Below are positions 1-64,000 of a DNA stretch of 64,000 bases, piece after piece. This DNA is from Mesoterricola silvestris (GTDB taxonomy: Bacteria > Acidobacteriota > Holophagae > Holophagales > Holophagaceae), in assembly GCF_030295405.1 (NCBI RefSeq), contig NZ_AP027080.1, positions 682,001 through 746,000 of the forward strand. Reading direction: 5' to 3'. How positions within the stretch are numbered: the first letter of the stretch is position 1; the number at the start of each line of letters is the position of its first letter. The position numbers and the translations under genes are program-made. Below the pieces are notes generated by a model. That model ran no database searches. It saw only the letters and a list, made by a program, of their open reading frames with translations, and was not told the DNA's origin.

Positions 1-199
1 CGAAGGGCTTGCCGTGGCGGTTGCAGGCCTGGACCACCCGCGCCACCTCCTCCGTGGATTCCACGAACACCACCGCCTCGGGGCGGTGCTCCTCCAGGTA
101 GCCGTCGTACTGGTAGAGCTGGAGGTCCACCGCGGAAGCCAGGACGTTGGTACGGCCGACGATCTCACGGAGATCCCGGATGAAGGCATGCTCGCTCAT
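1..199 (-). CDS. FAD-linked oxidase, GlcD-like (N-terminal part)
   Basis: The gene runs off the left edge, so only about 66 N-terminal residues are visible. They begin MSEHAFIRDLREIVG, continue with a DLQLYQYDGYLEEHRPEAVV stretch, and then VESTEEVARVVQACNRHGKPF. This matches the entry to the FAD-binding PCMH domain of glycolate/D-lactate dehydrogenase GlcD-type flavoproteins, where a Tyr-Asp segment is followed by 'P.aVv...t.eeV..vv..a...g.Pv'. The family oxidises 2-hydroxyacids and passes electrons to the respiratory chain. The start is the ATG at 197-199. Substrate cannot be judged from this fragment. Confidence 0.7.
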   Translation of the reverse strand, partial: MSEHAFIRDLREIVGRTNVLASAVDLQLYQYDGYLEEHRPEAVVFVESTEEVARVVQACNRHGKPF

Positions 200-385
200 C
201 GCTCGCGCTCCTCAGGTGGGTCCCGCGGGCGGGGGGCCCCGGGATTCTAGTGCTCGCTGGTTTCTGGATTGGGCTGAGCGATTCTAGCGGGAGGCGGGGA
301 ATTGTCGATCCTTATCCTTCGACGATTTCCCCCCCGGAACCGCCGGGTGGGCCGGGATTCCGGGGGGGGGCCTGGGAAGGGCCGG

Positions 386-1519
386 TCAGAAGCTGGTGCC
401 GAGGCTCCAGGTGAGGCTGGTGGCGTCCCGGAAGGCCTTGCCGTCCCGGTCCTTCACGTCCCGGTCCAGGCTGTCGCGGCGCAGTTCCAGGCGGGTGAAG
501 GTGGCGTGCCACCGGCGTTCCAGGCCCAGGGAACCGGAGTTGGCCCGGAGGTCGGGGGCGGGGCCCCCGGGGAGGGCCCGGGCCACGGAGGGGTCCGCCC
601 CGAGGCGGAGGCCGGTGTCGTCCCGGAGGGTCTCCAGGCGGAGGTAGGCGCTCCAGCGGTCGTTGAACGCGTACTTCCCGATGGCGCCCAGGCCGGTCCA
701 GGTGGCCTTGGGGCCGTCGGGGAGGGCCTCCCGGCCGTGCTCGGCCTCCCACTGGAGGGTGGCGGGGCCCCACACCCACTGGCCGGCGAAGGAGAGGCGG
801 GTGCGCTTCCGGCCCTCGGCCCCCGGGATCGCGGCGGCGCCGGTGCCGTCCTGCTCGGCGCCGGAGAAGGCCATGAGGGTGGCGAACCGGTCCGCGGCGC
901 CGCCATGGTTGTAGGTGAGGCCGGCGCCCGCGGTCTTGCCGCGGTTGTTGTCCTGCACCCGGTCCTCGCCGTTGAACACCCACACGTCGGAGCTCCAGGA
1001 GGCGCTGAAGGCGTGGCGCCAGTTCAGGCCCAGCTGCGCGCAGGGGATGGCGTAGGTGAACAGGAGGCCCCGGGAGGCGGGGGTGTCCTGGGTGGCGTCC
1101 AGGACCTCCATGCCCATGGCCGTGTACATCCGCCCGACCTTGAGGGTCTCGCTGCCGCCGGTCCAGGTGACCATGGCCTCGGGCCAGGCCAGGGACCCGG
1201 TTTCCGACGGGGTGGTGCCCGAAACGAAGGTCATGGCGTTGAGGACCTTCGCGGTCTGGCCGCCCAGGATCGTGAACTTCAGGCCGAACCCCTCGGGGAG
1301 GGCCACGTCCGCGCCCAGCTGCAGGCCGTCCAGGGCGAGCTGGCCCTCGCCGGCGTCCACGGAGCGCAGGAAGAGGGTGCCGTCGGGGGTCTGGCGGTCC
1401 GAGGCCGCGGCCGAGGCCCACACGGCGCCCCGCCATTTGATGGCGGGCCCCGCGGCCGGGGGCGCCTGGGCGGCGAGGCCCAGGGGGGCGATGAGCAGGA
1501 AGGCGAGGCGCGTGCGCAT
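386..1519 (-). CDS. Outer-membrane beta-barrel protein (porin-like)
   Basis: The protein has 377 residues. It starts with a signal peptide (MRTRLAFLLIAPLGLAAQ, cleavage around residue 18-20) and continues with alternating hydrophobic/polar beta-strand-like segments throughout. It ends in ...SLGTSF, and a C-terminal Phe is the usual BAM recognition residue. The pattern (a Trp/Gly-rich N-terminus, 'KVGRMYTAMGME', then many short amphipathic strands) resembles the putative beta-barrel porin-2 (OmpL-like) group. I chose the ATG at 1519 because it gives a clean signal peptide and has GGAG a few bases upstream; an in-frame ATG 33 nt further up would spoil the signal. Transported substrate unknown. 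It stands alone, with amtB ending about 125 bp upstream on the same strand. Confidence 0.7.
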   Translation of the reverse strand: MRTRLAFLLIAPLGLAAQAPPAAGPAIKWRGAVWASAAASDRQTPDGTLFLRSVDAGEGQLALDGLQLGADVALPEGFGLKFTILGGQTAKVLNAMTFVSGTTPSETGSLAWPEAMVTWTGGSETLKVGRMYTAMGMEVLDATQDTPASRGLLFTYAIPCAQLGLNWRHAFSASWSSDVWVFNGEDRVQDNNRGKTAGAGLTYNHGGAADRFATLMAFSGAEQDGTGAAAIPGAEGRKRTRLSFAGQWVWGPATLQWEAEHGREALPDGPKATWTGLGAIGKYAFNDRWSAYLRLETLRDDTGLRLGADPSVARALPGGPAPDLRANSGSLGLERRWHATFTRLELRRDSLDRDVKDRDGKAFRDATSLTWSLGTSF

Positions 1520-1645
1520 GGGTTCTCCAGGGGGAAACAACGGGCAGTCCAAGGGCGGGGGGTGCGTGCTCCGCCGCGCCCTCCCGCCCCGGGATTCTAT
1601 CGGGAGGCCCTTGGGGGCCAGGCATTAAAATAGTGCAGGTACGGC

Positions 1646-2890
1646 CTACAGGGCGTCGGTGTAGGCCACTTCGCCGTGAAGCCCCATGTCCAGGCCGGTC
1701 TCCTCGACGCCGTCCTCGACCTTCACCCGGGTGATGCGGTCGATGATCCAGAGCATGCCGTAGGTGAACACGAAGGCCCAGGCGCTGGAAATGGCCACGG
1801 CCGCCAGCTGCTTGTAGAAGAAGCCCGTGCCACCGCCGGTGAACAGGCCGTTGGTGACGATGGCGGGGTTCCAGGACTTGTCGGCGAACATGCCCAGGAA
1901 GATGATGCCGATGAAGCCGCCCACGCCGTGGACGCCCCACACGTCGAGCGCGTCGTCCCAGCCCAGGCGGTTCTTGAGGGCCACGGCGTAGTAGCAGATG
2001 ACGCCGGCGAGGATGCCGATGAGGGCGGCGGTGGCGGGTGAGACGTAGCCCGCGGCGGGCGTGATGGTGGCCAGGCCGGCCACGGCGCCCGTGAGCAGGC
2101 CGAGGAACTTGGGCTGCTTGGCGTTCATCCATTCCACCACCAGCCAGGTGACGGCGGCGAAGGACGCGGCCACGTCGGTGTTGATGAAGGCGGAGGTGGT
2201 GACGGAATCCACCTGGAACTCGCTGCCGGCGTTGAAGCCGTACCATCCGAACCACAGGAGCCCGGTGCCCAGGGCCACGAGGGGGATGCTGTGGGGGATG
2301 CTGTCGACGACCTTGCGCTTGCCCACGTAGAGGACCGAGGCCAGGGCCGCGATGCCCGCGGTGTTGTGCACGACGATGCCGCCGGCGTAGTCCAGCACGC
2401 CCCACTGGGCCAGGATGCCGTCGGGATGCCAGACCATGTGGCAGAAGGGGAAGTACACGAAGATCAGCCAGGCCGTGAGGAACCACATGTAGGCCTTGAA
2501 GGTCACGCGGTTGGCGAAGGCGCCGGTGATGAGGGCCGGGGTGATGATGGCGAACATCATCTGGTAGGCCACGTGCACGAAGGTGGGGATGCCCAGGGCG
2601 GCGTTGCCCTGGTAGAGGCTGTGGAGCGTGATGCCCTTCAGGAAGGCGTGGGTGAAGGGGTTGCCGATGATCCCGTGCACGGTGGGGCCGAAGCACATGG
2701 AGTATCCGAAGGTGAACCACAGCACGGTGGTCCAGCCCATGGACACGAAGCTCTGGATCATGATGCCCAGGACGTTCTTGCGGCCGCAGAGGCCGCCGTA
2801 GAAGAAGGCCAGCCCCGGCGTCATGAGCATGACGAGGCTGGCGCAGAGGATCATGAATCCCGTGTTGCCAGTGTTGATCTGAGGTAGCAC
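1646..2890 (-). CDS. amtB: Ammonium transporter AmtB
   Basis: A 414-residue ammonium channel of the Amt/Mep/Rh family, forming a trimer in the inner membrane. The N-terminal NTGFMILCASLVMLMTPGLA and FFYGGLCGRKN segments are the family signature. Later features include GWTTVLWFTFGYSM, the FPFCHMVWHPDG segment, the FIGIIFLGMFAD segment with the His of the twin-His pore pair (GVHGVGG), and about eleven hydrophobic segments. The start is GTG at 2888-2890, which is preceded at 2895-2901 by a full AAGGAGG; no in-frame ATG gives a better fit. No glnB/glnK lies next to it here, which is atypical for amtB. It is divergent from the KdpD-like kinase with a 354-bp gap. Confidence 0.93.
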   Translation of the reverse strand: MLPQINTGNTGFMILCASLVMLMTPGLAFFYGGLCGRKNVLGIMIQSFVSMGWTTVLWFTFGYSMCFGPTVHGIIGNPFTHAFLKGITLHSLYQGNAALGIPTFVHVAYQMMFAIITPALITGAFANRVTFKAYMWFLTAWLIFVYFPFCHMVWHPDGILAQWGVLDYAGGIVVHNTAGIAALASVLYVGKRKVVDSIPHSIPLVALGTGLLWFGWYGFNAGSEFQVDSVTTSAFINTDVAASFAAVTWLVVEWMNAKQPKFLGLLTGAVAGLATITPAAGYVSPATAALIGILAGVICYYAVALKNRLGWDDALDVWGVHGVGGFIGIIFLGMFADKSWNPAIVTNGLFTGGGTGFFYKQLAAVAISSAWAFVFTYGMLWIIDRITRVKVEDGVEETGLDMGLHGEVAYTDAL

Positions 2891-3244
2891 GTAACCTCCT
2901 TGTGGAAGGAAAGGGGAAGGGTTCGGGAGGGCGGGGCCCCGCCGGGGCGCGCTCCGGCGCGTCCTGGTGCAGGCGCCCTCCCTGCGAGTAAATGAGGACA
3001 TAAAGACGTTGATATGAAGACCGGCTTCTCGGGTATAAAGATTGCGTAAAAAAGTGTCGCCTGGGTCGCGGCTAAGCCTTCCGCTGTGAGGGAAATCACA
3101 ATGTTCAGGGGGGACGTCGAACGCCGGGTCGGACGGAGGCCGTAAACGCTTTTTGTCTTTGGGGCCGGTTGGGGTTAAAAGCCGAATTCCGGTTGTTCCC
3201 GGCATCGGCGGGTCAGAAGGGGCGACCTTTCCGCCGGGTGTGAC
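2891..3244. promoter_or_regulatory. Divergent intergenic region between amtB and kdpD-like gene
   Basis: A 354-bp gap that must hold the promoters of both flanking genes. It contains a markedly AT-richer stretch (about 2985-3060) in otherwise GC-rich DNA. I looked on the amtB side for a sigma-54 box (TGGCAC-N5-TTGCA) and saw no convincing match. No RNA gene or ORF of note. Confidence 0.35.
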
Positions 3245-5224
3245 ATGATGGCTTATCCCCGGAGCCCGTCTCCCGTGACCTCCGATCCTCCCATCGCGCC
3301 TGGCCCCATCCTGGTGGCCCTGGGTTCCGACGCACGGAGCCTTCGGCTGGTGCATGCGGGTTTCCGCATGGCCCGGGAGCAGGGCCGCGCCTGGGTGGTC
3401 GCCCACGTGGAGGTCCCGGGGTGGGAGACCCCCGAGGAGGCCGACCAGGCCCGGGTGTGGCTGCAGGAGGCCCAGGAACTGGGCGCGGAGGTCGCCTGGC
3501 TCAGGAGCTCCACCGTGGTGGCCGGCCTCCTGGGCCTGGCCCGCAAACGGGCGCCCTCCCTCATCGTCCTGGGCATGACCCGCGCCCGGGGTCCCTGGGA
3601 CCGCCTTGAGAGCTCCCGGACCCAGGAACTGCTCCGGCGCAACCTGGATGTGCGCATCCTGCCGCTGGCGCTGGATTCCGTCCCGCCCGTGGAGTTCGCC
3701 TGGAGGAACCTGGGGGACCTGGTGGGCATCGCCTGCGCCCAGGGCGTGATCCTCGTCTTCACGTGTCTTTTCGCCGCGGCGCTGGCGGTGGTGCTGGGCT
3801 TTCCCGCGGTCCCGGTGACCTTCGCCCTGGCGCTGGGGTTCATCGTGCACCGCTGGGGCCGGGCCGTGGCCGCGGCCTCCACGGGCGCGGCCTTCCTCGC
3901 CTATGCGCTCTGGTTCAACCGTCCCTTCGGGGTCCTCTCCGTGGACAGCTGGCCCCGCTTCGTGGCCTTCGCGGCCACCGTCCTGGGCGCCCAGGCCCTG
4001 GTGGACCTGGTGGGCCAGCTGCGGCAGGAGACCCGCCTGGGCCGGCGCCGGGAGGCGGAGACGGTGCTGCTCATGCTCCTCGGGCGGGCCCTGGCGCGCT
4101 GTTCCACGGTCCAGGAGGTGGCCGAGGTGCTGGCCCAGCGCCTGCACAGCCTCTTCCAGGCCGACGCCTGGGTCCTCCTGCCCGCGCCGGGGGACCGGTG
4201 GCTCCGCCTCCCGGAAGGCGGGGAGGTCCCCCCGGGCCCTCCCCCCTCCCGGCTCCTGCCGGAATCCAGCGCCGCCGTCGCCCGGGAGGACCCATTGGAG
4301 CCCTTCTTCGAGGCTCCCTGCTCCTTCGTGCCCCTCGCGGGCACCGGGGGCACGGAAGGCCTGCTCCAGATCCGCCTGGCCTCGGGGGGGCCCCTGCCCC
4401 AGGACCGCTGGAGCCTGCTCCAGTCGTTCGCGGTGCAGGGCTCCCTGGCCCTGGAGCGCATCCAGGCCGTGGAGGCCGCCCACCGCATCCGCCTGGAGAA
4501 CGAGACCGAGCGCATGCGCAGCACGCTCCTGGGCGCGGTGTCCCACGACCTGAGGACCCCCCTCGCGGCCATCCAGGGCGCGGCCACCAGCCTGCTCCTG
4601 CCCGAGGAGGCCCTCCCCGACGACACCCGGCGCGACCTCCTGGTGATGATCCGGGAGGAGAGCGTGCGCCTCACGCGGCTCCTGGGCAACCTCCTGGACC
4701 TCACCCGCCTGGAGAGCGGGATCATCCGGGTGCACAAGGAATGGCAGCCCCTGGACGAGGTGGTGGGCTCGGCCATCGTGCGCCTGGAGCGCCAGGGCCC
4801 GGTGCCCGTGCGGGTGCGGATGCCCCCCGATCTGCCCCCGGTGCCCCTGGACGGAGGGCTCATGGAGCAGGTGCTCCAGAACCTCTTCATCAACGCCCGG
4901 CTCCACGCGGAGGACAGCGAGGTGCTGCTGGAGGCGTGGGCGGAACCCGGCTCCCTGGAACTGGCGGTGTCGGACCGGGGCCCCGGGGTCCCGGCGGATT
5001 TCCGCGAGCGCATCTTCGACAAGTTCTTCCGCATGCCCGACCAGATCCGGGACGGGGGCGCGGGCCTGGGACTGGCCATCTGCGACGCCATCGTGAAGGC
5101 CCACGGCGGCCGCATCTGGGTCGAGGACCACGAGGGCGGCGGGGCCCGTTTCCGCATCAGCCTTCCCCAGGACGGACCCCTCCCTGAACTCCCCGACCTC
5201 GTTCCCCTGGAGCCAGCCCCTTGA
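3245..5224 (+). CDS. KdpD-like sensor histidine kinase lacking the N-terminal KdpD domain
   Basis: 659 residues. Order: a universal-stress-protein-like domain (about 20-140; ILVALGSDARSLRLVHAGFR, VLGMTRARG), four closely spaced membrane helices of the DUF4118 type (about 165-255), a GAF-like region (about 275-410), a HisKA domain with the phospho-acceptor in VSHDLRTPLAAI (His434), and a HATPase with N-box NLFINARLHA, G1 DRGPGVP and GAGLGLAI. This is the KdpD layout minus the roughly 200-residue N-terminal Walker-containing KdpD domain. It overlaps the response-regulator gene by 4 nt, so the two are translationally coupled. No kdpFABC lies in the window, so the pair may control something other than the Kdp K+ ATPase, or act in trans. 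The start site has no strong ribosome-binding site. Confidence 0.85.
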   Translation: MMAYPRSPSPVTSDPPIAPGPILVALGSDARSLRLVHAGFRMAREQGRAWVVAHVEVPGWETPEEADQARVWLQEAQELGAEVAWLRSSTVVAGLLGLARKRAPSLIVLGMTRARGPWDRLESSRTQELLRRNLDVRILPLALDSVPPVEFAWRNLGDLVGIACAQGVILVFTCLFAAALAVVLGFPAVPVTFALALGFIVHRWGRAVAAASTGAAFLAYALWFNRPFGVLSVDSWPRFVAFAATVLGAQALVDLVGQLRQETRLGRRREAETVLLMLLGRALARCSTVQEVAEVLAQRLHSLFQADAWVLLPAPGDRWLRLPEGGEVPPGPPPSRLLPESSAAVAREDPLEPFFEAPCSFVPLAGTGGTEGLLQIRLASGGPLPQDRWSLLQSFAVQGSLALERIQAVEAAHRIRLENETERMRSTLLGAVSHDLRTPLAAIQGAATSLLLPEEALPDDTRRDLLVMIREESVRLTRLLGNLLDLTRLESGIIRVHKEWQPLDEVVGSAIVRLERQGPVPVRVRMPPDLPPVPLDGGLMEQVLQNLFINARLHAEDSEVLLEAWAEPGSLELAVSDRGPGVPADFRERIFDKFFRMPDQIRDGGAGLGLAICDAIVKAHGGRIWVEDHEGGGARFRISLPQDGPLPELPDLVPLEPAP

Positions 5225-5907
5225 CCCAGCCCCTGATCCTCATCATCGAAGACGAGGCGCCCCTGCGGCGCTTCCTGGTTCCCACCCTCTCCACCCAGGG
5301 CTACCAGGTGGACGTGGCCTCCACCGGGGCCGAGGGCATCGCCCTGGCCCGGAGCTACAATCCGGACATCATCCTGCTGGACCTGGGCCTGCCGGACTGC
5401 GACGGCCTGGACGTGGTGAGGGAGCTGCGGGACTGGAGCCGAAAGCCGATCCTCATCATCTCCGCGCGCAACCAGGAAAAGGACAAGGTGGGCGCCCTGG
5501 ACCTGGGCGCCGACGACTACCTCACCAAGCCCTTCGGCGCCGCCGAACTCCTCGCGCGCATCCGCGTCGCCCTGCGCCACGCCACCCAGGTGGGACGGGA
5601 ATCGCCGGTCCTGCGGTTCGGGGCCCTCTGCCTGGACCTTGAGAAGCGGGAAGTGGCCATGGACGCCGTTCCCGTCAAGCTCACCCCCCTGGAGTACCGC
5701 CTCCTGGAGGCCCTGGCGCGCCGGGCCGGGAAGGTGGCCACCCACGCCCAGCTCCTCAACGAGGTGTGGGGCCCCACCGGGGAAGGGCAGACCCACTACC
5801 TGCGCATCTACATGGGCACGCTGCGCCGCAAGATCGAACCGGACCCCACCCGGCCGAGGTACCTCCTCACCGAGCCCAGCATCGGCTACCGCCTGAACGT
5901 GGACTGA
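5221..5907 (+). CDS. KdpE-like response regulator (OmpR/PhoB type)
   Basis: 228 residues: a receiver domain (acidic pair in IIEDEAPL, phospho-acceptor Asp54 in IILLDLGLPD, switch/Lys segment YLTKPFG) followed by a winged-helix output domain (LTPLEYRLLEALARRAGK, TRPRYLLTEPSIGYRL). This is the OmpR/PhoB architecture and closest in feel to KdpE, including ADDYLTKPFGAAELLARIRVALRH. Translation appears to begin at the TTG overlapping the TGA of the upstream kinase (TTGA), a coupled start. It is the obvious partner of the KdpD-like kinase. Confidence 0.88.
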   Translation: MTQPLILIIEDEAPLRRFLVPTLSTQGYQVDVASTGAEGIALARSYNPDIILLDLGLPDCDGLDVVRELRDWSRKPILIISARNQEKDKVGALDLGADDYLTKPFGAAELLARIRVALRHATQVGRESPVLRFGALCLDLEKREVAMDAVPVKLTPLEYRLLEALARRAGKVATHAQLLNEVWGPTGEGQTHYLRIYMGTLRRKIEPDPTRPRYLLTEPSIGYRLNVD

Positions 5908-5938
5908 ACCCCGGGCGGCGGCGCAGGAAAGGTGCGGG

Positions 5939-5969
5939 CCCGCCGGGATTTCATGAAAGCCCCGGCGGG
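5939..5969 (+). terminator. GC-rich hairpin after the kdpE-like gene
   Basis: Inverted repeat CCCGCCGGG / CCCGGCGGG with a 13-nt loop, 32 nt after the stop codon. No U-run follows, so it could be a weak or Rho-assisted terminator, or an mRNA-stabilising hairpin. Confidence 0.4.
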
Positions 5970-6234
5970 GGTCCGGAGGCGGGGCGGCGCCCCGGCCGGG
6001 CCGGCCTCCCCGGAGGGTTCCGGTGCGGGAATTTAAGTGAACGCTACCCTTGGGTTGGCGACCGAATGATCGGTCCGCGTCGCCCCTCCGGAAGGGAAAC
6101 CATGCAAATAAGCCTCATTAATAAAATAACATATTAAATCGGTATGATAATTGGCTAAAGGTGTTCATTTTGAAGGATAACCATCAGAAAGATATTGAGT
6201 TTTCGGGGGGTCTGGACGATAAAGGAGTGTCCGG
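5970..6234 (+). promoter_or_regulatory. AT-rich leader upstream of membrane histidine kinase
   Basis: The segment about 6095-6200 is strikingly AT-rich (TTAATAAAATAACATATTAAAT, shown here only in part: TATGATAAT at about 6142) against a GC-rich background, which is typical of a promoter region. AAAGGAG at 6221-6227 is a strong ribosome-binding site, 7 nt before the GTG at 6235. No clear -35/-10 pair can be assigned by eye. Confidence 0.4.
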
Positions 6235-7962
6235 GTGGGCCTGAGCACGATGGGAAATGTCTCATACATACTTTCGCCGGGTGCGCTTTACGCGCTCCTG
6301 GGCGGCCTGAGCCTTGCCCTCCTGGCGCTCATTCCGGCCCTGCCCGGAAGGAGCCCCTATTACGTCCATTCCGCGCTGGTGATCTTCTTCAACGTGGCCA
6401 CCGCGGGCCTGGCCCTGGCCAAGGCCCGGGACCTACCGGAGGAGCGGACGGGGTGGTGGATCTTCGCCGGGGGGGTGGCCGTCTCCATGCTGGGCAACGG
6501 CCTGTGGCTGTTCCTTCCCCTCGCCCCGGGCGCGGCCGGGGCCATGCGCATCGCGGCCTACGCCGCCACGCCCCTTTCGGCGGCCATCCTGGCGCTGGCC
6601 CTGTGGACCTGGCCCTGGCACGGACGGGAGGGCAACCGTACGCTCAATCTCCTGGGGAGCCTGGTGTTCTGCCTATCCTTCCTCCTGGTCCCATGGATCC
6701 ATGGGCTCTGGGGGCCCCTGATGGACGGCGCGCCGCCCGCCAGGGTTTTCGTCGTGACCCTGTGTTCCCGCCTGGTCCTCACGGGAAGCCTCGCGGCCTT
6801 CCTGGCCGCCGGGGACCCCCGGCGCCTGAAGGGGCCGCTGGGCTGGATGCTCCTCAATGCGAGCCTCCTGTTCCTCCAGGGCGCCTTCCTCTCCCATTCC
6901 TTCGCCCACCTGGACGTTGCCGCCCGATCCGCCTGGTTCGCCCTGACGCCCCTCGTTTCGGGGGCCCTCTTCCTGGCCGCCTACACGGCCCGTCCCGTGG
7001 AGGTCCCCTCCGCGGATGAGCACCACGAATACCCCCTGTCCGGGCTTCTCCTCCACCTCCCCTTCCTGGCCGCCTCCACCCTCATCGTCGCGGCCACCAT
7101 CCGGGGCAGGGCGCCGGAACCTCCGGTGCTGCTGGTCTTCCTGCTCATGACGGCCACCCTGGTGCTGCGCCAGTTCCTCCTGCAGGGCCAGTTGGCGGCC
7201 TCCCACCGGGAAATGGAGGCGCGGGTCCTGAGCCGCACGCTGGAGCTCGAGCGCATGCAGGACGTGGTCCTGCTCAATGAGCGGCTGAACGCGGTGGTGG
7301 TGCTGGGCGCGGGCCTGGTCCACGACCTGAACAAGGGCCTGGGCTCGATCCTCTCCGCCGCGGAGGTGCTGCAGATGGAACTGGAGCGGCGCATGAAGGT
7401 CTCCGGATTCGCCGTGGAAGCCATCATCGAGGCCGTGGACCGCTCCGCGGTGCTCTCCTCGCGGGTGATGGACTTCTCCCGGCGGCTGCAGGAGGAGGGG
7501 GAGGTGCGGGACCTGCGGCGCGAACTGGGGGCCCTGGAGGGGCTCCTGAAGCTGCTGGTGCCCTGCGGCGTGCACCTGCTCCTGCAGCCCGGCCAGGAAC
7601 CCGCGCCGGTGCGCATCCACACCGAGGACCTCAAGCAGATCCTGCTGAACCTGGTGGCCAACGCCCGGGACGCCATGCCCGGGGGCGGCACGATCCGGGT
7701 GGCCGTGGGCAAGGAGCGGCTCACCGGGGAGACCTACCTGGACGTGGAGGACACCGGCACCGGGATCGCCGCGGCGGACCACGAGCGGATCTTCGAGCCG
7801 CTGTTCACCACCAAGGACCCCGGCACCGCGACCGGCCTGGGCCTGGCCTCGGTGAAGATCCTCCTGGAGCGGGTGCAGGGCCGGGTGGAAGTGAGCTCCT
7901 CCCTGGGCGCCGGCACGCGGTTCCGCCTCCTCTTCCCCGCCGCGGCGTCCGTGCACGCCTAG
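6235..7962 (+). CDS. Membrane-anchored sensor histidine kinase
   Basis: 575 residues with about nine hydrophobic helices over residues 10-320 (a multi-spanning 7TM-like sensor without an obvious extracellular domain), then a short coiled region (EMEARVLSRTLELERMQDV). The dimerisation helix carries His363 in GAGLVHDLNKGLGSI. It is followed by a HATPase domain with N-box NLVANARDAMPGGG, VEDTGTGI, FEPLFTTKD and TGLGLASVKILL. The GTG start is well supported by AAAGGAG. No response-regulator gene lies beside it, so its partner is elsewhere. Its stop overlaps the stop of the convergent nitrilase gene by a few bases. Confidence 0.85.
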   Translation: MGLSTMGNVSYILSPGALYALLGGLSLALLALIPALPGRSPYYVHSALVIFFNVATAGLALAKARDLPEERTGWWIFAGGVAVSMLGNGLWLFLPLAPGAAGAMRIAAYAATPLSAAILALALWTWPWHGREGNRTLNLLGSLVFCLSFLLVPWIHGLWGPLMDGAPPARVFVVTLCSRLVLTGSLAAFLAAGDPRRLKGPLGWMLLNASLLFLQGAFLSHSFAHLDVAARSAWFALTPLVSGALFLAAYTARPVEVPSADEHHEYPLSGLLLHLPFLAASTLIVAATIRGRAPEPPVLLVFLLMTATLVLRQFLLQGQLAASHREMEARVLSRTLELERMQDVVLLNERLNAVVVLGAGLVHDLNKGLGSILSAAEVLQMELERRMKVSGFAVEAIIEAVDRSAVLSSRVMDFSRRLQEEGEVRDLRRELGALEGLLKLLVPCGVHLLLQPGQEPAPVRIHTEDLKQILLNLVANARDAMPGGGTIRVAVGKERLTGETYLDVEDTGTGIAAADHERIFEPLFTTKDPGTATGLGLASVKILLERVQGRVEVSSSLGAGTRFRLLFPAAASVHA

Positions 7963-8699
7963 AAGATTTCCGTCCTTCCGATGTCCACGAACATCTCCAG
8001 GGGATCCACCAGGAGCGCGTCCCGCACCTTCCGGTCCAGCACGTAGGCGTGGTCGTCCACGGTGCGCACCGGGTCGCCCAGGGGATCAAAGACGTGGTTG
8101 CCGGCGCCGGCGAAGGATTCCAGGGGGTGCTCGGAGGCGCTCACGCAGCAGCCCACGGCGAACACGCCGTTCTCGATGGCCCGGGCCTGGAGCAGGGCGC
8201 TCCACACGTGGTCGCGGCGCCAGGGCCACCAGGCCGGCACCACCAGGGCGTCGCAGCGTGCCTGGAGCCGAAGGGCCCGGGCCTGTTCGGGGAACCGCAG
8301 GTCGTTGCAGTTCATGAGGCCCAGGGTCCAGTCCCGGAAACGCACGGCCACGTAGCGGTCCCCGGGCTCCCAGAGCTCGAATTCCCCGTTGGGGCGGAAC
8401 AGGTGGACCTTGTCGTAGCTGGCCCTCTGGACCCCTCCCTCCCAGAATGTGAGGCGGTTGCGACGGTCCTCGGTCATGGACCCGAAGACGAAGCCCGTGC
8501 GCGGGTGGTCCCCGGAGATGGCGCGGAAGCGCGCCCGGGCCTGGGCGGGATCCAGGGTGCGCCGGTAGCCGTGCAGGAAGCCTTCGGGGAAGACCACCAG
8601 GTCCGCGCCGTCCGCGGCGGCCCGGGCCGCCTCGGCCTCCATGCGGGCGAGGTTGGACGCCACGTCCATGCACACGAACCGGGACAGGTGGATCCTCAT
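7959..8699 (-). CDS. Carbon-nitrogen hydrolase (nitrilase-fold amidase)
   Basis: 246 residues with the complete nitrilase-superfamily Glu-Lys-Cys triad: Glu39 in VVFPEGF, Lys97 in SYDKVHLF and Cys131 in GLMNCNDLRFPE. A conserved 'ARAIENGVFAVGCC' segment follows. Family members hydrolyse amides (omega-amidase, N-carbamoyl amidase and similar); the substrate cannot be fixed from the motif set. I start it at the ATG of MRIHLSRF; the longer frame upstream reads Arg/Pro-rich and non-conserved. It is divergent from the M13-like gene and ends tail-to-tail with the histidine kinase, overlapping by 4 nt. Confidence 0.85.
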   Translation of the reverse strand: MRIHLSRFVCMDVASNLARMEAEAARAAADGADLVVFPEGFLHGYRRTLDPAQARARFRAISGDHPRTGFVFGSMTEDRRNRLTFWEGGVQRASYDKVHLFRPNGEFELWEPGDRYVAVRFRDWTLGLMNCNDLRFPEQARALRLQARCDALVVPAWWPWRRDHVWSALLQARAIENGVFAVGCCVSASEHPLESFAGAGNHVFDPLGDPVRTVDDHAYVLDRKVRDALLVDPLEMFVDIGRTEIF

Positions 8700-8748
8700 G
8701 GCAGCTCCCCGCATTGACAGGGCCGGAAGGCCCTCCGCATCATGATAC

Positions 8749-10488
8749 GTGAGGTGTTCCTTGATACGCGCGGCGCGGTTCCTTCTTCCCGGCCTCGTGG
8801 CCGGCGTGCTGGGCGCGCAGGTCCACGGGATCCGCACGGCGGATCTGGATCCTTCCGGGGCGCCCTGCGGGGATTTCTTCCGGTTCGCCAACGGGGGGTG
8901 GGCCCGGTCCAACCCCGTTCCCCCGGATCGCGCGTCCTGGGGCGCCCTGGACGAGGCGCGGGCGCGCGCGGAAGAGGTGCTGCGCGAAGCGGCGGAGGAG
9001 GCCGCGGCCTCCCTGGCGCCCGAAGGCAGCGTGCCCCGCCAGGTGGGGGATTTCTACGCCTCGGGCATGGACACGGCCGCCATCGCCCGCGCGGGCCTGG
9101 GGCCCCTGCGGGAGGGGCTGGCGCGCGTCGACGCGGTGCGGGATCCCCGGGACCTGGGCCCGGAATTCGCGCGGCTCCACGCCCTGGGCGCCGGGGCCGG
9201 TTTCCTCCTCACGGTGGGGCCGGAACCCGGACGCCCCGCGCTGGACATCGCGCACCTGTCCCCGGGCGGCCTGGGAATGCCCGTCCGGGACTACCTGGCC
9301 GAGGAGGGCCGGGGGCGCCGGGCCGCGTACCTGGACTACCTGGCGCGGCTGTTCTCGCTGGCGGGGGAATCGCCGGCCCTGGCGCGGGCCCACGCGGGCA
9401 TCGCCTTCGACCTGGAGCGGCGCCTGGCCGGGGCCCAGGCCCGGGACGCCGCCCCGCGCCGGATGACGCGGGAGGAACTGGCCGCCCTGGCGCCCCGGTT
9501 CCCCTGGCAGGCCTATTTCCAGGCCGTGGGGCTGGCCTCGGAGGCGGAACTGCGGGTGGCCCAGCCGGAATTCCTGGCCGAACTCTCCGGCATGGCCGGG
9601 GACACCCCCGCGCCCCCGTGGCGGACCTACCTCAAGGCGCGCCTCCTGGACGCCGGCGCCCCCTTCCTGGGCGAGGCCTTCGAGAACGCGGCCATGGCCT
9701 TCCGCGGCGGCGCGCCGGAGATGCGCGGGCCCCGGTGGCGGCGCGTGGTGCGGGCCACGGACGCGGCCCTGGGGGAGGCCCTGGGGCAGATGTACGTGGC
9801 CCGCACCTGTTCCCTCCGGTGCAGGGCCCGCGCCCAGGCCCTGGCCGGCCAGGTGCGGTCCGCCCTGGGGAAGGGGCTCCGGGACCGGGGCGCCTTGGCG
9901 AGGCTGGGCGCCCTGGAGGTGAGGGCGGGCTATCCCGAGGCCTGGCCGGATTTCTCCGCCCTGAGGGTGGAGCGCGAGGGCTTCCTTGCCAATGTGCAGC
10001 GGGCCGCGGCCTGGAGGTTCCGGAGCCAGGTGGCGCGGGCGGGACGTCCCGCGGACCCTGCCCGGTGGCCCGTTGCCCCCACCGCCGTCGAGGTGGTCTA
10101 CGACCCCGTGGGCAACCAGCTCCTCCTGCCCGCGGGCGTCCTGCAGCCGCCCTTCTTCGATCCCCGGGCCGACGACGCGGTGAATTTCGGCGGCCTGGGC
10201 GTGCTCATTGCCCGGGAGCTGGGCCGGGGCCTCCTGGAAGAGAAGGGCGAATCCGCCGGCGTGGAAGCCGCATTCGCGGGCCTGGAGAAGGCCCTGGAGG
10301 GCCGTCCCCGGGAAGCCCTGGACGGCTTCACCCCCGCGCAGCGCTTCTTCCTGGCCTTCGCCCGGAGCCGGCGCCAGGCGGGACCCGCGGAAGCGTCCCG
10401 CCTCGCCGTGAACGCCGCCCTGGCCCGGGTTCCGGCCTTCGCCGCGGCCTTCGGGTGCGGGTCCCCCCAGGACGCGCCGCATCCCTGA
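8749..10488 (+). CDS. M13 (neprilysin/PepO)-like protein without the zinc motif
   Basis: 579 residues, secreted (hydrophobic N-terminus ending ...GVLGAQ). It follows the M13 family: N-terminal 'PCGDFFRFANGGWARSNPVP', then the helical domain, then 'VVYDPVGNQLLLPAG' plus 'VLQPPFF', and a C-terminal 'VPAFAAAFGC'. Where active members have HExxH, this one reads RELGR (residues 489-493), so both zinc His are Arg. The roughly 60-70 residues that normally carry the GFDD strand and the ENIADLGG third-ligand motif are mostly missing, so the protein is about 80-100 residues shorter than usual. The frame is otherwise intact, so it looks like a maintained pseudo-enzyme and not fresh decay. Start (GTG 8749 or TTG 8761) is uncertain. 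Confidence 0.75.
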   Translation: MRCSLIRAARFLLPGLVAGVLGAQVHGIRTADLDPSGAPCGDFFRFANGGWARSNPVPPDRASWGALDEARARAEEVLREAAEEAAASLAPEGSVPRQVGDFYASGMDTAAIARAGLGPLREGLARVDAVRDPRDLGPEFARLHALGAGAGFLLTVGPEPGRPALDIAHLSPGGLGMPVRDYLAEEGRGRRAAYLDYLARLFSLAGESPALARAHAGIAFDLERRLAGAQARDAAPRRMTREELAALAPRFPWQAYFQAVGLASEAELRVAQPEFLAELSGMAGDTPAPPWRTYLKARLLDAGAPFLGEAFENAAMAFRGGAPEMRGPRWRRVVRATDAALGEALGQMYVARTCSLRCRARAQALAGQVRSALGKGLRDRGALARLGALEVRAGYPEAWPDFSALRVEREGFLANVQRAAAWRFRSQVARAGRPADPARWPVAPTAVEVVYDPVGNQLLLPAGVLQPPFFDPRADDAVNFGGLGVLIARELGRGLLEEKGESAGVEAAFAGLEKALEGRPREALDGFTPAQRFFLAFARSRRQAGPAEASRLAVNAALARVPAFAAAFGCGSPQDAPHP

Positions 10489-10556
10489 TCGCGTGCGGGA
10501 CCATCCGAGTGGACCATAAAACCTAAATGCTTGGTGTAAGGGATCTTACGGCACTT

Positions 10557-11393
10557 CTAGGGCCAGGCCAGGCCCACGGCCCCGGCGGCCACGAGGCAGG
10601 CCCCGGCCCATTGCCTGGGCGAGGGCCGTTCCCCGAGGACCCGGGCGAACAGCACCGCGAAGACCACGGAGCTGTTGCGCAGGGTGGCCAGGAGGCCCGC
10701 CCCGCCCAGGGCCAGGGCCTGGAGGTAGAGCAGGAAGCTGGCCGTGCAAAGAAGGCCGGCCCCCACCACCAGGGTCCCCCGGGGGGCGAGGAAGTCGGAG
10801 CGGGGGAAGCCGTGGGCCAGGCCCCGGGCCAGCACCTGGATGGGCAGGCTCACCGCCATGGAGACGGCGTACAGGGGGATGGCCCGGGCCCCGTGGGCCA
10901 GGCTGAGCTTGTAGCAGAGGGTGTAGCCCGCGATGGCCGCGCCCACCGCCCCGGCCCAGGCGAGGCCGCCGCGGGCCGCGCCCCGGCCGGGGACGAGGCC
11001 CATGAGGCCCAGGCCCGCGCCCACCACCCCCACCGCCAGGCCGGACAGGGGCCGGATCCGTTCACCCAGGAAGAGGAGCGAGATGGGCCACACCAGCAGG
11101 AGGGAGCCCCCGCGCATCCAGGTGTAGGTCCAGCCCAGGGGCGCCCGTTTCAGGGCGCCGGCGAGGGCCAGGAAGTAGAGCCCCTCCCAGACCCCGGCCC
11201 CCAGGCCCCAGGCCAGGGCGGGGCCCGGGGGGAAGGCCGGGCCCGGCAGGAAGGGGGACATGGCCGCGGTGGCCAGGAAGGAGATGGCCAGGATGCCGAA
11301 GGAGGCGGCCTCGATGCCGGGGGCCTTCTTCAGCAGGGCGTTCCACAGGGCGTGGAGCAGGGCCGATGCCAGGACCAGGGCCGCGACCAGCAC
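10557..11393 (-). CDS. EamA/DMT-family transporter
   Basis: 278 residues with ten predicted membrane helices in two EamA repeats (first repeat ends ...SLLFLGERIRPLSGLAVGVVG; second ...VLFARVLGERPSPRQWAGAC, the repeated 'GER' loop being the family hallmark). Such proteins export or import small metabolites. Starts 9 nt downstream of the metalloprotease gene and is probably co-transcribed with it. Substrate unknown. Confidence 0.82.
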   Translation of the reverse strand: MLVAALVLASALLHALWNALLKKAPGIEAASFGILAISFLATAAMSPFLPGPAFPPGPALAWGLGAGVWEGLYFLALAGALKRAPLGWTYTWMRGGSLLLVWPISLLFLGERIRPLSGLAVGVVGAGLGLMGLVPGRGAARGGLAWAGAVGAAIAGYTLCYKLSLAHGARAIPLYAVSMAVSLPIQVLARGLAHGFPRSDFLAPRGTLVVGAGLLCTASFLLYLQALALGGAGLLATLRNSSVVFAVLFARVLGERPSPRQWAGACLVAAGAVGLAWP

Positions 11394-11402
11394 GGGGCCT
11401 CC

Positions 11403-14123
11403 TCAGGGGCGGACCACCAGGGCGAGGGTGCCCACGGTGCGGCCCTTCATGACGCCGTCCAGGGGCCGGTGGATGCCCGCCTGGATGCGCAGGCGCCGCA
11501 GGACCGCCTCGCTGGCGCCGCCCAGGGGATTGTCCAGGGCGAACTCCAGGCCCGCCACCCGGGTGAAGGGAGGGCGCCCGGCGCCGGGGTCCCAGAGGGC
11601 GCTGCCTTCCAGATAGGCGTGCAGCGCGCCGCCGGCCTCCCCCCGCCACCGCAGGAAGCGGTCCCCCGTGGCCAGGCGCGAAGGCAGGGCGGGCTGCTCC
11701 ACCTGGCCGCAATCGAGGCTCGCGGGGACGAGGCTCGTGGAGGTGCCGCCCAGGTGGAAGGCCTCGCCCGCGGCGCCGCCCCCGGTGACGCGGCCTCCGG
11801 AGGTCCTCAGGACGAGGGGGACCGCGGGGTTCTCCAGGCGCAGGGAAAGGTCGGCCCGCACGAGGTTCCAGCGGTTCCCGCCGGTGGTCCCGGTGAAGGC
11901 CTGGAGCTGGGGATGCAGCGCGAGGCCCCAGGGGCCCCGGGCCTTGAGGGCCCCCATCCCCGCCCGGAGCCCCAGGAGGCCGCGGGTGCGCGCGGGGCCC
12001 GAATCCAGGGGCTCCACCCGCTCGAAGGCGGCCACCGGGCTGAACCAGAAGGGATGGTCCCCCCGGTCCTCGTAGGTGAAGGACACCTCCCCGCCCTGGC
12101 GCCGGGTGTCGGCGGCCACCGGCGCGAAGGATTGGCGGGAGGGCCGGGCCGTGGCGGTGAAGACGGCGAGGGCCGGGCGCCAGGCCCAGGCGGCGCTGGA
12201 GACGCCCGCCATCGCCCCCCGGGGGCCCGCGTCGTCGCCGGAGCCCCCCAGGACCTGCCAGGACAGCCGGCCCAGGAGGTCGGCCCCGGCCAGGCCCAGC
12301 TGCCAGGCGCTGCCCGAGGGGGTGAGGGTCGCCCCCGATGCGATCTGGATCCAGCCGTTCTCCGCGGCGCGGTACGGCGTGGAGGGCAGGGGGCCCGGGA
12401 CCTGGGGCAGGGTGACGGGTTCCACGGGGGGCGGCAGGACGGTGCGGGTGGTGAGGAAGCGGGGCTCCGGAGCGGGGGCGGCGGAAAGGGCCGGCAGGGC
12501 CAGGTCCAGCCGGCGGATCTCCATGCCCCGGGCGTCCAGGGTGGTGAAGAAGAGGGTCCGCCCATCCGGGCTGGGGGCCGGGTTCCAGGCGCCGGACACG
12601 GTGCGCGTGACGACCTGGGCGGCCTGGAAGACGGGGGCGCCCCCCTCGCGGACGAAGGGCACCTTGACCACCTCCACCCCGCCCTCCACCTCGCTGCCGG
12701 CCCACAGGAGCCCCCGGCCCTCGTCCACGAAGGCCCGGCCCACGGCCTGGCCCGGCAGGGGCACCGGCCGGCCCTCCAGTTCCAGGGCCCAGGCGGCGCC
12801 GCGCCTCAGGGGGTCCAGGGTGCGCCAGCGCGGGGGCGGCAGGGTCGACGGCGCGCGGTCCACGCCCTTGCCGATGCGCCACAGGGCGGGGCGCCGGCGC
12901 AGGGTGCCCTCCGGATCCGCGTGCTTGAGCTGGAAGCGCACGGTGCCGTCGTTCACCCATTCCCCCGCTTGGGGAACCCGGTGGTCCAGGGCGGGGAGCA
13001 TGGCCGCGGGCTTGCGGGACGGGCTCTCCGGGGGCGCGTCCTCCGGGGCGTCCGGGTCGGGGCGGACCGGCCTTTTCGGGGGGGCGGGATCCCGCAGCCT
13101 CCAGATCCAGAGGCCGGACTGCCCCCGGGCTTCCTGGGAAGCCAGGAGCCGCGTGCCGTCGGGACTCACCGCCAGGTCCCGCAGCCCGCCGGCGCTCCGC
13201 AGGAACAGCTCCCCCTCGCGAAGGCCCTGGGCCTTGAGGCGGAGCTCCCATTCCAGGGCGTCGTGGGCGGCTTCGGCCTGGAAGCGCTGGTACCCGTCCG
13301 CGGCGGAAAACCCGAAGGTGGCCAGGAAGGCGGCGTCGAAGGACCGGTTGCGCTTCGAGGCCAGGTGCTTCCACAGGTTCCTCAGCACCCCGGGCTGGGC
13401 GGGGCGCTGCCGCTCCAGCCACTCCAGGTAGGCGGAGCCCACCTGGTACGCCATGCTTCCCCCCATGAAGCCCCGGGTGGCGTCCAGGGCTCCGTAGGGG
13501 GGGAGCTTCCCGTTCCGGGCCCACTGGCGGATCAGGGCGGCCCGCAGGGCGCTGTGGGGGCGGCCGGATCCGGTGATGCGGCCCTCCGCCAGGGTCGCGT
13601 ACCCCTCGGTGACCCACCTGGGGCACTTCAGCACCAGGGGCCCCAGGGGCAGCGCGAAGAGGTTGTCCAGGGCGGTGCGGGGGCGCCGGGTCCGGGTGAG
13701 GTGCTGGATGTGCGTCATCTCGTGGCTGACGAGCTCCTCGGTCCAGGTGCTGTAGGCGTTCCCGAGGAAGTCGTCGCTGCGGGGCTCCGTGGCCCAGAGG
13801 GTGACGTGGGGGTAGGGCAGGAGCGGCACGGCCATCCCGTTGGGTTCGGCCACGGGATCCAGCAGGACCACCTGGATGGGCCCGGGGTGCTCGTAGCCCA
13901 CCAGGGCGATCACCTGCGCGTGGATGCCCTCGATGCGGGAGGCCACGTCCTGCGCCCATCCCGCGAGCATCGGCGGGTAGTGGATCCGGTAGTGGGCGGT
14001 GGCGATGGTGCGCCACGCGGCGTCGGGCGCCTGGATCCCGGCGCCCGGGGCGGGCAGGGCCGCACACGCGGCCAGAAGGGGCGGAACGAAGCGGCGCGGG
14101 TGGAAGACGTCCATGGTCGGCAT
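11403..14123 (-). CDS. Secreted peptidase-MA-like metalloprotease with propeller and C-terminal barrel-like region
   Basis: About 906 residues. A signal peptide (MDVFHPRRFVPPLLAACAALP...) is followed by a gluzincin domain with SHEMTH (His134-Glu-Met-Thr-His138) and the downstream ligand/acid segment RWVTEGYATLAEG, as in peptidase MA-like (M1-related) proteins. A WD40/TolB-like propeller follows (repeats such as DLAVSPDGTRLLA and NPAPSPDGRTLFFTT), and then about 350 residues of amphipathic strands that look like an outer-membrane barrel. I chose the ATG at 14123 because GGAGG lies 9 nt before it; ATG 14114 is an alternative. It sits between a small secreted protein gene and the EamA transporter, all on one strand. 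Substrate unknown. Confidence 0.75.
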   Translation of the reverse strand: MPTMDVFHPRRFVPPLLAACAALPAPGAGIQAPDAAWRTIATAHYRIHYPPMLAGWAQDVASRIEGIHAQVIALVGYEHPGPIQVVLLDPVAEPNGMAVPLLPYPHVTLWATEPRSDDFLGNAYSTWTEELVSHEMTHIQHLTRTRRPRTALDNLFALPLGPLVLKCPRWVTEGYATLAEGRITGSGRPHSALRAALIRQWARNGKLPPYGALDATRGFMGGSMAYQVGSAYLEWLERQRPAQPGVLRNLWKHLASKRNRSFDAAFLATFGFSAADGYQRFQAEAAHDALEWELRLKAQGLREGELFLRSAGGLRDLAVSPDGTRLLASQEARGQSGLWIWRLRDPAPPKRPVRPDPDAPEDAPPESPSRKPAAMLPALDHRVPQAGEWVNDGTVRFQLKHADPEGTLRRRPALWRIGKGVDRAPSTLPPPRWRTLDPLRRGAAWALELEGRPVPLPGQAVGRAFVDEGRGLLWAGSEVEGGVEVVKVPFVREGGAPVFQAAQVVTRTVSGAWNPAPSPDGRTLFFTTLDARGMEIRRLDLALPALSAAPAPEPRFLTTRTVLPPPVEPVTLPQVPGPLPSTPYRAAENGWIQIASGATLTPSGSAWQLGLAGADLLGRLSWQVLGGSGDDAGPRGAMAGVSSAAWAWRPALAVFTATARPSRQSFAPVAADTRRQGGEVSFTYEDRGDHPFWFSPVAAFERVEPLDSGPARTRGLLGLRAGMGALKARGPWGLALHPQLQAFTGTTGGNRWNLVRADLSLRLENPAVPLVLRTSGGRVTGGGAAGEAFHLGGTSTSLVPASLDCGQVEQPALPSRLATGDRFLRWRGEAGGALHAYLEGSALWDPGAGRPPFTRVAGLEFALDNPLGGASEAVLRRLRIQAGIHRPLDGVMKGRTVGTLALVVRP

Positions 14124-14166
14124 CCTTGTCGACCTCCAGACTACCCTCCACCCGCGACGGACTTCA

Positions 14167-14751
14167 TCAGTACATCTGGTACCAGGCCAGCGCCCCGGTG
14201 TTGCCGGAGATGGCCACCTTCGCCCGTTCCCAGGGGCAGGTGAACACGTAGACGAGCTCATCGGGGTAGCCCGGCGCATCGGGCCGTTTGGTCTCCACCT
14301 GGGAGAACCCGCGCACGTACCCGTTGGCGTTCAGGCCGGCGATGGCCGAATCCAGGTTCACGGCCACCCAGGTGTTCTCCATGGACTTGCATGCGGGGAT
14401 GGACGACTTGGAGAGGAGGAAATCCGAGAAGAGGCCCTTGGTGCACTTCACGCTCGCGGAGCGGGGCCGGGGGGCGGGGGCCACCGCCTCCTCGGGCACC
14501 GGGTAGCGGGCCTCGTAGAAGAGGGTCCACCGCTGTACGTCGGCGGCCCTGGACATGAGGTAGGCGGGGTTCCCCCCGTTGTCGCCGCGTACCAGGCGCA
14601 GATCCAGGTCGGCGGGGGAGTGGGTCCCCTGCAGACCCTGGGACGCGAAGCGCTTGGCGGCCGACGCCAGGCCGTTCAGGTCCACGGCCCCCTGGGCGGA
14701 CAGGGCGCCGGCGGTGCATAGCGCCATCAAAGCAGCTTTTATGCTGATCAT
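14167..14751 (-). CDS. Secreted protein of unknown function
   Basis: 194 residues. The signal peptide MISIKAALMALCTAGALSAQ is clear, with AAGGAGA 6 nt before the ATG at 14751. The mature part has two Cys pairs (KCTKG, PACKS, FTCPW) and no motif I recognise. It precedes the metalloprotease gene by 43 nt on the same strand and may be the first gene of that unit. The upstream 261 bp are AT-richer, without an obvious gene. Confidence 0.6.
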   Translation of the reverse strand: MISIKAALMALCTAGALSAQGAVDLNGLASAAKRFASQGLQGTHSPADLDLRLVRGDNGGNPAYLMSRAADVQRWTLFYEARYPVPEEAVAPAPRPRSASVKCTKGLFSDFLLSKSSIPACKSMENTWVAVNLDSAIAGLNANGYVRGFSQVETKRPDAPGYPDELVYVFTCPWERAKVAISGNTGALAWYQMY

Positions 14752-15012
14752 GGAATCTCCTTGCGGGGTGGATGGTATGCGGGTTCCACGCCGCCTGTCT
14801 CCGGGCGGCATGGAACCCTTACCCACGGGTTGAAACGTAGTCGTGTGAAAAAGTGTGTTTAAAAAAGGCGGGATCTTCGGTGCGAAAGTTCATGTCGTGC
14901 GCTGGTCCAGCTGCGTTGTTGATCGGCACTGACAATTCTAGTCGCAGTGCCCGACTCCGCAAGTCATCTTTTCGAATGAACGGTTTAAAACGAAATAAAC
15001 ATCAATTATGTG

Positions 15013-17475
15013 TCAAACCATCGTTTCAAGATTCCTTGGCCGGGCGTCCAAAGAGAGCTTCCGGGCGCTGTTCACCACGACGCTGATGCTTGAAGCCATC
15101 ATGGCGGTGGCGGCGAGGATGGGATGGATGTGGCCGGTGAGCGCCAGGGGGACGAGCATGGCGTTGTAAACCAGCGCCCAGCCCAGGTTCTGGCGGACCC
15201 GGCGCATGGCGAGCCGGGCGAGAGCCAGGAACACGGGAATCCGCCGCAGATCCCGGTGGACCAGCACCACGCCCGCGGTTTCCAGGGCCACGCCGGCGCC
15301 GCTGCCCATGGCGATGCCCAGGTCGGCCTGGGACAGGGCCACGGCGTCGTTCACGCCATCCCCGGCCATGGCCGCGGGTCCGACGTTCTTCTGGATCCAG
15401 GCCAGTTTCTCGCCCTTTTCGATCGGTAGGGCCCCGGCCAGGACCCGGTCGGCGGGAATGCCCACCCGGGCGGCCACGGCGAGGCAGGTCTCCAGGCGGT
15501 CGCCGCTCACCAGCCAGCAGGCGATGCCCATGCGCTGCAGGGACGCCACGGCGGCGGGGGCCTCGGGGCGCAGGCTGTCGCCCAGCCCCCACAGGGCCAG
15601 GGCCCTGCCGCCCCGGGCCACCATCACCAGGGAGCCCTCCAGGCCGTCCCCGTCCCACCAGGCCGCGGGGGCCTCCACCCCCTGGTCCCGGAGCCAGGAG
15701 GGGCGGCCCACCAGGACGGCCTCGCCGTCCAGGGTGCCGGAGACGCCCAGGCCGGGATGGTTGACCCGGTCCCCCACGGGGGGCAGGGCGGGGCCCCCGG
15801 CCAGGGCGCGGGTGGCCCCTTCCCGGAAGATGCGCTCGGCCAGGGGGTGCACGGAGATCTCCTCCAGGGCCGCGGCCAGGGCCAGGGCCTCGCCTTCCGG
15901 CGCCCCGGCGCGGGTGCCGGTGAAGTCGAGCCGGCCCGTGGTGAGGGTGCCGGTCTTGTCCAGCACCAGCGCCCGGATGCCGGGGGCCTTCTCCAGCACC
16001 TCGCCCCCCTTGAGGAGGATGCCGCGCCGGGCGCATTCCGTCACGGCGGCCACCAGCACCATGGGGGTGGCCAGGCCCAGGGCGCAGGGGCAGGCCACCA
16101 CCAGCACCGCGACCCCGGCCATGAGGGCCTCCACGGGGGTGGCGGCGCGGGCGTAGGCCACGAAGCCCGCCAGGAGGGACAGGGCGATCACCACGGGCAT
16201 GAAGACGGCGGCGATGCGGTCGGCGAGGAGCTGGATGGGGGCCCGGGCCGCCAGGGTGCGGCGCACCCGCTGGACGATCTGGGCCAGGCGCGTGGCGGCG
16301 CCCACGGCCACGGCCTCCATTTCCACGGTGCCCGAGGCCAGGAGGGTTCCGGCCAGGGCCTGGGAGCCCGGGCTCAGGGCCACGGGCAGGGATTCGCCCG
16401 TGAGGGAGGAGGTGTCCGCCCAGCCCTCCCCCGACACCACGCGGCCATCCACGGGGATGCGTCCCCCCTGGCGGACCCGCACGCGGTCGCCTTCGGTCAC
16501 GGCGTCCAGGGCCACCTCCCGCCACGCGCCCTCCACGAGCACCTCGGCCCCGGGCGCGGACAGCTGCAGCAGCCCGGCCACAGCCCTGCGGGCCCGGCCC
16601 TTGGCGCCGCCCTCGATGGCGCGGCCCACCACCAGGAGCGACACCAGCATGGAGGCGGTGTCGAAGTACACGTGGTGGGTGTGGAGCACAAGGGCCGAAT
16701 AGAGGCTCACGGCGAAGGCCAGCAGCGCCCCGAAGCCCACGAGGCTGTCGGTGTTGGGGGAGCCCAGGCGGATGCGGCGCCACCCGGTGACCATGATGGG
16801 CCAGCCGCAGTAGAGCAGCACGGGCAGGGCGGCCAGCCCCGTGGTGAGGGTGAAGGCGTTGCGCACGGTGAGGGGCAGGGGATCGGGATCGTAGATGCGG
16901 TCCATGAACACCAGGTCCGCCAGCCAGCGCACGCCGGTGTCGTGGGCGAAGGCGGCGTACATCACCATGGCGTTCATCATGGCGTTGGCGCCCAGGACGA
17001 TGGCCAGGACCAGGCGCAGGGGGCCGTGGACGCCCGCGTCACGCTCCTCGTCGGGGTCCAGGGGGCTCTGCTCCCGGGCCGGGAAGCCGTGGCGCGCGCA
17101 GTGGGCGGCGATGGCCTCCTTGTGGACCCGGCCGGGGGCGTAGAGCACCTGGGCCACCTCGGAGACGGTCTCCACCGTGGCCTTGACCACCCCGGGCTGG
17201 GACTGGAGGATCCCCTCCACCAGTGGCGCGCACGCCGCGCAGGCGATGCCGTCCACCTTCAGCCAGAGTTCCAGGTAGGGGCCGGGGGGCAGCTCGGCGT
17301 CCTCCCCCCCCTCGCCCTTGAAGCGGGGCCCCATGCGCCGGGCCTCCTCGGGCCCCAGGATCTCGAAGACCGTGGCGCAGCCCGGGCAGCAGAACTCCAG
17401 GGTGCCGCCCTCCAGGTGCCTCACCGTGCGGTTCTCGGCGATGGGGGAGAGGCAGAGATCGCAGTGGGGTTTCAC
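15013..17475 (-). CDS. Heavy-metal P1B-type ATPase (FixI/CcoI- or CopA-like)
   Basis: 820 residues. The N-terminus has a Cys-rich metal-binding domain (CDLCLSPI ... FCCPGCATVF) of the type found in FixI/CcoI, then an HMA domain with CAAC. The transport core has CPCALG (Cys462-Pro-Cys464), the phosphorylated Asp506 in DKTGTLT, the actuator TGES, the HP motif (SVHPLAE) and GDGVNDAVAL. This is a Cu+-class pump in the inner membrane. The extended N-terminal Cys domain favours a role in copper delivery for cbb3-type oxidase, but no cco genes are in view, so detoxification is equally possible. Its GTG start overlaps the TGA of prfB (GTGA), an arrangement that implies coupled translation. Confidence 0.88.
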   Translation of the reverse strand: MKPHCDLCLSPIAENRTVRHLEGGTLEFCCPGCATVFEILGPEEARRMGPRFKGEGGEDAELPPGPYLELWLKVDGIACAACAPLVEGILQSQPGVVKATVETVSEVAQVLYAPGRVHKEAIAAHCARHGFPAREQSPLDPDEERDAGVHGPLRLVLAIVLGANAMMNAMVMYAAFAHDTGVRWLADLVFMDRIYDPDPLPLTVRNAFTLTTGLAALPVLLYCGWPIMVTGWRRIRLGSPNTDSLVGFGALLAFAVSLYSALVLHTHHVYFDTASMLVSLLVVGRAIEGGAKGRARRAVAGLLQLSAPGAEVLVEGAWREVALDAVTEGDRVRVRQGGRIPVDGRVVSGEGWADTSSLTGESLPVALSPGSQALAGTLLASGTVEMEAVAVGAATRLAQIVQRVRRTLAARAPIQLLADRIAAVFMPVVIALSLLAGFVAYARAATPVEALMAGVAVLVVACPCALGLATPMVLVAAVTECARRGILLKGGEVLEKAPGIRALVLDKTGTLTTGRLDFTGTRAGAPEGEALALAAALEEISVHPLAERIFREGATRALAGGPALPPVGDRVNHPGLGVSGTLDGEAVLVGRPSWLRDQGVEAPAAWWDGDGLEGSLVMVARGGRALALWGLGDSLRPEAPAAVASLQRMGIACWLVSGDRLETCLAVAARVGIPADRVLAGALPIEKGEKLAWIQKNVGPAAMAGDGVNDAVALSQADLGIAMGSGAGVALETAGVVLVHRDLRRIPVFLALARLAMRRVRQNLGWALVYNAMLVPLALTGHIHPILAATAMMASSISVVVNSARKLSLDARPRNLETMV

Positions 17476-18575
17476 TGGGCCTTGAGGCTCTTCGCCAGGA
17501 GCTGGGTGCGGATGAAGGCGTCCAGGTCCCCGTCCAGGACCTTCTGGGTCTGGCTGGTCTCCTCGGAGGTGCGGTGGTCCTTCACCATCTGGTAGGGGGC
17601 CAGCACGTAGCTGCGGATCTGGGAGCCCCAGGCCACGTCGGACTTCTCCCCCGAGGCCTGGGCGACCTTCTCCTCGAACTTGCGCCGCTCCAGTTCGTAG
17701 AGGCGGCCCTTGAGGACCTTGAGGGCGGTGGCGCGGTTCTGGATCTGGCTGCGCTCGTTCTGGCAGCTCACCACGAGGCCCGTGGGCAGGTGGGTGAAGC
17801 GCACGGCGCTCTCGGTGCGGTTCACGTGCTGGCCGCCGGCGCCGCTGGCGCGGAACACGTCGATGCGCAGGTCCTTCTCGGGGATCTCGATCTCGATGGT
17901 GTCGTCCAGCTCGGGGCTGACGTACACGGCCGCGAAGCTGGTGTGGCGCCGCTTGGCGGCGTCGAAGGGGGAGATGCGCACGAGGCGGTGGACCCCGGCC
18001 TCGGCCCGCAGGTAGCCGTAGGCGTAGGGGGCCGACACCAGGAAGGTGGCGCCCTTGATGCCGGCCTCGTCCCCCTCCTGGAAGTCCAGCATCTCGGTCT
18101 TCCAGCCCTTGTCCTCGCAGTAGCGCAGGTACATGCGCAGGAGCATGGCGGCCCAGTCGCAGCTTTCGGTGCCGCCGGCCCCGGGGGCGATGGCCACGAT
18201 GGCGTTGCTGGCGTCCAGCTCCCCGCTGAGCATCATGCGCAGTTCGGCGTCCTCCACGGCCTTGCGGAGGGCGACCTCCAGGCCCTCGGCCTCCAGGAGC
18301 ATCTCCGCGTCGTCCCGGGCCAGCTCCAGGGCCGTCTCCAGGTCGTCCAGGCCGCCCCCGAGGCGCTTGGCCAGGGCCAGCTCGTCGGTGATGACGCCGC
18401 GCTTCTTGAGGATGGGCTTGGCGGCCTCCGGGTTGTCCCAGAAGCCCGGCGCCGCGGTCTGCTCCTCCAGCTGTTCCAGCTCCAGGAGCTTGCGGTCGGG
18501 ATCCAGGTGCCGGCGCAGCTGGTCGACCCGGGGTTCCAGTTCGTTTTTTGCTCTGACGAGGCTATCAAAGTCCAT
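17472..18575 (-). CDS. prfB: Peptide chain release factor 2
   Basis: 367 residues. RF2 identity rests on the GGQ loop (residues 247-249, ASGAGGQHVNRTESAVR) and the RF2-type stop-reading SPF motif (VRISPFDAAKRR). The N-terminus aligns with RF2 proteins. In most bacteria prfB has an in-frame UGA near codon 25 read by +1 frameshifting; here the equivalent point (QLRRHLDPDRK) reads straight through with no stop and no slippery CUU-UGA. So this copy is not autoregulated in the usual way. The ATG at 18575 follows an AGGATGGGGG leader. It is co-transcribed with the P1B ATPase downstream. Confidence 0.95.
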   Translation of the reverse strand: MDFDSLVRAKNELEPRVDQLRRHLDPDRKLLELEQLEEQTAAPGFWDNPEAAKPILKKRGVITDELALAKRLGGGLDDLETALELARDDAEMLLEAEGLEVALRKAVEDAELRMMLSGELDASNAIVAIAPGAGGTESCDWAAMLLRMYLRYCEDKGWKTEMLDFQEGDEAGIKGATFLVSAPYAYGYLRAEAGVHRLVRISPFDAAKRRHTSFAAVYVSPELDDTIEIEIPEKDLRIDVFRASGAGGQHVNRTESAVRFTHLPTGLVVSCQNERSQIQNRATALKVLKGRLYELERRKFEEKVAQASGEKSDVAWGSQIRSYVLAPYQMVKDHRTSEETSQTQKVLDGDLDAFIRTQLLAKSLKAQ

Positions 18576-18652
18576 CCCCCATCCTAGCCGTTCCGGGCCC
18601 CCTTCCGAAACCGGGGAGGGAAGTTCGGGGATTCCCAAGGTATCCTCATGGG

Positions 18653-19585
18653 ATGTGCGAGAACCTTTCCGTCCTGCCCGAGGATATGGAGCCCACCGTC
18701 CGGGGGTTCCTGACCGGGCATGGGGGGGCACCCCTGGCCTTCGCGCGATGGGAGCACCCCAGCCCCCGGGGCCGGGTGGTCATCGCCCCGGGCTACGGGG
18801 AGCACGGGGAGCGCTACCGGCACACGGCCCGGTGGCTCCACCGCAACGGCTGGTCCGTGACGGCCATGGACCACCAGGGCTTCGGCCGCAGCGGCGGCGT
18901 GAGGGGGGACGCCCGGGGCATCAAGGCCCCCGTGGAGGACCTGGCCCTGCTGCTGCGCCAGGAGCGCCTCAACGACACCCTCAGCCGGGGCTCCCTGCGG
19001 CCCGTGTGGCCCCAGGTGCTGCTGGCCCACAGCTTCGGGGGCCTGGTGGGGCTCCTGGTCCTGCTCTGGCACCCGGACACCCTGGACGGCCTCATCGCCT
19101 CCAGCCCCGCCGTGGTCCTGCGGCCGATCCCGCTGCCCCTGCGCCTCCTGCAGAAGCTCCTCCTCCTCGCCGCCCCCCACCGGCCCCTGGCCATCAAGGG
19201 GGACAAGACCCAGGTCTGCTCCGACCCCGTGCTGGTGCAGCGCTACTGGAACGACCCCCTGTGCCATCATCTCGTCACCGCGGCCTTCCTGGACGCCCTG
19301 GAGGAGGGGCGGCGGGAACTCCTGCCCATGGGGGCCGAACTGGACCGCCCGATCCTGCTCCTGGAGGCCGGCCAGGACACCATCGCCGACCCCGACGGGG
19401 CCGAGGAGCTGTGGAAGGCCGTCCCCCCGGACCGCCTGGAGCGGCACCGGCTGGAGGGTTTCCTCCACGAAGTCTTCCACGACCTGCGCCGGTTCGACGC
19501 CGAACGCATCACCGAGGAATGGCTGGCCAAGGTTTTTCCCCCCCTCGAAGGAACCAAAGCCCTTCCTGGCACCATTTTGAATTGA
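18653..19585 (+). CDS. Alpha/beta hydrolase (monoacylglycerol lipase / lysophospholipase type)
   Basis: 310 residues of the serine-aminopeptidase-like Hydrolase_4 group: PGYGEHGERYRHTARWL, DHQGFGRSGG, the nucleophile elbow AHSFGGLVG (usual form GHSMGG), an Asp in EAGQDTIADP and a His near the C-terminus in FLHEVFHD. These proteins cleave monoglycerides or lysophospholipids. It lacks a signal peptide, so it is probably cytoplasmic. It is divergent from prfB (77 bp apart) and is followed 17 nt later by the BamD-like lipoprotein gene. The start is uncertain because no clear ribosome-binding site precedes the ATG. Confidence 0.8.
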   Translation: MCENLSVLPEDMEPTVRGFLTGHGGAPLAFARWEHPSPRGRVVIAPGYGEHGERYRHTARWLHRNGWSVTAMDHQGFGRSGGVRGDARGIKAPVEDLALLLRQERLNDTLSRGSLRPVWPQVLLAHSFGGLVGLLVLLWHPDTLDGLIASSPAVVLRPIPLPLRLLQKLLLLAAPHRPLAIKGDKTQVCSDPVLVQRYWNDPLCHHLVTAAFLDALEEGRRELLPMGAELDRPILLLEAGQDTIADPDGAEELWKAVPPDRLERHRLEGFLHEVFHDLRRFDAERITEEWLAKVFPPLEGTKALPGTILN

Positions 19586-19602
19586 GAAACCAAAGGAAAT
19601 CC

Positions 19603-20547
19603 ATGAACCTCTCCCGAACCCTCCCCCTTCTCGGCTGCGGCCTCCTGCTGATGGTCGGGGCGGTGGCCTGCCGCAAGCCCAAGCCCAAGCCCGAGGCGGC
19701 CGTGGGCCAGACGGCCGCCCAGATCCTGGCGGAAGGGCAGATCTACCTCCAGAACGGCAAGTGGGAGGAGGGGCGCAAGGTGCTGCGGGTCATCGAGGAG
19801 CGCCTGCCCTCCGCGGCGGAATTCCCCCTCTCCAAGCTCCTGGTCGCCGACAGCTTCTTCTTCGGCTCCACCTCCACGTACCCCGAGGCCCTGGTGGAGT
19901 ACCAGAGCTTCCTCACCTACTTCCCCCGCCACGAGCGCCGGGACTACGCCCTCTACCGCATCGCCCTGTGCCACTATGCCGTGATCGAGAGCGCCGAGCG
20001 GGACCAGACCGAGACGCGCAGGGCCCTGGAGTCCTTCCAGGCCCTCCTGAAGGAGGCCCCCGGGTCGGCCTACGCGGTGGACGCCAAGGCCAAGATCACC
20101 CAGTGCTGGCGCCGCCTGGCGGAGTCCGAACTGATGGTGGGGATCTTCATGGTGAAGAACTACCAGTTCGCCCCCGCGGAAAAGCGGCTCAAGAACCTCA
20201 TGGAGACCTACCCCGAGTACGTGGACCGGGAGCGCGCCTACTACTTCCTGGGCGAGGCCATGCGCCAGCGCCCCGTGGACGGCGAGGTCATCAAGCAGTT
20301 CAACAAGGACTGGCTGGCCAAGGTCAAGAAGGAGGACCTGTCCAAGCTCAGCAAGGAGGAGCTGGCGGAGTTCACCAAGGCCTTCAATGCCCTGGTGAAG
20401 GACGAGCTGGCCAAGTACAAGGAGGAGGCCCAGGGCTTCTACCGGAAGCTGGTGGAGAGCTACCCCGGCAGCGAATGGGCCGGCCGCGCCAATGACCGGC
20501 TCCTGGAAATGGGCCAGACGGGGCGCAAGGAAGAGCTGGACAGCTAG
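19603..20547 (+). CDS. BamD/YfiO-like outer-membrane assembly lipoprotein
   Basis: 314 residues. Lipoprotein signal with the lipobox at Cys23 (LMVGAVAC), then a Lys/Pro linker and TPR-like helices (AQILAEGQIYLQNGKWEEG, VADSFFFGSTSTYPEALVEYQSF-type repeats, YALYRIALCHYAVIES) as in BamD. The C-terminal part is extended with a Lys/Glu-rich helix and a final TPR-like unit. The family docks on BamA for outer-membrane protein insertion. AAAGGAAA precedes the ATG. TPR lipoproteins with other roles cannot be excluded. Confidence 0.75.
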   Translation: MNLSRTLPLLGCGLLLMVGAVACRKPKPKPEAAVGQTAAQILAEGQIYLQNGKWEEGRKVLRVIEERLPSAAEFPLSKLLVADSFFFGSTSTYPEALVEYQSFLTYFPRHERRDYALYRIALCHYAVIESAERDQTETRRALESFQALLKEAPGSAYAVDAKAKITQCWRRLAESELMVGIFMVKNYQFAPAEKRLKNLMETYPEYVDRERAYYFLGEAMRQRPVDGEVIKQFNKDWLAKVKKEDLSKLSKEELAEFTKAFNALVKDELAKYKEEAQGFYRKLVESYPGSEWAGRANDRLLEMGQTGRKEELDS

Positions 20548-20655
20548 CCCGAGTTACCGACCCACCCCAACGATCCCTGCCGAAGCCAGCAGACAATCCT
20601 TCCCTGAAACCGAGGGACCGGCGCCTCATCCGGGAACGGGCTGGGTTCGAAACCC

Positions 20656-20809
20656 CATCCCCTTCATCCTGTTCATCGATTTCATCCCTGTTCCCGCAGG
20701 GCCAGCGATGGGGTGGGGCGGCGCGTCGTTGATCCGCATGCGCCGACCCATTCCTGGCCTGGCCCTGCGGGAACGGGGATGAAGACGGATGAACAGGATG
20801 AAGGGGATG
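20656..20809. repeat. Long inverted-repeat element (about 154 bp palindrome)
   Basis: Two arms of about 50 bp (20656-20705 and 20759-20809) are near-perfect inverted copies: left reads CATCCCCTTCATCCTGTTC..., right ends ...GAACAGGATGAAGGGGATG. They differ by a few substitutions and one indel. The 53-bp centre holds a second inverted pair (ATGGGGTGGGGCGGCGC against GCATGCGCCGACCCAT), so the whole unit could form one long hairpin. It fills most of the 382-bp gap between two convergent genes. It looks like a REP/BIME- or MITE-type element; no target-site duplication was identified. Confidence 0.8.
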
Positions 20810-20929
20810 AAAGAGGGGGCTGCAAAGGCGTCCGCGAATTCGCCAGGTGATTCCCGGCGAAATGCCCGATCAAGAATCCGCGGGATTGGACCTTCGCTGG
20901 CGTGAGACGGGGTGGGTCGGAGCCTTGGG

Positions 20930-23755
20930 CTAGGCCAGCGCCGCGAGCAGATCTCCCAGTTCCCGGCGGTCCAGGGGCTTCTGGAGGAACCCCGCGATCC
21001 CCTCCCCGAGCAGGTCGCCCACGTCCGCGTTCCGGGGGAAGCCGCTGACCAGCACGATGGGCACGCCGGGGTCGATGGCCCGCAGGGCGGCGGCCACCTT
21101 CGCCCCGGAGGATCCGGGCAGGACCATGTCCAGGATCACGGCCCGGAGGCCCCGGTGGTGGGCGGCGAAGTGGGCCAGGGCGCCCTCGGCGTCGGCCACG
21201 GCGTGGACCTCGTAGCCCAGCGACTCGATGGCCATGGTGGTGGCGGTGCGCACCAGGTCCTCGTCCTCCACCACCAGCACCCGGCCCGTGCCCGTGGGCA
21301 GGGGGCCCGCGGCGGCGGGGCCGGCCTGGCGGACTCCGGCGTGGGCCAGGGGCAGGTACAGGTGGAAGACGGTGCCCTTGCCCTCCCGGGATTCCACCGT
21401 GACCGCGCCCTTGTGCGAGACCATCGTCCCGAAGACCGCCGCCAGGCCCAGGCCGGTGCCCTTGTTCACTTCCTTGGTGGTGAAGAAGGGGTCGAAGATC
21501 TGCCCCAGGTTGGCTTCGGGAATGCCGCAGCCCTGGTCGGCCACGCTCACGTGCAGGTGTTCCCCCGGCTCCAGGCGGAACCCGCCCTGGGCACAGGCGT
21601 CGCCCCGGATGGCCACCGTCTCGGTGGCGAAGGTGAGCAGGCCGCCCTCGGGCATGGCGTCCCTGGCATTGACGCCCAGGTTCAGGAGCGCGCTCTGGAT
21701 CTGGGTGGGATCCCCCACCACCGTGGCGTCGGCGGCCAGCAGGCGCTGCTCGATGACGATGCGGCGGTCGATGGTGCGTTCCAGGAGCGTCACGGCCTCC
21801 TGGAGGATCTGGTGGACGTCCGTGGGCGTGGAGAGGATCTTGCCTTTGCGGGCGAAGGCCAGCAGCTGGCGGGTGAGCTGCCCCGCGCGGTCCGCCGCGG
21901 CCATGATGGTGGAGGCCAGGCGCCCCGGGCGCTCCCCCTGGACCTCCTCGTGGAGGAGCTCCGCCGCGGACCGGATGGCCGAAAGCATGTTGTTGAAATC
22001 GTGGGCGACGCCCCCGGCCAGCTGCCCGAGGGCATCCATTTTCTGGGCCTGGTGGAGCTTGATTTCCATCTCCCGGATGGCCGTGAGATCCCGGACGATG
22101 ACCATCAGCAGGTCGTTCTCCTGGTGCCGGAACCGGGTCACCGTGAGCTCGCTGTCGAACAGGGACCCGTCCGCGCGCTGGCACTGCCACCCGATCCGCT
22201 GGGCGGTGCCGGTCTGGGCCGCCGCGGCCAGGCGCTCCCCGTGGTCCCGGGAATGGCTGCCATCCGGCTGGCGCACCGGCGCCAGGACCCACGGCGGCGC
22301 CGCGGCCTGGAACATGGTCACATAGCGCGGGTTGGCATCGATGACCTCGTCCCCGCGCAGGACGGCCACCGCGGCGGGCACCGCCTCGAACAGGGTGCGG
22401 AAGTAGGCCTCGCTCCCCTTCAGGGCCTCCTGGGCCTCCTCGGCCTCGGTGACGTCGTACACGATGCCCACCATGCGGATGACGCGGCCGGAGGGGTCCC
22501 TGAGGCTGCGGGCGGCCACCCGCAGGTGGCGCACGGAGCCGTCCGGCCACCGGACGCGGAACTGGTTCACGTGGAGCTCCTCCTTGCCCAGCGCGGCCTC
22601 GAAGTCCCGGCGCACCCGCTCCTGGTCCCTGGCATCCACCTGATCGAACCAGTTCCAGCCCGGGGAGGGGAGGTCCTCCCTGCGCAGGCCCAGGAGCCGG
22701 TACAGGCTGTCGTCCCAGTGGAGTTGGGACTTGACCAGGTCCCAGTCGAAGATCCCGATGCCCGCGCCCTGGCCCGCGATGGCCAGCCGCTCCTGGAGCA
22801 GGAAGGCGGATTCGGCGGAATCCCGGTTCCGTTTCTGGAGCACCAGGATGCCCGCGCACCCCGCCACCAGGAGGCAGGCCACGGCGGCGTTGATCTTCAG
22901 GTCCCGGTGCCACTGGGCCAGGGCGCGGGCCTTGGCGAAGCCGGCCACGGTGTAGAGGCTGGTGCCGGGCACCTGCCACCCGGCCCAGATCTGCGGGTCC
23001 GGCTCGCCCATGGCCACGCCCTCGAAGGTGATGGGGCCCTTCCAGATGGAATCCATCCGCGGCTCCACCACGCGGGTGCCGATGGGTCCCGCAGGGGAAC
23101 GCGCGATGAGCTGGTGGTCCATGGCGTGCAGGGCCAGGACCCACTGGGACTGGTCCACCGCCACCATGACCGAGCCCAGGGTCTCGGTGTCCAGCGTCGC
23201 GAAGACAATGCCCGCGAACCGCCCGTCGGCGGTGGCGATGCGCCGGTTGGGGTGGATGCCCCAGCGATGGGTGTGGCGGCCCAGCACCGGGTCCGAGACC
23301 CGCAGCTCGTCGGAAATGGCGTCCCGCTGCTCCTGGAAGTAGGGCCGGTCCGCGATGTTCACCGTCGGCAGGGGATCCACCGTGGAGAACACGTAGCGGC
23401 CATCCGGGCCAACAACATGCAACAACAGCACCTGCGGGATCTTCGCCGCCTGGTGGCGGAGGAAGATCCGCATGTCCGCTTCGCGTTTGGGCGTGAGGCC
23501 GGCGGGTCCCCGGAGCAGGTCCTCGGCCACCACGTGCTCCCGCACATCCTGGAGAATGAGATCCACTTCCTTCAGGATCTCCTGCACCCGGTGCGCGGTG
23601 GCCTGCGCCCGGTTCGCGGCGCGGGTGGTGATGATCTCCAGGGCCCGCTGGCGGCTCTCCATGAGCATCCAGGTCTGGAACCCCAGGGCCAGGAGCATGG
23701 TGACCACGACCGTGATGGTCAGGCTGTTGAGCCAGGCTGGGCGGCGGATCTTCAC
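20930..23755 (-). CDS. Hybrid sensor histidine kinase (PDC-like sensor, 2 PAS, HisKA, HATPase, receiver)
   Basis: About 941 residues. N-terminal membrane helix, a periplasmic PDC/dCache-like sensor of about 230 residues (DRPYFQEQRDAISDELRVSD), a second helix (INAAVACLLVAGCAGILVL), two PAS domains (the first with WDDSLYRLLGL and a PAC tail), HisKA with His585 (GGVAHDFNNMLSAI), HATPase (NLGVNARDAMPEGG, DQGCGIP, GTGLGLAAVFG) and a C-terminal receiver with Asp876 (VILDMVLPG). The kinase probably senses a small ligand outside the membrane. A TTG 45 nt upstream is an alternative start; I prefer GTG 23755 because AAGGGAA precedes it and MKIRRPAW-like beginnings fit an inner-membrane anchor. No neighbouring output regulator. 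Confidence 0.85.
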   Translation of the reverse strand: MKIRRPAWLNSLTITVVVTMLLALGFQTWMLMESRQRALEIITTRAANRAQATAHRVQEILKEVDLILQDVREHVVAEDLLRGPAGLTPKREADMRIFLRHQAAKIPQVLLLHVVGPDGRYVFSTVDPLPTVNIADRPYFQEQRDAISDELRVSDPVLGRHTHRWGIHPNRRIATADGRFAGIVFATLDTETLGSVMVAVDQSQWVLALHAMDHQLIARSPAGPIGTRVVEPRMDSIWKGPITFEGVAMGEPDPQIWAGWQVPGTSLYTVAGFAKARALAQWHRDLKINAAVACLLVAGCAGILVLQKRNRDSAESAFLLQERLAIAGQGAGIGIFDWDLVKSQLHWDDSLYRLLGLRREDLPSPGWNWFDQVDARDQERVRRDFEAALGKEELHVNQFRVRWPDGSVRHLRVAARSLRDPSGRVIRMVGIVYDVTEAEEAQEALKGSEAYFRTLFEAVPAAVAVLRGDEVIDANPRYVTMFQAAAPPWVLAPVRQPDGSHSRDHGERLAAAAQTGTAQRIGWQCQRADGSLFDSELTVTRFRHQENDLLMVIVRDLTAIREMEIKLHQAQKMDALGQLAGGVAHDFNNMLSAIRSAAELLHEEVQGERPGRLASTIMAAADRAGQLTRQLLAFARKGKILSTPTDVHQILQEAVTLLERTIDRRIVIEQRLLAADATVVGDPTQIQSALLNLGVNARDAMPEGGLLTFATETVAIRGDACAQGGFRLEPGEHLHVSVADQGCGIPEANLGQIFDPFFTTKEVNKGTGLGLAAVFGTMVSHKGAVTVESREGKGTVFHLYLPLAHAGVRQAGPAAAGPLPTGTGRVLVVEDEDLVRTATTMAIESLGYEVHAVADAEGALAHFAAHHRGLRAVILDMVLPGSSGAKVAAALRAIDPGVPIVLVSGFPRNADVGDLLGEGIAGFLQKPLDRRELGDLLAALA

Positions 23756-23837
23756 GGAGTTCCCTTGAAACCAGGGGAGCGGAGGCTCCCCAGGGTTCAA
23801 TGATTTATTCGGAAAGCACCCCTGGAATCTTGAGTAA

Positions 23838-24965
23838 TTAGCCCTTCTTGAAGAAGGACAGGAGGCCCTGGGCCACTTCCTCCAGCATCGCCGGGGTCAT
23901 TTCGGGGTAGACGGGCAGGCTCAGCACTTCCTGGCTGGCCAGCTCGGATTCCGCCAGGCGGCCCTTCTTGTAGCCCAGGTAGGCGAAGCAGGGCTGTTCG
24001 TGGAGGCAGATGGGGTAGTAGACGGCGCAGCCGATGCCCAGGCCCCGCAGGTGGGCCATGAGGGCGTCCCGGCGGCCGCCTTTCACACGAATGGTGAATT
24101 GATTATAGATGTGCCGGCCGTTGGGCACCTTCTCCAGGGGCAGGACCATCTGATCGGGGGTGATGGCGGCCAGGCGCTCGATGTACCACTGGGCGTGCCG
24201 GCGGCGCCCCTCGTGCCAGCCCTCCAGCATGGGCAGCTTGGCCCGGAGCACCAGGCCCTGGAATTCGTCGATGCGCCCGTTCATGCCGATCTCGTGGTGG
24301 ACGTACACCGGCTCCATGCCGTGGACCCGCAGGCGCCGGACCTTGGCGGCCAGGGCCTCGTCGTCCTTGATGAGGGTCATGCCCGCGTCCCCGAAGGCCC
24401 CGAGGTTCTTGGTGGGGTAGAAGCTGCACCCCGTCATCTGGCCGAACTGGCCCGCGCTGAGGCCCCAGCCCTTGGCGCCCAGGGACTGGCAGGCGTCCTC
24501 CAGCACGGGGATACCGTGCTTGTTGGCCACGGCCATGATGGCGGGCATCTCGGCCAGCTGGCCGAAGAGGTGCACCGGGATGATGGCCTTGGTGCGGGGG
24601 GTGATGGCCGCCTCCACCAGGGCGCCGGTGACGTTGAAGGTCTCCGGGTCCAGGTCGATGAACACCGGCGTGGCCCCCAGGCGGGACACGACCCCGGCGG
24701 TGGCGAAGAAGGTGAAGGAGGGGAGGATCACCTCGTCCCCGTGCTTGATGTCCAGGGCCATGAGCGCCACCAGCAGCGCGTCGGTGCCGCTGGACATGCC
24801 CACCGCGTACCGGGCGCCGGAATACTCGGCCAGTTCGGCCTCCAGCCCCTTGACGTTCTCGCCCAGGACGAAGCTGGAGCGGTCGATGATGCTGGACAGG
24901 CCCTGGAGGATCTTCTCCTTGACCGAAGCGTTCTGGGGCGCGAGCTCGAGCATGGGCACGGACAT
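23838..24965 (-). CDS. DegT/DnrJ/EryC1/StrS-family sugar aminotransferase
   Basis: 375 residues of the fold-type I PLP family that makes amino-sugars for surface polysaccharides. The substrate segment GTDALLVALMAL, the VEDACQSLGA segment (Asp contacting the PLP ring) and the Schiff-base lysine Lys186 in YPTKNLGAFGDAG are present, as is RIDEFQGLVLRAKL. AGGAG precedes the ATG. It lies 67 bp downstream of murJ on the same strand, so a role in cell-envelope glycan synthesis is plausible. The exact sugar is unknown. Confidence 0.9.
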   Translation of the reverse strand: MSVPMLELAPQNASVKEKILQGLSSIIDRSSFVLGENVKGLEAELAEYSGARYAVGMSSGTDALLVALMALDIKHGDEVILPSFTFFATAGVVSRLGATPVFIDLDPETFNVTGALVEAAITPRTKAIIPVHLFGQLAEMPAIMAVANKHGIPVLEDACQSLGAKGWGLSAGQFGQMTGCSFYPTKNLGAFGDAGMTLIKDDEALAAKVRRLRVHGMEPVYVHHEIGMNGRIDEFQGLVLRAKLPMLEGWHEGRRRHAQWYIERLAAITPDQMVLPLEKVPNGRHIYNQFTIRVKGGRRDALMAHLRGLGIGCAVYYPICLHEQPCFAYLGYKKGRLAESELASQEVLSLPVYPEMTPAMLEEVAQGLLSFFKKG

Positions 24966-25032
24966 GAAAACTCCTCTGGATTCCTAGATTATGCCAGTGC
25001 CCGCCCCCGCCCGCACCCCATTGGGGTCCGCG

Positions 25033-26670
25033 TCACGTTTTCCGCCCCAGTTTGCGCTTCACCAGGCCGGCCACGGACGCGGCCTCGGGAACCCGGAACA
25101 GCAGCAGGAGCGCGAAATAGGCCAGGGCGCACAGGGCGATGAGGGGGAAGAGCCGCGCGCTGGTGCCCAGGAGGCCGTGGAAGCTCCCCAGGCCCAGGAG
25201 CCGTCCCCCCTCCCAGGCCAGGAGGCCCATGAGCCCGGAGGCCAGGGCCATGGGCAGCCACCCCCCCGCCACCTCCCGCACCGGCAGGCTCGGCATGCGC
25301 CGGCGCAGGCCCCCGGCCATGAAGCCCAGGCCCGCCATGCTGGCGAGGCCGTTGGCCAGGGCGATGCCCCCGGTGCCCAGGGGCCTCATGAGGACGAAGG
25401 ACAGGACGATGTTCACGGCCATGCCCAGCAGCGCCGCGTAGGCCGGGCGCCGGTAGTCCTTCAGGGCGTAGAGGCACTGGGCGGTGATGCGGCCCGTGGC
25501 CACGAAGAGGATGCCCACGGCCTGGAAGGCCAGGGTGGTGGCGGTCCATTCCACGTCCCGGGCCGAATAGCGCCCCGTCTGGAAGATCAGGGCGATGATG
25601 GGCCGGGCCAGGACCGCCATGCCCACCGCCCCGGGGATGGCCAGCACCGCCGTCCCCCGCAGGGCCGAGGCCAGGCTCGCCTTCAGGCCCGGGGCGTCCC
25701 CGGCCTCCACCAGCCGGCTCATGGCCGGCAGGCTCACCGTGGCCACGCTGGCGGCGAAGACCCCCAGCACCATCTCCCCCATCATGTTCGAATTGAAGAG
25801 CACCGCCTGGGCCCCCACGGCCAGCTGCGAGGCCAGGGTGGTGGAGATGAGGACGTTGATGGGGTGGATTCCCGTGCCCAGGAGCCCCGGCGCCATGCGC
25901 TTGAGGGCGGTGCGCACCCCGGGGTCCTTGAGGTGGAGGCCCCAGCTCACCCCGTAGCCCAGGCCCCGGAAGGCCGGCCAGAGCAGGAACAGCTGCACGA
26001 CGCCCCCCGCGAGGACCGCCACGGCCATGACCAGGGCGGCCTGCTCCGGTCCGCGCCAGGCCCGGGGCCCCAGGGAGAGGCAGGCCAGGGTGAAGCCGAT
26101 GAAGACCAGGTTCCAGAAGGTGGAGACCGAAGCCGGCAGTCCGAATCGCCCCTTGAGGTTCAGCACCGCCGAAAGCCCGGCGGTGACGCTCACCAGGGCC
26201 AGGTAGGGGAACATGATGCGGGCCAGGGTGGTGGTGAGCAGGAATTCCTCCGGCCCCGGCCGCAGGCCCCTGAGGATCTCCCACAGCACCGCGGCCTGCT
26301 GGCCCCAGCCCGCCCCCGGCGCGAGCCTGCCCATCACCTGGAGCCCCGCCAGCAGCCCCATGGCGGGGATGGCGACGGCGCAAAGGCCCGCCAGGACCAG
26401 GGCCAGCGTGCCCAGGAACCGCGCCACCATCTCCTTCGCGGCCTCCTCGCCCCGGCTTCCCTCCACCTCGCCCACGGTGGGCAGGAAGGCCGAGGTCATC
26501 GTCCCCTCCGCCGTGAACCGGCGCAGGAGGTTGGGGATGCGGAAGGCCACCAGGAACGCGTCGGCCGCGGGCCCCGCCCCCAGGTAGTACGCCACCACCC
26601 GGCTCTGGAGCATGCCGGTGATGCGCGAAAGCAGCGTGAGGGCCCCCACGACCCCGGCGGACCGGAGCAT
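25033..26670 (-). CDS. murJ: Lipid II flippase MurJ (MviN)
   Basis: At least 545 residues with about 14 membrane helices. The family N-terminus is clear (LTLLSRITGMLQSRVVAYYLGAG, then DAFLVAFRIPNLLRRFTAEGTMTSAF), and Arg residues of the central cavity are conserved. It moves lipid II across the inner membrane for peptidoglycan synthesis. The start is unresolved. ATG 26670 fits the length of E. coli MurJ but lacks a ribosome-binding site. The same frame extends upstream without a stop, and the only good AAGGAG (about 26719-26724) stands 6 nt before an ATC codon. Function is certain, N-terminus is not. Confidence 0.92.
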   Translation of the reverse strand: MLRSAGVVGALTLLSRITGMLQSRVVAYYLGAGPAADAFLVAFRIPNLLRRFTAEGTMTSAFLPTVGEVEGSRGEEAAKEMVARFLGTLALVLAGLCAVAIPAMGLLAGLQVMGRLAPGAGWGQQAAVLWEILRGLRPGPEEFLLTTTLARIMFPYLALVSVTAGLSAVLNLKGRFGLPASVSTFWNLVFIGFTLACLSLGPRAWRGPEQAALVMAVAVLAGGVVQLFLLWPAFRGLGYGVSWGLHLKDPGVRTALKRMAPGLLGTGIHPINVLISTTLASQLAVGAQAVLFNSNMMGEMVLGVFAASVATVSLPAMSRLVEAGDAPGLKASLASALRGTAVLAIPGAVGMAVLARPIIALIFQTGRYSARDVEWTATTLAFQAVGILFVATGRITAQCLYALKDYRRPAYAALLGMAVNIVLSFVLMRPLGTGGIALANGLASMAGLGFMAGGLRRRMPSLPVREVAGGWLPMALASGLMGLLAWEGGRLLGLGSFHGLLGTSARLFPLIALCALAYFALLLLFRVPEAASVAGLVKRKLGRKT

Positions 26671-26877
26671 GGAGGAGCCCGGTTTCCCGGTCTTGGCGTG
26701 GGGCGGGGTGATGGGGGGCTCCTTGGATGGGAGGGGACGGACCACTTTAGCAAATCGCCGGAAGGGCGAAGGGGGCCTGGAAGGCTCCAAATAATAAATA
26801 TTTAATTGCAAATCTTGGACGCGGCCCTAAATTTCAAGCCTTGGCCTCCTGTTTCCAATATTTGAGATGAACACACA

Positions 26878-28314
26878 ATGACAAACCCCAACCCCGAGGA
26901 GGAAATCCACCCGCCGGATCCCGGGGGGCCCCTGGAGGGTCCCGTGGTGGCGGCGTTCCTGAAGGCCACGGGCTGCCACGCCCTCCTCCTGGACCGGGAC
27001 ATGCGCGTCCTGAGCTTCAGCCCGGGCGCCCCCGGGGCGCTGGGCCTGGACCCGGGGCCCGGGGGCATCGACATCCTGCCGCTCCTGGTTCGCGATGGGG
27101 ACGGCCTCCCGGACTTCCTCCCCTGCGGCCCGCCCCTGCCCATCGGGGGCGGCCGGCACCTGTGGGTGTACCGGGACGCGCGCGGCCGCGAGCGCAGCGA
27201 GGGACTGGAGATGGCCCGCCTGGGCGAGGTCCTGTCGGCCCTCACCCATCGCCCCCCCGGGACCCGCCATGCTCCCGAACTGTGGGAGAAGGCCCTGGCC
27301 CTCTACCGGGAGGTGGGGGTCCCGGGCATGGACTTCGAGCCCCCCCGGGAGGTTCCGGGGGCCCGGGCCCAGGAAGGGGAGGCGCTTCCCGCCGGGCCCG
27401 ACCCCGGCCCCGCCCCGGGGCAGGCCCCCACGGTGCTGGTGGTGGATGATTCCCCCGTGATCCGCAGGCTCCTGGCCGCCATCCTGGGCCGGGAATTCCG
27501 GGTGACCGCCGCCGGGGACGGCGAAACGGCCCTGGCCCTGGCCCGGGCGGCCCAGCCGGACCTGATCCTCCTGGACGCGGTCATGCCCGGCCTGGACGGC
27601 TTCGGGGTCTGCGCGCGCCTCAAGGCCGACGGCCGCACCGGGGAGATCCCGGTGCTCTTCCTCACCGCCCTCCAGGGGGAACGGGACGAGATCCGGGCCC
27701 TGGAGGCCGGCGCCATCGACTTCATCCACAAGCCCATCAACGGAGCCACGGTGCTGGCGCGGGTGCGCAACCACGTCGAGCTGAAACGGTCCAAGGACCG
27801 GCTTCAGGAACTGGCCGTGCAGGACAGCCTCACCTCCCTGTCCAACCGGCGCCAATTCGACGGGGTGCTGGCCCGGGAGTGGCAGCGCTGCCGCCGGGAA
27901 GGGTGCGCCCTCGCCCTGATCATGGGCGACGTGGACTGCTTCAAGAACTACAACGACACCTACGGCCACGTGGCGGGGGACGCCTGCCTGAGGGCGGTGG
28001 CCGGAACCTTCGCTGCGGCCCTGCGCCGCCCCGCGGACCTGGCGGCCCGGTACGGGGGCGAGGAATTCGTGTGCCTCCTCCCCGACACCGACGAAGAGGG
28101 GGCCCGGGCCGTGGCGGACCAGATCACCGCGGCCCTGGCGGACCTGGCCCTTCCCCACGCGCGTTCGGACGTCTCCACCCGGGTGACCGTGAGCCTGGGC
28201 GTGGCGGCCCTGTGGCCCTCCCGGGGAGGCCTGCCCGGCAGTCTGGTGGAGGCGGCGGATCGGCGGATGTACGCCGCCAAGCACGGGGCCAAGGAGCGCC
28301 ATCTTCGGGCATAA
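26878..28314 (+). CDS. Response regulator diguanylate cyclase (receiver-GGDEF)
   Basis: 478 residues. An N-terminal region of about 180 residues has a weak PAS-like look ([18 protein letters not shown]) and a Pro-rich linker. A receiver domain follows ([11 protein letters not shown]; phospho-acceptor Asp233 in [18 protein letters not shown]), then a GGDEF domain with GGEEF at 393-397 and an intact inhibitory site RxxD (Arg384-Asp387, five residues before GGEEF). It is therefore expected to make c-di-GMP with product inhibition. It begins a tight run with mtgA, hypA and an EamA gene (gaps 7, 4 and 5 nt). Confidence 0.9.
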
Positions 28315-28321
28315 TTGCTCC

Positions 28322-29032
28322 ATGAAGAAACGACCCCTGTGGAAGCGCCTCCTGCGCTGGCTGGGCCTCGGCCTCCTGGTGTGCGTCGGCGGCAGCATCG
28401 CCGCGGTGATCCTTTTCCGCTTCGTGCCGGTGCCCGGATCGGCGCTCATGGCCGAACGGCGGATCCTCGCCCTGGGGAGGGAGAAGCCCTACCACCCCCG
28501 CCACCAGTGGGTCCCCCTGGAGGACATCGCCCCCGCCATGGGCGTGGCCGTCATCGCGGCGGAGGACCAGAACTTTCCCGATCACTTCGGCTTCGACTGG
28601 AAGGCCATCGAGAAGGCCGTGGCCCACAACGAGCACAGCCGCCGCAAGCGGGGCGCGTCCACGGTCAGCCAGCAGACCGCCAAGAACCTCTTCCTGTGGG
28701 AGAGCCGTTCCTGGGTGCGCAAGGGCTTCGAGGTCTACTTCACCCTCCTGCTGGAGGCGGGCTGGTCCAAGCGCCGGATCCTGGAGGTGTACCTCAATAT
28801 CGTGGAGTTCGGCGACGGCATCTACGGGGTCGAGGCGGCGTCGTCCCGGTACTTCGGCAAGCACGCCAAGGCCCTCACGCCCTCCGAGGCGGCCCTGCTC
28901 GCCGCCGTGCTGCCCTCCCCCCTCAAGTACCGCGCCGACGCCCCCAGCGCCTACGTCCGGGGCCGCCAGGAATGGATCCTCAACCAGATGCGGATGCTGG
29001 GCGGAACCCAGGTCGTCAAGGCCCTGGGCTGA
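28322..29032 (+). CDS. mtgA: Monofunctional peptidoglycan glycosyltransferase MtgA
   Basis: 236 residues. One N-terminal membrane anchor ([20 protein letters not shown]) and a family 51 glycosyltransferase domain: the catalytic Glu81 in [15 protein letters not shown], then [16 protein letters not shown], the [19 protein letters not shown] segment and [30 protein letters not shown] motifs. It polymerises lipid II glycan strands at the inner membrane without a transpeptidase domain. It lies within the tight four-gene cluster. Confidence 0.95.
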
Positions 29033-29036
29033 CCCC

Positions 29037-29378
29037 ATGCACGAGATGACCGTCATGGCCGGCCTGCTGGAGATCATCGAGGCCCAGGCCCGGCTGGAAG
29101 GCTTCACCCGCGTGGCGCGCGTGGTCCTGGAGATCGGCGCCCTTTCGGGGGTGGAGCCCGGGGCCCTGCGCTTCGCCTTCGACGTGGGCACCCGGGGCTC
29201 CGTGGCCGCGGGCGCGGAACTGGCCATGGAGGAGATCCCCTGCCTGGGACGCTGCCCCGGGTGCGGGGTCCAGTCGCCCCTGGCGGCCCCCTTCGATCCC
29301 TGTCCGGCCTGCGGGGGCGAACCCATGGAGATCCTCCGGGGCCGCGAGCTGCGGATCGTCGCGCTGGACGTGGAGTAG
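29037..29378 (+). CDS. hypA: Hydrogenase nickel-incorporation protein HypA
   Basis: 113 residues. Begins MHEMTVM with the conserved nickel-binding His2, and has the zinc-site cysteines CPGC and CPAC in the C-terminal half. Length matches HypA/HybF. It works with HypB to insert nickel into [NiFe]-hydrogenase or urease. No hydrogenase or other hyp genes lie in this window; its neighbours are cell-wall and transporter genes, so here it is displaced from the usual operon. Confidence 0.92.
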   Translation: MHEMTVMAGLLEIIEAQARLEGFTRVARVVLEIGALSGVEPGALRFAFDVGTRGSVAAGAELAMEEIPCLGRCPGCGVQSPLAAPFDPCPACGGEPMEILRGRELRIVALDVE

Positions 29379-29383
29379 CCCCC

Positions 29384-30259
29384 GTGGCTCCCCGCGGCTC
29401 CCGCCCCATGCTGGCCCGCGCCGCCCTGGCGGGGTCCGCGGCCTGCTTCGGACTGATGGCGGTGCTGGCCCGCAAGCTGACGCAGCCCGCCATGGGGTTC
29501 ACGCCGGGCCATCTCGCGGTGCTCCGCTTCCTGGTGGGCATCGTCCTGTGCCTGGCGCTTTTCGGCATCCGCCCGAAGCTCTACGCCCCCCGGGGCTACC
29601 GGGTGCTCATCTCCCGGGGCGTCACCGGCGGACTGGTGGTGGTGCTCTATTTCTACGCCCTGGCCCGCATTCCCGCGGGACAGGCGGGGATCCTCTACAA
29701 CCTCTTCCCGGTCATGGCCACGGCCCTGTCGCTGCATTTCTTCCGGGAGCGCCCCACGGTGCACCTGCTCCTGGCGGTGCTCCTGGCCTCCGCGGGCGTG
29801 GTCCTGGTGCTGGGGCAGGGCCGGGTGGCCATCACCCTCGGCCGGGGGGAGCTCGCGGCCCTGGGGGCGGCCTTCTTCGCCGCCACCAGCGCCATCGCCA
29901 TCCGCGCCGCCCGTCCCACCAACAACGCCACCACCATCTTCTTCTTCTTCAGCCTGGTGGGCCTGCCCGTGGTGGCCCCCTTCGCCCTGAGCCCCTGGCC
30001 CCGGGCGCCCCTGCCGTGGATGATGGGGATCCTCATGAGCTTCATGGCCTTCCTGGCCCAGCTGCTCATGGCCGAGGCCTACGGTTCCCTGTCCATTTCC
30101 GAGGCCGCCGTGTGGCTCCAGCTGACTCCCGTAGCCACCTACCTCCTGGCCCTCCCCCTCCTGGGGGAGCCCGTCACGGGCTTCGGCCTCGCGGGGGTGC
30201 TGCTCACCGTGGGAGGCGTGGCCTACGGCACGCTCCTGGGGAACCGGAGGCCCGGGTGA
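29384..30259 (+). CDS. EamA/DMT-family transporter
   Basis: 291 residues, ten helices in two EamA repeats (ALSLHFFRERPTVHLLLAVLL in the first, LALPLLGEPVTGFGLAGVLL in the second). Starts at GTG 29384, with GGAG 8 nt before; ATG 29408 is an in-frame alternative. It is the last gene of the GGDEF-mtgA-hypA run. Substrate unknown. Confidence 0.82.
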   Translation: MAPRGSRPMLARAALAGSAACFGLMAVLARKLTQPAMGFTPGHLAVLRFLVGIVLCLALFGIRPKLYAPRGYRVLISRGVTGGLVVVLYFYALARIPAGQAGILYNLFPVMATALSLHFFRERPTVHLLLAVLLASAGVVLVLGQGRVAITLGRGELAALGAAFFAATSAIAIRAARPTNNATTIFFFFSLVGLPVVAPFALSPWPRAPLPWMMGILMSFMAFLAQLLMAEAYGSLSISEAAVWLQLTPVATYLLALPLLGEPVTGFGLAGVLLTVGGVAYGTLLGNRRPG

Positions 30260-30286
30260 TTCACGTCCAGGCCGCGGCGATTCGGC

Positions 30287-30303
30287 CTTAAGCCCGGCTT
30301 AAG
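30287..30303. promoter_or_regulatory. Perfect 17-bp palindrome
   Basis: CTTAAGCC-C-GGCTTAAG lies 28 bp after the EamA stop and 23 bp before the next start. It could be an operator for the downstream lipoprotein gene or a small terminator; no U-run follows. Confidence 0.4.
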
Positions 30304-30325
30304 ATCCGGCTGCCAGTCTCTCACC

Positions 30326-31450
30326 ATGAGACCCCTACTCCTTTCCATGGGCCTTGTTGCATCGATCGGATGCACGACGATCTCCAGCTTCAAGCCGAAC
30401 CTCGTTCCCTCCCCGAGTCTCCTCTGGCAGTTCCGGACGGGATCCGACGTTTATTCCTCGCCGGCCCTGGGCAGGGACGGGACGATCTACTGCGGCTGCG
30501 ACGACGGCTTCCTCTACGCCCTGACCCCGGAAGGCGGGCTGCTGTGGCGATTCCAAGCGGGAAGCGACATCTATTCCTCGCCGGCCCTGGCGGAGGATGG
30601 AACGATCTACTTCGGCACCAGGAAGGGTGTGTTCTGGGCCCTCCGCCCCGACGGCACCCCTCGATGGTCCCATCCCACCGGGGGGTGGATCTGGAGTTCA
30701 CCCGCCATTGGAGCCGATGGCACCGTGTTCGTCGGGTCGAAGGACCGCGGGCTATACGCCTTCACCCCCGACGGCCGGGTCCGGTGGCGCCTGGAGACCC
30801 GGAGTTGGCTCCGGTCCTCACCGGCGCTGGCAAGGGACGGGATGCTCTATATCGGCTCCGACGAGGAAAAGGCCCTCCTGGCGGTGAACCCGGACGGCAC
30901 CCTGAAGTGGCGCTTCGAAACGGGGGGCTCGATTCCAGGTTCGCCGGCCATCGGCCAGGACGGAACCATCCATGTGGGGTCCAATGATGGGTGCTGTTAT
31001 GCCGTGAGGCCGGACGGAACCCTGAAGTGGAAGGTCCGGACCGGAGGGTGGGTCCGGTCCTCCCCGGCCATCGGCGGGGATGGCACGGTCTATGTGGGTT
31101 CCGCGGACCACCATCTCTACGCCATCGCGGCCGGCGGCGGGGTCAGGTGGCGCTTCCGCACCGGAAGCTGGATCAGGTCCTCTCCCTTGATCGCCCACGA
31201 CGGAACGGTCTTCGTCGGCTCCGACGATGGCCACATCTACGCCATCGGGCCGGATGGCTCGCTTATGGGGAGATACGGCGCCACGGATGCCATCTATTCG
31301 TCGCCTGCCCTGGATCCCCGGGGCGTCCTCTACTTCGGCACCGACGACAATCGCATCCATGCGCTCCGGGTGGGGTCCGTCAGGCTCGCGGATTCCCCGT
31401 GGCCCAAATTCCGGTGCGGGGCAGGCAATGGGGGTAGGCGGGTTCCCTGA
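30326..31450 (+). CDS. PQQ-like beta-propeller lipoprotein
   Basis: 374 residues. Lipobox LVASIGC (Cys16), then eight blades of about 40 residues, each with the pattern W.f.tGs.v.SSPA...DGT.Y.Gs.dg..yAl.pdG (for example FRTGSDVYSSPALGRDGT and VRTGGWVRSSPAIGGDGT). This is the PQQ/BamB-type propeller fold, but with the outer-strand 'SSPA' signature of non-enzymatic propellers. Probably a surface- or periplasm-anchored binding scaffold. It is followed by an inverted-repeat element. Confidence 0.8.
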   Translation: MRPLLLSMGLVASIGCTTISSFKPNLVPSPSLLWQFRTGSDVYSSPALGRDGTIYCGCDDGFLYALTPEGGLLWRFQAGSDIYSSPALAEDGTIYFGTRKGVFWALRPDGTPRWSHPTGGWIWSSPAIGADGTVFVGSKDRGLYAFTPDGRVRWRLETRSWLRSSPALARDGMLYIGSDEEKALLAVNPDGTLKWRFETGGSIPGSPAIGQDGTIHVGSNDGCCYAVRPDGTLKWKVRTGGWVRSSPAIGGDGTVYVGSADHHLYAIAAGGGVRWRFRTGSWIRSSPLIAHDGTVFVGSDDGHIYAIGPDGSLMGRYGATDAIYSSPALDPRGVLYFGTDDNRIHALRVGSVRLADSPWPKFRCGAGNGGRRVP

Positions 31451-31522
31451 CAAAAGGCAAACGTGGTCTGGTTGAAGGTGGGACCGGCATGGCCATGGCG
31501 GTTCGGCAAGACCTTGGAAAGG

Positions 31523-31634
31523 ATCAAACGCTGGGGCGCAGAGGACTCGCTGGGGCGCTGGGAAAAGAAGACGAATCTTGGGAAGCCATTCCCCCCCAGC
31601 GCCTCTGCGAGTCCTCTGCGCCCCAGCGTTTGAT
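31523..31634. repeat. 40-bp inverted repeat element
   Basis: Arms 31523-31562 (ATCAAACGCTGGGGCGCAGA...) and 31595-31634 are inverted copies, nearly identical, around a 32-bp centre. Different in sequence from the 20656-20809 element. It occupies most of the 304-bp gap between the propeller gene and the M29-like gene. Looks like a dispersed non-autonomous palindromic repeat that can also act as a bidirectional terminator. Confidence 0.75.
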
Positions 31635-31754
31635 TTTTTTGCCAGGTTTTCGTGGCGCAACCCGTACGTGCGCAGCCAGAGCGCCTTCCTTGAACGCACC
31701 CTTCTCCGAGCCGATCGGCAATAGTCCACACCTGCCCCGGATTCCAAACAGCCC

Positions 31755-32915
31755 TTATCTCCGGAAAAGCCCTTCGACGTATTCCCCTTCGCACATCAGA
31801 GGGAAAGCCGGTCCGTCCTCCATCTCCAGGGTCACCTCCGCCACCGCAACGTCGGGCTGGGTCTCGGGGACGTAGACGCGGTCGATGTGCACCACGGCCT
31901 CGGGCCGGCTGAAGGCGTCCGGACCCACCTGGCCCCCGAAATGCTCGCTGCGCCCGAAGGCGATGTGCAGGCCCAGCTTTTCGTCCAGCAGCACCGTGCC
32001 CACGGGCTTGACCCCGAAGGCGGCCAGCACGCCCAGGCCCAGTTCGGCCAGGTTCCCGTAGGCCGGCTCCGCGGCCAGCAGCGCCGCCTCCCGCGCGGCC
32101 TCGGCGCCCCCGGGCGCCACGCCCACCGCCACGTTGCCCCGGATGTCGTAGCACACCACTTCGGCGCCGAACTGCACGGGCAGCGTGCCTTCGCTCCGGC
32201 TGGGCGCGCCCTCCAGCTCCCCTTCGTAGGGCACGATGTAGGCCTCGCCCGAGGGCAGGTTGCCGGCGGTGCCCGGCCGGGGCAGGAGCCCGCCGCTGGC
32301 GTGGGCGGCGCGGTGGCGCAGGTCCAGGTGGAGCCGGGCCTCGCCGCCCGGATGGCGGAAGCGCAGATCGGCCCCCGAGGCCCGGTCCAGCAGCCCCTTC
32401 AGGAGCTCCACCCGGCGGTTCACCTCCTGGTAGTCCAGGCGCAGGCTGGGAAGCATGGCCGCGGTGAAGCCCGGCATCGTGGCGGCCCGGATGGGGTGGA
32501 GGCGCGCCGCCACCTTCAGGGGCGCCGTGGCCGAGAAGGTGGTCAGGGCGATGAGGATGGAATGGCCCGCGTAGATCCCCGGGAAGGGCACCGAAGCCGC
32601 CGGGTCCAGGTCCCCGGCAACCTGGGGCACGGGGCCGCCGCCGTGGATCCAGGCCCGGGCGGGGAGATCGCCGTTGTTGGTGTGCACGTTGGGATACACC
32701 ACCAGGCGCACCGGGAACCCCAGCTCCTCCCGGCGCCCCGCCAGGGCCTCCACCCACGCCGCCGCCAGGTCCCGCCGTTCCCGCCACTCCGCATGGTCAG
32801 GCACCTGCGCGTCCGGGAGGTCCACCAGCACCGCCAGCCCCCGCTCCCCGGGACCGGGCGCGAACACCCGGCGCACCAGCGCGATCAGTTCGTCCGTGGA
32901 CATGCCTTGATTCAT
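31755..32915 (-). CDS. M29-like (thermophilic/AmpS type) aminopeptidase
   Basis: 386 residues. The C-terminal half carries the M29 metal-site pattern: NLPSGEAYIVPYEG, a Glu in NLAELGLGVLA, His in LGLHIAFGRSEHFGG and His/Asp in EAVVHIDRVYV. Members are cytoplasmic two-metal aminopeptidases. The start at 32915 has GGGAGA upstream; Met5 is also possible. It stands alone next to AT-richer genes. The assignment is from motif resemblance only, and the N-terminal half is divergent from classical AmpS/AmpT. Confidence 0.65.
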   Translation of the reverse strand: MNQGMSTDELIALVRRVFAPGPGERGLAVLVDLPDAQVPDHAEWRERRDLAAAWVEALAGRREELGFPVRLVVYPNVHTNNGDLPARAWIHGGGPVPQVAGDLDPAASVPFPGIYAGHSILIALTTFSATAPLKVAARLHPIRAATMPGFTAAMLPSLRLDYQEVNRRVELLKGLLDRASGADLRFRHPGGEARLHLDLRHRAAHASGGLLPRPGTAGNLPSGEAYIVPYEGELEGAPSRSEGTLPVQFGAEVVCYDIRGNVAVGVAPGGAEAAREAALLAAEPAYGNLAELGLGVLAAFGVKPVGTVLLDEKLGLHIAFGRSEHFGGQVGPDAFSRPEAVVHIDRVYVPETQPDVAVAEVTLEMEDGPAFPLMCEGEYVEGLFRR

Positions 32916-32990
32916 GGGTCTCTCCCTGGGCGCGGATGGTCAGGCGTTCAAGTTGTTCATAATCATGATGCTGCAAATCAGCCCGGAGAA

Positions 32991-33932
32991 TCACCGGGCC
33001 AATGCGATCACATCCTCAAGGCTCGCAACTCCACCCCGGAATCCAATCAGCGGCCTTTCCAGGTTGGGGATGAAGCCCCGGTAGTTCATAAGGTCCTGCG
33101 AAAGAGAATTGCTGGACAAATCGAACGTCTTGAACGTGTCGATCCATGTCCCCTTCGCTTTTGAACCCTCCTTGCCCGGAAGGTAAACCCGGCACGAGAT
33201 CAGCAGCTCCTCATCCCCGACCGGAGAAATCCACCCGATGGCAGGGCCATTGTTGACGGCTTCGGATCCGGTGCGAAGCTCCTCGTTTCTCAGTAGTTCA
33301 ACAGTTTTGATTGTCTTCCTGTCGGTGTCGTAAATCAGGGTTCGGCCTGTGTATATCTCTGCAAATATGAAAAATTGTTTATTTTTCAGGGCGATGACTT
33401 TAAGCCTTTTGATTGCCTCGTAGAAATCCGGGACGTCCTTTGATTCCAATTCTTTAATGACCTTGACGAGTTTATTGCTTGTTGGATTGAAAAGGGCGGA
33501 GAAGGTTTTGATCGAAGCATCATAAATATATTGATTTCCGTCCTTTTTCTGCCAGTTGATTCCCCAAAGGAAAATGGCGTCTTCGTCAATTACTTCAAAT
33601 TCGGAAAAAGATTCAATTTCAGGAGGGAAAGTAATTACAGTGCCAGGTATTTTTGCATTTCCCTGCATGGAAATTATTGGCTTTTTGTTGATTTTTTTGC
33701 CGTTGGATATCCAGACATACCTTTCACTAACCTTGGGTTTGGGAAAGCCGGGAAAGTCCATATCTTGGGTTTTGGTTAAAAAGCGTATGGATTCGCCCTC
33801 GATGGCATAGAAGGTTGACTGTCCATCCCAAAGCCGCTTGTCTCCATTGGAGAGGACGCATAGTTGCTGGGCACGAAGCGCTGAATTCGCGCTGAGAAGG
33901 CATATGGTTGAAAAGAGAATTTGTTTTAGCAT
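32991..33932 (-). CDS. Secreted protein of unknown function (AT-rich gene)
   Basis: 313 residues. Signal peptide MLKQILFSTICLLSANSALRAQ; the rest is rich in short strand-like segments (VLSNGDKRLWDG, FFIFAEIYTGRTLIYD, VELLRNEELR) suggestive of a propeller, but I see no signature. Codon use is clearly AT-richer than the flanking chromosome. Its ATG overlaps the stop of the upstream 106-residue gene by 7 nt, so they form a coupled pair. Likely horizontally acquired. Function unknown. Confidence 0.6.
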   Translation of the reverse strand: MLKQILFSTICLLSANSALRAQQLCVLSNGDKRLWDGQSTFYAIEGESIRFLTKTQDMDFPGFPKPKVSERYVWISNGKKINKKPIISMQGNAKIPGTVITFPPEIESFSEFEVIDEDAIFLWGINWQKKDGNQYIYDASIKTFSALFNPTSNKLVKVIKELESKDVPDFYEAIKRLKVIALKNKQFFIFAEIYTGRTLIYDTDRKTIKTVELLRNEELRTGSEAVNNGPAIGWISPVGDEELLISCRVYLPGKEGSKAKGTWIDTFKTFDLSSNSLSQDLMNYRGFIPNLERPLIGFRGGVASLEDVIALAR

Positions 33933-34246
33933 TTAACGTACCGTACTTCTGTTGTTCTGGTTCTCTCGTTCCAGAAATAGCATTCCAGTCCCTTGTGGCC
34001 TAATTTAGAGATTGCCTTGCACCCGGTGCTTTTGCATTGAACACCCCCATCCGTGGTAATGGATGAGTCGCATTTGCTTCCATTTGGACATGCGCAGGAT
34101 CCGCCCCCGCTGCCTGAGCACTCTATCCCTTCATTCGTTACATCACCTTCGTTGTATTCAGGATGTTGAATGCCGGAAGGATCATTTGCAAAGGCGGTTG
34201 TGGCCGAAAGTAGCCCTATCGCGGCCAAAAGGAAGGATGTTTGCAC
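33926..34246 (-). CDS. Small secreted Cys-rich protein
   Basis: 106 residues from the GTG at 34246 (GGAGA close upstream). Signal peptide VQTSFLLAAIGLLSATTAFA, then a Cys-rich mature part with eight Cys (CSGSGGGSCACPNGSKC, QCKSTGCKA, LECYFW, YVKC). Pattern suggests a disulfide-stabilised extracellular peptide. Coupled by a 7-nt overlap to the next secreted-protein gene. No family recognised. Confidence 0.55.
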   Translation of the reverse strand: MQTSFLLAAIGLLSATTAFANDPSGIQHPEYNEGDVTNEGIECSGSGGGSCACPNGSKCDSSITTDGGVQCKSTGCKAISKLGHKGLECYFWNERTRTTEVRYVKC

Positions 34247-34472
34247 ATTTTCTCCAGGAAGGAGGATGGGGATACCTTGGCGCACCCGGTGGACCAGGTC
34301 AAGGAGAAAGCCGACGCCGATGCCTTGGATTTCCAGTTGAATCGCAATATGGTCAAACACATTTCGGCCTCCATGCCTGCGTTCCCAAACTCCTGACGGA
34401 TTTGCCGTGCCCCATCTGAGGCCCGGACGGCGACGGTTTTCCGTTCCGGGTCTCTGCGCGCCGGACGAGGCG
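34247..34472. other. Host-side flank of the island, no gene assigned
   Basis: Stretch between the Cys-rich gene and the tRNA terminator. One plus-strand frame ending near 34397 (ADALDFQLNRNMVKHISASM...) reads like protein but has no start or family match; I leave it unassigned. Confidence 0.3.
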
Positions 34473-34502
34473 AAAGCCCGGAATGGAGGATTCCGGGGCT
34501 TT
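34473..34502 (-). terminator. Terminator of the disrupted host tRNA-Thr gene
   Basis: On the minus strand AAAGCCCCGGAAT - CCTCC - ATTCCGGGCTTT: a 12-bp stem with one bulged base, ending in TTT, 5 nt after the CCA of the tRNA 3' half. It belonged to the original tRNA-Thr gene and now follows only its 3' end. Confidence 0.7.
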
Positions 34503-34506
34503 GGGT

Positions 34507-34530
34507 TGGAGCCGCCTGTCGGATTTGAAC
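34507..34530 (-). pseudogene. 3' part of split host tRNA-Thr (T-loop to CCA)
   Basis: Minus strand reads GTTCAAATCCGACAGGCGGC then TCCA. CCGAC completes the T stem GTCGG at 53690-53744 and AGGCGGC completes the acceptor GCCGCCT there. It has no D or anticodon arm, so it is not functional alone. It marks the island end (attachment half-site). Confidence 0.85.
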
Positions 34531-34743
34531 AGATATTATATCCAAAAGATACATTTGTGTGTGTGACCAATTGGAAAGTTTTGATAACATTCTGCTTAGA
34601 TACATGATTTCATTATGCAAACAGCCAAAGTTATACATACTTGCTGTGGGACTTGCTTAAGGCAGCCGGCGCCCTCCTCGGTTATGCCCCTCGCCGGTTC
34701 TTATCGGGTTAGAGCGATAGCTAACTCTGCTTGTCATAAGATT

Positions 34744-34818
34744 TGGAGCCGCAAGAGGGCTTTGAACCCCCGACCCCCTGTTTACAAGACAGGCGCTCTA
34801 CCCCTGAGCTATTGCGGC
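34744..34818 (-). tRNA. tRNA-Thr(UGU), complete, island-borne
   Basis: 75 nt including encoded CCA. Acceptor GCCGCAA/TTGCGGC, D stem GCTC/GAGC, anticodon stem CCTGT/ACAGG with loop CTTGTAA (anticodon UGU), T stem GGGGG/CCCTC with one G-U pair. It differs from the split host tRNA-Thr at many positions in acceptor, anticodon and T stems but keeps the same D arm and anticodon. It lies inside the island, 213 nt from the host 3' half, and points toward the old tRNA terminator. Confidence 0.95.
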
Positions 34819-35386
34819 GTTACCTTCGGCCGGAGGAAATTTCCGGAAGCGATAGTATCCGGCAAGGAGGGGAAGATTTCACCTGGATTCTAGGTTCGGT
34901 GGCCCATCCATCTGATTTCGGGACCTCAAAAACACCCCCGCGCCCCGGTCCGGGTTCCGAGCCTACGGGCGTTCCGGGCGGGACCCGTCCCCGTTCCCTT
35001 CGGCTCGCCCACCACCCAAAAAGCGGGCGGCGGGTCCCAACTCGCCTCCGGTCACTCTTCGCGTTGCTCGTCCCGGCAAGGGCAGGCCCCTGCCGGGTGT
35101 CCAAGCTTGGGACACCCGCCCTGCACGCCCTCCGGTTCTCACCCTACCCGAGGCGCTCACGGCCGGGAATACTTGCCGAATAGCTGGCCAGGAAGCGATG
35201 GCGGAGGATTGAGCCACAGAGAGATACTCGAGGGCGCAGCCACCCGATGGAACTATTTACGCTGACAAACCAATGAATTTAGGAGTGCAAATAGGCCAAC
35301 CTTGCATAGAGCCGGAGGTTAGCGAAGGCCAGCCGAAGGTTTTGATGAAAAATACGGTAGGCGGGCCGGTCACAAATTGTGACCAG
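34819..35386. other. Noncoding GC-rich region with strong alternative hairpins
   Basis: 568 bp without a credible gene. Contains GGGACCCG/CGGGTCCC (34980-34987 / 35031-35038), CCCGGCA/TGCCGGG (35072-35078 / 35091-35097) and GGGTGTCC/GGACACCC (35095-35102 / 35110-35117). The last two share bases 35095-35097 and exclude each other. Could be a structured RNA, a dispersed repeat or recombination sites; frames through it are translations of tRNA and repeat sequence. Confidence 0.4.
35368..35384 (-). terminator. Palindrome just after the DUF4238 gene
   Basis: GGTCACAA-A-TTGTGACC, perfect, 2 nt beyond the stop codon of the minus-strand gene. A TTTTT run follows about 15 nt later. Could terminate that transcript. 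Confidence 0.45.
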
Positions 35387-36463
35387 TTACTGCCACACCC
35401 ATTGCCCGTTAGAATCCTCCTGGAAACAACCGTCCATTCGCATTTGTTTTGGCAAGGAGAAACTTGACGCTGCCGAGAAAACCTGCCGAAAGCAGTCATG
35501 GCATTGGGCGGAATTAATGTTCATAACAGCGTCGGGCCCTATGGAATGTGCATTACCGCTCGTCATCCCATCCATCAGCGTCTCGGCAAGGATTTTCGCC
35601 TCCCAGAGGAAGAAGGCTTGGGCTGGGGCTCTCCGTTCCAGCCTCAAAATTTCCTGATATCCGATCCAGATCTCTGCGACATGCTCCTTGCTCACCAGCG
35701 ACAGGCAAAGCGTCGGGGAAAGGGGAAAGGAGATCTCTACGTAAGGGGACCGCAGTCCCCTTGACCCTCGTTGCCACCTTTCTTTAATGGCCCTGTTGTT
35801 TATCCGAACGACTGGGTGGTCGGAAGTAATGAATGGGTCGGAATTAGTAGTCTCAAGAAGCATCCAGGCTTTATCCAAAAGCAATTCTGGTGAAAGTCGC
35901 CCTCCTCGAAGCTGATCAATGGCTAGTTTATTGACCCGATCATCGGTGAGGGGTTCATAGTCGGAAAAGGCTTCACGAAGTTCCACCCCCTTGCTCTCAA
36001 GACCCTTTTCCATGGCAAACAACATGGCCTTTGCATCTGCACGGGCCCGTGGGGTCCGGAGCAATTGTTTGATCAGGTAATCAGCTATAACAACTCGGTC
36101 CTTCGGTGTTAGATGCCCAATAGAACGCTTCCTGATTACCGTTTCAATAATTCTATCGATTGCAGCCTCAATCTTTCCAAAACCGATCTCTAGAGTATAG
36201 ATTTCTCCGTCCTCGATAAAGTTATAATAACCTTTCTTTGATGCGACATCATGAATCGTAGAAATTCCTTCAACACCTAACTTTTTATCATAGAAATGGA
36301 TTTTTGGTTCACCATCAGTGTTTGGAATAGCGAATCGACGAAGCAAGCATTGGGGAACATAGTGCTGTCGTTTAGCTAAATGTTTCCTTACTTCAGGAGT
36401 CACTTTGTTGGGGTGAATGGAGGTCCCGTAGTTAGTGCTGATGACCGGATGATTTATAATCAT
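35387..36463 (-). CDS. DUF4238-family protein
   Basis: 358 residues. The N-terminal signature KRQHYVPQCLLRRFA is that of DUF4238, followed by IHFYDKK and a helical region with RTPRARADAK; the C-terminal half has FITSDHPVVRIN and PLSPTLCLSLVS, also typical. Function of the family is not established; members turn up on mobile islands and near defence genes. AT-richer than the host. No signal peptide. First cargo gene next to the island tRNA. Confidence 0.7.
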   Translation of the reverse strand: MIINHPVISTNYGTSIHPNKVTPEVRKHLAKRQHYVPQCLLRRFAIPNTDGEPKIHFYDKKLGVEGISTIHDVASKKGYYNFIEDGEIYTLEIGFGKIEAAIDRIIETVIRKRSIGHLTPKDRVVIADYLIKQLLRTPRARADAKAMLFAMEKGLESKGVELREAFSDYEPLTDDRVNKLAIDQLRGGRLSPELLLDKAWMLLETTNSDPFITSDHPVVRINNRAIKERWQRGSRGLRSPYVEISFPLSPTLCLSLVSKEHVAEIWIGYQEILRLERRAPAQAFFLWEAKILAETLMDGMTSGNAHSIGPDAVMNINSAQCHDCFRQVFSAASSFSLPKQMRMDGCFQEDSNGQWVWQ

Positions 36464-36627
36464 TTGAGGTCTCCTGTAATGCTTTCGTGATTTTTATCTT
36501 GAGCCATACGTGATATACAAAAGCTTAGCAATAGGGACAAGATTTGAGCTAATCAACCAATGAAAAAGACTCAACGGCTGCCACTAGGCTCATGGTTTCA
36601 TTATTTTCTTCTAGATGAAGGTTTGAA

Positions 36628-37065
36628 TCAAAGACCTTCAGCCCATGCTCTCAGGTGATCTCGGACCTTTGTCATCCCCGGGATCCCCTCGGATGCCATC
36701 AACTCGAATGCGCTTCTACCCCTGAAAAGCGGGTTCGAATTCGGCCGGTGGGCCCATTCGTTCGCGGTAGCCGGCAACAAAGTATGAAGGTAGGTGTAGA
36801 TCTGCATGAGGAGGCTCACCCGCCTGAGGCCGTCCATCGTTGTCTCTAATCCTGGCTCGAGAAGCCTCCGTCGCTGTTCTCTCGTGAGATGCCATGCTTC
36901 AGCGATGTGATCAAACACGCGGGAACCTGGCCCAGCCAGCCGTTCTACAGCCTTCTTGGATAGTTTGTCTAGGGGCCAGCCATCCGTAGGATCGGCCAGG
37001 TTGGTCAAGTCAAAGCGAGCCCATAGCTTGCCTGCAACCCTCAAAGACTTCCGCATCTTCGCCAT
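36628..37065 (-). CDS. MbcA/ParS/Xre-type antitoxin (toxin-binding domain)
   Basis: 145 residues. The C-terminal part has the MbcA/ParS toxin-binding pattern: NEWAHRPNSNPLFRGRSAFELM then GMTKVRDHLRAWAEGL (W..N.f.G.sa.elm....l..V...L.A...G). The N-terminal half is helical with a possible DNA-binding segment. Such antitoxins normally pair with a RES-domain NAD-degrading toxin directly downstream. No RES gene is present on either side here, so it is an orphan or protects against a toxin elsewhere. It is preceded 97 bp upstream by a small gene on the same strand. Confidence 0.65.
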   Translation of the reverse strand: MAKMRKSLRVAGKLWARFDLTNLADPTDGWPLDKLSKKAVERLAGPGSRVFDHIAEAWHLTREQRRRLLEPGLETTMDGLRRVSLLMQIYTYLHTLLPATANEWAHRPNSNPLFRGRSAFELMASEGIPGMTKVRDHLRAWAEGL

Positions 37066-37162
37066 ATGCGCCTGTACGAATTATCGACTGGAGGAAGAAT
37101 CTTGCTTCATGGGCCAGGTCTCCGTTGATTCGGGGAACGAGATGATCCCATTGCGGCCGAGG

Positions 37163-37597
37163 TCAGGCTGGGGAACTGTTGGTTTGGGATTGGGTACCCT
37201 CGGGCTTGGTCCTGAGGAATAGGTATGAAGTTGCGAGAAGAACCTGTGCCTCCGACAAGCCGGTCGACTTCGAGATTGCTGTGAGCTCGTCTTTTTCCCG
37301 TCGGGATAGCATCACCCGTACTAGGTGCTTCCCCTGAACGCGACGCTTTCTTGCCGCCACATCATGGACTATCCGAAATTGCTCTGGCTTAAGGTAAGTC
37401 CTGACCTTGGTAAAGCCATCCATAATCCCATCGCCAAAGCGGCCGCTTCCGTAGCGAGCCAGCAGGAATTCAAAAGTCTCCTGGTCCAACCGGCAGGTTG
37501 GTCCTTCGAGCGACCGTGCCTTTCCCAAGGGGTCGAGGGAATCCGCTAGGATTTGGGCGAGGATCTCTGTGATTTGAGATTTCAGGTTGTCTGACAT
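37163..37597 (-). CDS. Small protein with possible ribbon-helix-helix C-terminus
   Basis: 144 residues from the ATG at 37597 (MSDNLKSQITEILAQ). The C-terminal segment LVRVMLSRREKDELTAISKS then TGLSEAQVLLATSYLFL has the strand-helix-helix rhythm of RHH DNA-binding proteins; the N-terminal half is unfamiliar. It is divergent from the Xre regulator with about 97 bp between starts, which contains inverted repeats. It could be the partner or regulator of the antitoxin-like gene downstream. Identity uncertain. Confidence 0.5.
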   Translation of the reverse strand: MSDNLKSQITEILAQILADSLDPLGKARSLEGPTCRLDQETFEFLLARYGSGRFGDGIMDGFTKVRTYLKPEQFRIVHDVAARKRRVQGKHLVRVMLSRREKDELTAISKSTGLSEAQVLLATSYLFLRTKPEGTQSQTNSSPA

Positions 37598-37653
37598 AGG
37601 CTTCCCCCGGCAGCCCACTTGTGGGGGGGTATGGGCGCCAATTGCTACTTATA

Positions 37654-37685
37654 GTCTGTAGACCTAAAGTCTTCAACCCAAGACT
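37654..37685. promoter_or_regulatory. Inverted repeats in divergent promoter (candidate operator)
   Basis: GTCT-GT-AGAC (37654-37663) and AGTCTT-CAACCC-AAGACT (37668-37685) lie side by side, just before the Xre start and upstream of the divergent small gene. The half-sites share GTCT/AGAC, so a dimeric regulator, most simply the Xre protein, could bind both. Confidence 0.45.
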
Positions 37686-37694
37686 ATCCACCAT

Positions 37695-37919
37695 GTGGTT
37701 AGAAAAGGTGGAAAAGGCACGCCTGCGAGGCTTCGGTTTGCGAGGAGCTTAAGAGAGATCCGCCTGGAAAAAGGCCTTTCCCAGGAAGCTTTGGCAGAAA
37801 TGGCCAACCTCCACCGGACGTATATTGGGTCAGTGGAGAGAGGAGAGCGAAATATTTCAATTGATAATATGGAGGTACTTGCCATCGCCCTGGGGCGGGA
37901 TTTAAGGGAAATGCTCTAG
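37695..37919 (+). CDS. Xre-family HTH transcriptional regulator
   Basis: 74 residues, a single HTH_3 domain: RFARSLREIRLEKGLSQEAL, AEMANLHRTYIGSVERGERN, then ISIDNMEVLAIALGRDLREML. The recognition helix region LHRTYIGSVERG is typical. The GTG start has almost no leader or ribosome-binding site, so the message may be leaderless. Similar single-domain Xre proteins control restriction or defence genes (C-protein like). It is the only plus-strand gene in the island and is convergent with the helicase-nuclease gene. Confidence 0.8.
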   Translation: MVRKGGKGTPARLRFARSLREIRLEKGLSQEALAEMANLHRTYIGSVERGERNISIDNMEVLAIALGRDLREML

Positions 37920-38046
37920 GCTTTCAAGGCCAAGCGCCTTCTGGACCGGGTCGAAGCTGCCCTGAATTCGAATGATTCTAGGACGGTGTGGACAATGGCG
38001 GCCACGATCCGCTGCATGGGGTCAGCACCAGCGAAACGCTCACTGT

Positions 38047-40797
38047 TTAGATTGTCTTGGCTGCACTGCACATCTGACAGTAGTCGCATTTGCCGCATGT
38101 TTTCACACTGGGGTTCGGCGGCAACTTGTTCTGGCGAAGGGCGTCTGCCGCAGAAACGACATCCCGCCTCACATCCACCATGAATTCGTCGTCCACCGAA
38201 CGGCTCTTCTGCTTTAGCTGATCAAGCTCGTAGATTTCGACGTAGTCCGGCCGCCGCCCGGTCAATTCCTGGTAGCCTAGCGCGTAAATGTGGAGCTGAG
38301 TTTCGGTGGCCGCTTCGGACTGTGCTCGATCTGTCGACTTCAAATCGACGATAGTGACTTCACCCGTCTCGATCTTGCGCACAAGGTCAATTCGGCCTGC
38401 TACAGACACCCCATCACCCAGTGCGATCTCAATGGCCTTTTCAGAGAACTCCACATGCCGGAATTTATCGGAGTTGCGCCGGATGTAGGCCCCAATCACC
38501 CTCTCTGCCGAACGCTCGAGTTGTTCCCGCAACGCCGGGTAGGCATATGGGGCTCGCAGATGCCGCCGCACGAGTTCCGCCGATTCTTCGGGATTCACTG
38601 TTTCTCCGCGCAATGCGCGAGAGTGGACCTCGGCGAGGGCGTCGTGCAGCGATTTTCCGTAACCGAGGGCCTCATCAAGTGGTGCGTTGAACCCGTAGAG
38701 GATACGCAACTTGAACTGATAAGGGCATTCGAAGAAGTATTTCACGTCGGAGAACGACAGCGTTACATTGGCGACCGACGACTTGGGCTGAGGCTCCAGC
38801 TTTGGCCGCTCAGTGTAATTAGGCGCCCTGCGTTTCACGTAATTGGAAACCAAGACGTCTTGGAAGTAATCCGATGCCGCCTGTGCCGTCCGATTCCCCG
38901 GGGTTGGCGCCCAGCTGAGATGCAGGAATTTCTGAGCACGGGTAACCGCCACATAAAAGAGCCTGCGCTCGTCGGCATCTCCACCCTTGTAGCGCACCGC
39001 GTTGTCAAAGGCGCTGGCAGGAATAAGGTGCCAAGCCGTTCGTCCGCCGCCACCCTTGGCGGGAAACCGGTTCCTGACCAGTTGGGGAATGAACACTACT
39101 GGCCATTGCAGTCCTTTCGATTGGTGGACAGTCATGATGCGCACGGCATCGGGACTCACAAATGCGTTGTCTTGCCAGCCCTCCGGGTAGGCATTCACAG
39201 CGTGGTACTGCAGAAATCCCGCGAAGCTGGTGTATTTTTCGCCCGGGCTCGAATGGAAATTAATGCTCTCGAAGTCCGAGATTGCCTGGCTGAACTTTCC
39301 GAGGTTATAGAATGCAATCTCGCCACGCCCGTTTGGCACACGCTCTTCGCGCAGGCCGCAAGCTTCGATGAATGCAATAAACTGTCGTTGCAGGTTGTAG
39401 ACCTTGTACTGACCAATTGCGGCATTCTTCATGTCGCGTCGCGCACTGGACGCGCCAGCGATGGCGGTGTTCAAAGCCGCAGGGTCAATGCCAAGGTCCG
39501 CCCGCTGCCATGCAGTGCGAAGCGTTCCCTCGTCAATTGTTTCTGCAAGAAAATAAAAGAGTTGACGGGCCGCCTCGGCTTCATCGGTCTGGAATAGATT
39601 GTCCATGCCCGTGATAACGAAAGGAATTCCGGCAGAGGCCAGGGCCCGCGCGACCACCGCACCGTCCCGACGGACGGATCGCAGCAAGATCGCCATGTCT
39701 GACCAGGAGATGCCCCGTTCCCCCTCGCCATCGCGGATTGCCACGCCCCTCAGGGCATGGCAGGTGGCGGCAATGTGATCCGCCTCCTGATCGGGGCCAT
39801 CAAATCCCAACGCGGTAATGTCGCCAACCTCATATGTTTGAGAGGCAGTCGCCTTCATTGCCTTTGGCAAGCGGTGAGCCAGTTTGCTAATGAAGTCGCG
39901 CGCGACCGCAACCACGCCCTCGCTTGACCGGAAGTTCTCTTCCAACCGGATCTGCGTAACTTTTGGATAGCGATTCTCGAAATTCAAAATGTTGCGCACA
40001 TCGCTGCCACGCCACTGGTAAATTGTCTGGTCATCGTCACCGACGACGCAGACTGATGCGCCTAAGGCATGCAGTGCCTCGACGACCGCCTCCTGGATTG
40101 GATTTACATCCTGGTATTCATCGACGATCACGTGCCGGATGCGAGCTGCAAGTCGCTCCCGCAATCCGGTGTTCTTTGCCAGTTCTGCGACTGCCTCAAG
40201 CAAAATGCCGGAGTAGTCGAGGTAACCCTTACTGTGGAGCACGTGCTCATACGTGATTAGGTGTTCAACCACCGACACTCCGGCGAGCGCATCAGGAGCA
40301 ATCGCGTTGTCCTCGCGGAGGATATTCATGGCGTCGATATAGTGTTTGGTATCGGTGTAACGCTTGAGCTGCGAGCCGCTGAGAGTGCTGCTCTGGGTCA
40401 ATCCTGAGGCTCTAGAATGCCGATCAACGAATAGGGTCTGCTGAACCTCGTTGAGCACCTCGTACTTCATGAACGCCGGCACCTCGGATTTCAGCAACTC
40501 GAGGCAGAATCCGTGGATGGTTCCGACGTACATCTCGGCGAGCCCAGTGATGGTGCCAAGCTGGTCGTGGCAGCGGGTGTGGATGCGTTCTTTCAGCTCG
40601 GCCGCGGCCTTGTCGGTGAAGGTGAACGCGACGATGTTTTCAGGCCTGCATCCAGCACCGCCTTCCGCCACCGGACGCAGCAATGTAACGACGCGCTGGG
40701 AAACGACTTCGGTCTTTCCGGAGCCGGCGCAAGCGATAAGTTGCAGATTGCCGGTGGTGTGTGCAATGGCCTCGCGTTGCTTGTCTGTAAGTGCCAC
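38047..40797 (-). CDS. UvrD-like superfamily 1 helicase fused to Fe-S PD-(D/E)XK nuclease
   Basis: 916 residues. UvrD/Rep core: Q-motif LTDKQREAI, Walker A CAGSGKTE, VGTIHGFCLELL, Walker B VDEYQDVNPIQ, GDDDQTIYQWRGSD, motif IV/V MTVHQSKGLQWPVVFIP and VI FYVAVTRAQKFL. The C-terminal third is an AddB/Cas4-like nuclease: GRIDLVRK and VTIVDLKST (Asp...Asp-Leu-Lys) with cluster cysteines in FFECPYQFKL and Cys901, 904, 907, 910. It should unwind and cut DNA ends. In an island cargo position and without an AddA/AddB partner, a phage-defence role is more likely than housekeeping recombination. Named systems such as Gabija use a shorter UvrD-like subunit, so it is not that. Confidence 0.82.
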   Translation of the reverse strand: MALTDKQREAIAHTTGNLQLIACAGSGKTEVVSQRVVTLLRPVAEGGAGCRPENIVAFTFTDKAAAELKERIHTRCHDQLGTITGLAEMYVGTIHGFCLELLKSEVPAFMKYEVLNEVQQTLFVDRHSRASGLTQSSTLSGSQLKRYTDTKHYIDAMNILREDNAIAPDALAGVSVVEHLITYEHVLHSKGYLDYSGILLEAVAELAKNTGLRERLAARIRHVIVDEYQDVNPIQEAVVEALHALGASVCVVGDDDQTIYQWRGSDVRNILNFENRYPKVTQIRLEENFRSSEGVVAVARDFISKLAHRLPKAMKATASQTYEVGDITALGFDGPDQEADHIAATCHALRGVAIRDGEGERGISWSDMAILLRSVRRDGAVVARALASAGIPFVITGMDNLFQTDEAEAARQLFYFLAETIDEGTLRTAWQRADLGIDPAALNTAIAGASSARRDMKNAAIGQYKVYNLQRQFIAFIEACGLREERVPNGRGEIAFYNLGKFSQAISDFESINFHSSPGEKYTSFAGFLQYHAVNAYPEGWQDNAFVSPDAVRIMTVHQSKGLQWPVVFIPQLVRNRFPAKGGGGRTAWHLIPASAFDNAVRYKGGDADERRLFYVAVTRAQKFLHLSWAPTPGNRTAQAASDYFQDVLVSNYVKRRAPNYTERPKLEPQPKSSVANVTLSFSDVKYFFECPYQFKLRILYGFNAPLDEALGYGKSLHDALAEVHSRALRGETVNPEESAELVRRHLRAPYAYPALREQLERSAERVIGAYIRRNSDKFRHVEFSEKAIEIALGDGVSVAGRIDLVRKIETGEVTIVDLKSTDRAQSEAATETQLHIYALGYQELTGRRPDYVEIYELDQLKQKSRSVDDEFMVDVRRDVVSAADALRQNKLPPNPSVKTCGKCDYCQMCSAAKTI

Positions 40798-41391
40798 GGG
40801 TTTAGCCCTCGTGCCGGTCTTCCCTCAACCCTGAGACCAAATGAGGGGCCCGGGGTTTGGGTGACGGTGGTGTGAATGTAGGCAGAATCGAGATGTGAAG
40901 TTCCGCACATGGTAGCACTAAGGGAGGATGGCGAATCTGGCGGGACCGAATTCTTGATGGTCTGTGCCCTATTCTTAGTCTTGATGTGCGGAACGCCGGT
41001 CAGGAGGCTCTGCCCCTGACGCCTCCGACAACCGGCAAGACCATCTCAAACCAAATGCCTAGACAAGAATTTGGGGCAATACGAGCCTCGGGTGCCGGAT
41101 GGTGTGGCCGGCAATGGCAACGCAACAATAATCATTCTAAGAAAAGCAGTTTGGTTGTGAGCTTTCGGCAGGTGTGCGCAGAGCCGCTTGGTTCCCAATT
41201 GGGCATGTCTTTGGTTGAGTCGTAGGGACTCACCTGGAACCAAAGCACCCAACGCCCCTGGGAGCTATTGGGCCTCAAGCCCCTTCAGGGTGGCTTGGTA
41301 GTTTCAGGGCAAACGCTTTGAATTTTTCTGGGTATTTAGCATTCAAGGAATGGGAGAACCGGGGATTTTTGAACCGTGAAAGAGCTTGGGG
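40798..41391. other. Intergenic region in island, no gene seen
   Basis: 594 bp between the helicase-nuclease start and the STAND NTPase stop, AT-richer, carrying presumably the helicase promoter near 40800-40980. Short frames here are unconvincing and no tRNA or long repeat was found. Confidence 0.35.
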
Positions 41392-44300
41392 TCACAGTTG
41401 ATCTGGAGTGCTAACCGAAGGTGAGGTGGATTTCTTCCTCTTAACACTAGAAGGATTTTGCTTGCGTGCTCTTTCTTCATTGGCTTTTGCATGTCTTTTG
41501 GTTAAATCGATACCGAGTACTGCGATTTCATCAATGTCTTTGAATTGCGAGGATATCGCAACCCAATGCTGACGTAAGGCATCAACAAGAGAAGAGAAGG
41601 CAGATACTGTGGTACCGTTTGGAAGGTCCCAGCCTGTCTTTGCGCCTCGATAAACAAGGACAAAAATCCCGCGGCTTGATCCCTTGCCTCGCAAATAATC
41701 TCCACAGAGTTGGACCTCTAGACGCTCAAAGAGGCTGGGCCCAGGCCATTTGTCCGCTATTTTTAGCTCGACTGGGACTGGCCCTTCGAAAGAGTTGCAA
41801 TGGAATCGTAAGTCTGGTCGTTTTGCATCAGCGAGTTCCTCTTCCTGATTGACCAAATAGCGCCCACCGGAATGGTCATCCAACCAATTACAGATGAAAT
41901 TACGAACGAGGACTTCCTGGTCCGCTTTGATTAAAATCGCAGCTGTGCTCGTGTCGCCATCTTCTTGTTCGTGCTTAAAGTCCAAAAAACGCTGGACGGC
42001 AAGGCGCCAGAGGTCACGATGGTTTCTTGGTGAGCGCTCCTGCTGGGTGTGGAATTCTACTACCTGACCCGGGGTCCAGGGCTGAGTGTCTGCATCTTGT
42101 GCCGCCTTTTCCTTGGCGTGGAAAGCCATCCAGGGGCGGGCGCTATCGGTGGGGTGCAAGCGCGAGATTTCGAGCAAGGCCAAGTATGCTTCTTTGCCTG
42201 AAGTTTCCCTAATTAGGGAAAGAAGGGTGTTGCGTGCATCTTGGGCGTCATCCCGCAATTCTGGTGTGTATACACCCTTGCCAACCCTATCGATGTCGTC
42301 AACCTCTTTCACGTGGGCGTGAATAAGCAAAAAGAGCCTCTTTAGATGCGCCACGGCACGATACCCTTGGCGGGCGATTCTTGTCTCCCCGCGGCCACCT
42401 AGCAGGGCAGTGATGAAGCGCATGGCAAATAACGTCTTGCTCTTGTCGCCTCTTAATTCGGCCAAACGAGCTTCAAGGGCAGGTATTGCAACGTCAGGAT
42501 CGCTCCCAACCCAAAATGCATACCAAAGGGGACCGGCAGTAATGTTTTTTGTCGCTCTGGCCTTTCTTCCGGCAAGGCCAGCAACCCTTTGATCATCAAC
42601 CTTGGATCCAGATATAATTGTGATTATTTGGCGAAGATAGGTTGTATTTTTGAGTGGCTTTTGGATTCGAATGAATAACAGCTCTGCCAGGTCGTCCCAC
42701 ATCCACTGGCCTGACCAGGAAGTGTCGTAAAGAACATATGTGCTTTTTGATTCCAAATTTTCGTCTCTAAGTTCGAATTTAACCTCTGTCATAATCAATT
42801 CAAGCACCTCTTTGGTGAAATGCCTGTATAGATCCGGAAGCCACGCTGGAAAGCCATTTAATTGATAGAGAGCGTATCGAGCTGCAAGTCTGGCGTCCTC
42901 TTTGGAAAGTGTAATGGGCCAATCCTTGATCTCATTTGCTTCAATATAGAGTCCGGTTAATCCAAAAATTACCGCAAATGGGATGGAATTGGGTGGGGCG
43001 CCTTCGGAGCGAAGTTTGGGTAGAAACCCTCGCCAAAAGCGCACTGCGCCATCTCTAAAAGCCGTTGCGACTGCTTCGCCGAAATCTGGAATCAAGGACC
43101 TCCAGTTTGCGGTGGTCCACTCGGTATGGGATGCGCTTTTGGCGCGCATTTGTTCATGCAGGTAATGCTGATGGTTTGTAATTTCAGCAGGCCTGCCGGA
43201 GTCTCTCAATTGCTCGACATTCTGTAATAAGTGGAGCTTCCATTGGCGCTTATTTTCTTCCCTTTGCTCGGCTTGGTGCTTGGATCGGGCTTTCCATTGC
43301 CTTTCTCGCTTCCGCCAACGCTGGATCTCCGCTGTGTTCGGTGGGTGAAGAAACCCGTCTAAAGCGGCGCTGAGCTCAGGGTATGGCTTGGTCCGGCGCC
43401 TCAATTGGATTCGCCAAGGGGTCGGCCTTTGGTTTTTTATGTAAATCGAAAAGGCCATGGATAATGAAATTAGGCGATCGTCTAATTGTGGCTTTTTTGA
43501 AATACCATCCAGGATGCGGTCAAAATCCTTCCCGCTAAAATCCCAAAAATGTCCATACATTCCGACTTGCCAAGATTCAGTGAGGCGTTCCCCTTTTTTT
43601 GTATCCTTGGATGCCCGCGTTTCCTCGACGTCTCTCCAGAATAGTGCAAAATTAAGTTCTTGCCATTCTGGTGCAATCTTCTTTATATCATCTTTGATAT
43701 CGCCAAGGGTATGTTCAAAGCATTCCTCTGCGATTGGGAGTTTTCGAAGGATGGAAAGAACGGGCAGCTCAAGTGAGAACGTGTCCTTCTCCTGAATCAA
43801 TCGGAGGGCGATGATCGCTGAAGCCCGTGTAAGCCAAATGAATTTGTTTGAAATTTCGCAATAGCCCCTTTCGACAAATGGCGGCGTATCCAATAACGCG
43901 TTGAATCCAGTCGCCAATTGGGGTAGTAAATTCGTTGGCACATTAGATATCCATTCGCAAATTGCATCTCCCAGTCTATCAACTGAGTAGGGCTCTTTAT
44001 AGGAAGCTCTTTTTATTGACTCCAACAACCAATCCACAGCGATTTCATCGGTGGGAAGCCCGTAGATTAATTCCGTCAGCAAGTCTCGGTTCAGGCCAGT
44101 GCTAGTATCTTCATGAAGGATTGCCTTTCGCAATTCCTCGTTATCAGATGCTGACCCCACGAGCGCCAAGGCCCGGATGGCGGCAAGACGGGAGTGATTT
44201 TCACGAGAGTGAAGAGAGAAATCTTTGGCGAGGTCGGAAGCATCCTTTATCTCTCCATGCCAGATCATTCTCAATAAAAACCAGCTAATCTCTGAATTAC

Positions 44301-45792
44301 TGGAGTAGCTGATAAGAAGATTCCTGATCTCATCCCCTAAATCGGGACTGGCAAAACGCTGGATGGCGGCGAAGTCCGTGAATGAGCGGCCGTGCGCAGG
44401 CTGCGAGAGAGTTTCGCAAACTTGTCTCAAGATTTGGCGTCTCATGTCGATTGGAAGGCTGCTTGGATCCCCGCCCTCAAGTAGGATTTCGGGGGCCAAC
44501 TGTGATACCCGAGAGAAAATGCCACTATCGAGGAGAGCAAGCCACGACAACACCGGCCTCATGGTGGGAACTACCACCTCGATTCCGTATTGGGATCGGA
44601 AAAAGAGTTCCTCGATCTTTATTCTTGAGGAATGGCTTTTGAGCAGCTCAGACAGCCATTCGGCGGTTAAATACTCCCTTACAGATCGGTGGTGGAACCT
44701 GACAGTCCCATATATGCCCTCGTCGAAGATTGGCCGACTGAGCAAAATCCCGCAGTCTCGATCATCCCAATCAGGGAGTATTTCACGGACGGGAATTCCT
44801 TTGGAATTGCTTGAGCCGTCGGGAACGCGAATGCAGGGTTCCTTGGTGAGGGTAGTCGCCGCCGCAATGAGCCTTGCACCTTGGCGTAGCCTATCCGGCG
44901 TAAAGGGACGCAGCTCAGCGCGATCCTGGTCGGGTTCCTCCAGTCGACGTTTAATGCTGTTTTGGATGAGCTCCAATCGCGAGCCGATGCGCCCCTTGTC
45001 CTTCCAGAAATCAATCAGCTCCGCCAAATCTTGTGGGCGAGCAGCCAAGTGCCAAGCATCCTTCCGCTCCATTTCCTGTCGGAAGGCCTTGATGTTGTCC
45101 ACCTTCCTTCCCAGCAAAAATGCTTCGATCTGGTTCGCTTCCAGGTCGTCGAAAGCCACCACCCGGAATGGTGCCATTGGCGTTTGATCGTTTTTTGGAT
45201 TTTCGACCGTGAGAAGTTCCTCCTCTTCCTCAGAATTTTCTTCGTCGACGCGGTTTTCCGCTGGCAAGAACGGAAATAAGAAACGGCATAGGTCGAGATC
45301 GGTTCTGGCCCGCCATGCCGATGTTCGGCCTGTTATCAGGATGTGGGCCCTGTGAAGGGCTGGAGAGAGCGAGATCCCGATTTTCTTGATCGCTCGCTCA
45401 AAGTCCTTTGGATCCCTTAGCCTGGCCTCGTCAACTGAATCGAGTAGCAACCACCCTTCCTCCCTGGAGGCCAGCCATGCGTTGAACTCCCTGTAATTGC
45501 CTTCCTCGAACGCGCTCTCCAAGTCCTGGCAAACATGCTCAATTCGAACGAAAAATGCAGACTTACCTTCACCTCGAAGGGTGCGGGCAATGTTCCGAAT
45601 TTCCATCGTCTTGCCGGTTCCCGCCTCCGACAGGAGAATGATTCGAAAATCTTTGGTCAACTCGGCCCAGCTAAGAGTGGAACGCTTCCCAAATCGCCGG
45701 ATCAAGGCCGAGTCGTCATCTGCGTCCTTGTCCAAGCTCAGTTCGTGAAAGGTCCGATGCACCTGGATGAAGTCATCAAGCGAATGGGGCAT
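41392..45792 (-). CDS. STAND (NACHT/AVAST-like) NTPase with C-terminal PD-(D/E)XK nuclease domain
   Basis: 1466 residues. N-terminal P-loop ATPase: Walker A SEAGTGKT (56-62), Walker B GWLLLDSVDEARL, sensor ILITGRTSAWR; then VRFHHRSVREYLTAEWL, the winged-helix-end motif of NACHT/AVAST proteins, and about 900 residues of helical repeats suited to target sensing. Near the C-terminus a restriction-endonuclease-like fold appears: Asp1327 in KRPDLRFHC and Glu1342-Leu-Lys1344 in PVELKIADKWPG. Model: target binding to the repeats activates the ATPase and lets the nuclease cut DNA. The nuclease at the C-terminus is the reverse of most Avs/bNACHT proteins, whose effector is N-terminal. AT-rich and single-gene. 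No exact family name assigned. Confidence 0.8.
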   Translation of the reverse strand: MPHSLDDFIQVHRTFHELSLDKDADDDSALIRRFGKRSTLSWAELTKDFRIILLSEAGTGKTMEIRNIARTLRGEGKSAFFVRIEHVCQDLESAFEEGNYREFNAWLASREEGWLLLDSVDEARLRDPKDFERAIKKIGISLSPALHRAHILITGRTSAWRARTDLDLCRFLFPFLPAENRVDEENSEEEEELLTVENPKNDQTPMAPFRVVAFDDLEANQIEAFLLGRKVDNIKAFRQEMERKDAWHLAARPQDLAELIDFWKDKGRIGSRLELIQNSIKRRLEEPDQDRAELRPFTPDRLRQGARLIAAATTLTKEPCIRVPDGSSNSKGIPVREILPDWDDRDCGILLSRPIFDEGIYGTVRFHHRSVREYLTAEWLSELLKSHSSRIKIEELFFRSQYGIEVVVPTMRPVLSWLALLDSGIFSRVSQLAPEILLEGGDPSSLPIDMRRQILRQVCETLSQPAHGRSFTDFAAIQRFASPDLGDEIRNLLISYSSNSEISWFLLRMIWHGEIKDASDLAKDFSLHSRENHSRLAAIRALALVGSASDNEELRKAILHEDTSTGLNRDLLTELIYGLPTDEIAVDWLLESIKRASYKEPYSVDRLGDAICEWISNVPTNLLPQLATGFNALLDTPPFVERGYCEISNKFIWLTRASAIIALRLIQEKDTFSLELPVLSILRKLPIAEECFEHTLGDIKDDIKKIAPEWQELNFALFWRDVEETRASKDTKKGERLTESWQVGMYGHFWDFSGKDFDRILDGISKKPQLDDRLISLSMAFSIYIKNQRPTPWRIQLRRRTKPYPELSAALDGFLHPPNTAEIQRWRKRERQWKARSKHQAEQREENKRQWKLHLLQNVEQLRDSGRPAEITNHQHYLHEQMRAKSASHTEWTTANWRSLIPDFGEAVATAFRDGAVRFWRGFLPKLRSEGAPPNSIPFAVIFGLTGLYIEANEIKDWPITLSKEDARLAARYALYQLNGFPAWLPDLYRHFTKEVLELIMTEVKFELRDENLESKSTYVLYDTSWSGQWMWDDLAELLFIRIQKPLKNTTYLRQIITIISGSKVDDQRVAGLAGRKARATKNITAGPLWYAFWVGSDPDVAIPALEARLAELRGDKSKTLFAMRFITALLGGRGETRIARQGYRAVAHLKRLFLLIHAHVKEVDDIDRVGKGVYTPELRDDAQDARNTLLSLIRETSGKEAYLALLEISRLHPTDSARPWMAFHAKEKAAQDADTQPWTPGQVVEFHTQQERSPRNHRDLWRLAVQRFLDFKHEQEDGDTSTAAILIKADQEVLVRNFICNWLDDHSGGRYLVNQEEELADAKRPDLRFHCNSFEGPVPVELKIADKWPGPSLFERLEVQLCGDYLRGKGSSRGIFVLVYRGAKTGWDLPNGTTVSAFSSLVDALRQHWVAISSQFKDIDEIAVLGIDLTKRHAKANEERARKQNPSSVKRKKSTSPSVSTPDQL

Positions 45793-45860
45793 TTCTCACC
45801 TGGTGAGAAGCTGAAACGTTGAATATCACTTGGAAGGACGACACAAGACGGTCGCATGCC

Positions 45861-45874
45861 CTGTTGTCCGACAT
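45861..45874. promoter_or_regulatory. Palindrome CTGTTGTCCGACAT upstream of STAND gene
   Basis: 69 bp before the STAND start. Differs at one base from the perfect palindrome at 53565-53578 upstream of gmtY (TGTTG-TC-CAACA). Candidate shared operator within the island. Confidence 0.4.
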
Positions 45875-46021
45875 CTTGCTGGTTCTTGAAATAATTATTC
45901 TAGCAAGGTCCCAGCGAGATCCCAGCCACTTCGTCAGATTGGCTCAAGCTACCGTATGCCCAAGTTGTCTCTCAGGAGGCTGGCTCTATGGGAGGCCGCG
46001 CTAGCCGCCGGAGAACTTGGA

Positions 46022-48112
46022 TCACCATGGCCCTACCACCATCCCGGTGCGCCGCCGATTCGGGGCCGGGGTGGCTGTCACGGCGGTCTCCAGGGCGTCC
46101 GGGTCCCCCAATAGCACCACTTGCTCCTGGGCCCGCGTCAGAGCTGTATAGACCAGGGTTCGATCAAGGAGGCGGCTGGGGAAGACGGGGATGATGACCT
46201 GCCGGAACTGGCTGCCCTGGGCCTTGTGGACCGAGATGGCGTAGGCGAGGTCGACGGCCTCGCGCCGGTCCTCACGGAAGGCAATGGGATGATCGTGGCC
46301 GTCCCATCGGACCCGGACACCATCGGGCAGAACCTCGTCCACGGTGCCCAAGGTTCCGTTAAACAGCATGGCCTCGTAATCGTTCTCAAGGTGGATCACC
46401 GGATCTCCCTGGGCCAACCCAGCCCAAACTGGCTTACCGGTGGACCGCAGGGCGTGGAGGGCTGCGTTAACAGCAGCGGTTCCAGCGGGCCCCCGCTTGA
46501 TAGGGGAAAGGATCCGAGCTTCACCCCCCATGGCTTCCTGGGCCTCGATGACAAGGGCCTGGGCGTCTTTCAGGCGGCATGGCAGAAACGACACCCCGGG
46601 GATGGCCCCGGCGAAGGCCGGAAGGTGCGGAAGTGTCCCCTCCCTGACCATCCGGGACACAGAGGGGATCCCGGTGGTCTCCGCCTGCCGGTGGATCCGG
46701 GTCAGTTCCACCTTGGGGACCATGGGATTGGTGGCCAAGGCCCCGAATACCAGCCCAAACCCAATGGGGGGAAGTTGGTAGGGGTCGCCCACCAGCAGCA
46801 CCCGGGTTTCGGCGGGCAGCCGCCGCAGGAGGGTGTAGGCCAGGGAAAGGTCAAGCATGGATGCCTCGTCAACGACGATCAGGTCGCCGCCCCCGAGGGT
46901 CATTTGCTGGCGCTCCAGTGCCCCCAGGAAGCCCGCCAGGGTCCGGGCGGGGCATCCGGACTCCCGGAGCCGTTCGGCTGCCCTACCTGCCAAGGCGACC
47001 CCCAGGATGGAACCCCCGGTGGCCTCCTGGACATGCCGGACAGCCTTCAAGAGGGTGGTCTTGCCGGTGCCAGCGCCGCCCATCACCAAGGCGAATCGCT
47101 GGGTCGCGGCCAGCCAAATGGCGTGACGCTGCTCATCCACCAGGGGCAGGCCTTCCCTGGCCTCAAATTCTGCCACCAGGTCAGCGACCTGGCCGTCTCC
47201 GGGCCGGGACCAGAACAGGTTCTCGGACGGGGCGAACTCGGCCTCCACACGTTCCCGGATCCGGTCCCGGACAAAAGATTCCATCACCCAGGGCCCAAAT
47301 GGTTGCCAGAACCCATCCGCCAGCCTGACCACGGCGCAGTCCGCCTCGGCCTGTGCAAGCGCCTCCCGGCTGTCTTCTGGCGAGCACCTAAGGAGCTCCC
47401 TGACGCCCGCAATGAGGTCAGTCTCCGTGATGGTGGTGTGCTTATTGGCCAGGGCTCGGTAGCAGGTGGCCTCGACGGCGGCGATCCGGCGCTCCGGGCA
47501 GTCCGTGTCGACCCCTGCGTCCAGGGCCGCCGCGTCCACCCGGGTCCATGGCGCGACCGCTAACATGCGGTAGGGGTTCTCCGCCAACTTGTCGGCGGTG
47601 TCCGCCCCCCAAAGGCGCAGAGCCTTGGCAGCCAGGGCCACGGGGAAGTGGTAGCCTTCCAGCCAACGGATCGCCTTGGCCTCCTCTAGGGACTCCCTCC
47701 ATGCGTCCACCAGCGAGGCCGCGAGGTCGGGTCCTAGGACCGAGGATAGGCGGGGCGTGTCCCCAGCGTCCAGGAGGTCGTGGAGCCCCTCCCCAAAGGC
47801 GTCCCAGAGGCGGCGAGCGCGGGCTTCGCCGATCCCCTGGAAGGCCCGGTTTCCCGCAAGGAACCGTTGGAGCAATACCCCTTTGGGGCAGACCGGCACG
47901 GCCCGCTGGGCCTGGACCTGGGGGCCGAACCTGGGGTGGGTCCGGAGAGGACCGACCACTTCCCAACGCTCCCCGATGGCCGGGGGCCGGTGGATCACGG
48001 CGGCATCGGCCACGACCCGGTGGAGTGTCCCGGCCTCGTCCTGGCCGGTGAAGACGGCTCCACCGCTGGCCCCGGGCCAGACCTTGCAGACCGTTAGTGC
48101 GAGGTCCGTCAC
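46022..48112 (-). CDS. RecD2-like superfamily 1B DNA helicase
   Basis: 696 residues. An N-terminal OB/HhH-like region (FQGIGEARARRLWDAFGEGL), P-loop MGGAGTGKTTLL, motif II VVDEASMLDLSLAYTLL, VLLVGDPYQLPPIGFG, and C-terminal UvrD_C_2 signature AYAISVHKAQGSQFRQVIIP with YTALTRAQEQVVLLG. This is the RecD2/TraA type 5'-3' helicase. Its ATG overlaps the TGA of the upstream small gene (ATGA), placing it as the fifth gene of the recombination operon, so it may assist excision or transfer and not defence. Confidence 0.85.
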   Translation of the reverse strand: MTDLALTVCKVWPGASGGAVFTGQDEAGTLHRVVADAAVIHRPPAIGERWEVVGPLRTHPRFGPQVQAQRAVPVCPKGVLLQRFLAGNRAFQGIGEARARRLWDAFGEGLHDLLDAGDTPRLSSVLGPDLAASLVDAWRESLEEAKAIRWLEGYHFPVALAAKALRLWGADTADKLAENPYRMLAVAPWTRVDAAALDAGVDTDCPERRIAAVEATCYRALANKHTTITETDLIAGVRELLRCSPEDSREALAQAEADCAVVRLADGFWQPFGPWVMESFVRDRIRERVEAEFAPSENLFWSRPGDGQVADLVAEFEAREGLPLVDEQRHAIWLAATQRFALVMGGAGTGKTTLLKAVRHVQEATGGSILGVALAGRAAERLRESGCPARTLAGFLGALERQQMTLGGGDLIVVDEASMLDLSLAYTLLRRLPAETRVLLVGDPYQLPPIGFGLVFGALATNPMVPKVELTRIHRQAETTGIPSVSRMVREGTLPHLPAFAGAIPGVSFLPCRLKDAQALVIEAQEAMGGEARILSPIKRGPAGTAAVNAALHALRSTGKPVWAGLAQGDPVIHLENDYEAMLFNGTLGTVDEVLPDGVRVRWDGHDHPIAFREDRREAVDLAYAISVHKAQGSQFRQVIIPVFPSRLLDRTLVYTALTRAQEQVVLLGDPDALETAVTATPAPNRRRTGMVVGPW

Positions 48113-48519
48113 GGGATCACCCGCTGCCCTGTGGCAACCATGTGGGCCTCGATATGGCCGTACTGTGCCAGCCTCGCCCGCAGCCCGTGGACCTCCGCCG
48201 TCAGGGACGCCACCTGGGTCTCAAGGGTCTGGATTCGCTGGTCCTTGCCGTCGTCCTTGGCCAAGGGCATGTCCCGGGCTTCGATCCCGGCCAAACCCAT
48301 CTCCTGCGCCGCCGCCTCCAGCATGGCGCGGCAGTGGGGATTCTTGTAGAGGGACTGCCGGTCGACGCATGCCGCCAGGGCGATGGCGGAGGCTGAAATT
48401 TTGCCATTTCTGCCGGGGAGGCCCTTTCCCTCTGCCTTGAGCCTTTGAATGTAGGTCTCCAGGGCGGCTTGGGACTCCTGGCCAACCTTCTGGCTGCTCT
48501 TGGGGAGCTGGGCATTCAT
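48109..48519 (-). CDS. Small coiled-coil protein of the GMT operon
   Basis: 136 residues. N-terminal region (ALETYIQRLKAEGKGLPGRN, then GKISASAIALAACVDRQSLYKN) looks like a small HTH-type DNA-binding unit; C-terminal half is a coiled coil (RIQTLETQVASLTAEVHGLRA). This layout is reminiscent of the TnpC/DUF6262 accessory proteins of Tn554-type elements. It sits 3 nt after gmtX and overlaps recD-like by 4 nt. Probably an accessory factor for the recombinases; direct homology is not proven by eye. Confidence 0.55.
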   Translation of the reverse strand: MNAQLPKSSQKVGQESQAALETYIQRLKAEGKGLPGRNGKISASAIALAACVDRQSLYKNPHCRAMLEAAAQEMGLAGIEARDMPLAKDDGKDQRIQTLETQVASLTAEVHGLRARLAQYGHIEAHMVATGQRVIP

Positions 48520-48522
48520 GGG

Positions 48523-49182
48523 CTATTTCCCGAGGATCTTGCGGATCGCAGTGGCGTATCCGAACTGGTAAATGACCCGCTTTCCTTTCCGGATTTCCCC
48601 CCGCTCGCCTTCGGTCCACCCTTCATTGCCAAGGAACTCGGGAGAAATGGCCGCCTTCAGGGCATCCCGCTCCGGTTCGGTAAGCTGGGCAGCCATTTCC
48701 AATATGGCGATTGGTGTGCCTTTGGGGGTCGGTACAACTGTGGCTCCTATTGGACGCATGTCCACCGTCTCAACCCTGGTGGCCTTTAAGTGGTTAACCT
48801 GAGCCTTCAGGTTGTCTCTTTCCGCGATGATGGCCTGCATGATGGACCGGATCGCAGGGTCCTCGATCCGCATCAGGTAGCCATGGCTTGCCAAAGCCTT
48901 CGGGGGCGGGGCCACTGGTGGTCCCACGTATGCTCCCCAGGCCAGGATCAAGTCTTTATAGTCCCGGGAGGTGACGTTATAGAGGATCCGGCCTTTGAAG
49001 ATCCCCTGCTGCTCGCAGAGACGGCCAATAGTGGCCAGAGAGAAATCCCTGGAACCGGTCTCGTGCTGCTTTCGGCAGATTTCGTGGATCCGGTTCAGGG
49101 TTCGCTGGACCTGTGCGCGAGGCCCTTTGGCGAGCAGGGCAGCCAGGACGTCCTCAGGATGAATGTCGGTCGTGAAGGGCAT
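48523..49182 (-). CDS. gmtX: GmtX (gamma-mobile-trio protein)
   Basis: 219 residues. The N-terminal half has RDFSLATIGRLCEQQGIFKG then NVTSRDYKDLILAW, the characteristic GmtX stretch (small HTH-like unit); the middle contains a short coiled coil (IIAERDNLKAQVNHLKA) and the C-terminus a helix-rich region ending RKGKRVIYQFGYATAIRKIL. It overlaps the end of gmtZ by 29 nt, matching the usual gmtY-gmtZ-gmtX order. Function within the trio is unresolved; a DNA-binding accessory role is likely. Confidence 0.72.
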   Translation of the reverse strand: MPFTTDIHPEDVLAALLAKGPRAQVQRTLNRIHEICRKQHETGSRDFSLATIGRLCEQQGIFKGRILYNVTSRDYKDLILAWGAYVGPPVAPPPKALASHGYLMRIEDPAIRSIMQAIIAERDNLKAQVNHLKATRVETVDMRPIGATVVPTPKGTPIAILEMAAQLTEPERDALKAAISPEFLGNEGWTEGERGEIRKGKRVIYQFGYATAIRKILGK

Positions 49183-52165
49183 TCTTTGCTCCGTTTCCGT
49201 GTGGATGGACCAGTTTTACGGGTTCGGGGGATCCGGCCAGGATTTCCGTCAGGTCTGCGCCCAGGCGCTCTCCGAGACGTTCCCCGGCATCCATCAGGGC
49301 GATGACTTCTCGTTTGCCGATTTCGGGCTTGGCAGGGTTCATGACCTTTGCAAGCTGACGCATAACGGCGTTGCCGATGACCAACTGCTCTCTTTCCGAA
49401 AAGCGCAAGAACATCGGTGGCAGTCCCTCATGGGCGAATGCCGCGTCGAGGAGTTGGCTGCGCCTCAGGATCGCCTTCCCTGTCTCAAGGTCAGGATAGA
49501 GTTCAAGATCTTCGCAAACCCCAGAAAGCTGTAGTAGTTCAGAGTCCGTTTCTTCAAACCGCGCCTGTACATCCATGGAGGAACCGACGGAGATCAGCTT
49601 CATTCCTTCGGAGGGCTCCTTCAGTGCATCCAGGCACCGCTCGATCAGCTTCCAGCAGGCCACGAGCGACTCCGCGAGTTCGTTCCAGCGCCCGATGGCA
49701 GTTTCGCGGAGGCGCTCGGCACGATTGAGTTCATTCATCCTATCGAAAGGCACTCCTGCGGTGGCGGCATCAAACCTCGCCGCCTCAAGCGCTTCGTGGG
49801 CCTGTTCGTTTCGAACAGCCTCGGCCACGGCTTCGTCCACCTGGTAGGACAAGTTGTTGAACCTGGCCGCCAGCGCTGGAAGGTAATGGGGCATGGTCAC
49901 AAACCACCGACAACGGACGCAGTTTCTCGGGCCACCGGGGACGGGGCCATAGCGGTGGTGGGAAGGGTCCGTAATCGCACCGCCGTTGAAACACCCGCCG
50001 ATCCGTTTATTTTCCTCGAGTTCACTGACGTTCCCGCCGACGAGGCACATTCCGATCCCCATTTCCATCCATCCAGCCGGGTTTCGGTCGGCGGGATTCT
50101 CGGGGATCGTCGCTGCGAGGCCGGTGGGGCTATTACAGATGGCCGTTTCCAGCATCCGGGAATATTTTGTGTCCCGAAGGAAAGCGAGGATGCTTTGTCC
50201 CTGGTTGGCCTCCAGACGGGCAACCCCGTCTGCAAGGGCATCTTCAATCCTCGTCGCCCCCGGTTTGGTGTAGTAGAGGGTCATGAGGAGACGGGCATGG
50301 CCAACCGCCTTCGCAAGGATGTGGAAGGGAACTTGGCCGTCCAGAGCCAGAGCGGTGACCATGGAAACCCGCAAACTGTGGAGGGGGAAATTGGTCGCGA
50401 TGGTGCGTTTGGTCGCGCTTCCAGGCAAAACGAGCCGGATTTTGGAACCATCCGAATGGGTCACCCGCTCAGCCGCAAGGTCCTCTTCCAGTTTGCCGAG
50501 GAGCATGTACCAGGGGTTTCCGAGCATACCGTCCGTCAACGGATTTTTCCGTTCGCTTTTCTTCTGCGCCTCGGCGTGCCTGAAAAGGAAGCATGCATCC
50601 GGATAGGCTGCCAACTGGATAGCAGACTTAACGCCGACATGGCGGTGGTCCAAGTCCGACCACCTTGTCGGGGCCTTTATTGGATTGTATTTGGACTGCC
50701 AATTCCGGAGCTTTTCAAGCCAATAATAAACATCTCGGTGAACTGGTCCGGGTGTTTGCGGCCATGGAACCGTGAAGCCAAGGTGGGGCCCAGACTTGGC
50801 GATGTCGGCAGTCTTGTTGGTATTGATATAAAGCTCCGTGGAGAATGTTCCGTCCTGAGCCTTCCTCCGCCGCAGTACGCCCTGCTGCCTGGGCATCCCT
50901 TCTGTCCCTTGGGCCAGGGGGCCGGAGTTCAAAACCCACTGCCCGCCGTCGAGTTTCCAGGTATCCGCTTCACCGCTGTCCAGGACTCGGACTTGGAAGG
51001 TCCTGAGGGGCACGAGAAGCTTCACAAGAAGCGCCACCCATCTCACGGGGGACCACATTTCCAGCACGTCGCCGCCGGAATAATCCGCCCTCTTCCTAAC
51101 CCGAACGACGCAATCCGGGTCATTCCGGTCTATCTGGTCCTCGGTGACCGGGAGCCAGCCCGCGGGAATCGCGCCCCCTTTCCCTTCGCTAGGCCCGGAG
51201 GCCGTTTGAGCCCAAGTCCAGTCGGAGAAATTGGGGCCGCTGGCCAAGATGGTCCGGAGTTTCTCGATGTATCCAAACGGCAAGGGGCTGTGAACGCTTT
51301 CGTCCAGTTTCGGAACCAGACTGTAGGATTTGTAGGCGACAGGGTTTCGGTAGATATCGGGAACCGCCACCCGGCCATGGTCATTCTCCACAGTCAGTTT
51401 CTCCGTCATCACCCATCCCAGGAAATCGTGAAGGGAGTTGTTCTGCCTGATCCCGTCGGTGGATTGGCCGTAGATGGTTCCGAACACATCTGGCAAAAGA
51501 GTGGTCTTCAGGAAGAAGGTAGGGATGTCCATGAGCAGCCCTTGTCGGGCCAAATATTTCTCTAGGAAAGTGCCAACCGCATCCACTTTCAGCCTGACGC
51601 CCCGATGGGCGGTCCCCATCCATCTCGCGGCCAGCAACCGCCACTCCTCAACCTGGGGGTAATTCCATGTGATCCAACTAAACTTCGTGTCGGCGTGCCG
51701 GGGCTTATAGATCCTGGTACGTGGGGCACCGTGTTCAAAGGTATTGCTGTTCCGATATTTGACCGGGTTCCGATAGGCAGGGTCTACCTCGACCCGCCCG
51801 CTCTTGCCATGGGTCGAGCAGAGATCGCGCAGGACGAACTCTATGAAGGCGTGCATCCGGTTGTTCCAGATGGCCCCCGCATGGGATTTCGGGCAGACGG
51901 TCTCGAAGAAGTCTGGAATCTCTGAGGTTGTCAGGAGAAATTTCTTTGGGTCCAGGGGGAGACGCTGCTGGAGGATGAACTTGTCCAGGAACATCGAAAG
52001 CGCCTGGAGGTTGAACTTATGGCTCGTTCGGTCCTTGTCGCTGTCTATCCATTTCGCGGCCAGGCCCCGCCAAGCTTCCAGTTCCGGGTACTGCCTGCTG
52101 GCCCATTTCAGTTCCAGATCCAAAGTGCGCCAAGTCTTCTTCGCTTTTCCTCGCGTTACGGCCAT
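49154..52165 (-). CDS. gmtZ: GmtZ (VPA1269-type large integrase)
   Basis: 1003 residues. Matches the large GmtZ/VPA1269 family: N-terminal duplicated core-binding-like regions (KWASRQYPELEAWRGLAAKW and TWNYPQVEEWRLLAARWMGT), a central VPLRTFQVRVLDSGEADTW segment, and a tyrosine-recombinase catalytic block LHSLRVSM (His596, Arg599), VGHARLL (His623) and TLYYTKPG (Tyr631/632). The region after residue 720 has Cys-containing segments (MCLVGG, GGCFNGG, CVRCRWF) that may bind metal. Ten nt after gmtY. The complete catalytic set argues that it is active. Confidence 0.85.
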   Translation of the reverse strand: MAVTRGKAKKTWRTLDLELKWASRQYPELEAWRGLAAKWIDSDKDRTSHKFNLQALSMFLDKFILQQRLPLDPKKFLLTTSEIPDFFETVCPKSHAGAIWNNRMHAFIEFVLRDLCSTHGKSGRVEVDPAYRNPVKYRNSNTFEHGAPRTRIYKPRHADTKFSWITWNYPQVEEWRLLAARWMGTAHRGVRLKVDAVGTFLEKYLARQGLLMDIPTFFLKTTLLPDVFGTIYGQSTDGIRQNNSLHDFLGWVMTEKLTVENDHGRVAVPDIYRNPVAYKSYSLVPKLDESVHSPLPFGYIEKLRTILASGPNFSDWTWAQTASGPSEGKGGAIPAGWLPVTEDQIDRNDPDCVVRVRKRADYSGGDVLEMWSPVRWVALLVKLLVPLRTFQVRVLDSGEADTWKLDGGQWVLNSGPLAQGTEGMPRQQGVLRRRKAQDGTFSTELYINTNKTADIAKSGPHLGFTVPWPQTPGPVHRDVYYWLEKLRNWQSKYNPIKAPTRWSDLDHRHVGVKSAIQLAAYPDACFLFRHAEAQKKSERKNPLTDGMLGNPWYMLLGKLEEDLAAERVTHSDGSKIRLVLPGSATKRTIATNFPLHSLRVSMVTALALDGQVPFHILAKAVGHARLLMTLYYTKPGATRIEDALADGVARLEANQGQSILAFLRDTKYSRMLETAICNSPTGLAATIPENPADRNPAGWMEMGIGMCLVGGNVSELEENKRIGGCFNGGAITDPSHHRYGPVPGGPRNCVRCRWFVTMPHYLPALAARFNNLSYQVDEAVAEAVRNEQAHEALEAARFDAATAGVPFDRMNELNRAERLRETAIGRWNELAESLVACWKLIERCLDALKEPSEGMKLISVGSSMDVQARFEETDSELLQLSGVCEDLELYPDLETGKAILRRSQLLDAAFAHEGLPPMFLRFSEREQLVIGNAVMRQLAKVMNPAKPEIGKREVIALMDAGERLGERLGADLTEILAGSPEPVKLVHPHGNGAKNALHDRHSS

Positions 52166-52175
52166 CGCCCGTCCT

Positions 52176-53555
52176 CTAAGGAATGCCCAACGCCGGAATG
52201 ACGGCGGTGGACAGAGTTGAATGCAGGCGCTCCGCCCCTAAGCGTAGGTGTTCGATCATCTGAGCAGTGGTGGGGGTGGTGTAAACGGCCTGACTGTCCA
52301 GGGAACTGTGGTGCATGAACCTGCGGATCTCCTCCTGGGAGAACCCGCCACCGACGAGTCGACGACCATAGGCGTGCCTGTGGCCGTGAGGGGTGGTCCC
52401 GAGAGCCTTCCCCACCACCAAACCAATCCGTTCGCAGGCCCGCCTGTGGGCCTTGTTGTATTGGGACAGCCCATATATCCCGCCCCGGGGATCCTGGCCG
52501 AGGTTGATGAAGGCGAACGGATGCGCCCTGGGTACTCGCGCCACCTGCTCCAGGTAGAGGTACCAGACCTTCAGGAACAGTTCACCAAACTCCGGGATAA
52601 ACCAATAGGCTCGCTTGTAATAGGGAGCATCGTGAGTTCCGCCCTTCCAGCCCGCTTGACGGCTGCCCATGAGCAGGTGACGGGGGGCAAGGCCGAACTT
52701 TGCGGCCAAGTAGGCCGCCCGGTTCCCCTGTCGTGGGTTACCGCGTTCGTCCTTCCAGTCGTTAGGGGCATCCCCGAAGGAGGGGTGATGGATCAGGACC
52801 ATCGCCCGCTTTGGGTTGGCTGGGTCGGGAAAGACATCCCCGATATAGAGGTGGAAGGGTTCCGATTCCCGGAACCCAGCCCCATGGAGGAGGAGGGTGA
52901 TCAGGATGTCTCGGTAGCTCTGGCGGCCCGCGACCTTGAACCCTTCCATCAGTAAGTCCTCGAAACTTTCTTCGGGAAAGGATGGGGGCTCGCCCCTTTC
53001 TACCCTGGGCGGGCGACGAGCCCTGAACATCCGCCCCTGCGAATTGGGAGTGTCGTTGGCGGCCCAGGTGTGTCCCAGAAAGGCCCGTTCCCGTCTGAAC
53101 TGGTAGGCGGCCTCGTCCGCCAGGCGGTCATAGGCGCTGCCCGCATATCGAGGGTTCACTGCCGCTGCAACTGGGTTGTCCTTCCCGAGCCACCCAAAGA
53201 AGTCAGACAGGTGTGTGATTACTTTGGCGGCCTCGGAAGGGGCCAGGGGCCTCCAGCACAGCCAACTGGGGTCCAGCCCAGATTCCAGGTCAAAGGTCCC
53301 CGTGTAGAGTCGCTGGGCAAAGTTCTGAAAAAGCGCCCTGGGGTCTGGCTGGTCTGGGTTCGCCTGCACATATTCCAGGAAAAGCTGGACCGAACGGTTC
53401 ACCTTGGTCATCCAGGCCAAACTCCGGTCGTGCGCGTGGGCCAAGCAGTAGTCCAGAAGCGGCGTCAGCCATCCCTCTAGAGTCCGGAGGGCGGGGATCT
53501 CCGTGTAGGCCCCAGTGTTGTCCGTATGAACGCGGACCCGCTGCGTTATAAACAT
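52176..53555 (-). CDS. gmtY: GmtY (gamma-mobile-trio tyrosine recombinase)
   Basis: 459 residues with the full tyrosine-recombinase set: Arg229 in GAGFRESEPFHL, His390 and Arg393 in HGHRHAYGRRL, His416 in RFMHHSSLDSQ and the nucleophile Tyr425 in AVYTTPT. The N-terminal half is helical (SAM-like core-binding domain). First gene of the five-gene minus-strand operon and 134 nt inside the island end, directly downstream of the disrupted tRNA-Thr and its promoter. The start at 53555 has no good ribosome-binding site. It presumably makes the strand exchange at the T-loop of tRNA-Thr, with GmtZ. Confidence 0.8.
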   Translation of the reverse strand: MFITQRVRVHTDNTGAYTEIPALRTLEGWLTPLLDYCLAHAHDRSLAWMTKVNRSVQLFLEYVQANPDQPDPRALFQNFAQRLYTGTFDLESGLDPSWLCWRPLAPSEAAKVITHLSDFFGWLGKDNPVAAAVNPRYAGSAYDRLADEAAYQFRRERAFLGHTWAANDTPNSQGRMFRARRPPRVERGEPPSFPEESFEDLLMEGFKVAGRQSYRDILITLLLHGAGFRESEPFHLYIGDVFPDPANPKRAMVLIHHPSFGDAPNDWKDERGNPRQGNRAAYLAAKFGLAPRHLLMGSRQAGWKGGTHDAPYYKRAYWFIPEFGELFLKVWYLYLEQVARVPRAHPFAFINLGQDPRGGIYGLSQYNKAHRRACERIGLVVGKALGTTPHGHRHAYGRRLVGGGFSQEEIRRFMHHSSLDSQAVYTTPTTAQMIEHLRLGAERLHSTLSTAVIPALGIP

Positions 53556-53564
53556 GGGGATGGC

Positions 53565-53578
53565 CTGTTGTCCAACAT
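53565..53578. promoter_or_regulatory. Perfect palindrome TGTTGTCCAACA before gmtY
   Basis: CTGTTGTCCAACAT, 10 nt upstream of the gmtY start codon. A 13/14 match precedes the STAND gene at 45861. The position just before the start suggests repression of gmtY. Confidence 0.45.
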
Positions 53579-53689
53579 GTATGCAATATGTGGTTCGACT
53601 TACAGGGCGTCAAGGCATGTTTTCGATAAATTTTCACCGGCCTTGGGCCGTCCCAAGCCTTTCTATGTATCCATCCCCGGGGGGAAGAA

Positions 53690-53744
53690 GAACCGACGAC
53701 CTTTCGCTTACAAGGCGAGTGCTCTACCCCTGAGCTAAGGCGGC
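53690..53744 (-). pseudogene. 5' part of split host tRNA-Thr(UGU)
   Basis: 55 nt: acceptor 5' strand GCCGCCT, D arm GCTC/GAGC, anticodon loop CTTGTAA (UGU), variable loop, T-stem 5' strand GTCGG and GTTC of the T loop, then island sequence. The partner strands are 19 kb away at 34507-34530. The top pair of the anticodon stem (27 C against 43 A) is mismatched, as expected if selection has been lost since the split. Confidence 0.88.
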
Positions 53745-53753
53745 TGGGCAGCC

Positions 53754-53782
53754 AGTATAGCCTGGGGGCCTTCCGTCCGGAA
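53754..53782 (-). promoter_or_regulatory. Sigma-70-type promoter of the split tRNA-Thr
   Basis: Minus strand -35 TTCCGG (53777-53782), 17-bp spacer, -10 TATACT (53754-53759). Transcription would start a few nt before the tRNA 5' end. With the gene cut, transcripts now run through the 5' half into gmtY about 190 nt further on. Confidence 0.55.
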
Positions 53783-53821
53783 CGAAGCCCGGTCAGACTC
53801 GCCTCCTGCGCGGAGGCCGCG

Positions 53822-54613
53822 ATGCTCCTGGAATCCCTCCTGATCCTGTCCTGCTGCCGCGCCGTCGCGGCGGATCCCCTGGTGGAGATCGACGGCGCCT
53901 TCCATCGGGCCTACGCCGAGGCGAGGGCCGGGGCCCTGGCGGCGCAGGGGCCGGTGCTGGTGGTTTCCGGGGATTCGCTCCTGCTGTACCGGGGCCGGGT
54001 CCGGGTGGCCGAGGCCGTCATCCGGAGCCCGCGGTACCACCGGCTCAAGGGCCTCGCCCACGTGCCCCTGGCGATCCGGCTTTCGGCGGGGAATCCGGAG
54101 CGGCTCGCGGCGCTGCGGGGATGGGTCGCGGCCCTGGAACCGGGTGCCGGCGCCCTGCGGGAGGCCTCCCTGGCGTTCCTGGACGGGGGAGGCGACGCGT
54201 CGGGCCTGGACCGGTACTGCGCGGGCATGGAAGGGCCCCTGGAGGCCCTGGCCCGGGAGGCGGCGGGGCTGGAGCTGGAGGCCCTGGAAAAAGCCGTGGG
54301 GGCCTGGCGCCGGGACCTCCTGGCCGCGGACTGGGACCGGGTGCGGGTGGTGGTGATCGGGTCCCACATGGCCCGGGAGGGGGAGGTGGGCTGGCAGTTC
54401 TTCACCCGGCTCCTGGGGGAACCGGGGGAGGGGGGGCGGCTGGTGTTCGCGGAGGAGAAGTGGGACCCGGCGGAGGCCCTGAAGCTCCTGGCCACCCATG
54501 CCGTGGACGGGGACCTGGGCCGGGCCTTTTTCGGGGACCCCGGCCGCATGCACCGGGACGTGCTGGCGCCGGGTGCAAAAAAGTGGCTGGATTCCCATCC
54601 CATCCCCCGGTGA
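53822..54613 (+). CDS. Hypothetical protein
   Basis: 263 residues, GC-rich host-type codon use. N-terminus MLLESLLILSCCRAVA could be a signal or lipoprotein-like segment; the body is alpha/beta with VLVVSGDSLLLYRGRVRVAE, a Glu/Ala-rich helix, RVVVIGSHMAREGEVGWQFF and a C-terminal GRMHRDVLAPGAKKWLDSHP. I do not recognise a family. It is divergent from the disrupted tRNA gene and followed by a hemerythrin gene 85 bp on. Confidence 0.6.
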   Translation: MLLESLLILSCCRAVAADPLVEIDGAFHRAYAEARAGALAAQGPVLVVSGDSLLLYRGRVRVAEAVIRSPRYHRLKGLAHVPLAIRLSAGNPERLAALRGWVAALEPGAGALREASLAFLDGGGDASGLDRYCAGMEGPLEALAREAAGLELEALEKAVGAWRRDLLAADWDRVRVVVIGSHMAREGEVGWQFFTRLLGEPGEGGRLVFAEEKWDPAEALKLLATHAVDGDLGRAFFGDPGRMHRDVLAPGAKKWLDSHPIPR

Positions 54614-54698
54614 ACCCGGCTAAGCTTTCTGCCTAAACCACCCACAACCCCCGGCAGGAGACCCCGTCTCAGGCGCCGGATTCTTCCAGGAGGGCGCA

Positions 54699-55118
54699 AT
54701 GGCAGCCATCATCTGGGACCGGCATCTGGCCACGGGGTGCGACGAACTGGATGAGCAGCACCGCACCCTCATCGACACCTTCAACCGCCTCTGCGCCCTG
54801 GCGGGGCGCGGGGACTGGAACCACGACGAGATCGAGGGGAGCCTGATCTTCCTGCGGGACTACACCCTGGTGCACCTGGAGACGGAGCAGGAACTCATGG
54901 CGCGCCACGGCTACCCCCTGGAAGCCGAACACCGGCGCCTGCACTCGGACCTGGTCCAGGATCTGGAGGCCATCGTGGACGGTTTCCACAGGGGCACGAA
55001 GGACCTCACTCCGGTTACCCTGGAGTATCTGGATCAGTGGCTTCAGAGGCACATCCGGAACGAGGACTTCCGGCTGGCGGAATTCCTGAGACACGCGGAA
55101 GCGCGGACGAGAGGGTAG
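54699..55118 (+). CDS. Bacteriohemerythrin
   Basis: 139 residues with every di-iron ligand of the hemerythrin family: His21, His59, Glu63, His78, His82, His118 and Asp123 (motifs [34 protein letters not shown]). It binds O2 reversibly in the cytoplasm. The stop lies 2 nt before the pta start, so the two genes are probably co-transcribed, which would link an oxygen-binding protein with acetate metabolism. Confidence 0.93.
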
Positions 55119-55120
55119 CT

Positions 55121-56131
55121 ATGAACGCCAATCACGAGACCTGGTTCACCGAGTTCCGGAAGCGCGCCAAGGCGCTCTCCCGGCACATCGTCCTCCCCGA
55201 GGGCGTGGACGACCGCACCCTCAAGGCCGCCCACAGCCTGCTCCAGGACGGCATCTGCCGCGTCACCGTGCTGGGCGATCCCGCGCGCATGACGGCCAGG
55301 GCCGCCGAACTCGGCCTCTCCCTCCAGGGCGCCGAACTTCGCAACCCCGACACCGATCCCGAGACCCCCGAGCTGGCCGGCGCCTTCTTCGAGGCCCGCA
55401 AGCACAAGGGCATGACCGAGGCCAAGGCCCTGGAGACCGTCAAGCTGCCCCTGTACTTCGGCGGGATGCTGGTGAAGACCGGCAAGGCCGACGGCTTCGT
55501 GGCCGGGGCCCTGAACACCACCGGCGAGACCGTTCGGGCCTGCCTCCTCACCATCGGCTGCGCCAAGGGCATCAAGACCGTGTCCTCGGCCTTCCTCATG
55601 ATCCACCCCGACCCCGCCTTCGGCGAGCGCGGCGCCATGATGTTCGGCGACTGCGCCGTCCTGCCGGATCCCGACGCCGAGCAGCTGGCCGAGGTGGCCA
55701 TCGCCTCCGCCGACAGCGCCAAGGCCATGCTGGGCGTGGAGCCCAAGGTGGCCATGCTCAGCTTCAGCACCGCCGGTAGCGCCGAGCACGAAAAGGTTGA
55801 CAAGGTCCGCGCCGCCCTGGCCAACGTGCGGGAACGCCGCCCCGGCCTCCAGGTGGACGGCGAGATCCAGTTCGACGCCGCCATGATCCCCGCCATCGGC
55901 CAGAAGAAGTTCCCCGGCTCCGCCGTCGCCGGCAAGGCCAATGTCCTCGTGTTCCCCGACCTGAACGCCGGGAACATCGGCTACAAGATCGCCGAGCGCT
56001 TCGGCGGGGCGAGCGCCAACGGCCCCTTCCTGCAGGGCCTGGCCAAGCCGGGCAACGACCTGAGCCGGGGGTGCACGGCGGAGGATGTCGTCAACACGGT
56101 GGTCCTCACGGTGTTGCAGACCGCCATCTGA
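55121..56131 (+). CDS. pta: Phosphate acetyltransferase
   Basis: 336 residues, the short (EutD-like) Pta form: [63 protein letters not shown]-type and the catalytic region ending [19 protein letters not shown] and [15 protein letters not shown]. It interconverts acetyl-CoA and acetyl phosphate. No ackA is adjacent. The last 40 bp (56092-56131) recur at 63829-63868 with two mismatches, and a decayed 3' copy lies at 63187-63447. So its present 3' end may have been supplied by an integrating element. No terminator hairpin is seen before the convergent SerRS-like gene 17 nt away. Confidence 0.93.
56092..56131 (+). repeat. Direct repeat, left copy (pta 3' end)
   Basis: The final 40 bp of pta, including its stop. 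38 of 40 bases match 63829-63868 in the same orientation. Interpreted as a candidate attachment-site repeat bounding the 56148-63828 region. Confidence 0.65.
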
Positions 56132-56147
56132 GCAACGACGACGGTAA

Positions 56148-57434
56148 CTAACCCAAAGGTGCCTCAGGCTCGATGACCTCCATGCCTCCCATCCAGGGAC
56201 GCAGGACCTCCGGCACCCGGATGGAACCGTCCGCCTGCTGATAATTCTCCATGACCGCGATCAAGGTGCGTGGCAGACCCAGCCCGGACCCGTTCAAGGT
56301 ATTCAGGAACGTTGGCTTCCCGCCTCCTGCTGGGCGGTAGCGGAGGTTGCTGCGCCGGGCCTGAAAGCTACCTACGCTGGAGACTGAGGAAACCTCCAGC
56401 CACTCGCCGCATCCCGGGGCCCAGACCTCCAGGTCGTAAGTCCGGGTGGCGGCGAAGCCGAGGTCTCCGGTGCACAGTTGCTTGACCCGGTAGGGAAGGC
56501 CCAGGCCTGTACAGGTGGCTTCGGCATCCGCCAGGAGCTTGTCCAGCATGGAATCCGCATCTTCAGGCCGGCAGTGGATGTACATTTCCACCTTGTCGAA
56601 CTGGTGCCCGCGTTTGATCCCGCGCACATCCCGCCCGGCGCTCATTTTTTCGCGCCGAAAGCAGGGTGTGTATGCGGTATAGCAGCGTGGCAACTCGGCC
56701 TCCTCGAGAATCTCGTTCAGGTGGAGACCGGTGAGTGGCACCTCGGCGGTCGGTACGAGATACAGGCTGTCCTCGGCATCCTGGTACAAATTGGCCGCGA
56801 ACTTCGGCAGCTGACCGGCACCGTGGACGACGGCAGGCTTGACCAGGAAGGGCAGGTATTTTTCCTGGTACCCCTGGCGAATGTGCAGGTCTATCATCCA
56901 GGCGATCAGGGCCCGCTGGAGGCGCGCGCCGGCGCCACTCAGGACATAGAAACGCGACCCGGCCAACTTGACGCCGCGTTCGAAGTCCAGGATGCCCAGA
57001 TCGGGGCCAAGCTCCCAATGGGGCCTGGCGGGGAAGGGGAACACGCTTGTGGTGCCGAAGGTACGCAGAAGAAGGTTGCCCTGCTCTCCTTCCCCCAGGG
57101 GCGTGCGTGGATCCGGAAGATTCGGCAGGGCCTCGAGCAGCGCCTGGAAAGGGCCTTCGACTTCGGCCAGGGCCCGCTCCAGTTCTCCGATTTTCCCGCC
57201 CACTTCGCGCATGGACGCCACCAGCGCCTGTCTCTGGCCAGGATCCTGCATTTGCGGGATTTTCCGGGAGGCGAGGTTGCGCTGCTCCCGGAGGGCTTCA
57301 AGCTGCCGGAGGCGAGAGCGCATGCGCTCATCCAGGGACAAAAGGTTATCGACCACGGTCGGGTCTTCCTGCCGGGCCTGAAGCCCAAGGCGGAAGCGTT
57401 CGGGGTCCCGTCTGATTTCCTGGAAGTCCAACAT
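56148..57434 (-). CDS. Seryl-tRNA synthetase homologue
   Basis: 428 residues, full length for SerRS: an N-terminal coiled-coil tRNA-binding arm, motif 2 CFRREKMSAGRDVRGI then KRGHQFDKVEMY, the serine-pocket region CGEWLEVSSVSSVGSFQARR and motif 3 LNTLNGSGLGLPRTLIAVME then NYQQADGSIRVPEVLRPWM. All catalytic signatures are present, so it should be an active class II synthetase. It is the last gene of a biosynthetic-looking minus-strand cluster with base composition unlike the host, so it is probably a second SerRS. Possible roles: self-resistance to a seryl-analogue antibiotic (as with the SerRS of albomycin loci), or supply of Ser-tRNA for biosynthesis. Confidence 0.88.
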   Translation of the reverse strand: MLDFQEIRRDPERFRLGLQARQEDPTVVDNLLSLDERMRSRLRQLEALREQRNLASRKIPQMQDPGQRQALVASMREVGGKIGELERALAEVEGPFQALLEALPNLPDPRTPLGEGEQGNLLLRTFGTTSVFPFPARPHWELGPDLGILDFERGVKLAGSRFYVLSGAGARLQRALIAWMIDLHIRQGYQEKYLPFLVKPAVVHGAGQLPKFAANLYQDAEDSLYLVPTAEVPLTGLHLNEILEEAELPRCYTAYTPCFRREKMSAGRDVRGIKRGHQFDKVEMYIHCRPEDADSMLDKLLADAEATCTGLGLPYRVKQLCTGDLGFAATRTYDLEVWAPGCGEWLEVSSVSSVGSFQARRSNLRYRPAGGGKPTFLNTLNGSGLGLPRTLIAVMENYQQADGSIRVPEVLRPWMGGMEVIEPEAPLG

Positions 57435-57528
57435 GGATAGCTCCGGTGCGCCTCGAAAGAGGATAAAGCAAGGCTGTGGAATAGTGGCAGTAATGACAGT
57501 GAAACAATATTGTTAGAAGCAATTAATT

Positions 57529-59034
57529 CTATTTATTAGGTTTTCTTATAGGCGCTATAGGCTCTAAGCAAAATGGTGCGTTTATTATCTGATTACTTCC
57601 GTGAAAGGCGGCCGCAGCTGATTCGTAGATGGCGGCGGCTATCCGGACGGCAGGCCTGGATCTGCGAAAATCGGTGCATAACTCCTCCTGGGGAACTTCC
57701 CCCCGGTGCGCCCGAAGGAAGTCCATGATGACCTTGGCCTTGGCCTTGTCTCTCATGTCGCTCAGGGGCTGCTCGAGTGCCTGGATCGCGTCCAGATCCA
57801 ATTTCTCCACAGGCAATCCGCCAATCATTTTGTGGTTTCTAAAGATAAATATTTCCAAATGCTCTTTGCCGCCAGCCTGACGGGCGTTGGCCACGTTTTC
57901 CTTTGATTTATAGGAGTGGAAATGAAGAGTCTGAAAAGGCCCCTGCTGGATCACATGGGCCTCATGCCCAACCCGCCCGTTGCCTTGATAAAGATCCCGC
58001 CCCTCCGCCGTCACCCAGTCACGGGTGGAAAAGCCGTTATGGCACAAGTTAATACTGGCCACCGTGATGACCCTCCGTCCTTTTTTGAAGGAGAGGTTAC
58101 AGAAGGCATCCACTTCACCAAATTTACTGGCCAATGTGGCAAATTGATCATCACTGTATTTGTTATACATGCCGAAATTTTCAGAACCAAACAACTTTTC
58201 GTGATCGGCAGTCGTAAGCTGCGCCATGAAGTCATTAGGTCTAACAAAGTTTGAATATACATCCATATTGTCGACATTTTTTTCCGGACTTGCCGCCGCC
58301 TCCAGCAGAAACGGGACGATATCGAAGTAATGGTATCCACTGTGCGAGCACTTTCCGTAACCTTGCATGTATGGGTGGTACAGCTGATCCACCATTTCGG
58401 TGGGCATACGCCACTGGCCATCAGAATGAAAGGATTGAATGTTAGTCACAGGGCAATTGGTCTGCGCAAAGCAATCCTGGAGGCGGTCCCTGATGAGGTT
58501 GAAGGATGTCTGATATCTCCTCTGAACCATCATGGCAAAGCAGAGGCGCGGATTGGCCTGTCGAGCACGTTCGTATAAGGTGGAAAGATCCTCGTAATCC
58601 TGGACTAGCTGCCGTGCCAGGTGCCCCTCGGTAGAAATGTCGGTGTGTGTTGATACTGGCTTATCCATCAACACGGAAAGGCCATTTGCCAATGCCCATT
58701 TGGCATACATGACATGAGTCAAAGGTTCGGATGCAATAATGACGATATCGATGCGCTCCTGCTCGACCAGCGTGTCCATGAGAATGCGGACCTCTGGATT
58801 TAGTTCATCATAGGTCTGCTGCTTCTCTTTGATTGTGATCAGTTTTGGCCGAAGGGCACGGCCGTGCAAATAGGCTTCCATGTCTGTGCGGCAGGCCTCC
58901 AGGTCCACCACTACGGCCAGATTGAGATTCCAATCATTTGCGATCATCTCGATAAATGGAAAATAAATGCGTTTGGCGTGTGGTCCTAGCCCAATTAGTA
59001 TAATGTTTGAAAGTGGTTTCAAGTCAAAGTCCAA
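57529..59034 (-). CDS. Gfo/Idh/MocA-family NAD(P)-dependent oxidoreductase
   Basis: 501 residues. N-terminal Rossmann fold with IILIGLGPHAKRIYFPFI, then DIVIIASEPLTHVMYAKWAL and the family EKP-like motif as MDKPVSTH. It is longer than typical (about 350-400), with a C-terminal extension of about 100 residues (HRGEVPQEELCTDFRRSRPA). Members oxidise or reduce sugars, cyclitols or other polyols. Fourth gene of the cluster, 54 nt after the carbamoyltransferase. Substrate unknown. Confidence 0.75.
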   Translation of the reverse strand: MDFDLKPLSNIILIGLGPHAKRIYFPFIEMIANDWNLNLAVVVDLEACRTDMEAYLHGRALRPKLITIKEKQQTYDELNPEVRILMDTLVEQERIDIVIIASEPLTHVMYAKWALANGLSVLMDKPVSTHTDISTEGHLARQLVQDYEDLSTLYERARQANPRLCFAMMVQRRYQTSFNLIRDRLQDCFAQTNCPVTNIQSFHSDGQWRMPTEMVDQLYHPYMQGYGKCSHSGYHYFDIVPFLLEAAASPEKNVDNMDVYSNFVRPNDFMAQLTTADHEKLFGSENFGMYNKYSDDQFATLASKFGEVDAFCNLSFKKGRRVITVASINLCHNGFSTRDWVTAEGRDLYQGNGRVGHEAHVIQQGPFQTLHFHSYKSKENVANARQAGGKEHLEIFIFRNHKMIGGLPVEKLDLDAIQALEQPLSDMRDKAKAKVIMDFLRAHRGEVPQEELCTDFRRSRPAVRIAAAIYESAAAAFHGSNQIINAPFCLEPIAPIRKPNK

Positions 59035-59088
59035 TCATTAATGATTAGTGATTACGAAAATTCTGTTGACAGAGCGGAATGTTCCACG

Positions 59089-60792
59089 TCAGGCGGTCTC
59101 CTTCTGGAGGATATAATTCCCCATGACAAGCCAATCGATGCCGATGGCCGCATTGAAGCACTTGATTGCGTCTGCTGGCGATTCGACGATGGGCATCCCA
59201 GCGAGATTGAAGCTGGTATTGAGCAGCACAGGCGCTCCGGACCGCTCACCAATTGCGCCCAACAATTCGTACAAAAGGGGATTGGCCTCATGGGTTACAG
59301 TCTGCACGCGGGCGGTACCATCCACGTGGACACAGGCCGGGAGGTCCTGATATGCCTTCCCGGTTACCCGCGCCGTTTTCATCATGTGTGGGACGGGCGA
59401 GCGAAGATCGAAATAGCGATGTGCATCCTCTAACCGGACTACTGGCGCATAGGGGCGGAACCACTCCCGTAATTTAATTTGGCTATTGAGAATCTCCTTC
59501 GTCCAAACGTTCCGGGGCGAAGCTAGGATGCTGCGATTGCCCAAAGCTCTCGGGCCATATTCGCTGCTTCCCTGGAACCAGCCGATCATCTTGCCAGCCA
59601 TCAACGCCTCTGCCGCCACCTGGGCAACGTCATCCACGACAAAAACCCTGAATCCTGAACCATTCTCCTGGATCGCCAGGCGCATTTCCTCCTGGTCGTA
59701 CGCTGGCCCCAGATAGGGATTGCACCCGAAGGCGGGAACCGTTCGATTCTTCTCGTACAGGTAGCATGCCGCTGCGCCCAGCGCCAGTCCGGCATCTCCC
59801 GGAGAAGGCGGAACGAAAATGCTCACCCCTAGGGTTTCTTCAAGATAGGCATTCATGACGGAGTTCATCGCCACCCCGCCTACCATGCAGACATTGCTGA
59901 CCCCGCACTCGGCAAGCAACGCCTTGGTTCTTCTCTCAATGGAGGTCTGGACTTCCTGCTGGACCCAGGCAGCCAGATGCATATCAAATGGCCGGATCAA
60001 CCCGTTACTTTGCCGCCGGGAAGGAATTTTCCTTCCCCCCTTCTGGAACCAGTCAGCGAAGGCCTTCGTGTCGTCCTCGGCATAACCCTCTTCGGCTACC
60101 GAAGAGCGCTCGCGCCCTTGATCGTCTGGGGAGAAAAGGTGGTGTCCAGCCAGTTGTCCGGCGTCACCGAAGGAGGCGAGACCCATGGTTTTCCCGGATT
60201 CCCGGTAGCTGTTGAAACCCAATTGGCAGGTGATGTCTCCATACACCCGTCCATAGCCGGCATCCCCTGGCTGGTCATGATCTCGCGCCACAAGGGTGAT
60301 CTGACTATCCCGTAGAAGATAGTAACTTGTTTGTTCGGCGGGATTTAGCTCAAGACGGTTAACTTCGGGGGCACCGAAGAGGTTGCCGGTATGGTCGACG
60401 ATTACAATCAGGGCATCCGTGAACGGACACTGGCTGGCCGCCGCCATGGCATGGGCTTGGTGATGGGATTGCACATAGTGGAGCGGAAGCCGGGCCTCGA
60501 GCAGATTCCCGAAGACGACTTCAATATTTGGCGGATATGGCCCAACATAGCTCATCGGTTGAGCAAAACTGCAAATGGCTATGGCCTCAATTTCATCGGG
60601 CGTAATTTTAAATCGATCTAAAATAAATTCAAATGATTGTTTGAATGATCCATCATATTTCTTTCTAGAAATTCGCTCTTCAGCCAGAGCTACCAATGGT
60701 TTGCCGTCTTTTAGGCAGGCCACATTGCCATCATATGTAATAGAACCGTCAGGAAGAACGGGGCAATTGATGCCGAAAATGAATTTTTTCAT
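59089..60792 (-). CDS. TobZ/CmcH/NodU-family O-carbamoyltransferase
   Basis: 567 residues from the ATG at 60792 (MKKFIFGINCP). The Kae1-like half has LVALAEERISRKKYDG, the metal-binding VQSHHQAHAMAAA, DHTGN, VGGVAMNSVMNAYLEE and PGDAGLALGAA; the C-terminal YrdC-like half has QGSSEYGPRALGNRSILASP, WFRPYAPVV and LNTSFNLAGMPIVESPADAI. It transfers a carbamoyl group from carbamoyl phosphate, via carbamoyl-AMP, to a hydroxyl of an antibiotic, Nod factor or sugar. This is the clearest sign that the cluster builds a modified small molecule or glycan. Confidence 0.92.
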   Translation of the reverse strand: MKKFIFGINCPVLPDGSITYDGNVACLKDGKPLVALAEERISRKKYDGSFKQSFEFILDRFKITPDEIEAIAICSFAQPMSYVGPYPPNIEVVFGNLLEARLPLHYVQSHHQAHAMAAASQCPFTDALIVIVDHTGNLFGAPEVNRLELNPAEQTSYYLLRDSQITLVARDHDQPGDAGYGRVYGDITCQLGFNSYRESGKTMGLASFGDAGQLAGHHLFSPDDQGRERSSVAEEGYAEDDTKAFADWFQKGGRKIPSRRQSNGLIRPFDMHLAAWVQQEVQTSIERRTKALLAECGVSNVCMVGGVAMNSVMNAYLEETLGVSIFVPPSPGDAGLALGAAACYLYEKNRTVPAFGCNPYLGPAYDQEEMRLAIQENGSGFRVFVVDDVAQVAAEALMAGKMIGWFQGSSEYGPRALGNRSILASPRNVWTKEILNSQIKLREWFRPYAPVVRLEDAHRYFDLRSPVPHMMKTARVTGKAYQDLPACVHVDGTARVQTVTHEANPLLYELLGAIGERSGAPVLLNTSFNLAGMPIVESPADAIKCFNAAIGIDWLVMGNYILQKETA

Positions 60793-60815
60793 TGCAATTT
60801 CCCTTCGCATTAGCA

Positions 60816-61637
60816 TTATTGTTTGTGCGCTTTGATCGAAAACATAAGTGGGATAGATTCTTTATGTTTTTCTAAAATCCACCATCCTTCCTGATCTATA
60901 GCCATATCTTGATAGACTTGGTAAAATGATTTTGGAAATTCATGAAGAAATTCAATTTGAAGATGAGATGATACAAGGCTATTTATGATTTCAGAAAGCG
61001 GGTGCCGCCATAGAAACTGCGTCGTATTTTTAAGGGCAATGGTTGGTTCGGCATAGGAATGTTGGAAGGCACAAGCCGTTGGTGTCGGGGCATGCCAGTA
61101 TGGTTGCCATTCCCCCATTGCGAAGCGCTGGTGGTCCTTCCCTGTGGCGGCGAAGACTTTTGCGATGGGATGCTCATCAACTATATAGAATACCCCGCCC
61201 TTTTTCAGCAGACGGCTAATGGTCGCAGCCCAGGGTTCAAGCGCTTGCAGCCACGTCAGGACGCCGTAGGATGTAAAAATCACATCAAAAGTCGAGTCCA
61301 GAAGAATATCGAGGTCTTCGACCGGCAGGCAGAGGAAGCGAGCGGGCAAACCAGTCTGCCGGCTGAGACGCTCTGCGATGGCAATAGCGGCCGATGAAAA
61401 ATCGACGCCCGTGACCTCGGCCCCGCGACCTGCCCAGGACAGGGTATCCAACCCGAAGTGACATTGAAGGTGCAACAGCCGCTTTCCGAATACATCGCCC
61501 AGTTCCTCGCACTCCACGCTGCGCAGGGTGCAGCCGCTTTCAAGGAAGGCCTTTACGTTGTAATGGGATGAACCAACGTGAAGGTCTGCCAGCTCGTCCC
61601 AGAATTTGAGGTTTGCTGCATGGGATTCTTTGTTCAA
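60816..61637 (-). CDS. SAM-dependent methyltransferase
   Basis: 273 residues, class I Rossmann methyltransferase: motif I LLHLQCHFGLDTLSWAGRGA, VTGVDFSSAAIAIAERL, FDVIFTSYGVLTWL and KKGGVFYIVDEHP. The C-terminus contains FLWRHPLSEIINSL, found in small-molecule methyltransferases of this type. Second gene of the cluster; 23 nt before the carbamoyltransferase start. Acceptor unknown. Confidence 0.85.
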   Translation of the reverse strand: MNKESHAANLKFWDELADLHVGSSHYNVKAFLESGCTLRSVECEELGDVFGKRLLHLQCHFGLDTLSWAGRGAEVTGVDFSSAAIAIAERLSRQTGLPARFLCLPVEDLDILLDSTFDVIFTSYGVLTWLQALEPWAATISRLLKKGGVFYIVDEHPIAKVFAATGKDHQRFAMGEWQPYWHAPTPTACAFQHSYAEPTIALKNTTQFLWRHPLSEIINSLVSSHLQIEFLHEFPKSFYQVYQDMAIDQEGWWILEKHKESIPLMFSIKAHKQ

Positions 61638-61710
61638 TTGTTACCTCAGTGAAAGGGGTGCCGTTGGGGAGGCTGGGCCCGTGGTTGGAGGGCTTGACCG
61701 GGAAGCGCAC

Positions 61711-63039
61711 TCAACCTTCGCGTAACCAAGCCAGGGTCCGGTCCACGTCATCCAGTGAATGCCACCCATGAAATGCAATCCGAAGGTAGCCTTCGCGAAG
61801 GCTGGCGGTGATCCTGTGCTCCCGGCTGCGGGCAAGGCGACTTTCCAGGTTCGGCAATCCGATGCCCGAATGGTGGAAACTGAGGAGGGAGCCGAGACGG
61901 CCGGCCTTCTTCAAGGCGAGGAGCCGGCGTGCCTCAGCAGCCCACAATGGTTTTTCCTGAAGGCCATCGAGCAACCGATCCTGGAGCCGGCCGATATGCC
62001 TTTCGATCCGGGCAATGCCGGGTTTCAATAGCATTCGGATGGCTTCACACAGGGCGCTGCAGCCCAGCAGCGAGGGGCCGCCCATTTCCAGCCGCCGACC
62101 GTCCTCAACCAAAAGGTCTCGGTCTTCCCCGATGTCGATGGAATCGAAAGACCTGACCGCCTTGGCGAGCCAAGTTCCACATGGTGCCAGCCTGGCCCGC
62201 AATGCAGGGTGGGTCCAGAGAAAGCCCTGTCCCTGGGGCCCCAGCAGCCCCTTCTGACCCCCCGAGGCAAAGGCGCTCACGCCCTTCAAGTCAAGCACTG
62301 AGGTGCCGGCTGCCTGGATACCGTCTACGATCAGGTGGACCCCCCTCGCCTCGCATGCCAGCCCAAGTGTTTGAAGGTCCAGCTTGAGGCCGTCCTGAAA
62401 ACGAACCCAGGAGAGGGCTAACATGCGGGTCTTCGGCCCGATGGCCTGGATGATCCTGGCCTCGTAGGGTCCGGAGTCGGTATCTGGTGGCGTGGAACCT
62501 AATGCCAGGCTGCCCGCTTTGTGGCCCGGCCAAAGGGGCAGGATCCTGCGGACCACTCCCCGGGATGCCAAGGAATTCCAGGGCAGGTGGTTGCTGGGAA
62601 ATTCACCCTGAGGCAGGAGGATTTCATCACCAGGCTGCCAGGGAAACCCCCAGGCCACGCACTGCAGGGCGGCAGAGGTGCACGGCGCAATGCTGATATC
62701 GGCAACATTGGCTCCCGACAGTTCCGCACAGGCCCCGCGCAAACGGGCCTGCACTCCGAGAAAGTCCTCTTCCCAGCGCATCTGCCAAGGACGCTGTTCC
62801 TTAATGGTGAATCTCTCAATTTCCCGTGCCGAAGCCAAGGGCATGGGACCTCCCGAACAGTGGGCAAGCCAAAGTTCGTCCTCAAAGACGAACTGGGATC
62901 GCTCAAGAGGCGGTTCGTCCACCAAGCACAGACTGGGAATCCGGGGTTGGGATTCGAGGGGATACCACAAGGTCAACTCCGATTTTGGTTTTAGTTTCCA
63001 AATGTAAATAGGAAGGCTAAACGACAACTGCCTTGTCAT
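61711..63039 (-). CDS. Class V aminotransferase / cysteine-desulfurase-fold PLP enzyme
   Basis: About 442 residues from the ATG at 63039. PLP signatures: IAPCTSAALQCVAW, ALSWVRFQDGLKLDL, the ring Asp in VHLIVDGIQAAGT and the Schiff-base Lys in ASGGQKGLLGPQGQGFLW. The C-terminus ends with the usual small domain (LREGYLRIAFHGWHSLDDVD). It could be an aminotransferase, lyase or epimerase. First gene of the cluster. The frame is open further upstream (to ATG 63129 or beyond, antisense to the pta fragment), but that part reads as non-coding. Confidence 0.8.
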   Translation of the reverse strand: MTRQLSFSLPIYIWKLKPKSELTLWYPLESQPRIPSLCLVDEPPLERSQFVFEDELWLAHCSGGPMPLASAREIERFTIKEQRPWQMRWEEDFLGVQARLRGACAELSGANVADISIAPCTSAALQCVAWGFPWQPGDEILLPQGEFPSNHLPWNSLASRGVVRRILPLWPGHKAGSLALGSTPPDTDSGPYEARIIQAIGPKTRMLALSWVRFQDGLKLDLQTLGLACEARGVHLIVDGIQAAGTSVLDLKGVSAFASGGQKGLLGPQGQGFLWTHPALRARLAPCGTWLAKAVRSFDSIDIGEDRDLLVEDGRRLEMGGPSLLGCSALCEAIRMLLKPGIARIERHIGRLQDRLLDGLQEKPLWAAEARRLLALKKAGRLGSLLSFHHSGIGLPNLESRLARSREHRITASLREGYLRIAFHGWHSLDDVDRTLAWLREG

Positions 63040-63186
63040 GATCGCGGTCTGGGGAAGGTTCCTTCGAAGATTCAGTCGAGCGATTGCGCGGCGGTTGAAC
63101 GCCTGCCCATTTCCTTTCCGCTGCGCCATGGTTTGGGGGGTACGGGATGGGCGACTCGCAAAATTGGCCCCCCCACAGGAAACATC

Positions 63187-63447
63187 GACGGACCGATTCA
63201 ATTCGACGCCGTCATGGTCCCCGCCATCGGCCAGAAGCCATTATCCTGCTCCAACTGGCCGGCAAGCCCTCCCGCTCCTGGACCTGCACGCCCGCAAAGT
63301 CGGCTGCAACATTGCTGAACGGTTCGGCGGGGCGATGGCAAACGAACCGTCCCTGCAGGCTCTGGCCAAGCCAGGCAATTACCTCAACCGGGGGCGCACG
63401 GCGGAGGACCTGGCGAAAACGGTCATCCTGACGGTGCTGCAGACGGC
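63187..63447 (+). pseudogene. Decayed 3' fragment of pta
   Basis: Translates, with a frameshift and a small deletion, as IQFDAVMVPAIGQK ... [20 protein letters not shown] ... AKPGNYLNRGRTAED ... TVILTVLQTA, matching the last roughly 88 codons of the intact pta. The stop codon is missing. It shares base changes (CTGACGGTGCTGCAGAC) with the 63829 tail and not with intact pta, so fragment and tail likely derive from the same older copy. Confidence 0.8.
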
Positions 63448-63828
63448 CCCGCGAGGGCCTTTTACGCTTCAAGAGTTGATACTTGGGGGTCCGCCGAAAC
63501 CGAACACCATTCACGGAATTTGTCGAGACAGCCACAGGGGAGATCCTGCTGTTCACCTTTTCGGGGCTGATGTGAACCGTGCTTGAAATGGCACTTGAAA
63601 TGCGGTTGGGATGCCAAACGTGTTAATGCCGAACGTCCAAGCAGCCATCTGAAGTATGAGGCCGATGCCGTATCCTCTGCCCGCGAGGTCAGTCACAACC
63701 AGCACACGGAACGTGTGACTCATTAGAAGGATGATGGGATCAGGCAAGAGGACAGCAACAGTCGCGATCCTCGAAATTTCCAAGGTTGTGTGCCGGGAGA
63801 GGCAATCGCATTTGGCAAATCGGGTAGG
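63448..63828. other. Intergenic spacer, no gene seen
   Basis: 381 bp between the two pta remnants, intermediate base composition. Frames on either strand are short and have no recognisable motifs. Probably debris from integration or deletion. Confidence 0.35.
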
Positions 63829-63868
63829 CAACACGGTGGTCCTGACGGTGCTGCAGACCGCCATCTGA
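63829..63868 (+). repeat. Direct repeat, right copy (pta tail with stop)
   Basis: 38 of 40 bases identical to the end of pta (56092-56131), reading [12 protein letters not shown] then TGA, with no gene in front of it. It is directly followed by a strong terminator hairpin, as expected for the ancestral end of pta. Confidence 0.7.
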
Positions 63869-63883
63869 GGCGCGTCCGAGAGG

Positions 63884-63915
63884 GGCGGGAACCGCCGCAA
63901 TGGCCGGTTCCCGCC
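63884..63915. terminator. Bidirectional GC-rich terminator hairpin
   Basis: GGCGGGAACCG (63884-63894) pairs with CGGTTCCCGCC (63905-63915), a perfect 11-bp stem with a 10-nt loop. It lies between the pta tail and the convergent gene that leaves the window. Confidence 0.6.
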
Positions 63916-63922
63916 GCCCCGC

Positions 63923-64000
63923 TCAGCGGTAGCGGGAGATCCAGTGCGCGTAGGGCGGCGGCAGGGTGCGGGCCGCGGCGTCCTCGAAGCCCAGTTCCCG
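63923..64000 (-). CDS. Unidentified protein (C-terminal end only)
   Basis: Only the last 25 residues are present (ending TLPPPYAHWISRYR, stop at 63923-63925); the rest lies beyond the right edge. Host-type GC-rich codons. Too short to identify. Confidence 0.5.
   Translation of the reverse strand, partial: RELGFEDAAARTLPPPYAHWISRYR

Follow-up and report, generated by a model that had tools for sequence, protein, structure and literature searches.

In the 64,000-nt stretch of the Mesoterricola silvestris genome analysed here (the window; contig NZ_AP027080.1, positions 682,001 to 746,000), an island lies inside a tRNA-Thr(UGU) gene and carries an intact tRNA-Thr(UGU) gene of its own. Islands in tRNA genes are thought to keep the tRNA working by carrying the gene end, and this locus raises the question of how the host gene came to be broken and what the cell uses in its place. 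The answer that we favour, and regard as likely, is that a Gamma-Mobile-Trio (GMT) island split the T loop of the host gene, a probable hairpin target, and that the UGU tRNA of the island now decodes ACA.

The split host gene and its empty site

The remains of the host gene and the adjoining terminator are the following.

53690..53744, minus strand: 5' 55 nt of the broken host tRNA-Thr(UGU) gene, through the GTTC of the T loop; equal to positions 1-55 of the intact gene in G002, G004 and G005
34507..34530, minus strand: 3' 24 nt of the broken host gene (GTTCAAATCC... CCA), from the sequence and comparison with the intact gene
34477..34497, listed on the plus strand: terminator hairpin downstream of the 3' part

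On the minus strand the 5' part runs from 53744 to 53690, with the terminal letters GTCGGTTC, and the 3' part runs from 34530 to 34507 and reads GTTCAAATCCGACAGGCGGCTCCA. GTTC is common to both, and the halves joined give a 75-nt tRNA-Thr(UGU) that is accepted by ARAGORN and is identical at all 75 positions to the intact gene of three congeneric genomes (G002, G004 and G005), which bears out the proposal of an earlier sequence-only reading that they were once a single gene. That reading had placed the 3' part at 34473-34530; the 3' end with CCA and the terminator do lie there, but the tRNA proper occupies only 34507-34530, and 34473-34506 is terminator and flank. Its placing of the crossover in the T loop, at the shared GTTC and with the host gene left broken, agrees with the junction, at which the 5' part passes from GTTC into TTCTTCCCCCC. 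The T arm at the cut has the stem GTCGG/CCGAC and the loop TTCAAAT. With the 5' part continuing directly into the conserved GMT end, it can be ruled out that the element repaired the tRNA with a 3' end of its own. ARAGORN, run on the window, called neither half, its sole call being the island tRNA at 34744-34818, and the target restored by carried sequence that marks classical tRNA islands is thus absent.

In G002, G004 and G005 the intact gene is adjacent to some or all of the right flank seen here. G004 matches on both sides of one intact tRNA, to the left with window 14247-32930 (85-89% identical, in three blocks separated by gaps) and to the right with 53690-56131. An empty site with an intact tRNA-Thr, as the sequence-only reading had anticipated in relatives, is therefore present with synteny on both sides. 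The gene is also intact in G001 and G003, where its sequence is not identical to the joined halves, and a search for the same half-tRNAs in relatives without the island found none. The island is not the sole difference from G004 at this locus, since a further 1.58 kb of low-GC DNA at 32931-34506 is also absent there.

The GMT island and the insertion sites of its relatives

The island and its contents are listed below.

34531..53689, minus strand: GMT island, 19,159 bp; boundaries given by the tRNA halves and by the conserved end motif on the gmtY side; absent in G004
53663..53689, minus strand: gmtY-side end (TTCTTCCCCCC, 8 nt, ATACATAG), in register with related islands
52176..53555, minus strand: gmtY, tyrosine recombinase, 459 aa (NF040693, 498.2 bits, cut-off 340)
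49154..52165, minus strand: gmtZ, integrase, 1003 aa (NF047926, 972 bits, cut-off 600; PF13009)
48523..49182, minus strand: gmtX, 219 aa (NF040692, 219.9 bits, cut-off 40)
48109..48519, minus strand: small DUF6262 protein, weakly VPA1267-like (below cut-off)
46022..48112, minus strand: RecD2-like SF1 helicase (below the RecD2 equivalog cut-off)
41392..45792, minus strand: HyoA-family, NACHT-domain predicted antiphage protein, 1466 aa (NF058534, 1648.5 bits, cut-off 1200)
38047..40797, minus strand: UvrD-type helicase fused to a PD-(D/E)XK nuclease
37163..37618, minus strand: 151-aa protein, no family found
36628..37065, minus strand: 145-aa protein, Xre/MbcA/ParS C-terminal domain just below cut-off (23.8 bits, cut-off 24.5)
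35387..36463, minus strand: DUF4238 protein
34744..34818, minus strand: intact island tRNA-Thr(UGU), CCA encoded (ARAGORN; RF00005, 67.0 bits)
34531..34554, plus strand: distal end; GATACAT reads inward, as it does on the gmtY side, and the resemblance to the distal motif of related islands is only loose

GmtY, GmtZ and GmtX all score above the cut-offs of the NCBIfam GMT equivalogs, and their genes are adjacent at 48523-53555; gmtX, the third, has no Pfam domain. The trio lies at one extremity of the island, whose two ends can be defined and whose empty site is present in relatives, and the HyoA-family match represents predicted defence cargo, for which PADLOC gave no match. On these sequence features, the element is a GMT island with a HyoA-family gene. 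The GC content is low at 33-46 kb of the window.

An alignment scan of genome contigs for GmtY recovered 161 relatives, of which the best 80 were kept; neither a single-sequence scan of the genome contigs nor a search of viral contigs found GmtY. Among the matches listed, the GmtY proteins of related islands are 63-67% identical to that of the window, and a relative at 77% lies on a 1.9-kb contig. The end motif was found near gmtY at 19 of the 80 loci; L098, which has no left flank, was dropped, and the 61 loci without such an end were left out of the target analysis. A search with the end motif gave a match in 16 of 26 genomes (21 ends), and within the 369 genomes of the class of G426 it matched only G426 itself. 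We examined 22 ends, 20 of them beside gmtY, comprising 18 of the 80 GmtY loci and four motif-search ends (L234x, L238x, L239x and L251x, the suffix denoting longer stretches taken); the further motif-search ends L236, L249, L250 and L252, near contig ends, were left out. Both ends were definable in 13 of the 22, and nine were without a usable distal end. The distal motif had no match in eight (L090, L093, L094, L114, L126, L251x, L238x and L239x), the first three having at most 12 kb of sequence each and the last two no gmtY motif within 3 kb, and L079 was dropped, its 3-mismatch distal match having no adjacent stem.

Complementary arms flank all 13 islands with both ends defined, the distal motif having first been derived from islands found by their stems; among six islands found later through that motif, an adjacent stem is present in five (L086, L089, L106, L141 and L234x) and absent in L079. 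The stems measure 7-16 (mean 10.7), as against a mean of 5.6 in 156 mismatched control pairs, and stems of at least 9 occur in 10 of 13 islands versus 8 of 156 pairs, those of at least 7 in 13 of 13 versus 40 of 156. Two further controls used 462 mismatched pairs each: in one, 8 nt is reached by 26 pairs, 9 nt by 5 and 10 nt by 2, and in the other a stem reaching 9 occurs in 9 of 462 pairs, as against 10 of 22 observed. Plain terminators are the site of seven of the 13 islands, and the mirrored flanks of L106 and L141 represent the same site in opposite orientations. This comparison suggests that GMT insertion probably follows a hairpin-loop rule. In the window the best complementary word spanning the island is 5 nt, within the range of the mismatched control, and the rule applies there solely on account of the T arm being a known stem-loop. 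A genuine terminator hairpin just beyond the 3' end of the host tRNA gene was not the target.

We infer that the GmtY, GmtZ and GmtX recombinases act at inverted-repeat loops, in related islands often those of terminators, either by recognising the loop or by being guided there, and that the T arm would have served as the hairpin here. An ordinary island in a sole UGU gene would be lethal, and the present one would be survivable because it brought its own tRNA-Thr(UGU). An accident of hairpin targeting, survivable only for an island that carries a tRNA, appears, from the sequence comparison, a simpler account than a strategy aimed at tRNA genes. Under such a strategy the island would have evolved as a tRNA-Thr specialist, its recombinases targeting the T arm and the replacement tRNA being a standing part of insertion. 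The position of the island tRNA, about 0.2 kb inside the distal end and with the anticodon of the broken gene, is consistent with this explanation, and since the arms in the window are no more complementary than the control, a sequence-specific target (GTTC) could be accommodated. However, no tRNA gene was found within any of the 13 related islands or, with ARAGORN on joined flanks, at the insertion site of any of 11 (L106 and L141 lying outside this set); the state is known from a single copy, and a strong GmtY match occurs in only 2 of 396 genomes of the phylum, including the present one. We therefore consider a specialist island unlikely. The sequence-only reading had seen a replacement strategy here, and had suggested comparing the island tRNA with related islands, of which the 13 with both ends defined have no tRNA. 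What stands of that claim is that the island brings a different, intact tRNA-Thr(UGU), the sole UGU gene found; the evolved, tRNA-aimed strategy finds no support in the relatives, with their inverted-repeat sites. We tentatively suggest as a possibility that GMT recombinases are structure-guided integrases that use DNA hairpin loops of nearly any sequence, and that the island exploited this to break an essential tRNA gene and install its own tRNA, a share of the host's decoding now residing on a mobile defence island and the host translating ACA only through it.

The island tRNA and the decoding of ACA

The island tRNA folds into a full cloverleaf and scores close to the intact host gene (70.5 bits with RF00005); no consensus sigma-70 promoter was found before it. 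The two are identical at only 57 of 75 bases, which rules out that the island gene was copied from the UGU gene of the host. It is 83% identical to the host's own Thr-CGU, and its best match elsewhere, among the matches listed in 396 genomes of the phylum, is 85% over 68 nt. Phage matches reach 85.9% over 71 nt and plasmid matches 80% over the full length or 84.7% over 79% of it. No exact 31-mer of the island tRNA was found in viral contigs, and no source for it emerged from these searches.

All 44 RF00005 matches in the genome were typed, an inventory that is incomplete because Ile(GAU), Ala(UGC) and Leu(UAA) are missing from it (a group I intron was searched for as the cause, and none was found), and Thr GGU, CGU and UGU occur once each, the UGU gene being that of the island. 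An anticodon-loop pattern search likewise gave one UGU tRNA, the intact host gene as DNA query found no other full-length UGU gene in the genome, and ARAGORN found no Thr(UGU) over 80 regions (1.6 of 4.99 Mb), in which it recovered all 14 RF00005 genes. Thus none of the four kinds of search, the last covering a third of the genome, disclosed a second uninterrupted copy, in support of the island tRNA as the sole UGU gene. Dependence on it had been proposed for both ACA and ACG codons, but only ACA is at stake, because the genome has a tRNA-Thr(CGU) gene (L005). A tRNA for ACA is needed, for this codon makes up 8 of 103 Thr codons in seven flanking host genes, and three of the eight are in serS (assigned at 441 bits, cut-off 302). 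The island tRNA would take over their decoding. An addiction-like lock-in would be weaker than the sequence-only reading held: exact excision at GTTC would rebuild the host gene, leaving an empty site that should read GTCGGTTCAAATCCGAC. Loss of the island would therefore be lethal only if it were imprecise or came after the halves had decayed, and only such decay would make dependence permanent.

Dependence could also have come about if the host had two UGU genes when the island arrived and lost the other later, the island tRNA being an accidental passenger that became essential only then. Duplicate UGU genes do occur in the family, about 3.7 kb apart in G035; however, the anticodon-loop pattern finds one UGU gene, at the present locus, in each of the five congeners G001-G005 (G002 and G005 being drafts, 81 and 83% complete), and this history seems to us quite improbable. 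Still less plausible is that the split gene yields tRNA by trans joining of half transcripts, with the island tRNA as a supplement. All 75 positions of the halves are free of substitutions, against a divergence of 11-15% from G004 in the flanks, but recent insertion accounts for this lack of decay, and matching leader and trailer sequences were not seen by eye at the junctions. An assembly artefact is hardly credible, as no evidence was found in its support and the locus lies on one 4.99-Mb contig, with a conserved GMT end exactly at the break and halves that join exactly.

Comparison with known systems

By splitting the T loop, the island broke the apparently sole gene for an essential tRNA, and it supplied a foreign isoacceptor, which would be a route to indispensability for a mobile element and may let a host exchange a core tRNA in a single event. 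From the related islands comes, in addition, a rule that can be tested for the recombinases of GMT islands, carriers of antiphage genes: the islands with both ends definable lie in inverted-repeat loops, often terminators. Such a rule, if true, would explain harmless insertion at many places, and on it one would expect occasional accidents in stem-loops of other kinds, tRNA arms among them. A limited literature search found no report of GMT insertion into terminators or of tRNA-replacing islands, and we make no claim that these are unpublished. Group IIC introns insert at terminator hairpins, by retroelement chemistry as opposed to the tyrosine recombination of a GMT island, and T-loop crossovers occur among classical tRNA-gene islands.

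The classical islands, as described for Islander (PMC4383910), are likewise tyrosine-recombinase islands inside tRNA genes; they restore the gene with carried sequence, whereas the present island leaves it broken and supplies a whole, different isoacceptor gene. GInts, SEs, RIT elements and Tn554 also have several recombinase genes at one end and an imperfect core at the junctions, but in the accounts available (PMC5385486; PMC10214605) their protein families are, by name, other than those of GMT. For GInts, whose ginABCD operon encodes three integrases plus a helix-loop-helix protein, the sites given there are the ends of genes (ABC transporter, ssb, ribonucleotide reductase) and not the loops of hairpins. 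In Caldiarchaeum a mobile element parts a tRNA-Thr(GGU) fragment from an intact tRNA-Thr (PMC3293823); that case is archaeal, with a 1.8-kb element, a predicted recombinase and a proposed intron gain, and its abstract mentions neither GMT genes nor a hairpin target. Fungal mitochondrial plasmids, according to the description consulted (PMC9925561), may similarly supply a tRNA lost by the host genome, but these are organelle plasmids and involve no gene-breaking island. The closest likeness is to the GMT islands as described by Mahata et al. (2024, Nat Microbiol), which likewise have gmtY, gmtZ and gmtX consecutively at one end, carry defence cargo and have ends that can be defined; the present island differs from those in its Holophagaceae-type (Acidobacteriota) genome, its position within a tRNA gene and the tRNA that it carries.

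The island and its broken target

We identified the 19,159-bp island at 34531-53689 as a Gamma-Mobile-Trio (GMT) element, since gmtY, gmtZ and gmtX at its right end each exceed the NCBIfam curated cut-off (scores/cut-offs of 498/340, 972/600 and 220/40, respectively). Further genes encode a HyoA-family NACHT antiphage protein, assigned by model (1648/1200), a RecD2-like helicase, a UvrD-nuclease fusion and a DUF4238 protein. A toxin-antitoxin-like pair may be encoded by two small genes at 36628-37618, one of which has an Xre/MbcA/ParS antitoxin C-terminal domain close to the threshold. GmtY relatives show 63-77% identity among the best 120 listed in the protein database, and 37-67% at the best 80 of 161 loci in species genomes. 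Strong GmtY matches occur in two of 396 genomes of the phylum, the window's own (G000) and G409, a member of the same family, which has a piece of at least 100 nt in common with locus L105 of a Holophagaceae bacterium; Holophagaceae belong to Acidobacteriota.

The island separates two parts of a host gene:

53744-53690, minus strand: 5' part of the host tRNA-Thr(UGU), GCCGCCTTAGCTCAGGGGTAGAGCACTCGCCTTGTAAGCGAAAGGTCGTCGGTTC
34530-34507, minus strand: 3' part of the host tRNA-Thr(UGU), GTTCAAATCCGACAGGCGGCTCCA

Neither half was called by ARAGORN in the window; fused at their common GTTC, they give a 75-nt tRNA-Thr(UGU) which ARAGORN accepts. The same 75 nt form an intact tRNA in three congeneric genomes (G002, G004 and G005), and an intact variant is present in two others (G001 and G003), in every case next to all or part of the right flank seen here (in G005, 48 nt match outside the tRNA). 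In G004, the left flank of the window (14247-32930, in three blocks separated by gaps) lies on one side of a single tRNA, the intact one, and the right flank (53690-56131) on the other. The intact congeneric genes and the G004 flanks bear out the proposal of the sequence-only reading that the halves were once one gene, which was broken by the island. The 75 positions of the halves show zero substitutions, compared with 11-15% flank divergence from G004. Insertion was probably recent, because the chance of zero change in 75 unconstrained nt would be about 1% if each lineage has diverged by roughly 6%. A low-GC stretch of 1.58 kb (32931-34506), missing in G004, separates the left flank of the host from the 3' part of the tRNA and contains a 313-aa ORF (32991-33932) that has no Pfam or PADLOC match.

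Supply of tRNA-Thr(UGU) and codon need

G000 is a single contig of 4,994,678 bp. A covariance search yielded 44 tRNA matches, all typed, an inventory which lacks Ile(GAU), Ala(UGC) and Leu(UAA) and is therefore incomplete; the Thr anticodons GGU, CGU and UGU occur once each, and the sole UGU gene is that of the island. With an anticodon-loop pattern, G000 and five congeners (two being incomplete drafts) gave a single UGU tRNA apiece. When the intact host gene served as query, the matches were its two halves, the tRNA of the island, and others that were weaker, shorter or had another anticodon. ARAGORN found no Thr(UGU) in 80 regions (1.6 of 4.99 Mb), where its calls comprised the 14 genes known there from the covariance search plus four extra ones that look spurious (ten extra with introns allowed). 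A second uninterrupted tRNA-Thr(UGU), the finding that would have spoken against dependence on the island, was recovered by none of these searches within their respective scopes. The Ile(GAU) pattern had no match in the six genus genomes and two in each of four sister-genus genomes; the one rRNA spacer found is without a tRNA. In a sister-genus genome (G035), a pair of tRNA-Thr(UGU) genes is separated by about 3.7 kb (C1:2288674 and 2292406).

Dependence had been suggested for both ACA and ACG codons. Under standard wobble, a UGU gene is needed for ACA alone, given tRNA-Thr(CGU) for ACG; the latter is present in G000, so that only ACA is at stake. ACA makes up 8 of 103 Thr codons in seven flanking host genes (three of the 8 in serS) and 47 of 288 in ten island genes.

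Target sites of GMT islands

The gmtY-side end common to many related islands is TTATT(C/A)CCCCC, 8 nt, ATACATAG. We examined 22 such ends (18 from the best 80 loci and four more), with the GmtY motif at most 3 kb away in 20; both ends of the island were definable for 13. The window's own gmtY-side end is TTCTTCCCCCC, 8 nt, ATACATAG, in exact register, which places the junction after GTTC, within the T loop. The distal-end motif is near TTAGGGTATAAGTC.

Across islands, an A-tract and GC arm on one side face a complementary arm and T-tract on the opposite side. An inverted repeat surrounds all 13 islands with both ends defined (stem 7-16, mean 10.7, versus a mean of 5.6 in 156 mismatched arm pairs), with stems of at least 7 in 13/13 versus 40/156 and of at least 9 in 10/13 versus 8/156, a count that is partly circular because the distal motif was first derived from islands found by their stem. 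Six islands were later found by the motif, and five have an adjacent stem, the exception being L079. Read by eye, a run of at least four T follows the stem in seven islands (L078, L082, L083, L084, L085, L086 and L088), a shorter or no clear run in L081, L095 and L234x, and other inverted repeats are seen at L089, L106 and L141. The flanks of L106 and L141 are mirrored, as expected if the target is a palindrome; the two apparently occupy one palindromic site in opposite orientations, possibly within coding sequence. For 11 of the 13 islands, the flanks were joined and run through ARAGORN, which called no tRNA in any of them. The target analysis covers the closer relatives; more distant GmtY clades (about 40% identity) have different flanks, and L137, L143, L144, L145 and L147 (gmtY 37-39% identity) have similar upstream flanks, as if their clade used one fixed site.

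The longest complementary word between the window arms across the island is 5 nt, no better than in mismatched pairs. The T arm is itself a stem-loop, GTCGG-TTCAAAT-CCGAC, with the junction within its loop, and from this, the shared recombinases and the shared end, we infer that the window island follows the same preference for inverted-repeat loops, often terminators. A true terminator hairpin directly downstream of the host tRNA gene (34477-34497) was bypassed. This preference may already be known to the authors of the GMT paper.

Origin of the arrangement and known systems

The GMT recombinases may have met the T arm as if it were a terminator hairpin. Such an insertion would kill a cell that has a single UGU gene unless the tRNA arrived on the inserted DNA, and the island would have survived there by supplying its own tRNA-Thr(UGU), which lies about 0.2 kb from the distal end (cloverleaf 67.0 bits versus 70.5 for the host gene). 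No tRNA genes were found in 13 related islands, which favours a survivor's accident over the general replacement strategy suggested earlier. The accompanying idea of addiction-like lock-in is limited, because the host gene would be whole again after a precise excision. For strand-biased elements (PMC10214605) and some GInts (PMC5385486), it is reported that no empty site stays behind; if GMT islands likewise leave none, host dependence would be firmer.

Islands in tRNA genes ordinarily restore their target gene (PMC4383910). The window island lacks this feature of classical tRNA-gene islands. It shows the GMT features examined here. Near precedents for the take-over of a tRNA by mobile DNA are an archaeal tRNA-Thr case (PMC3293823) and fungal plasmid-borne tRNAs (PMC9925561).
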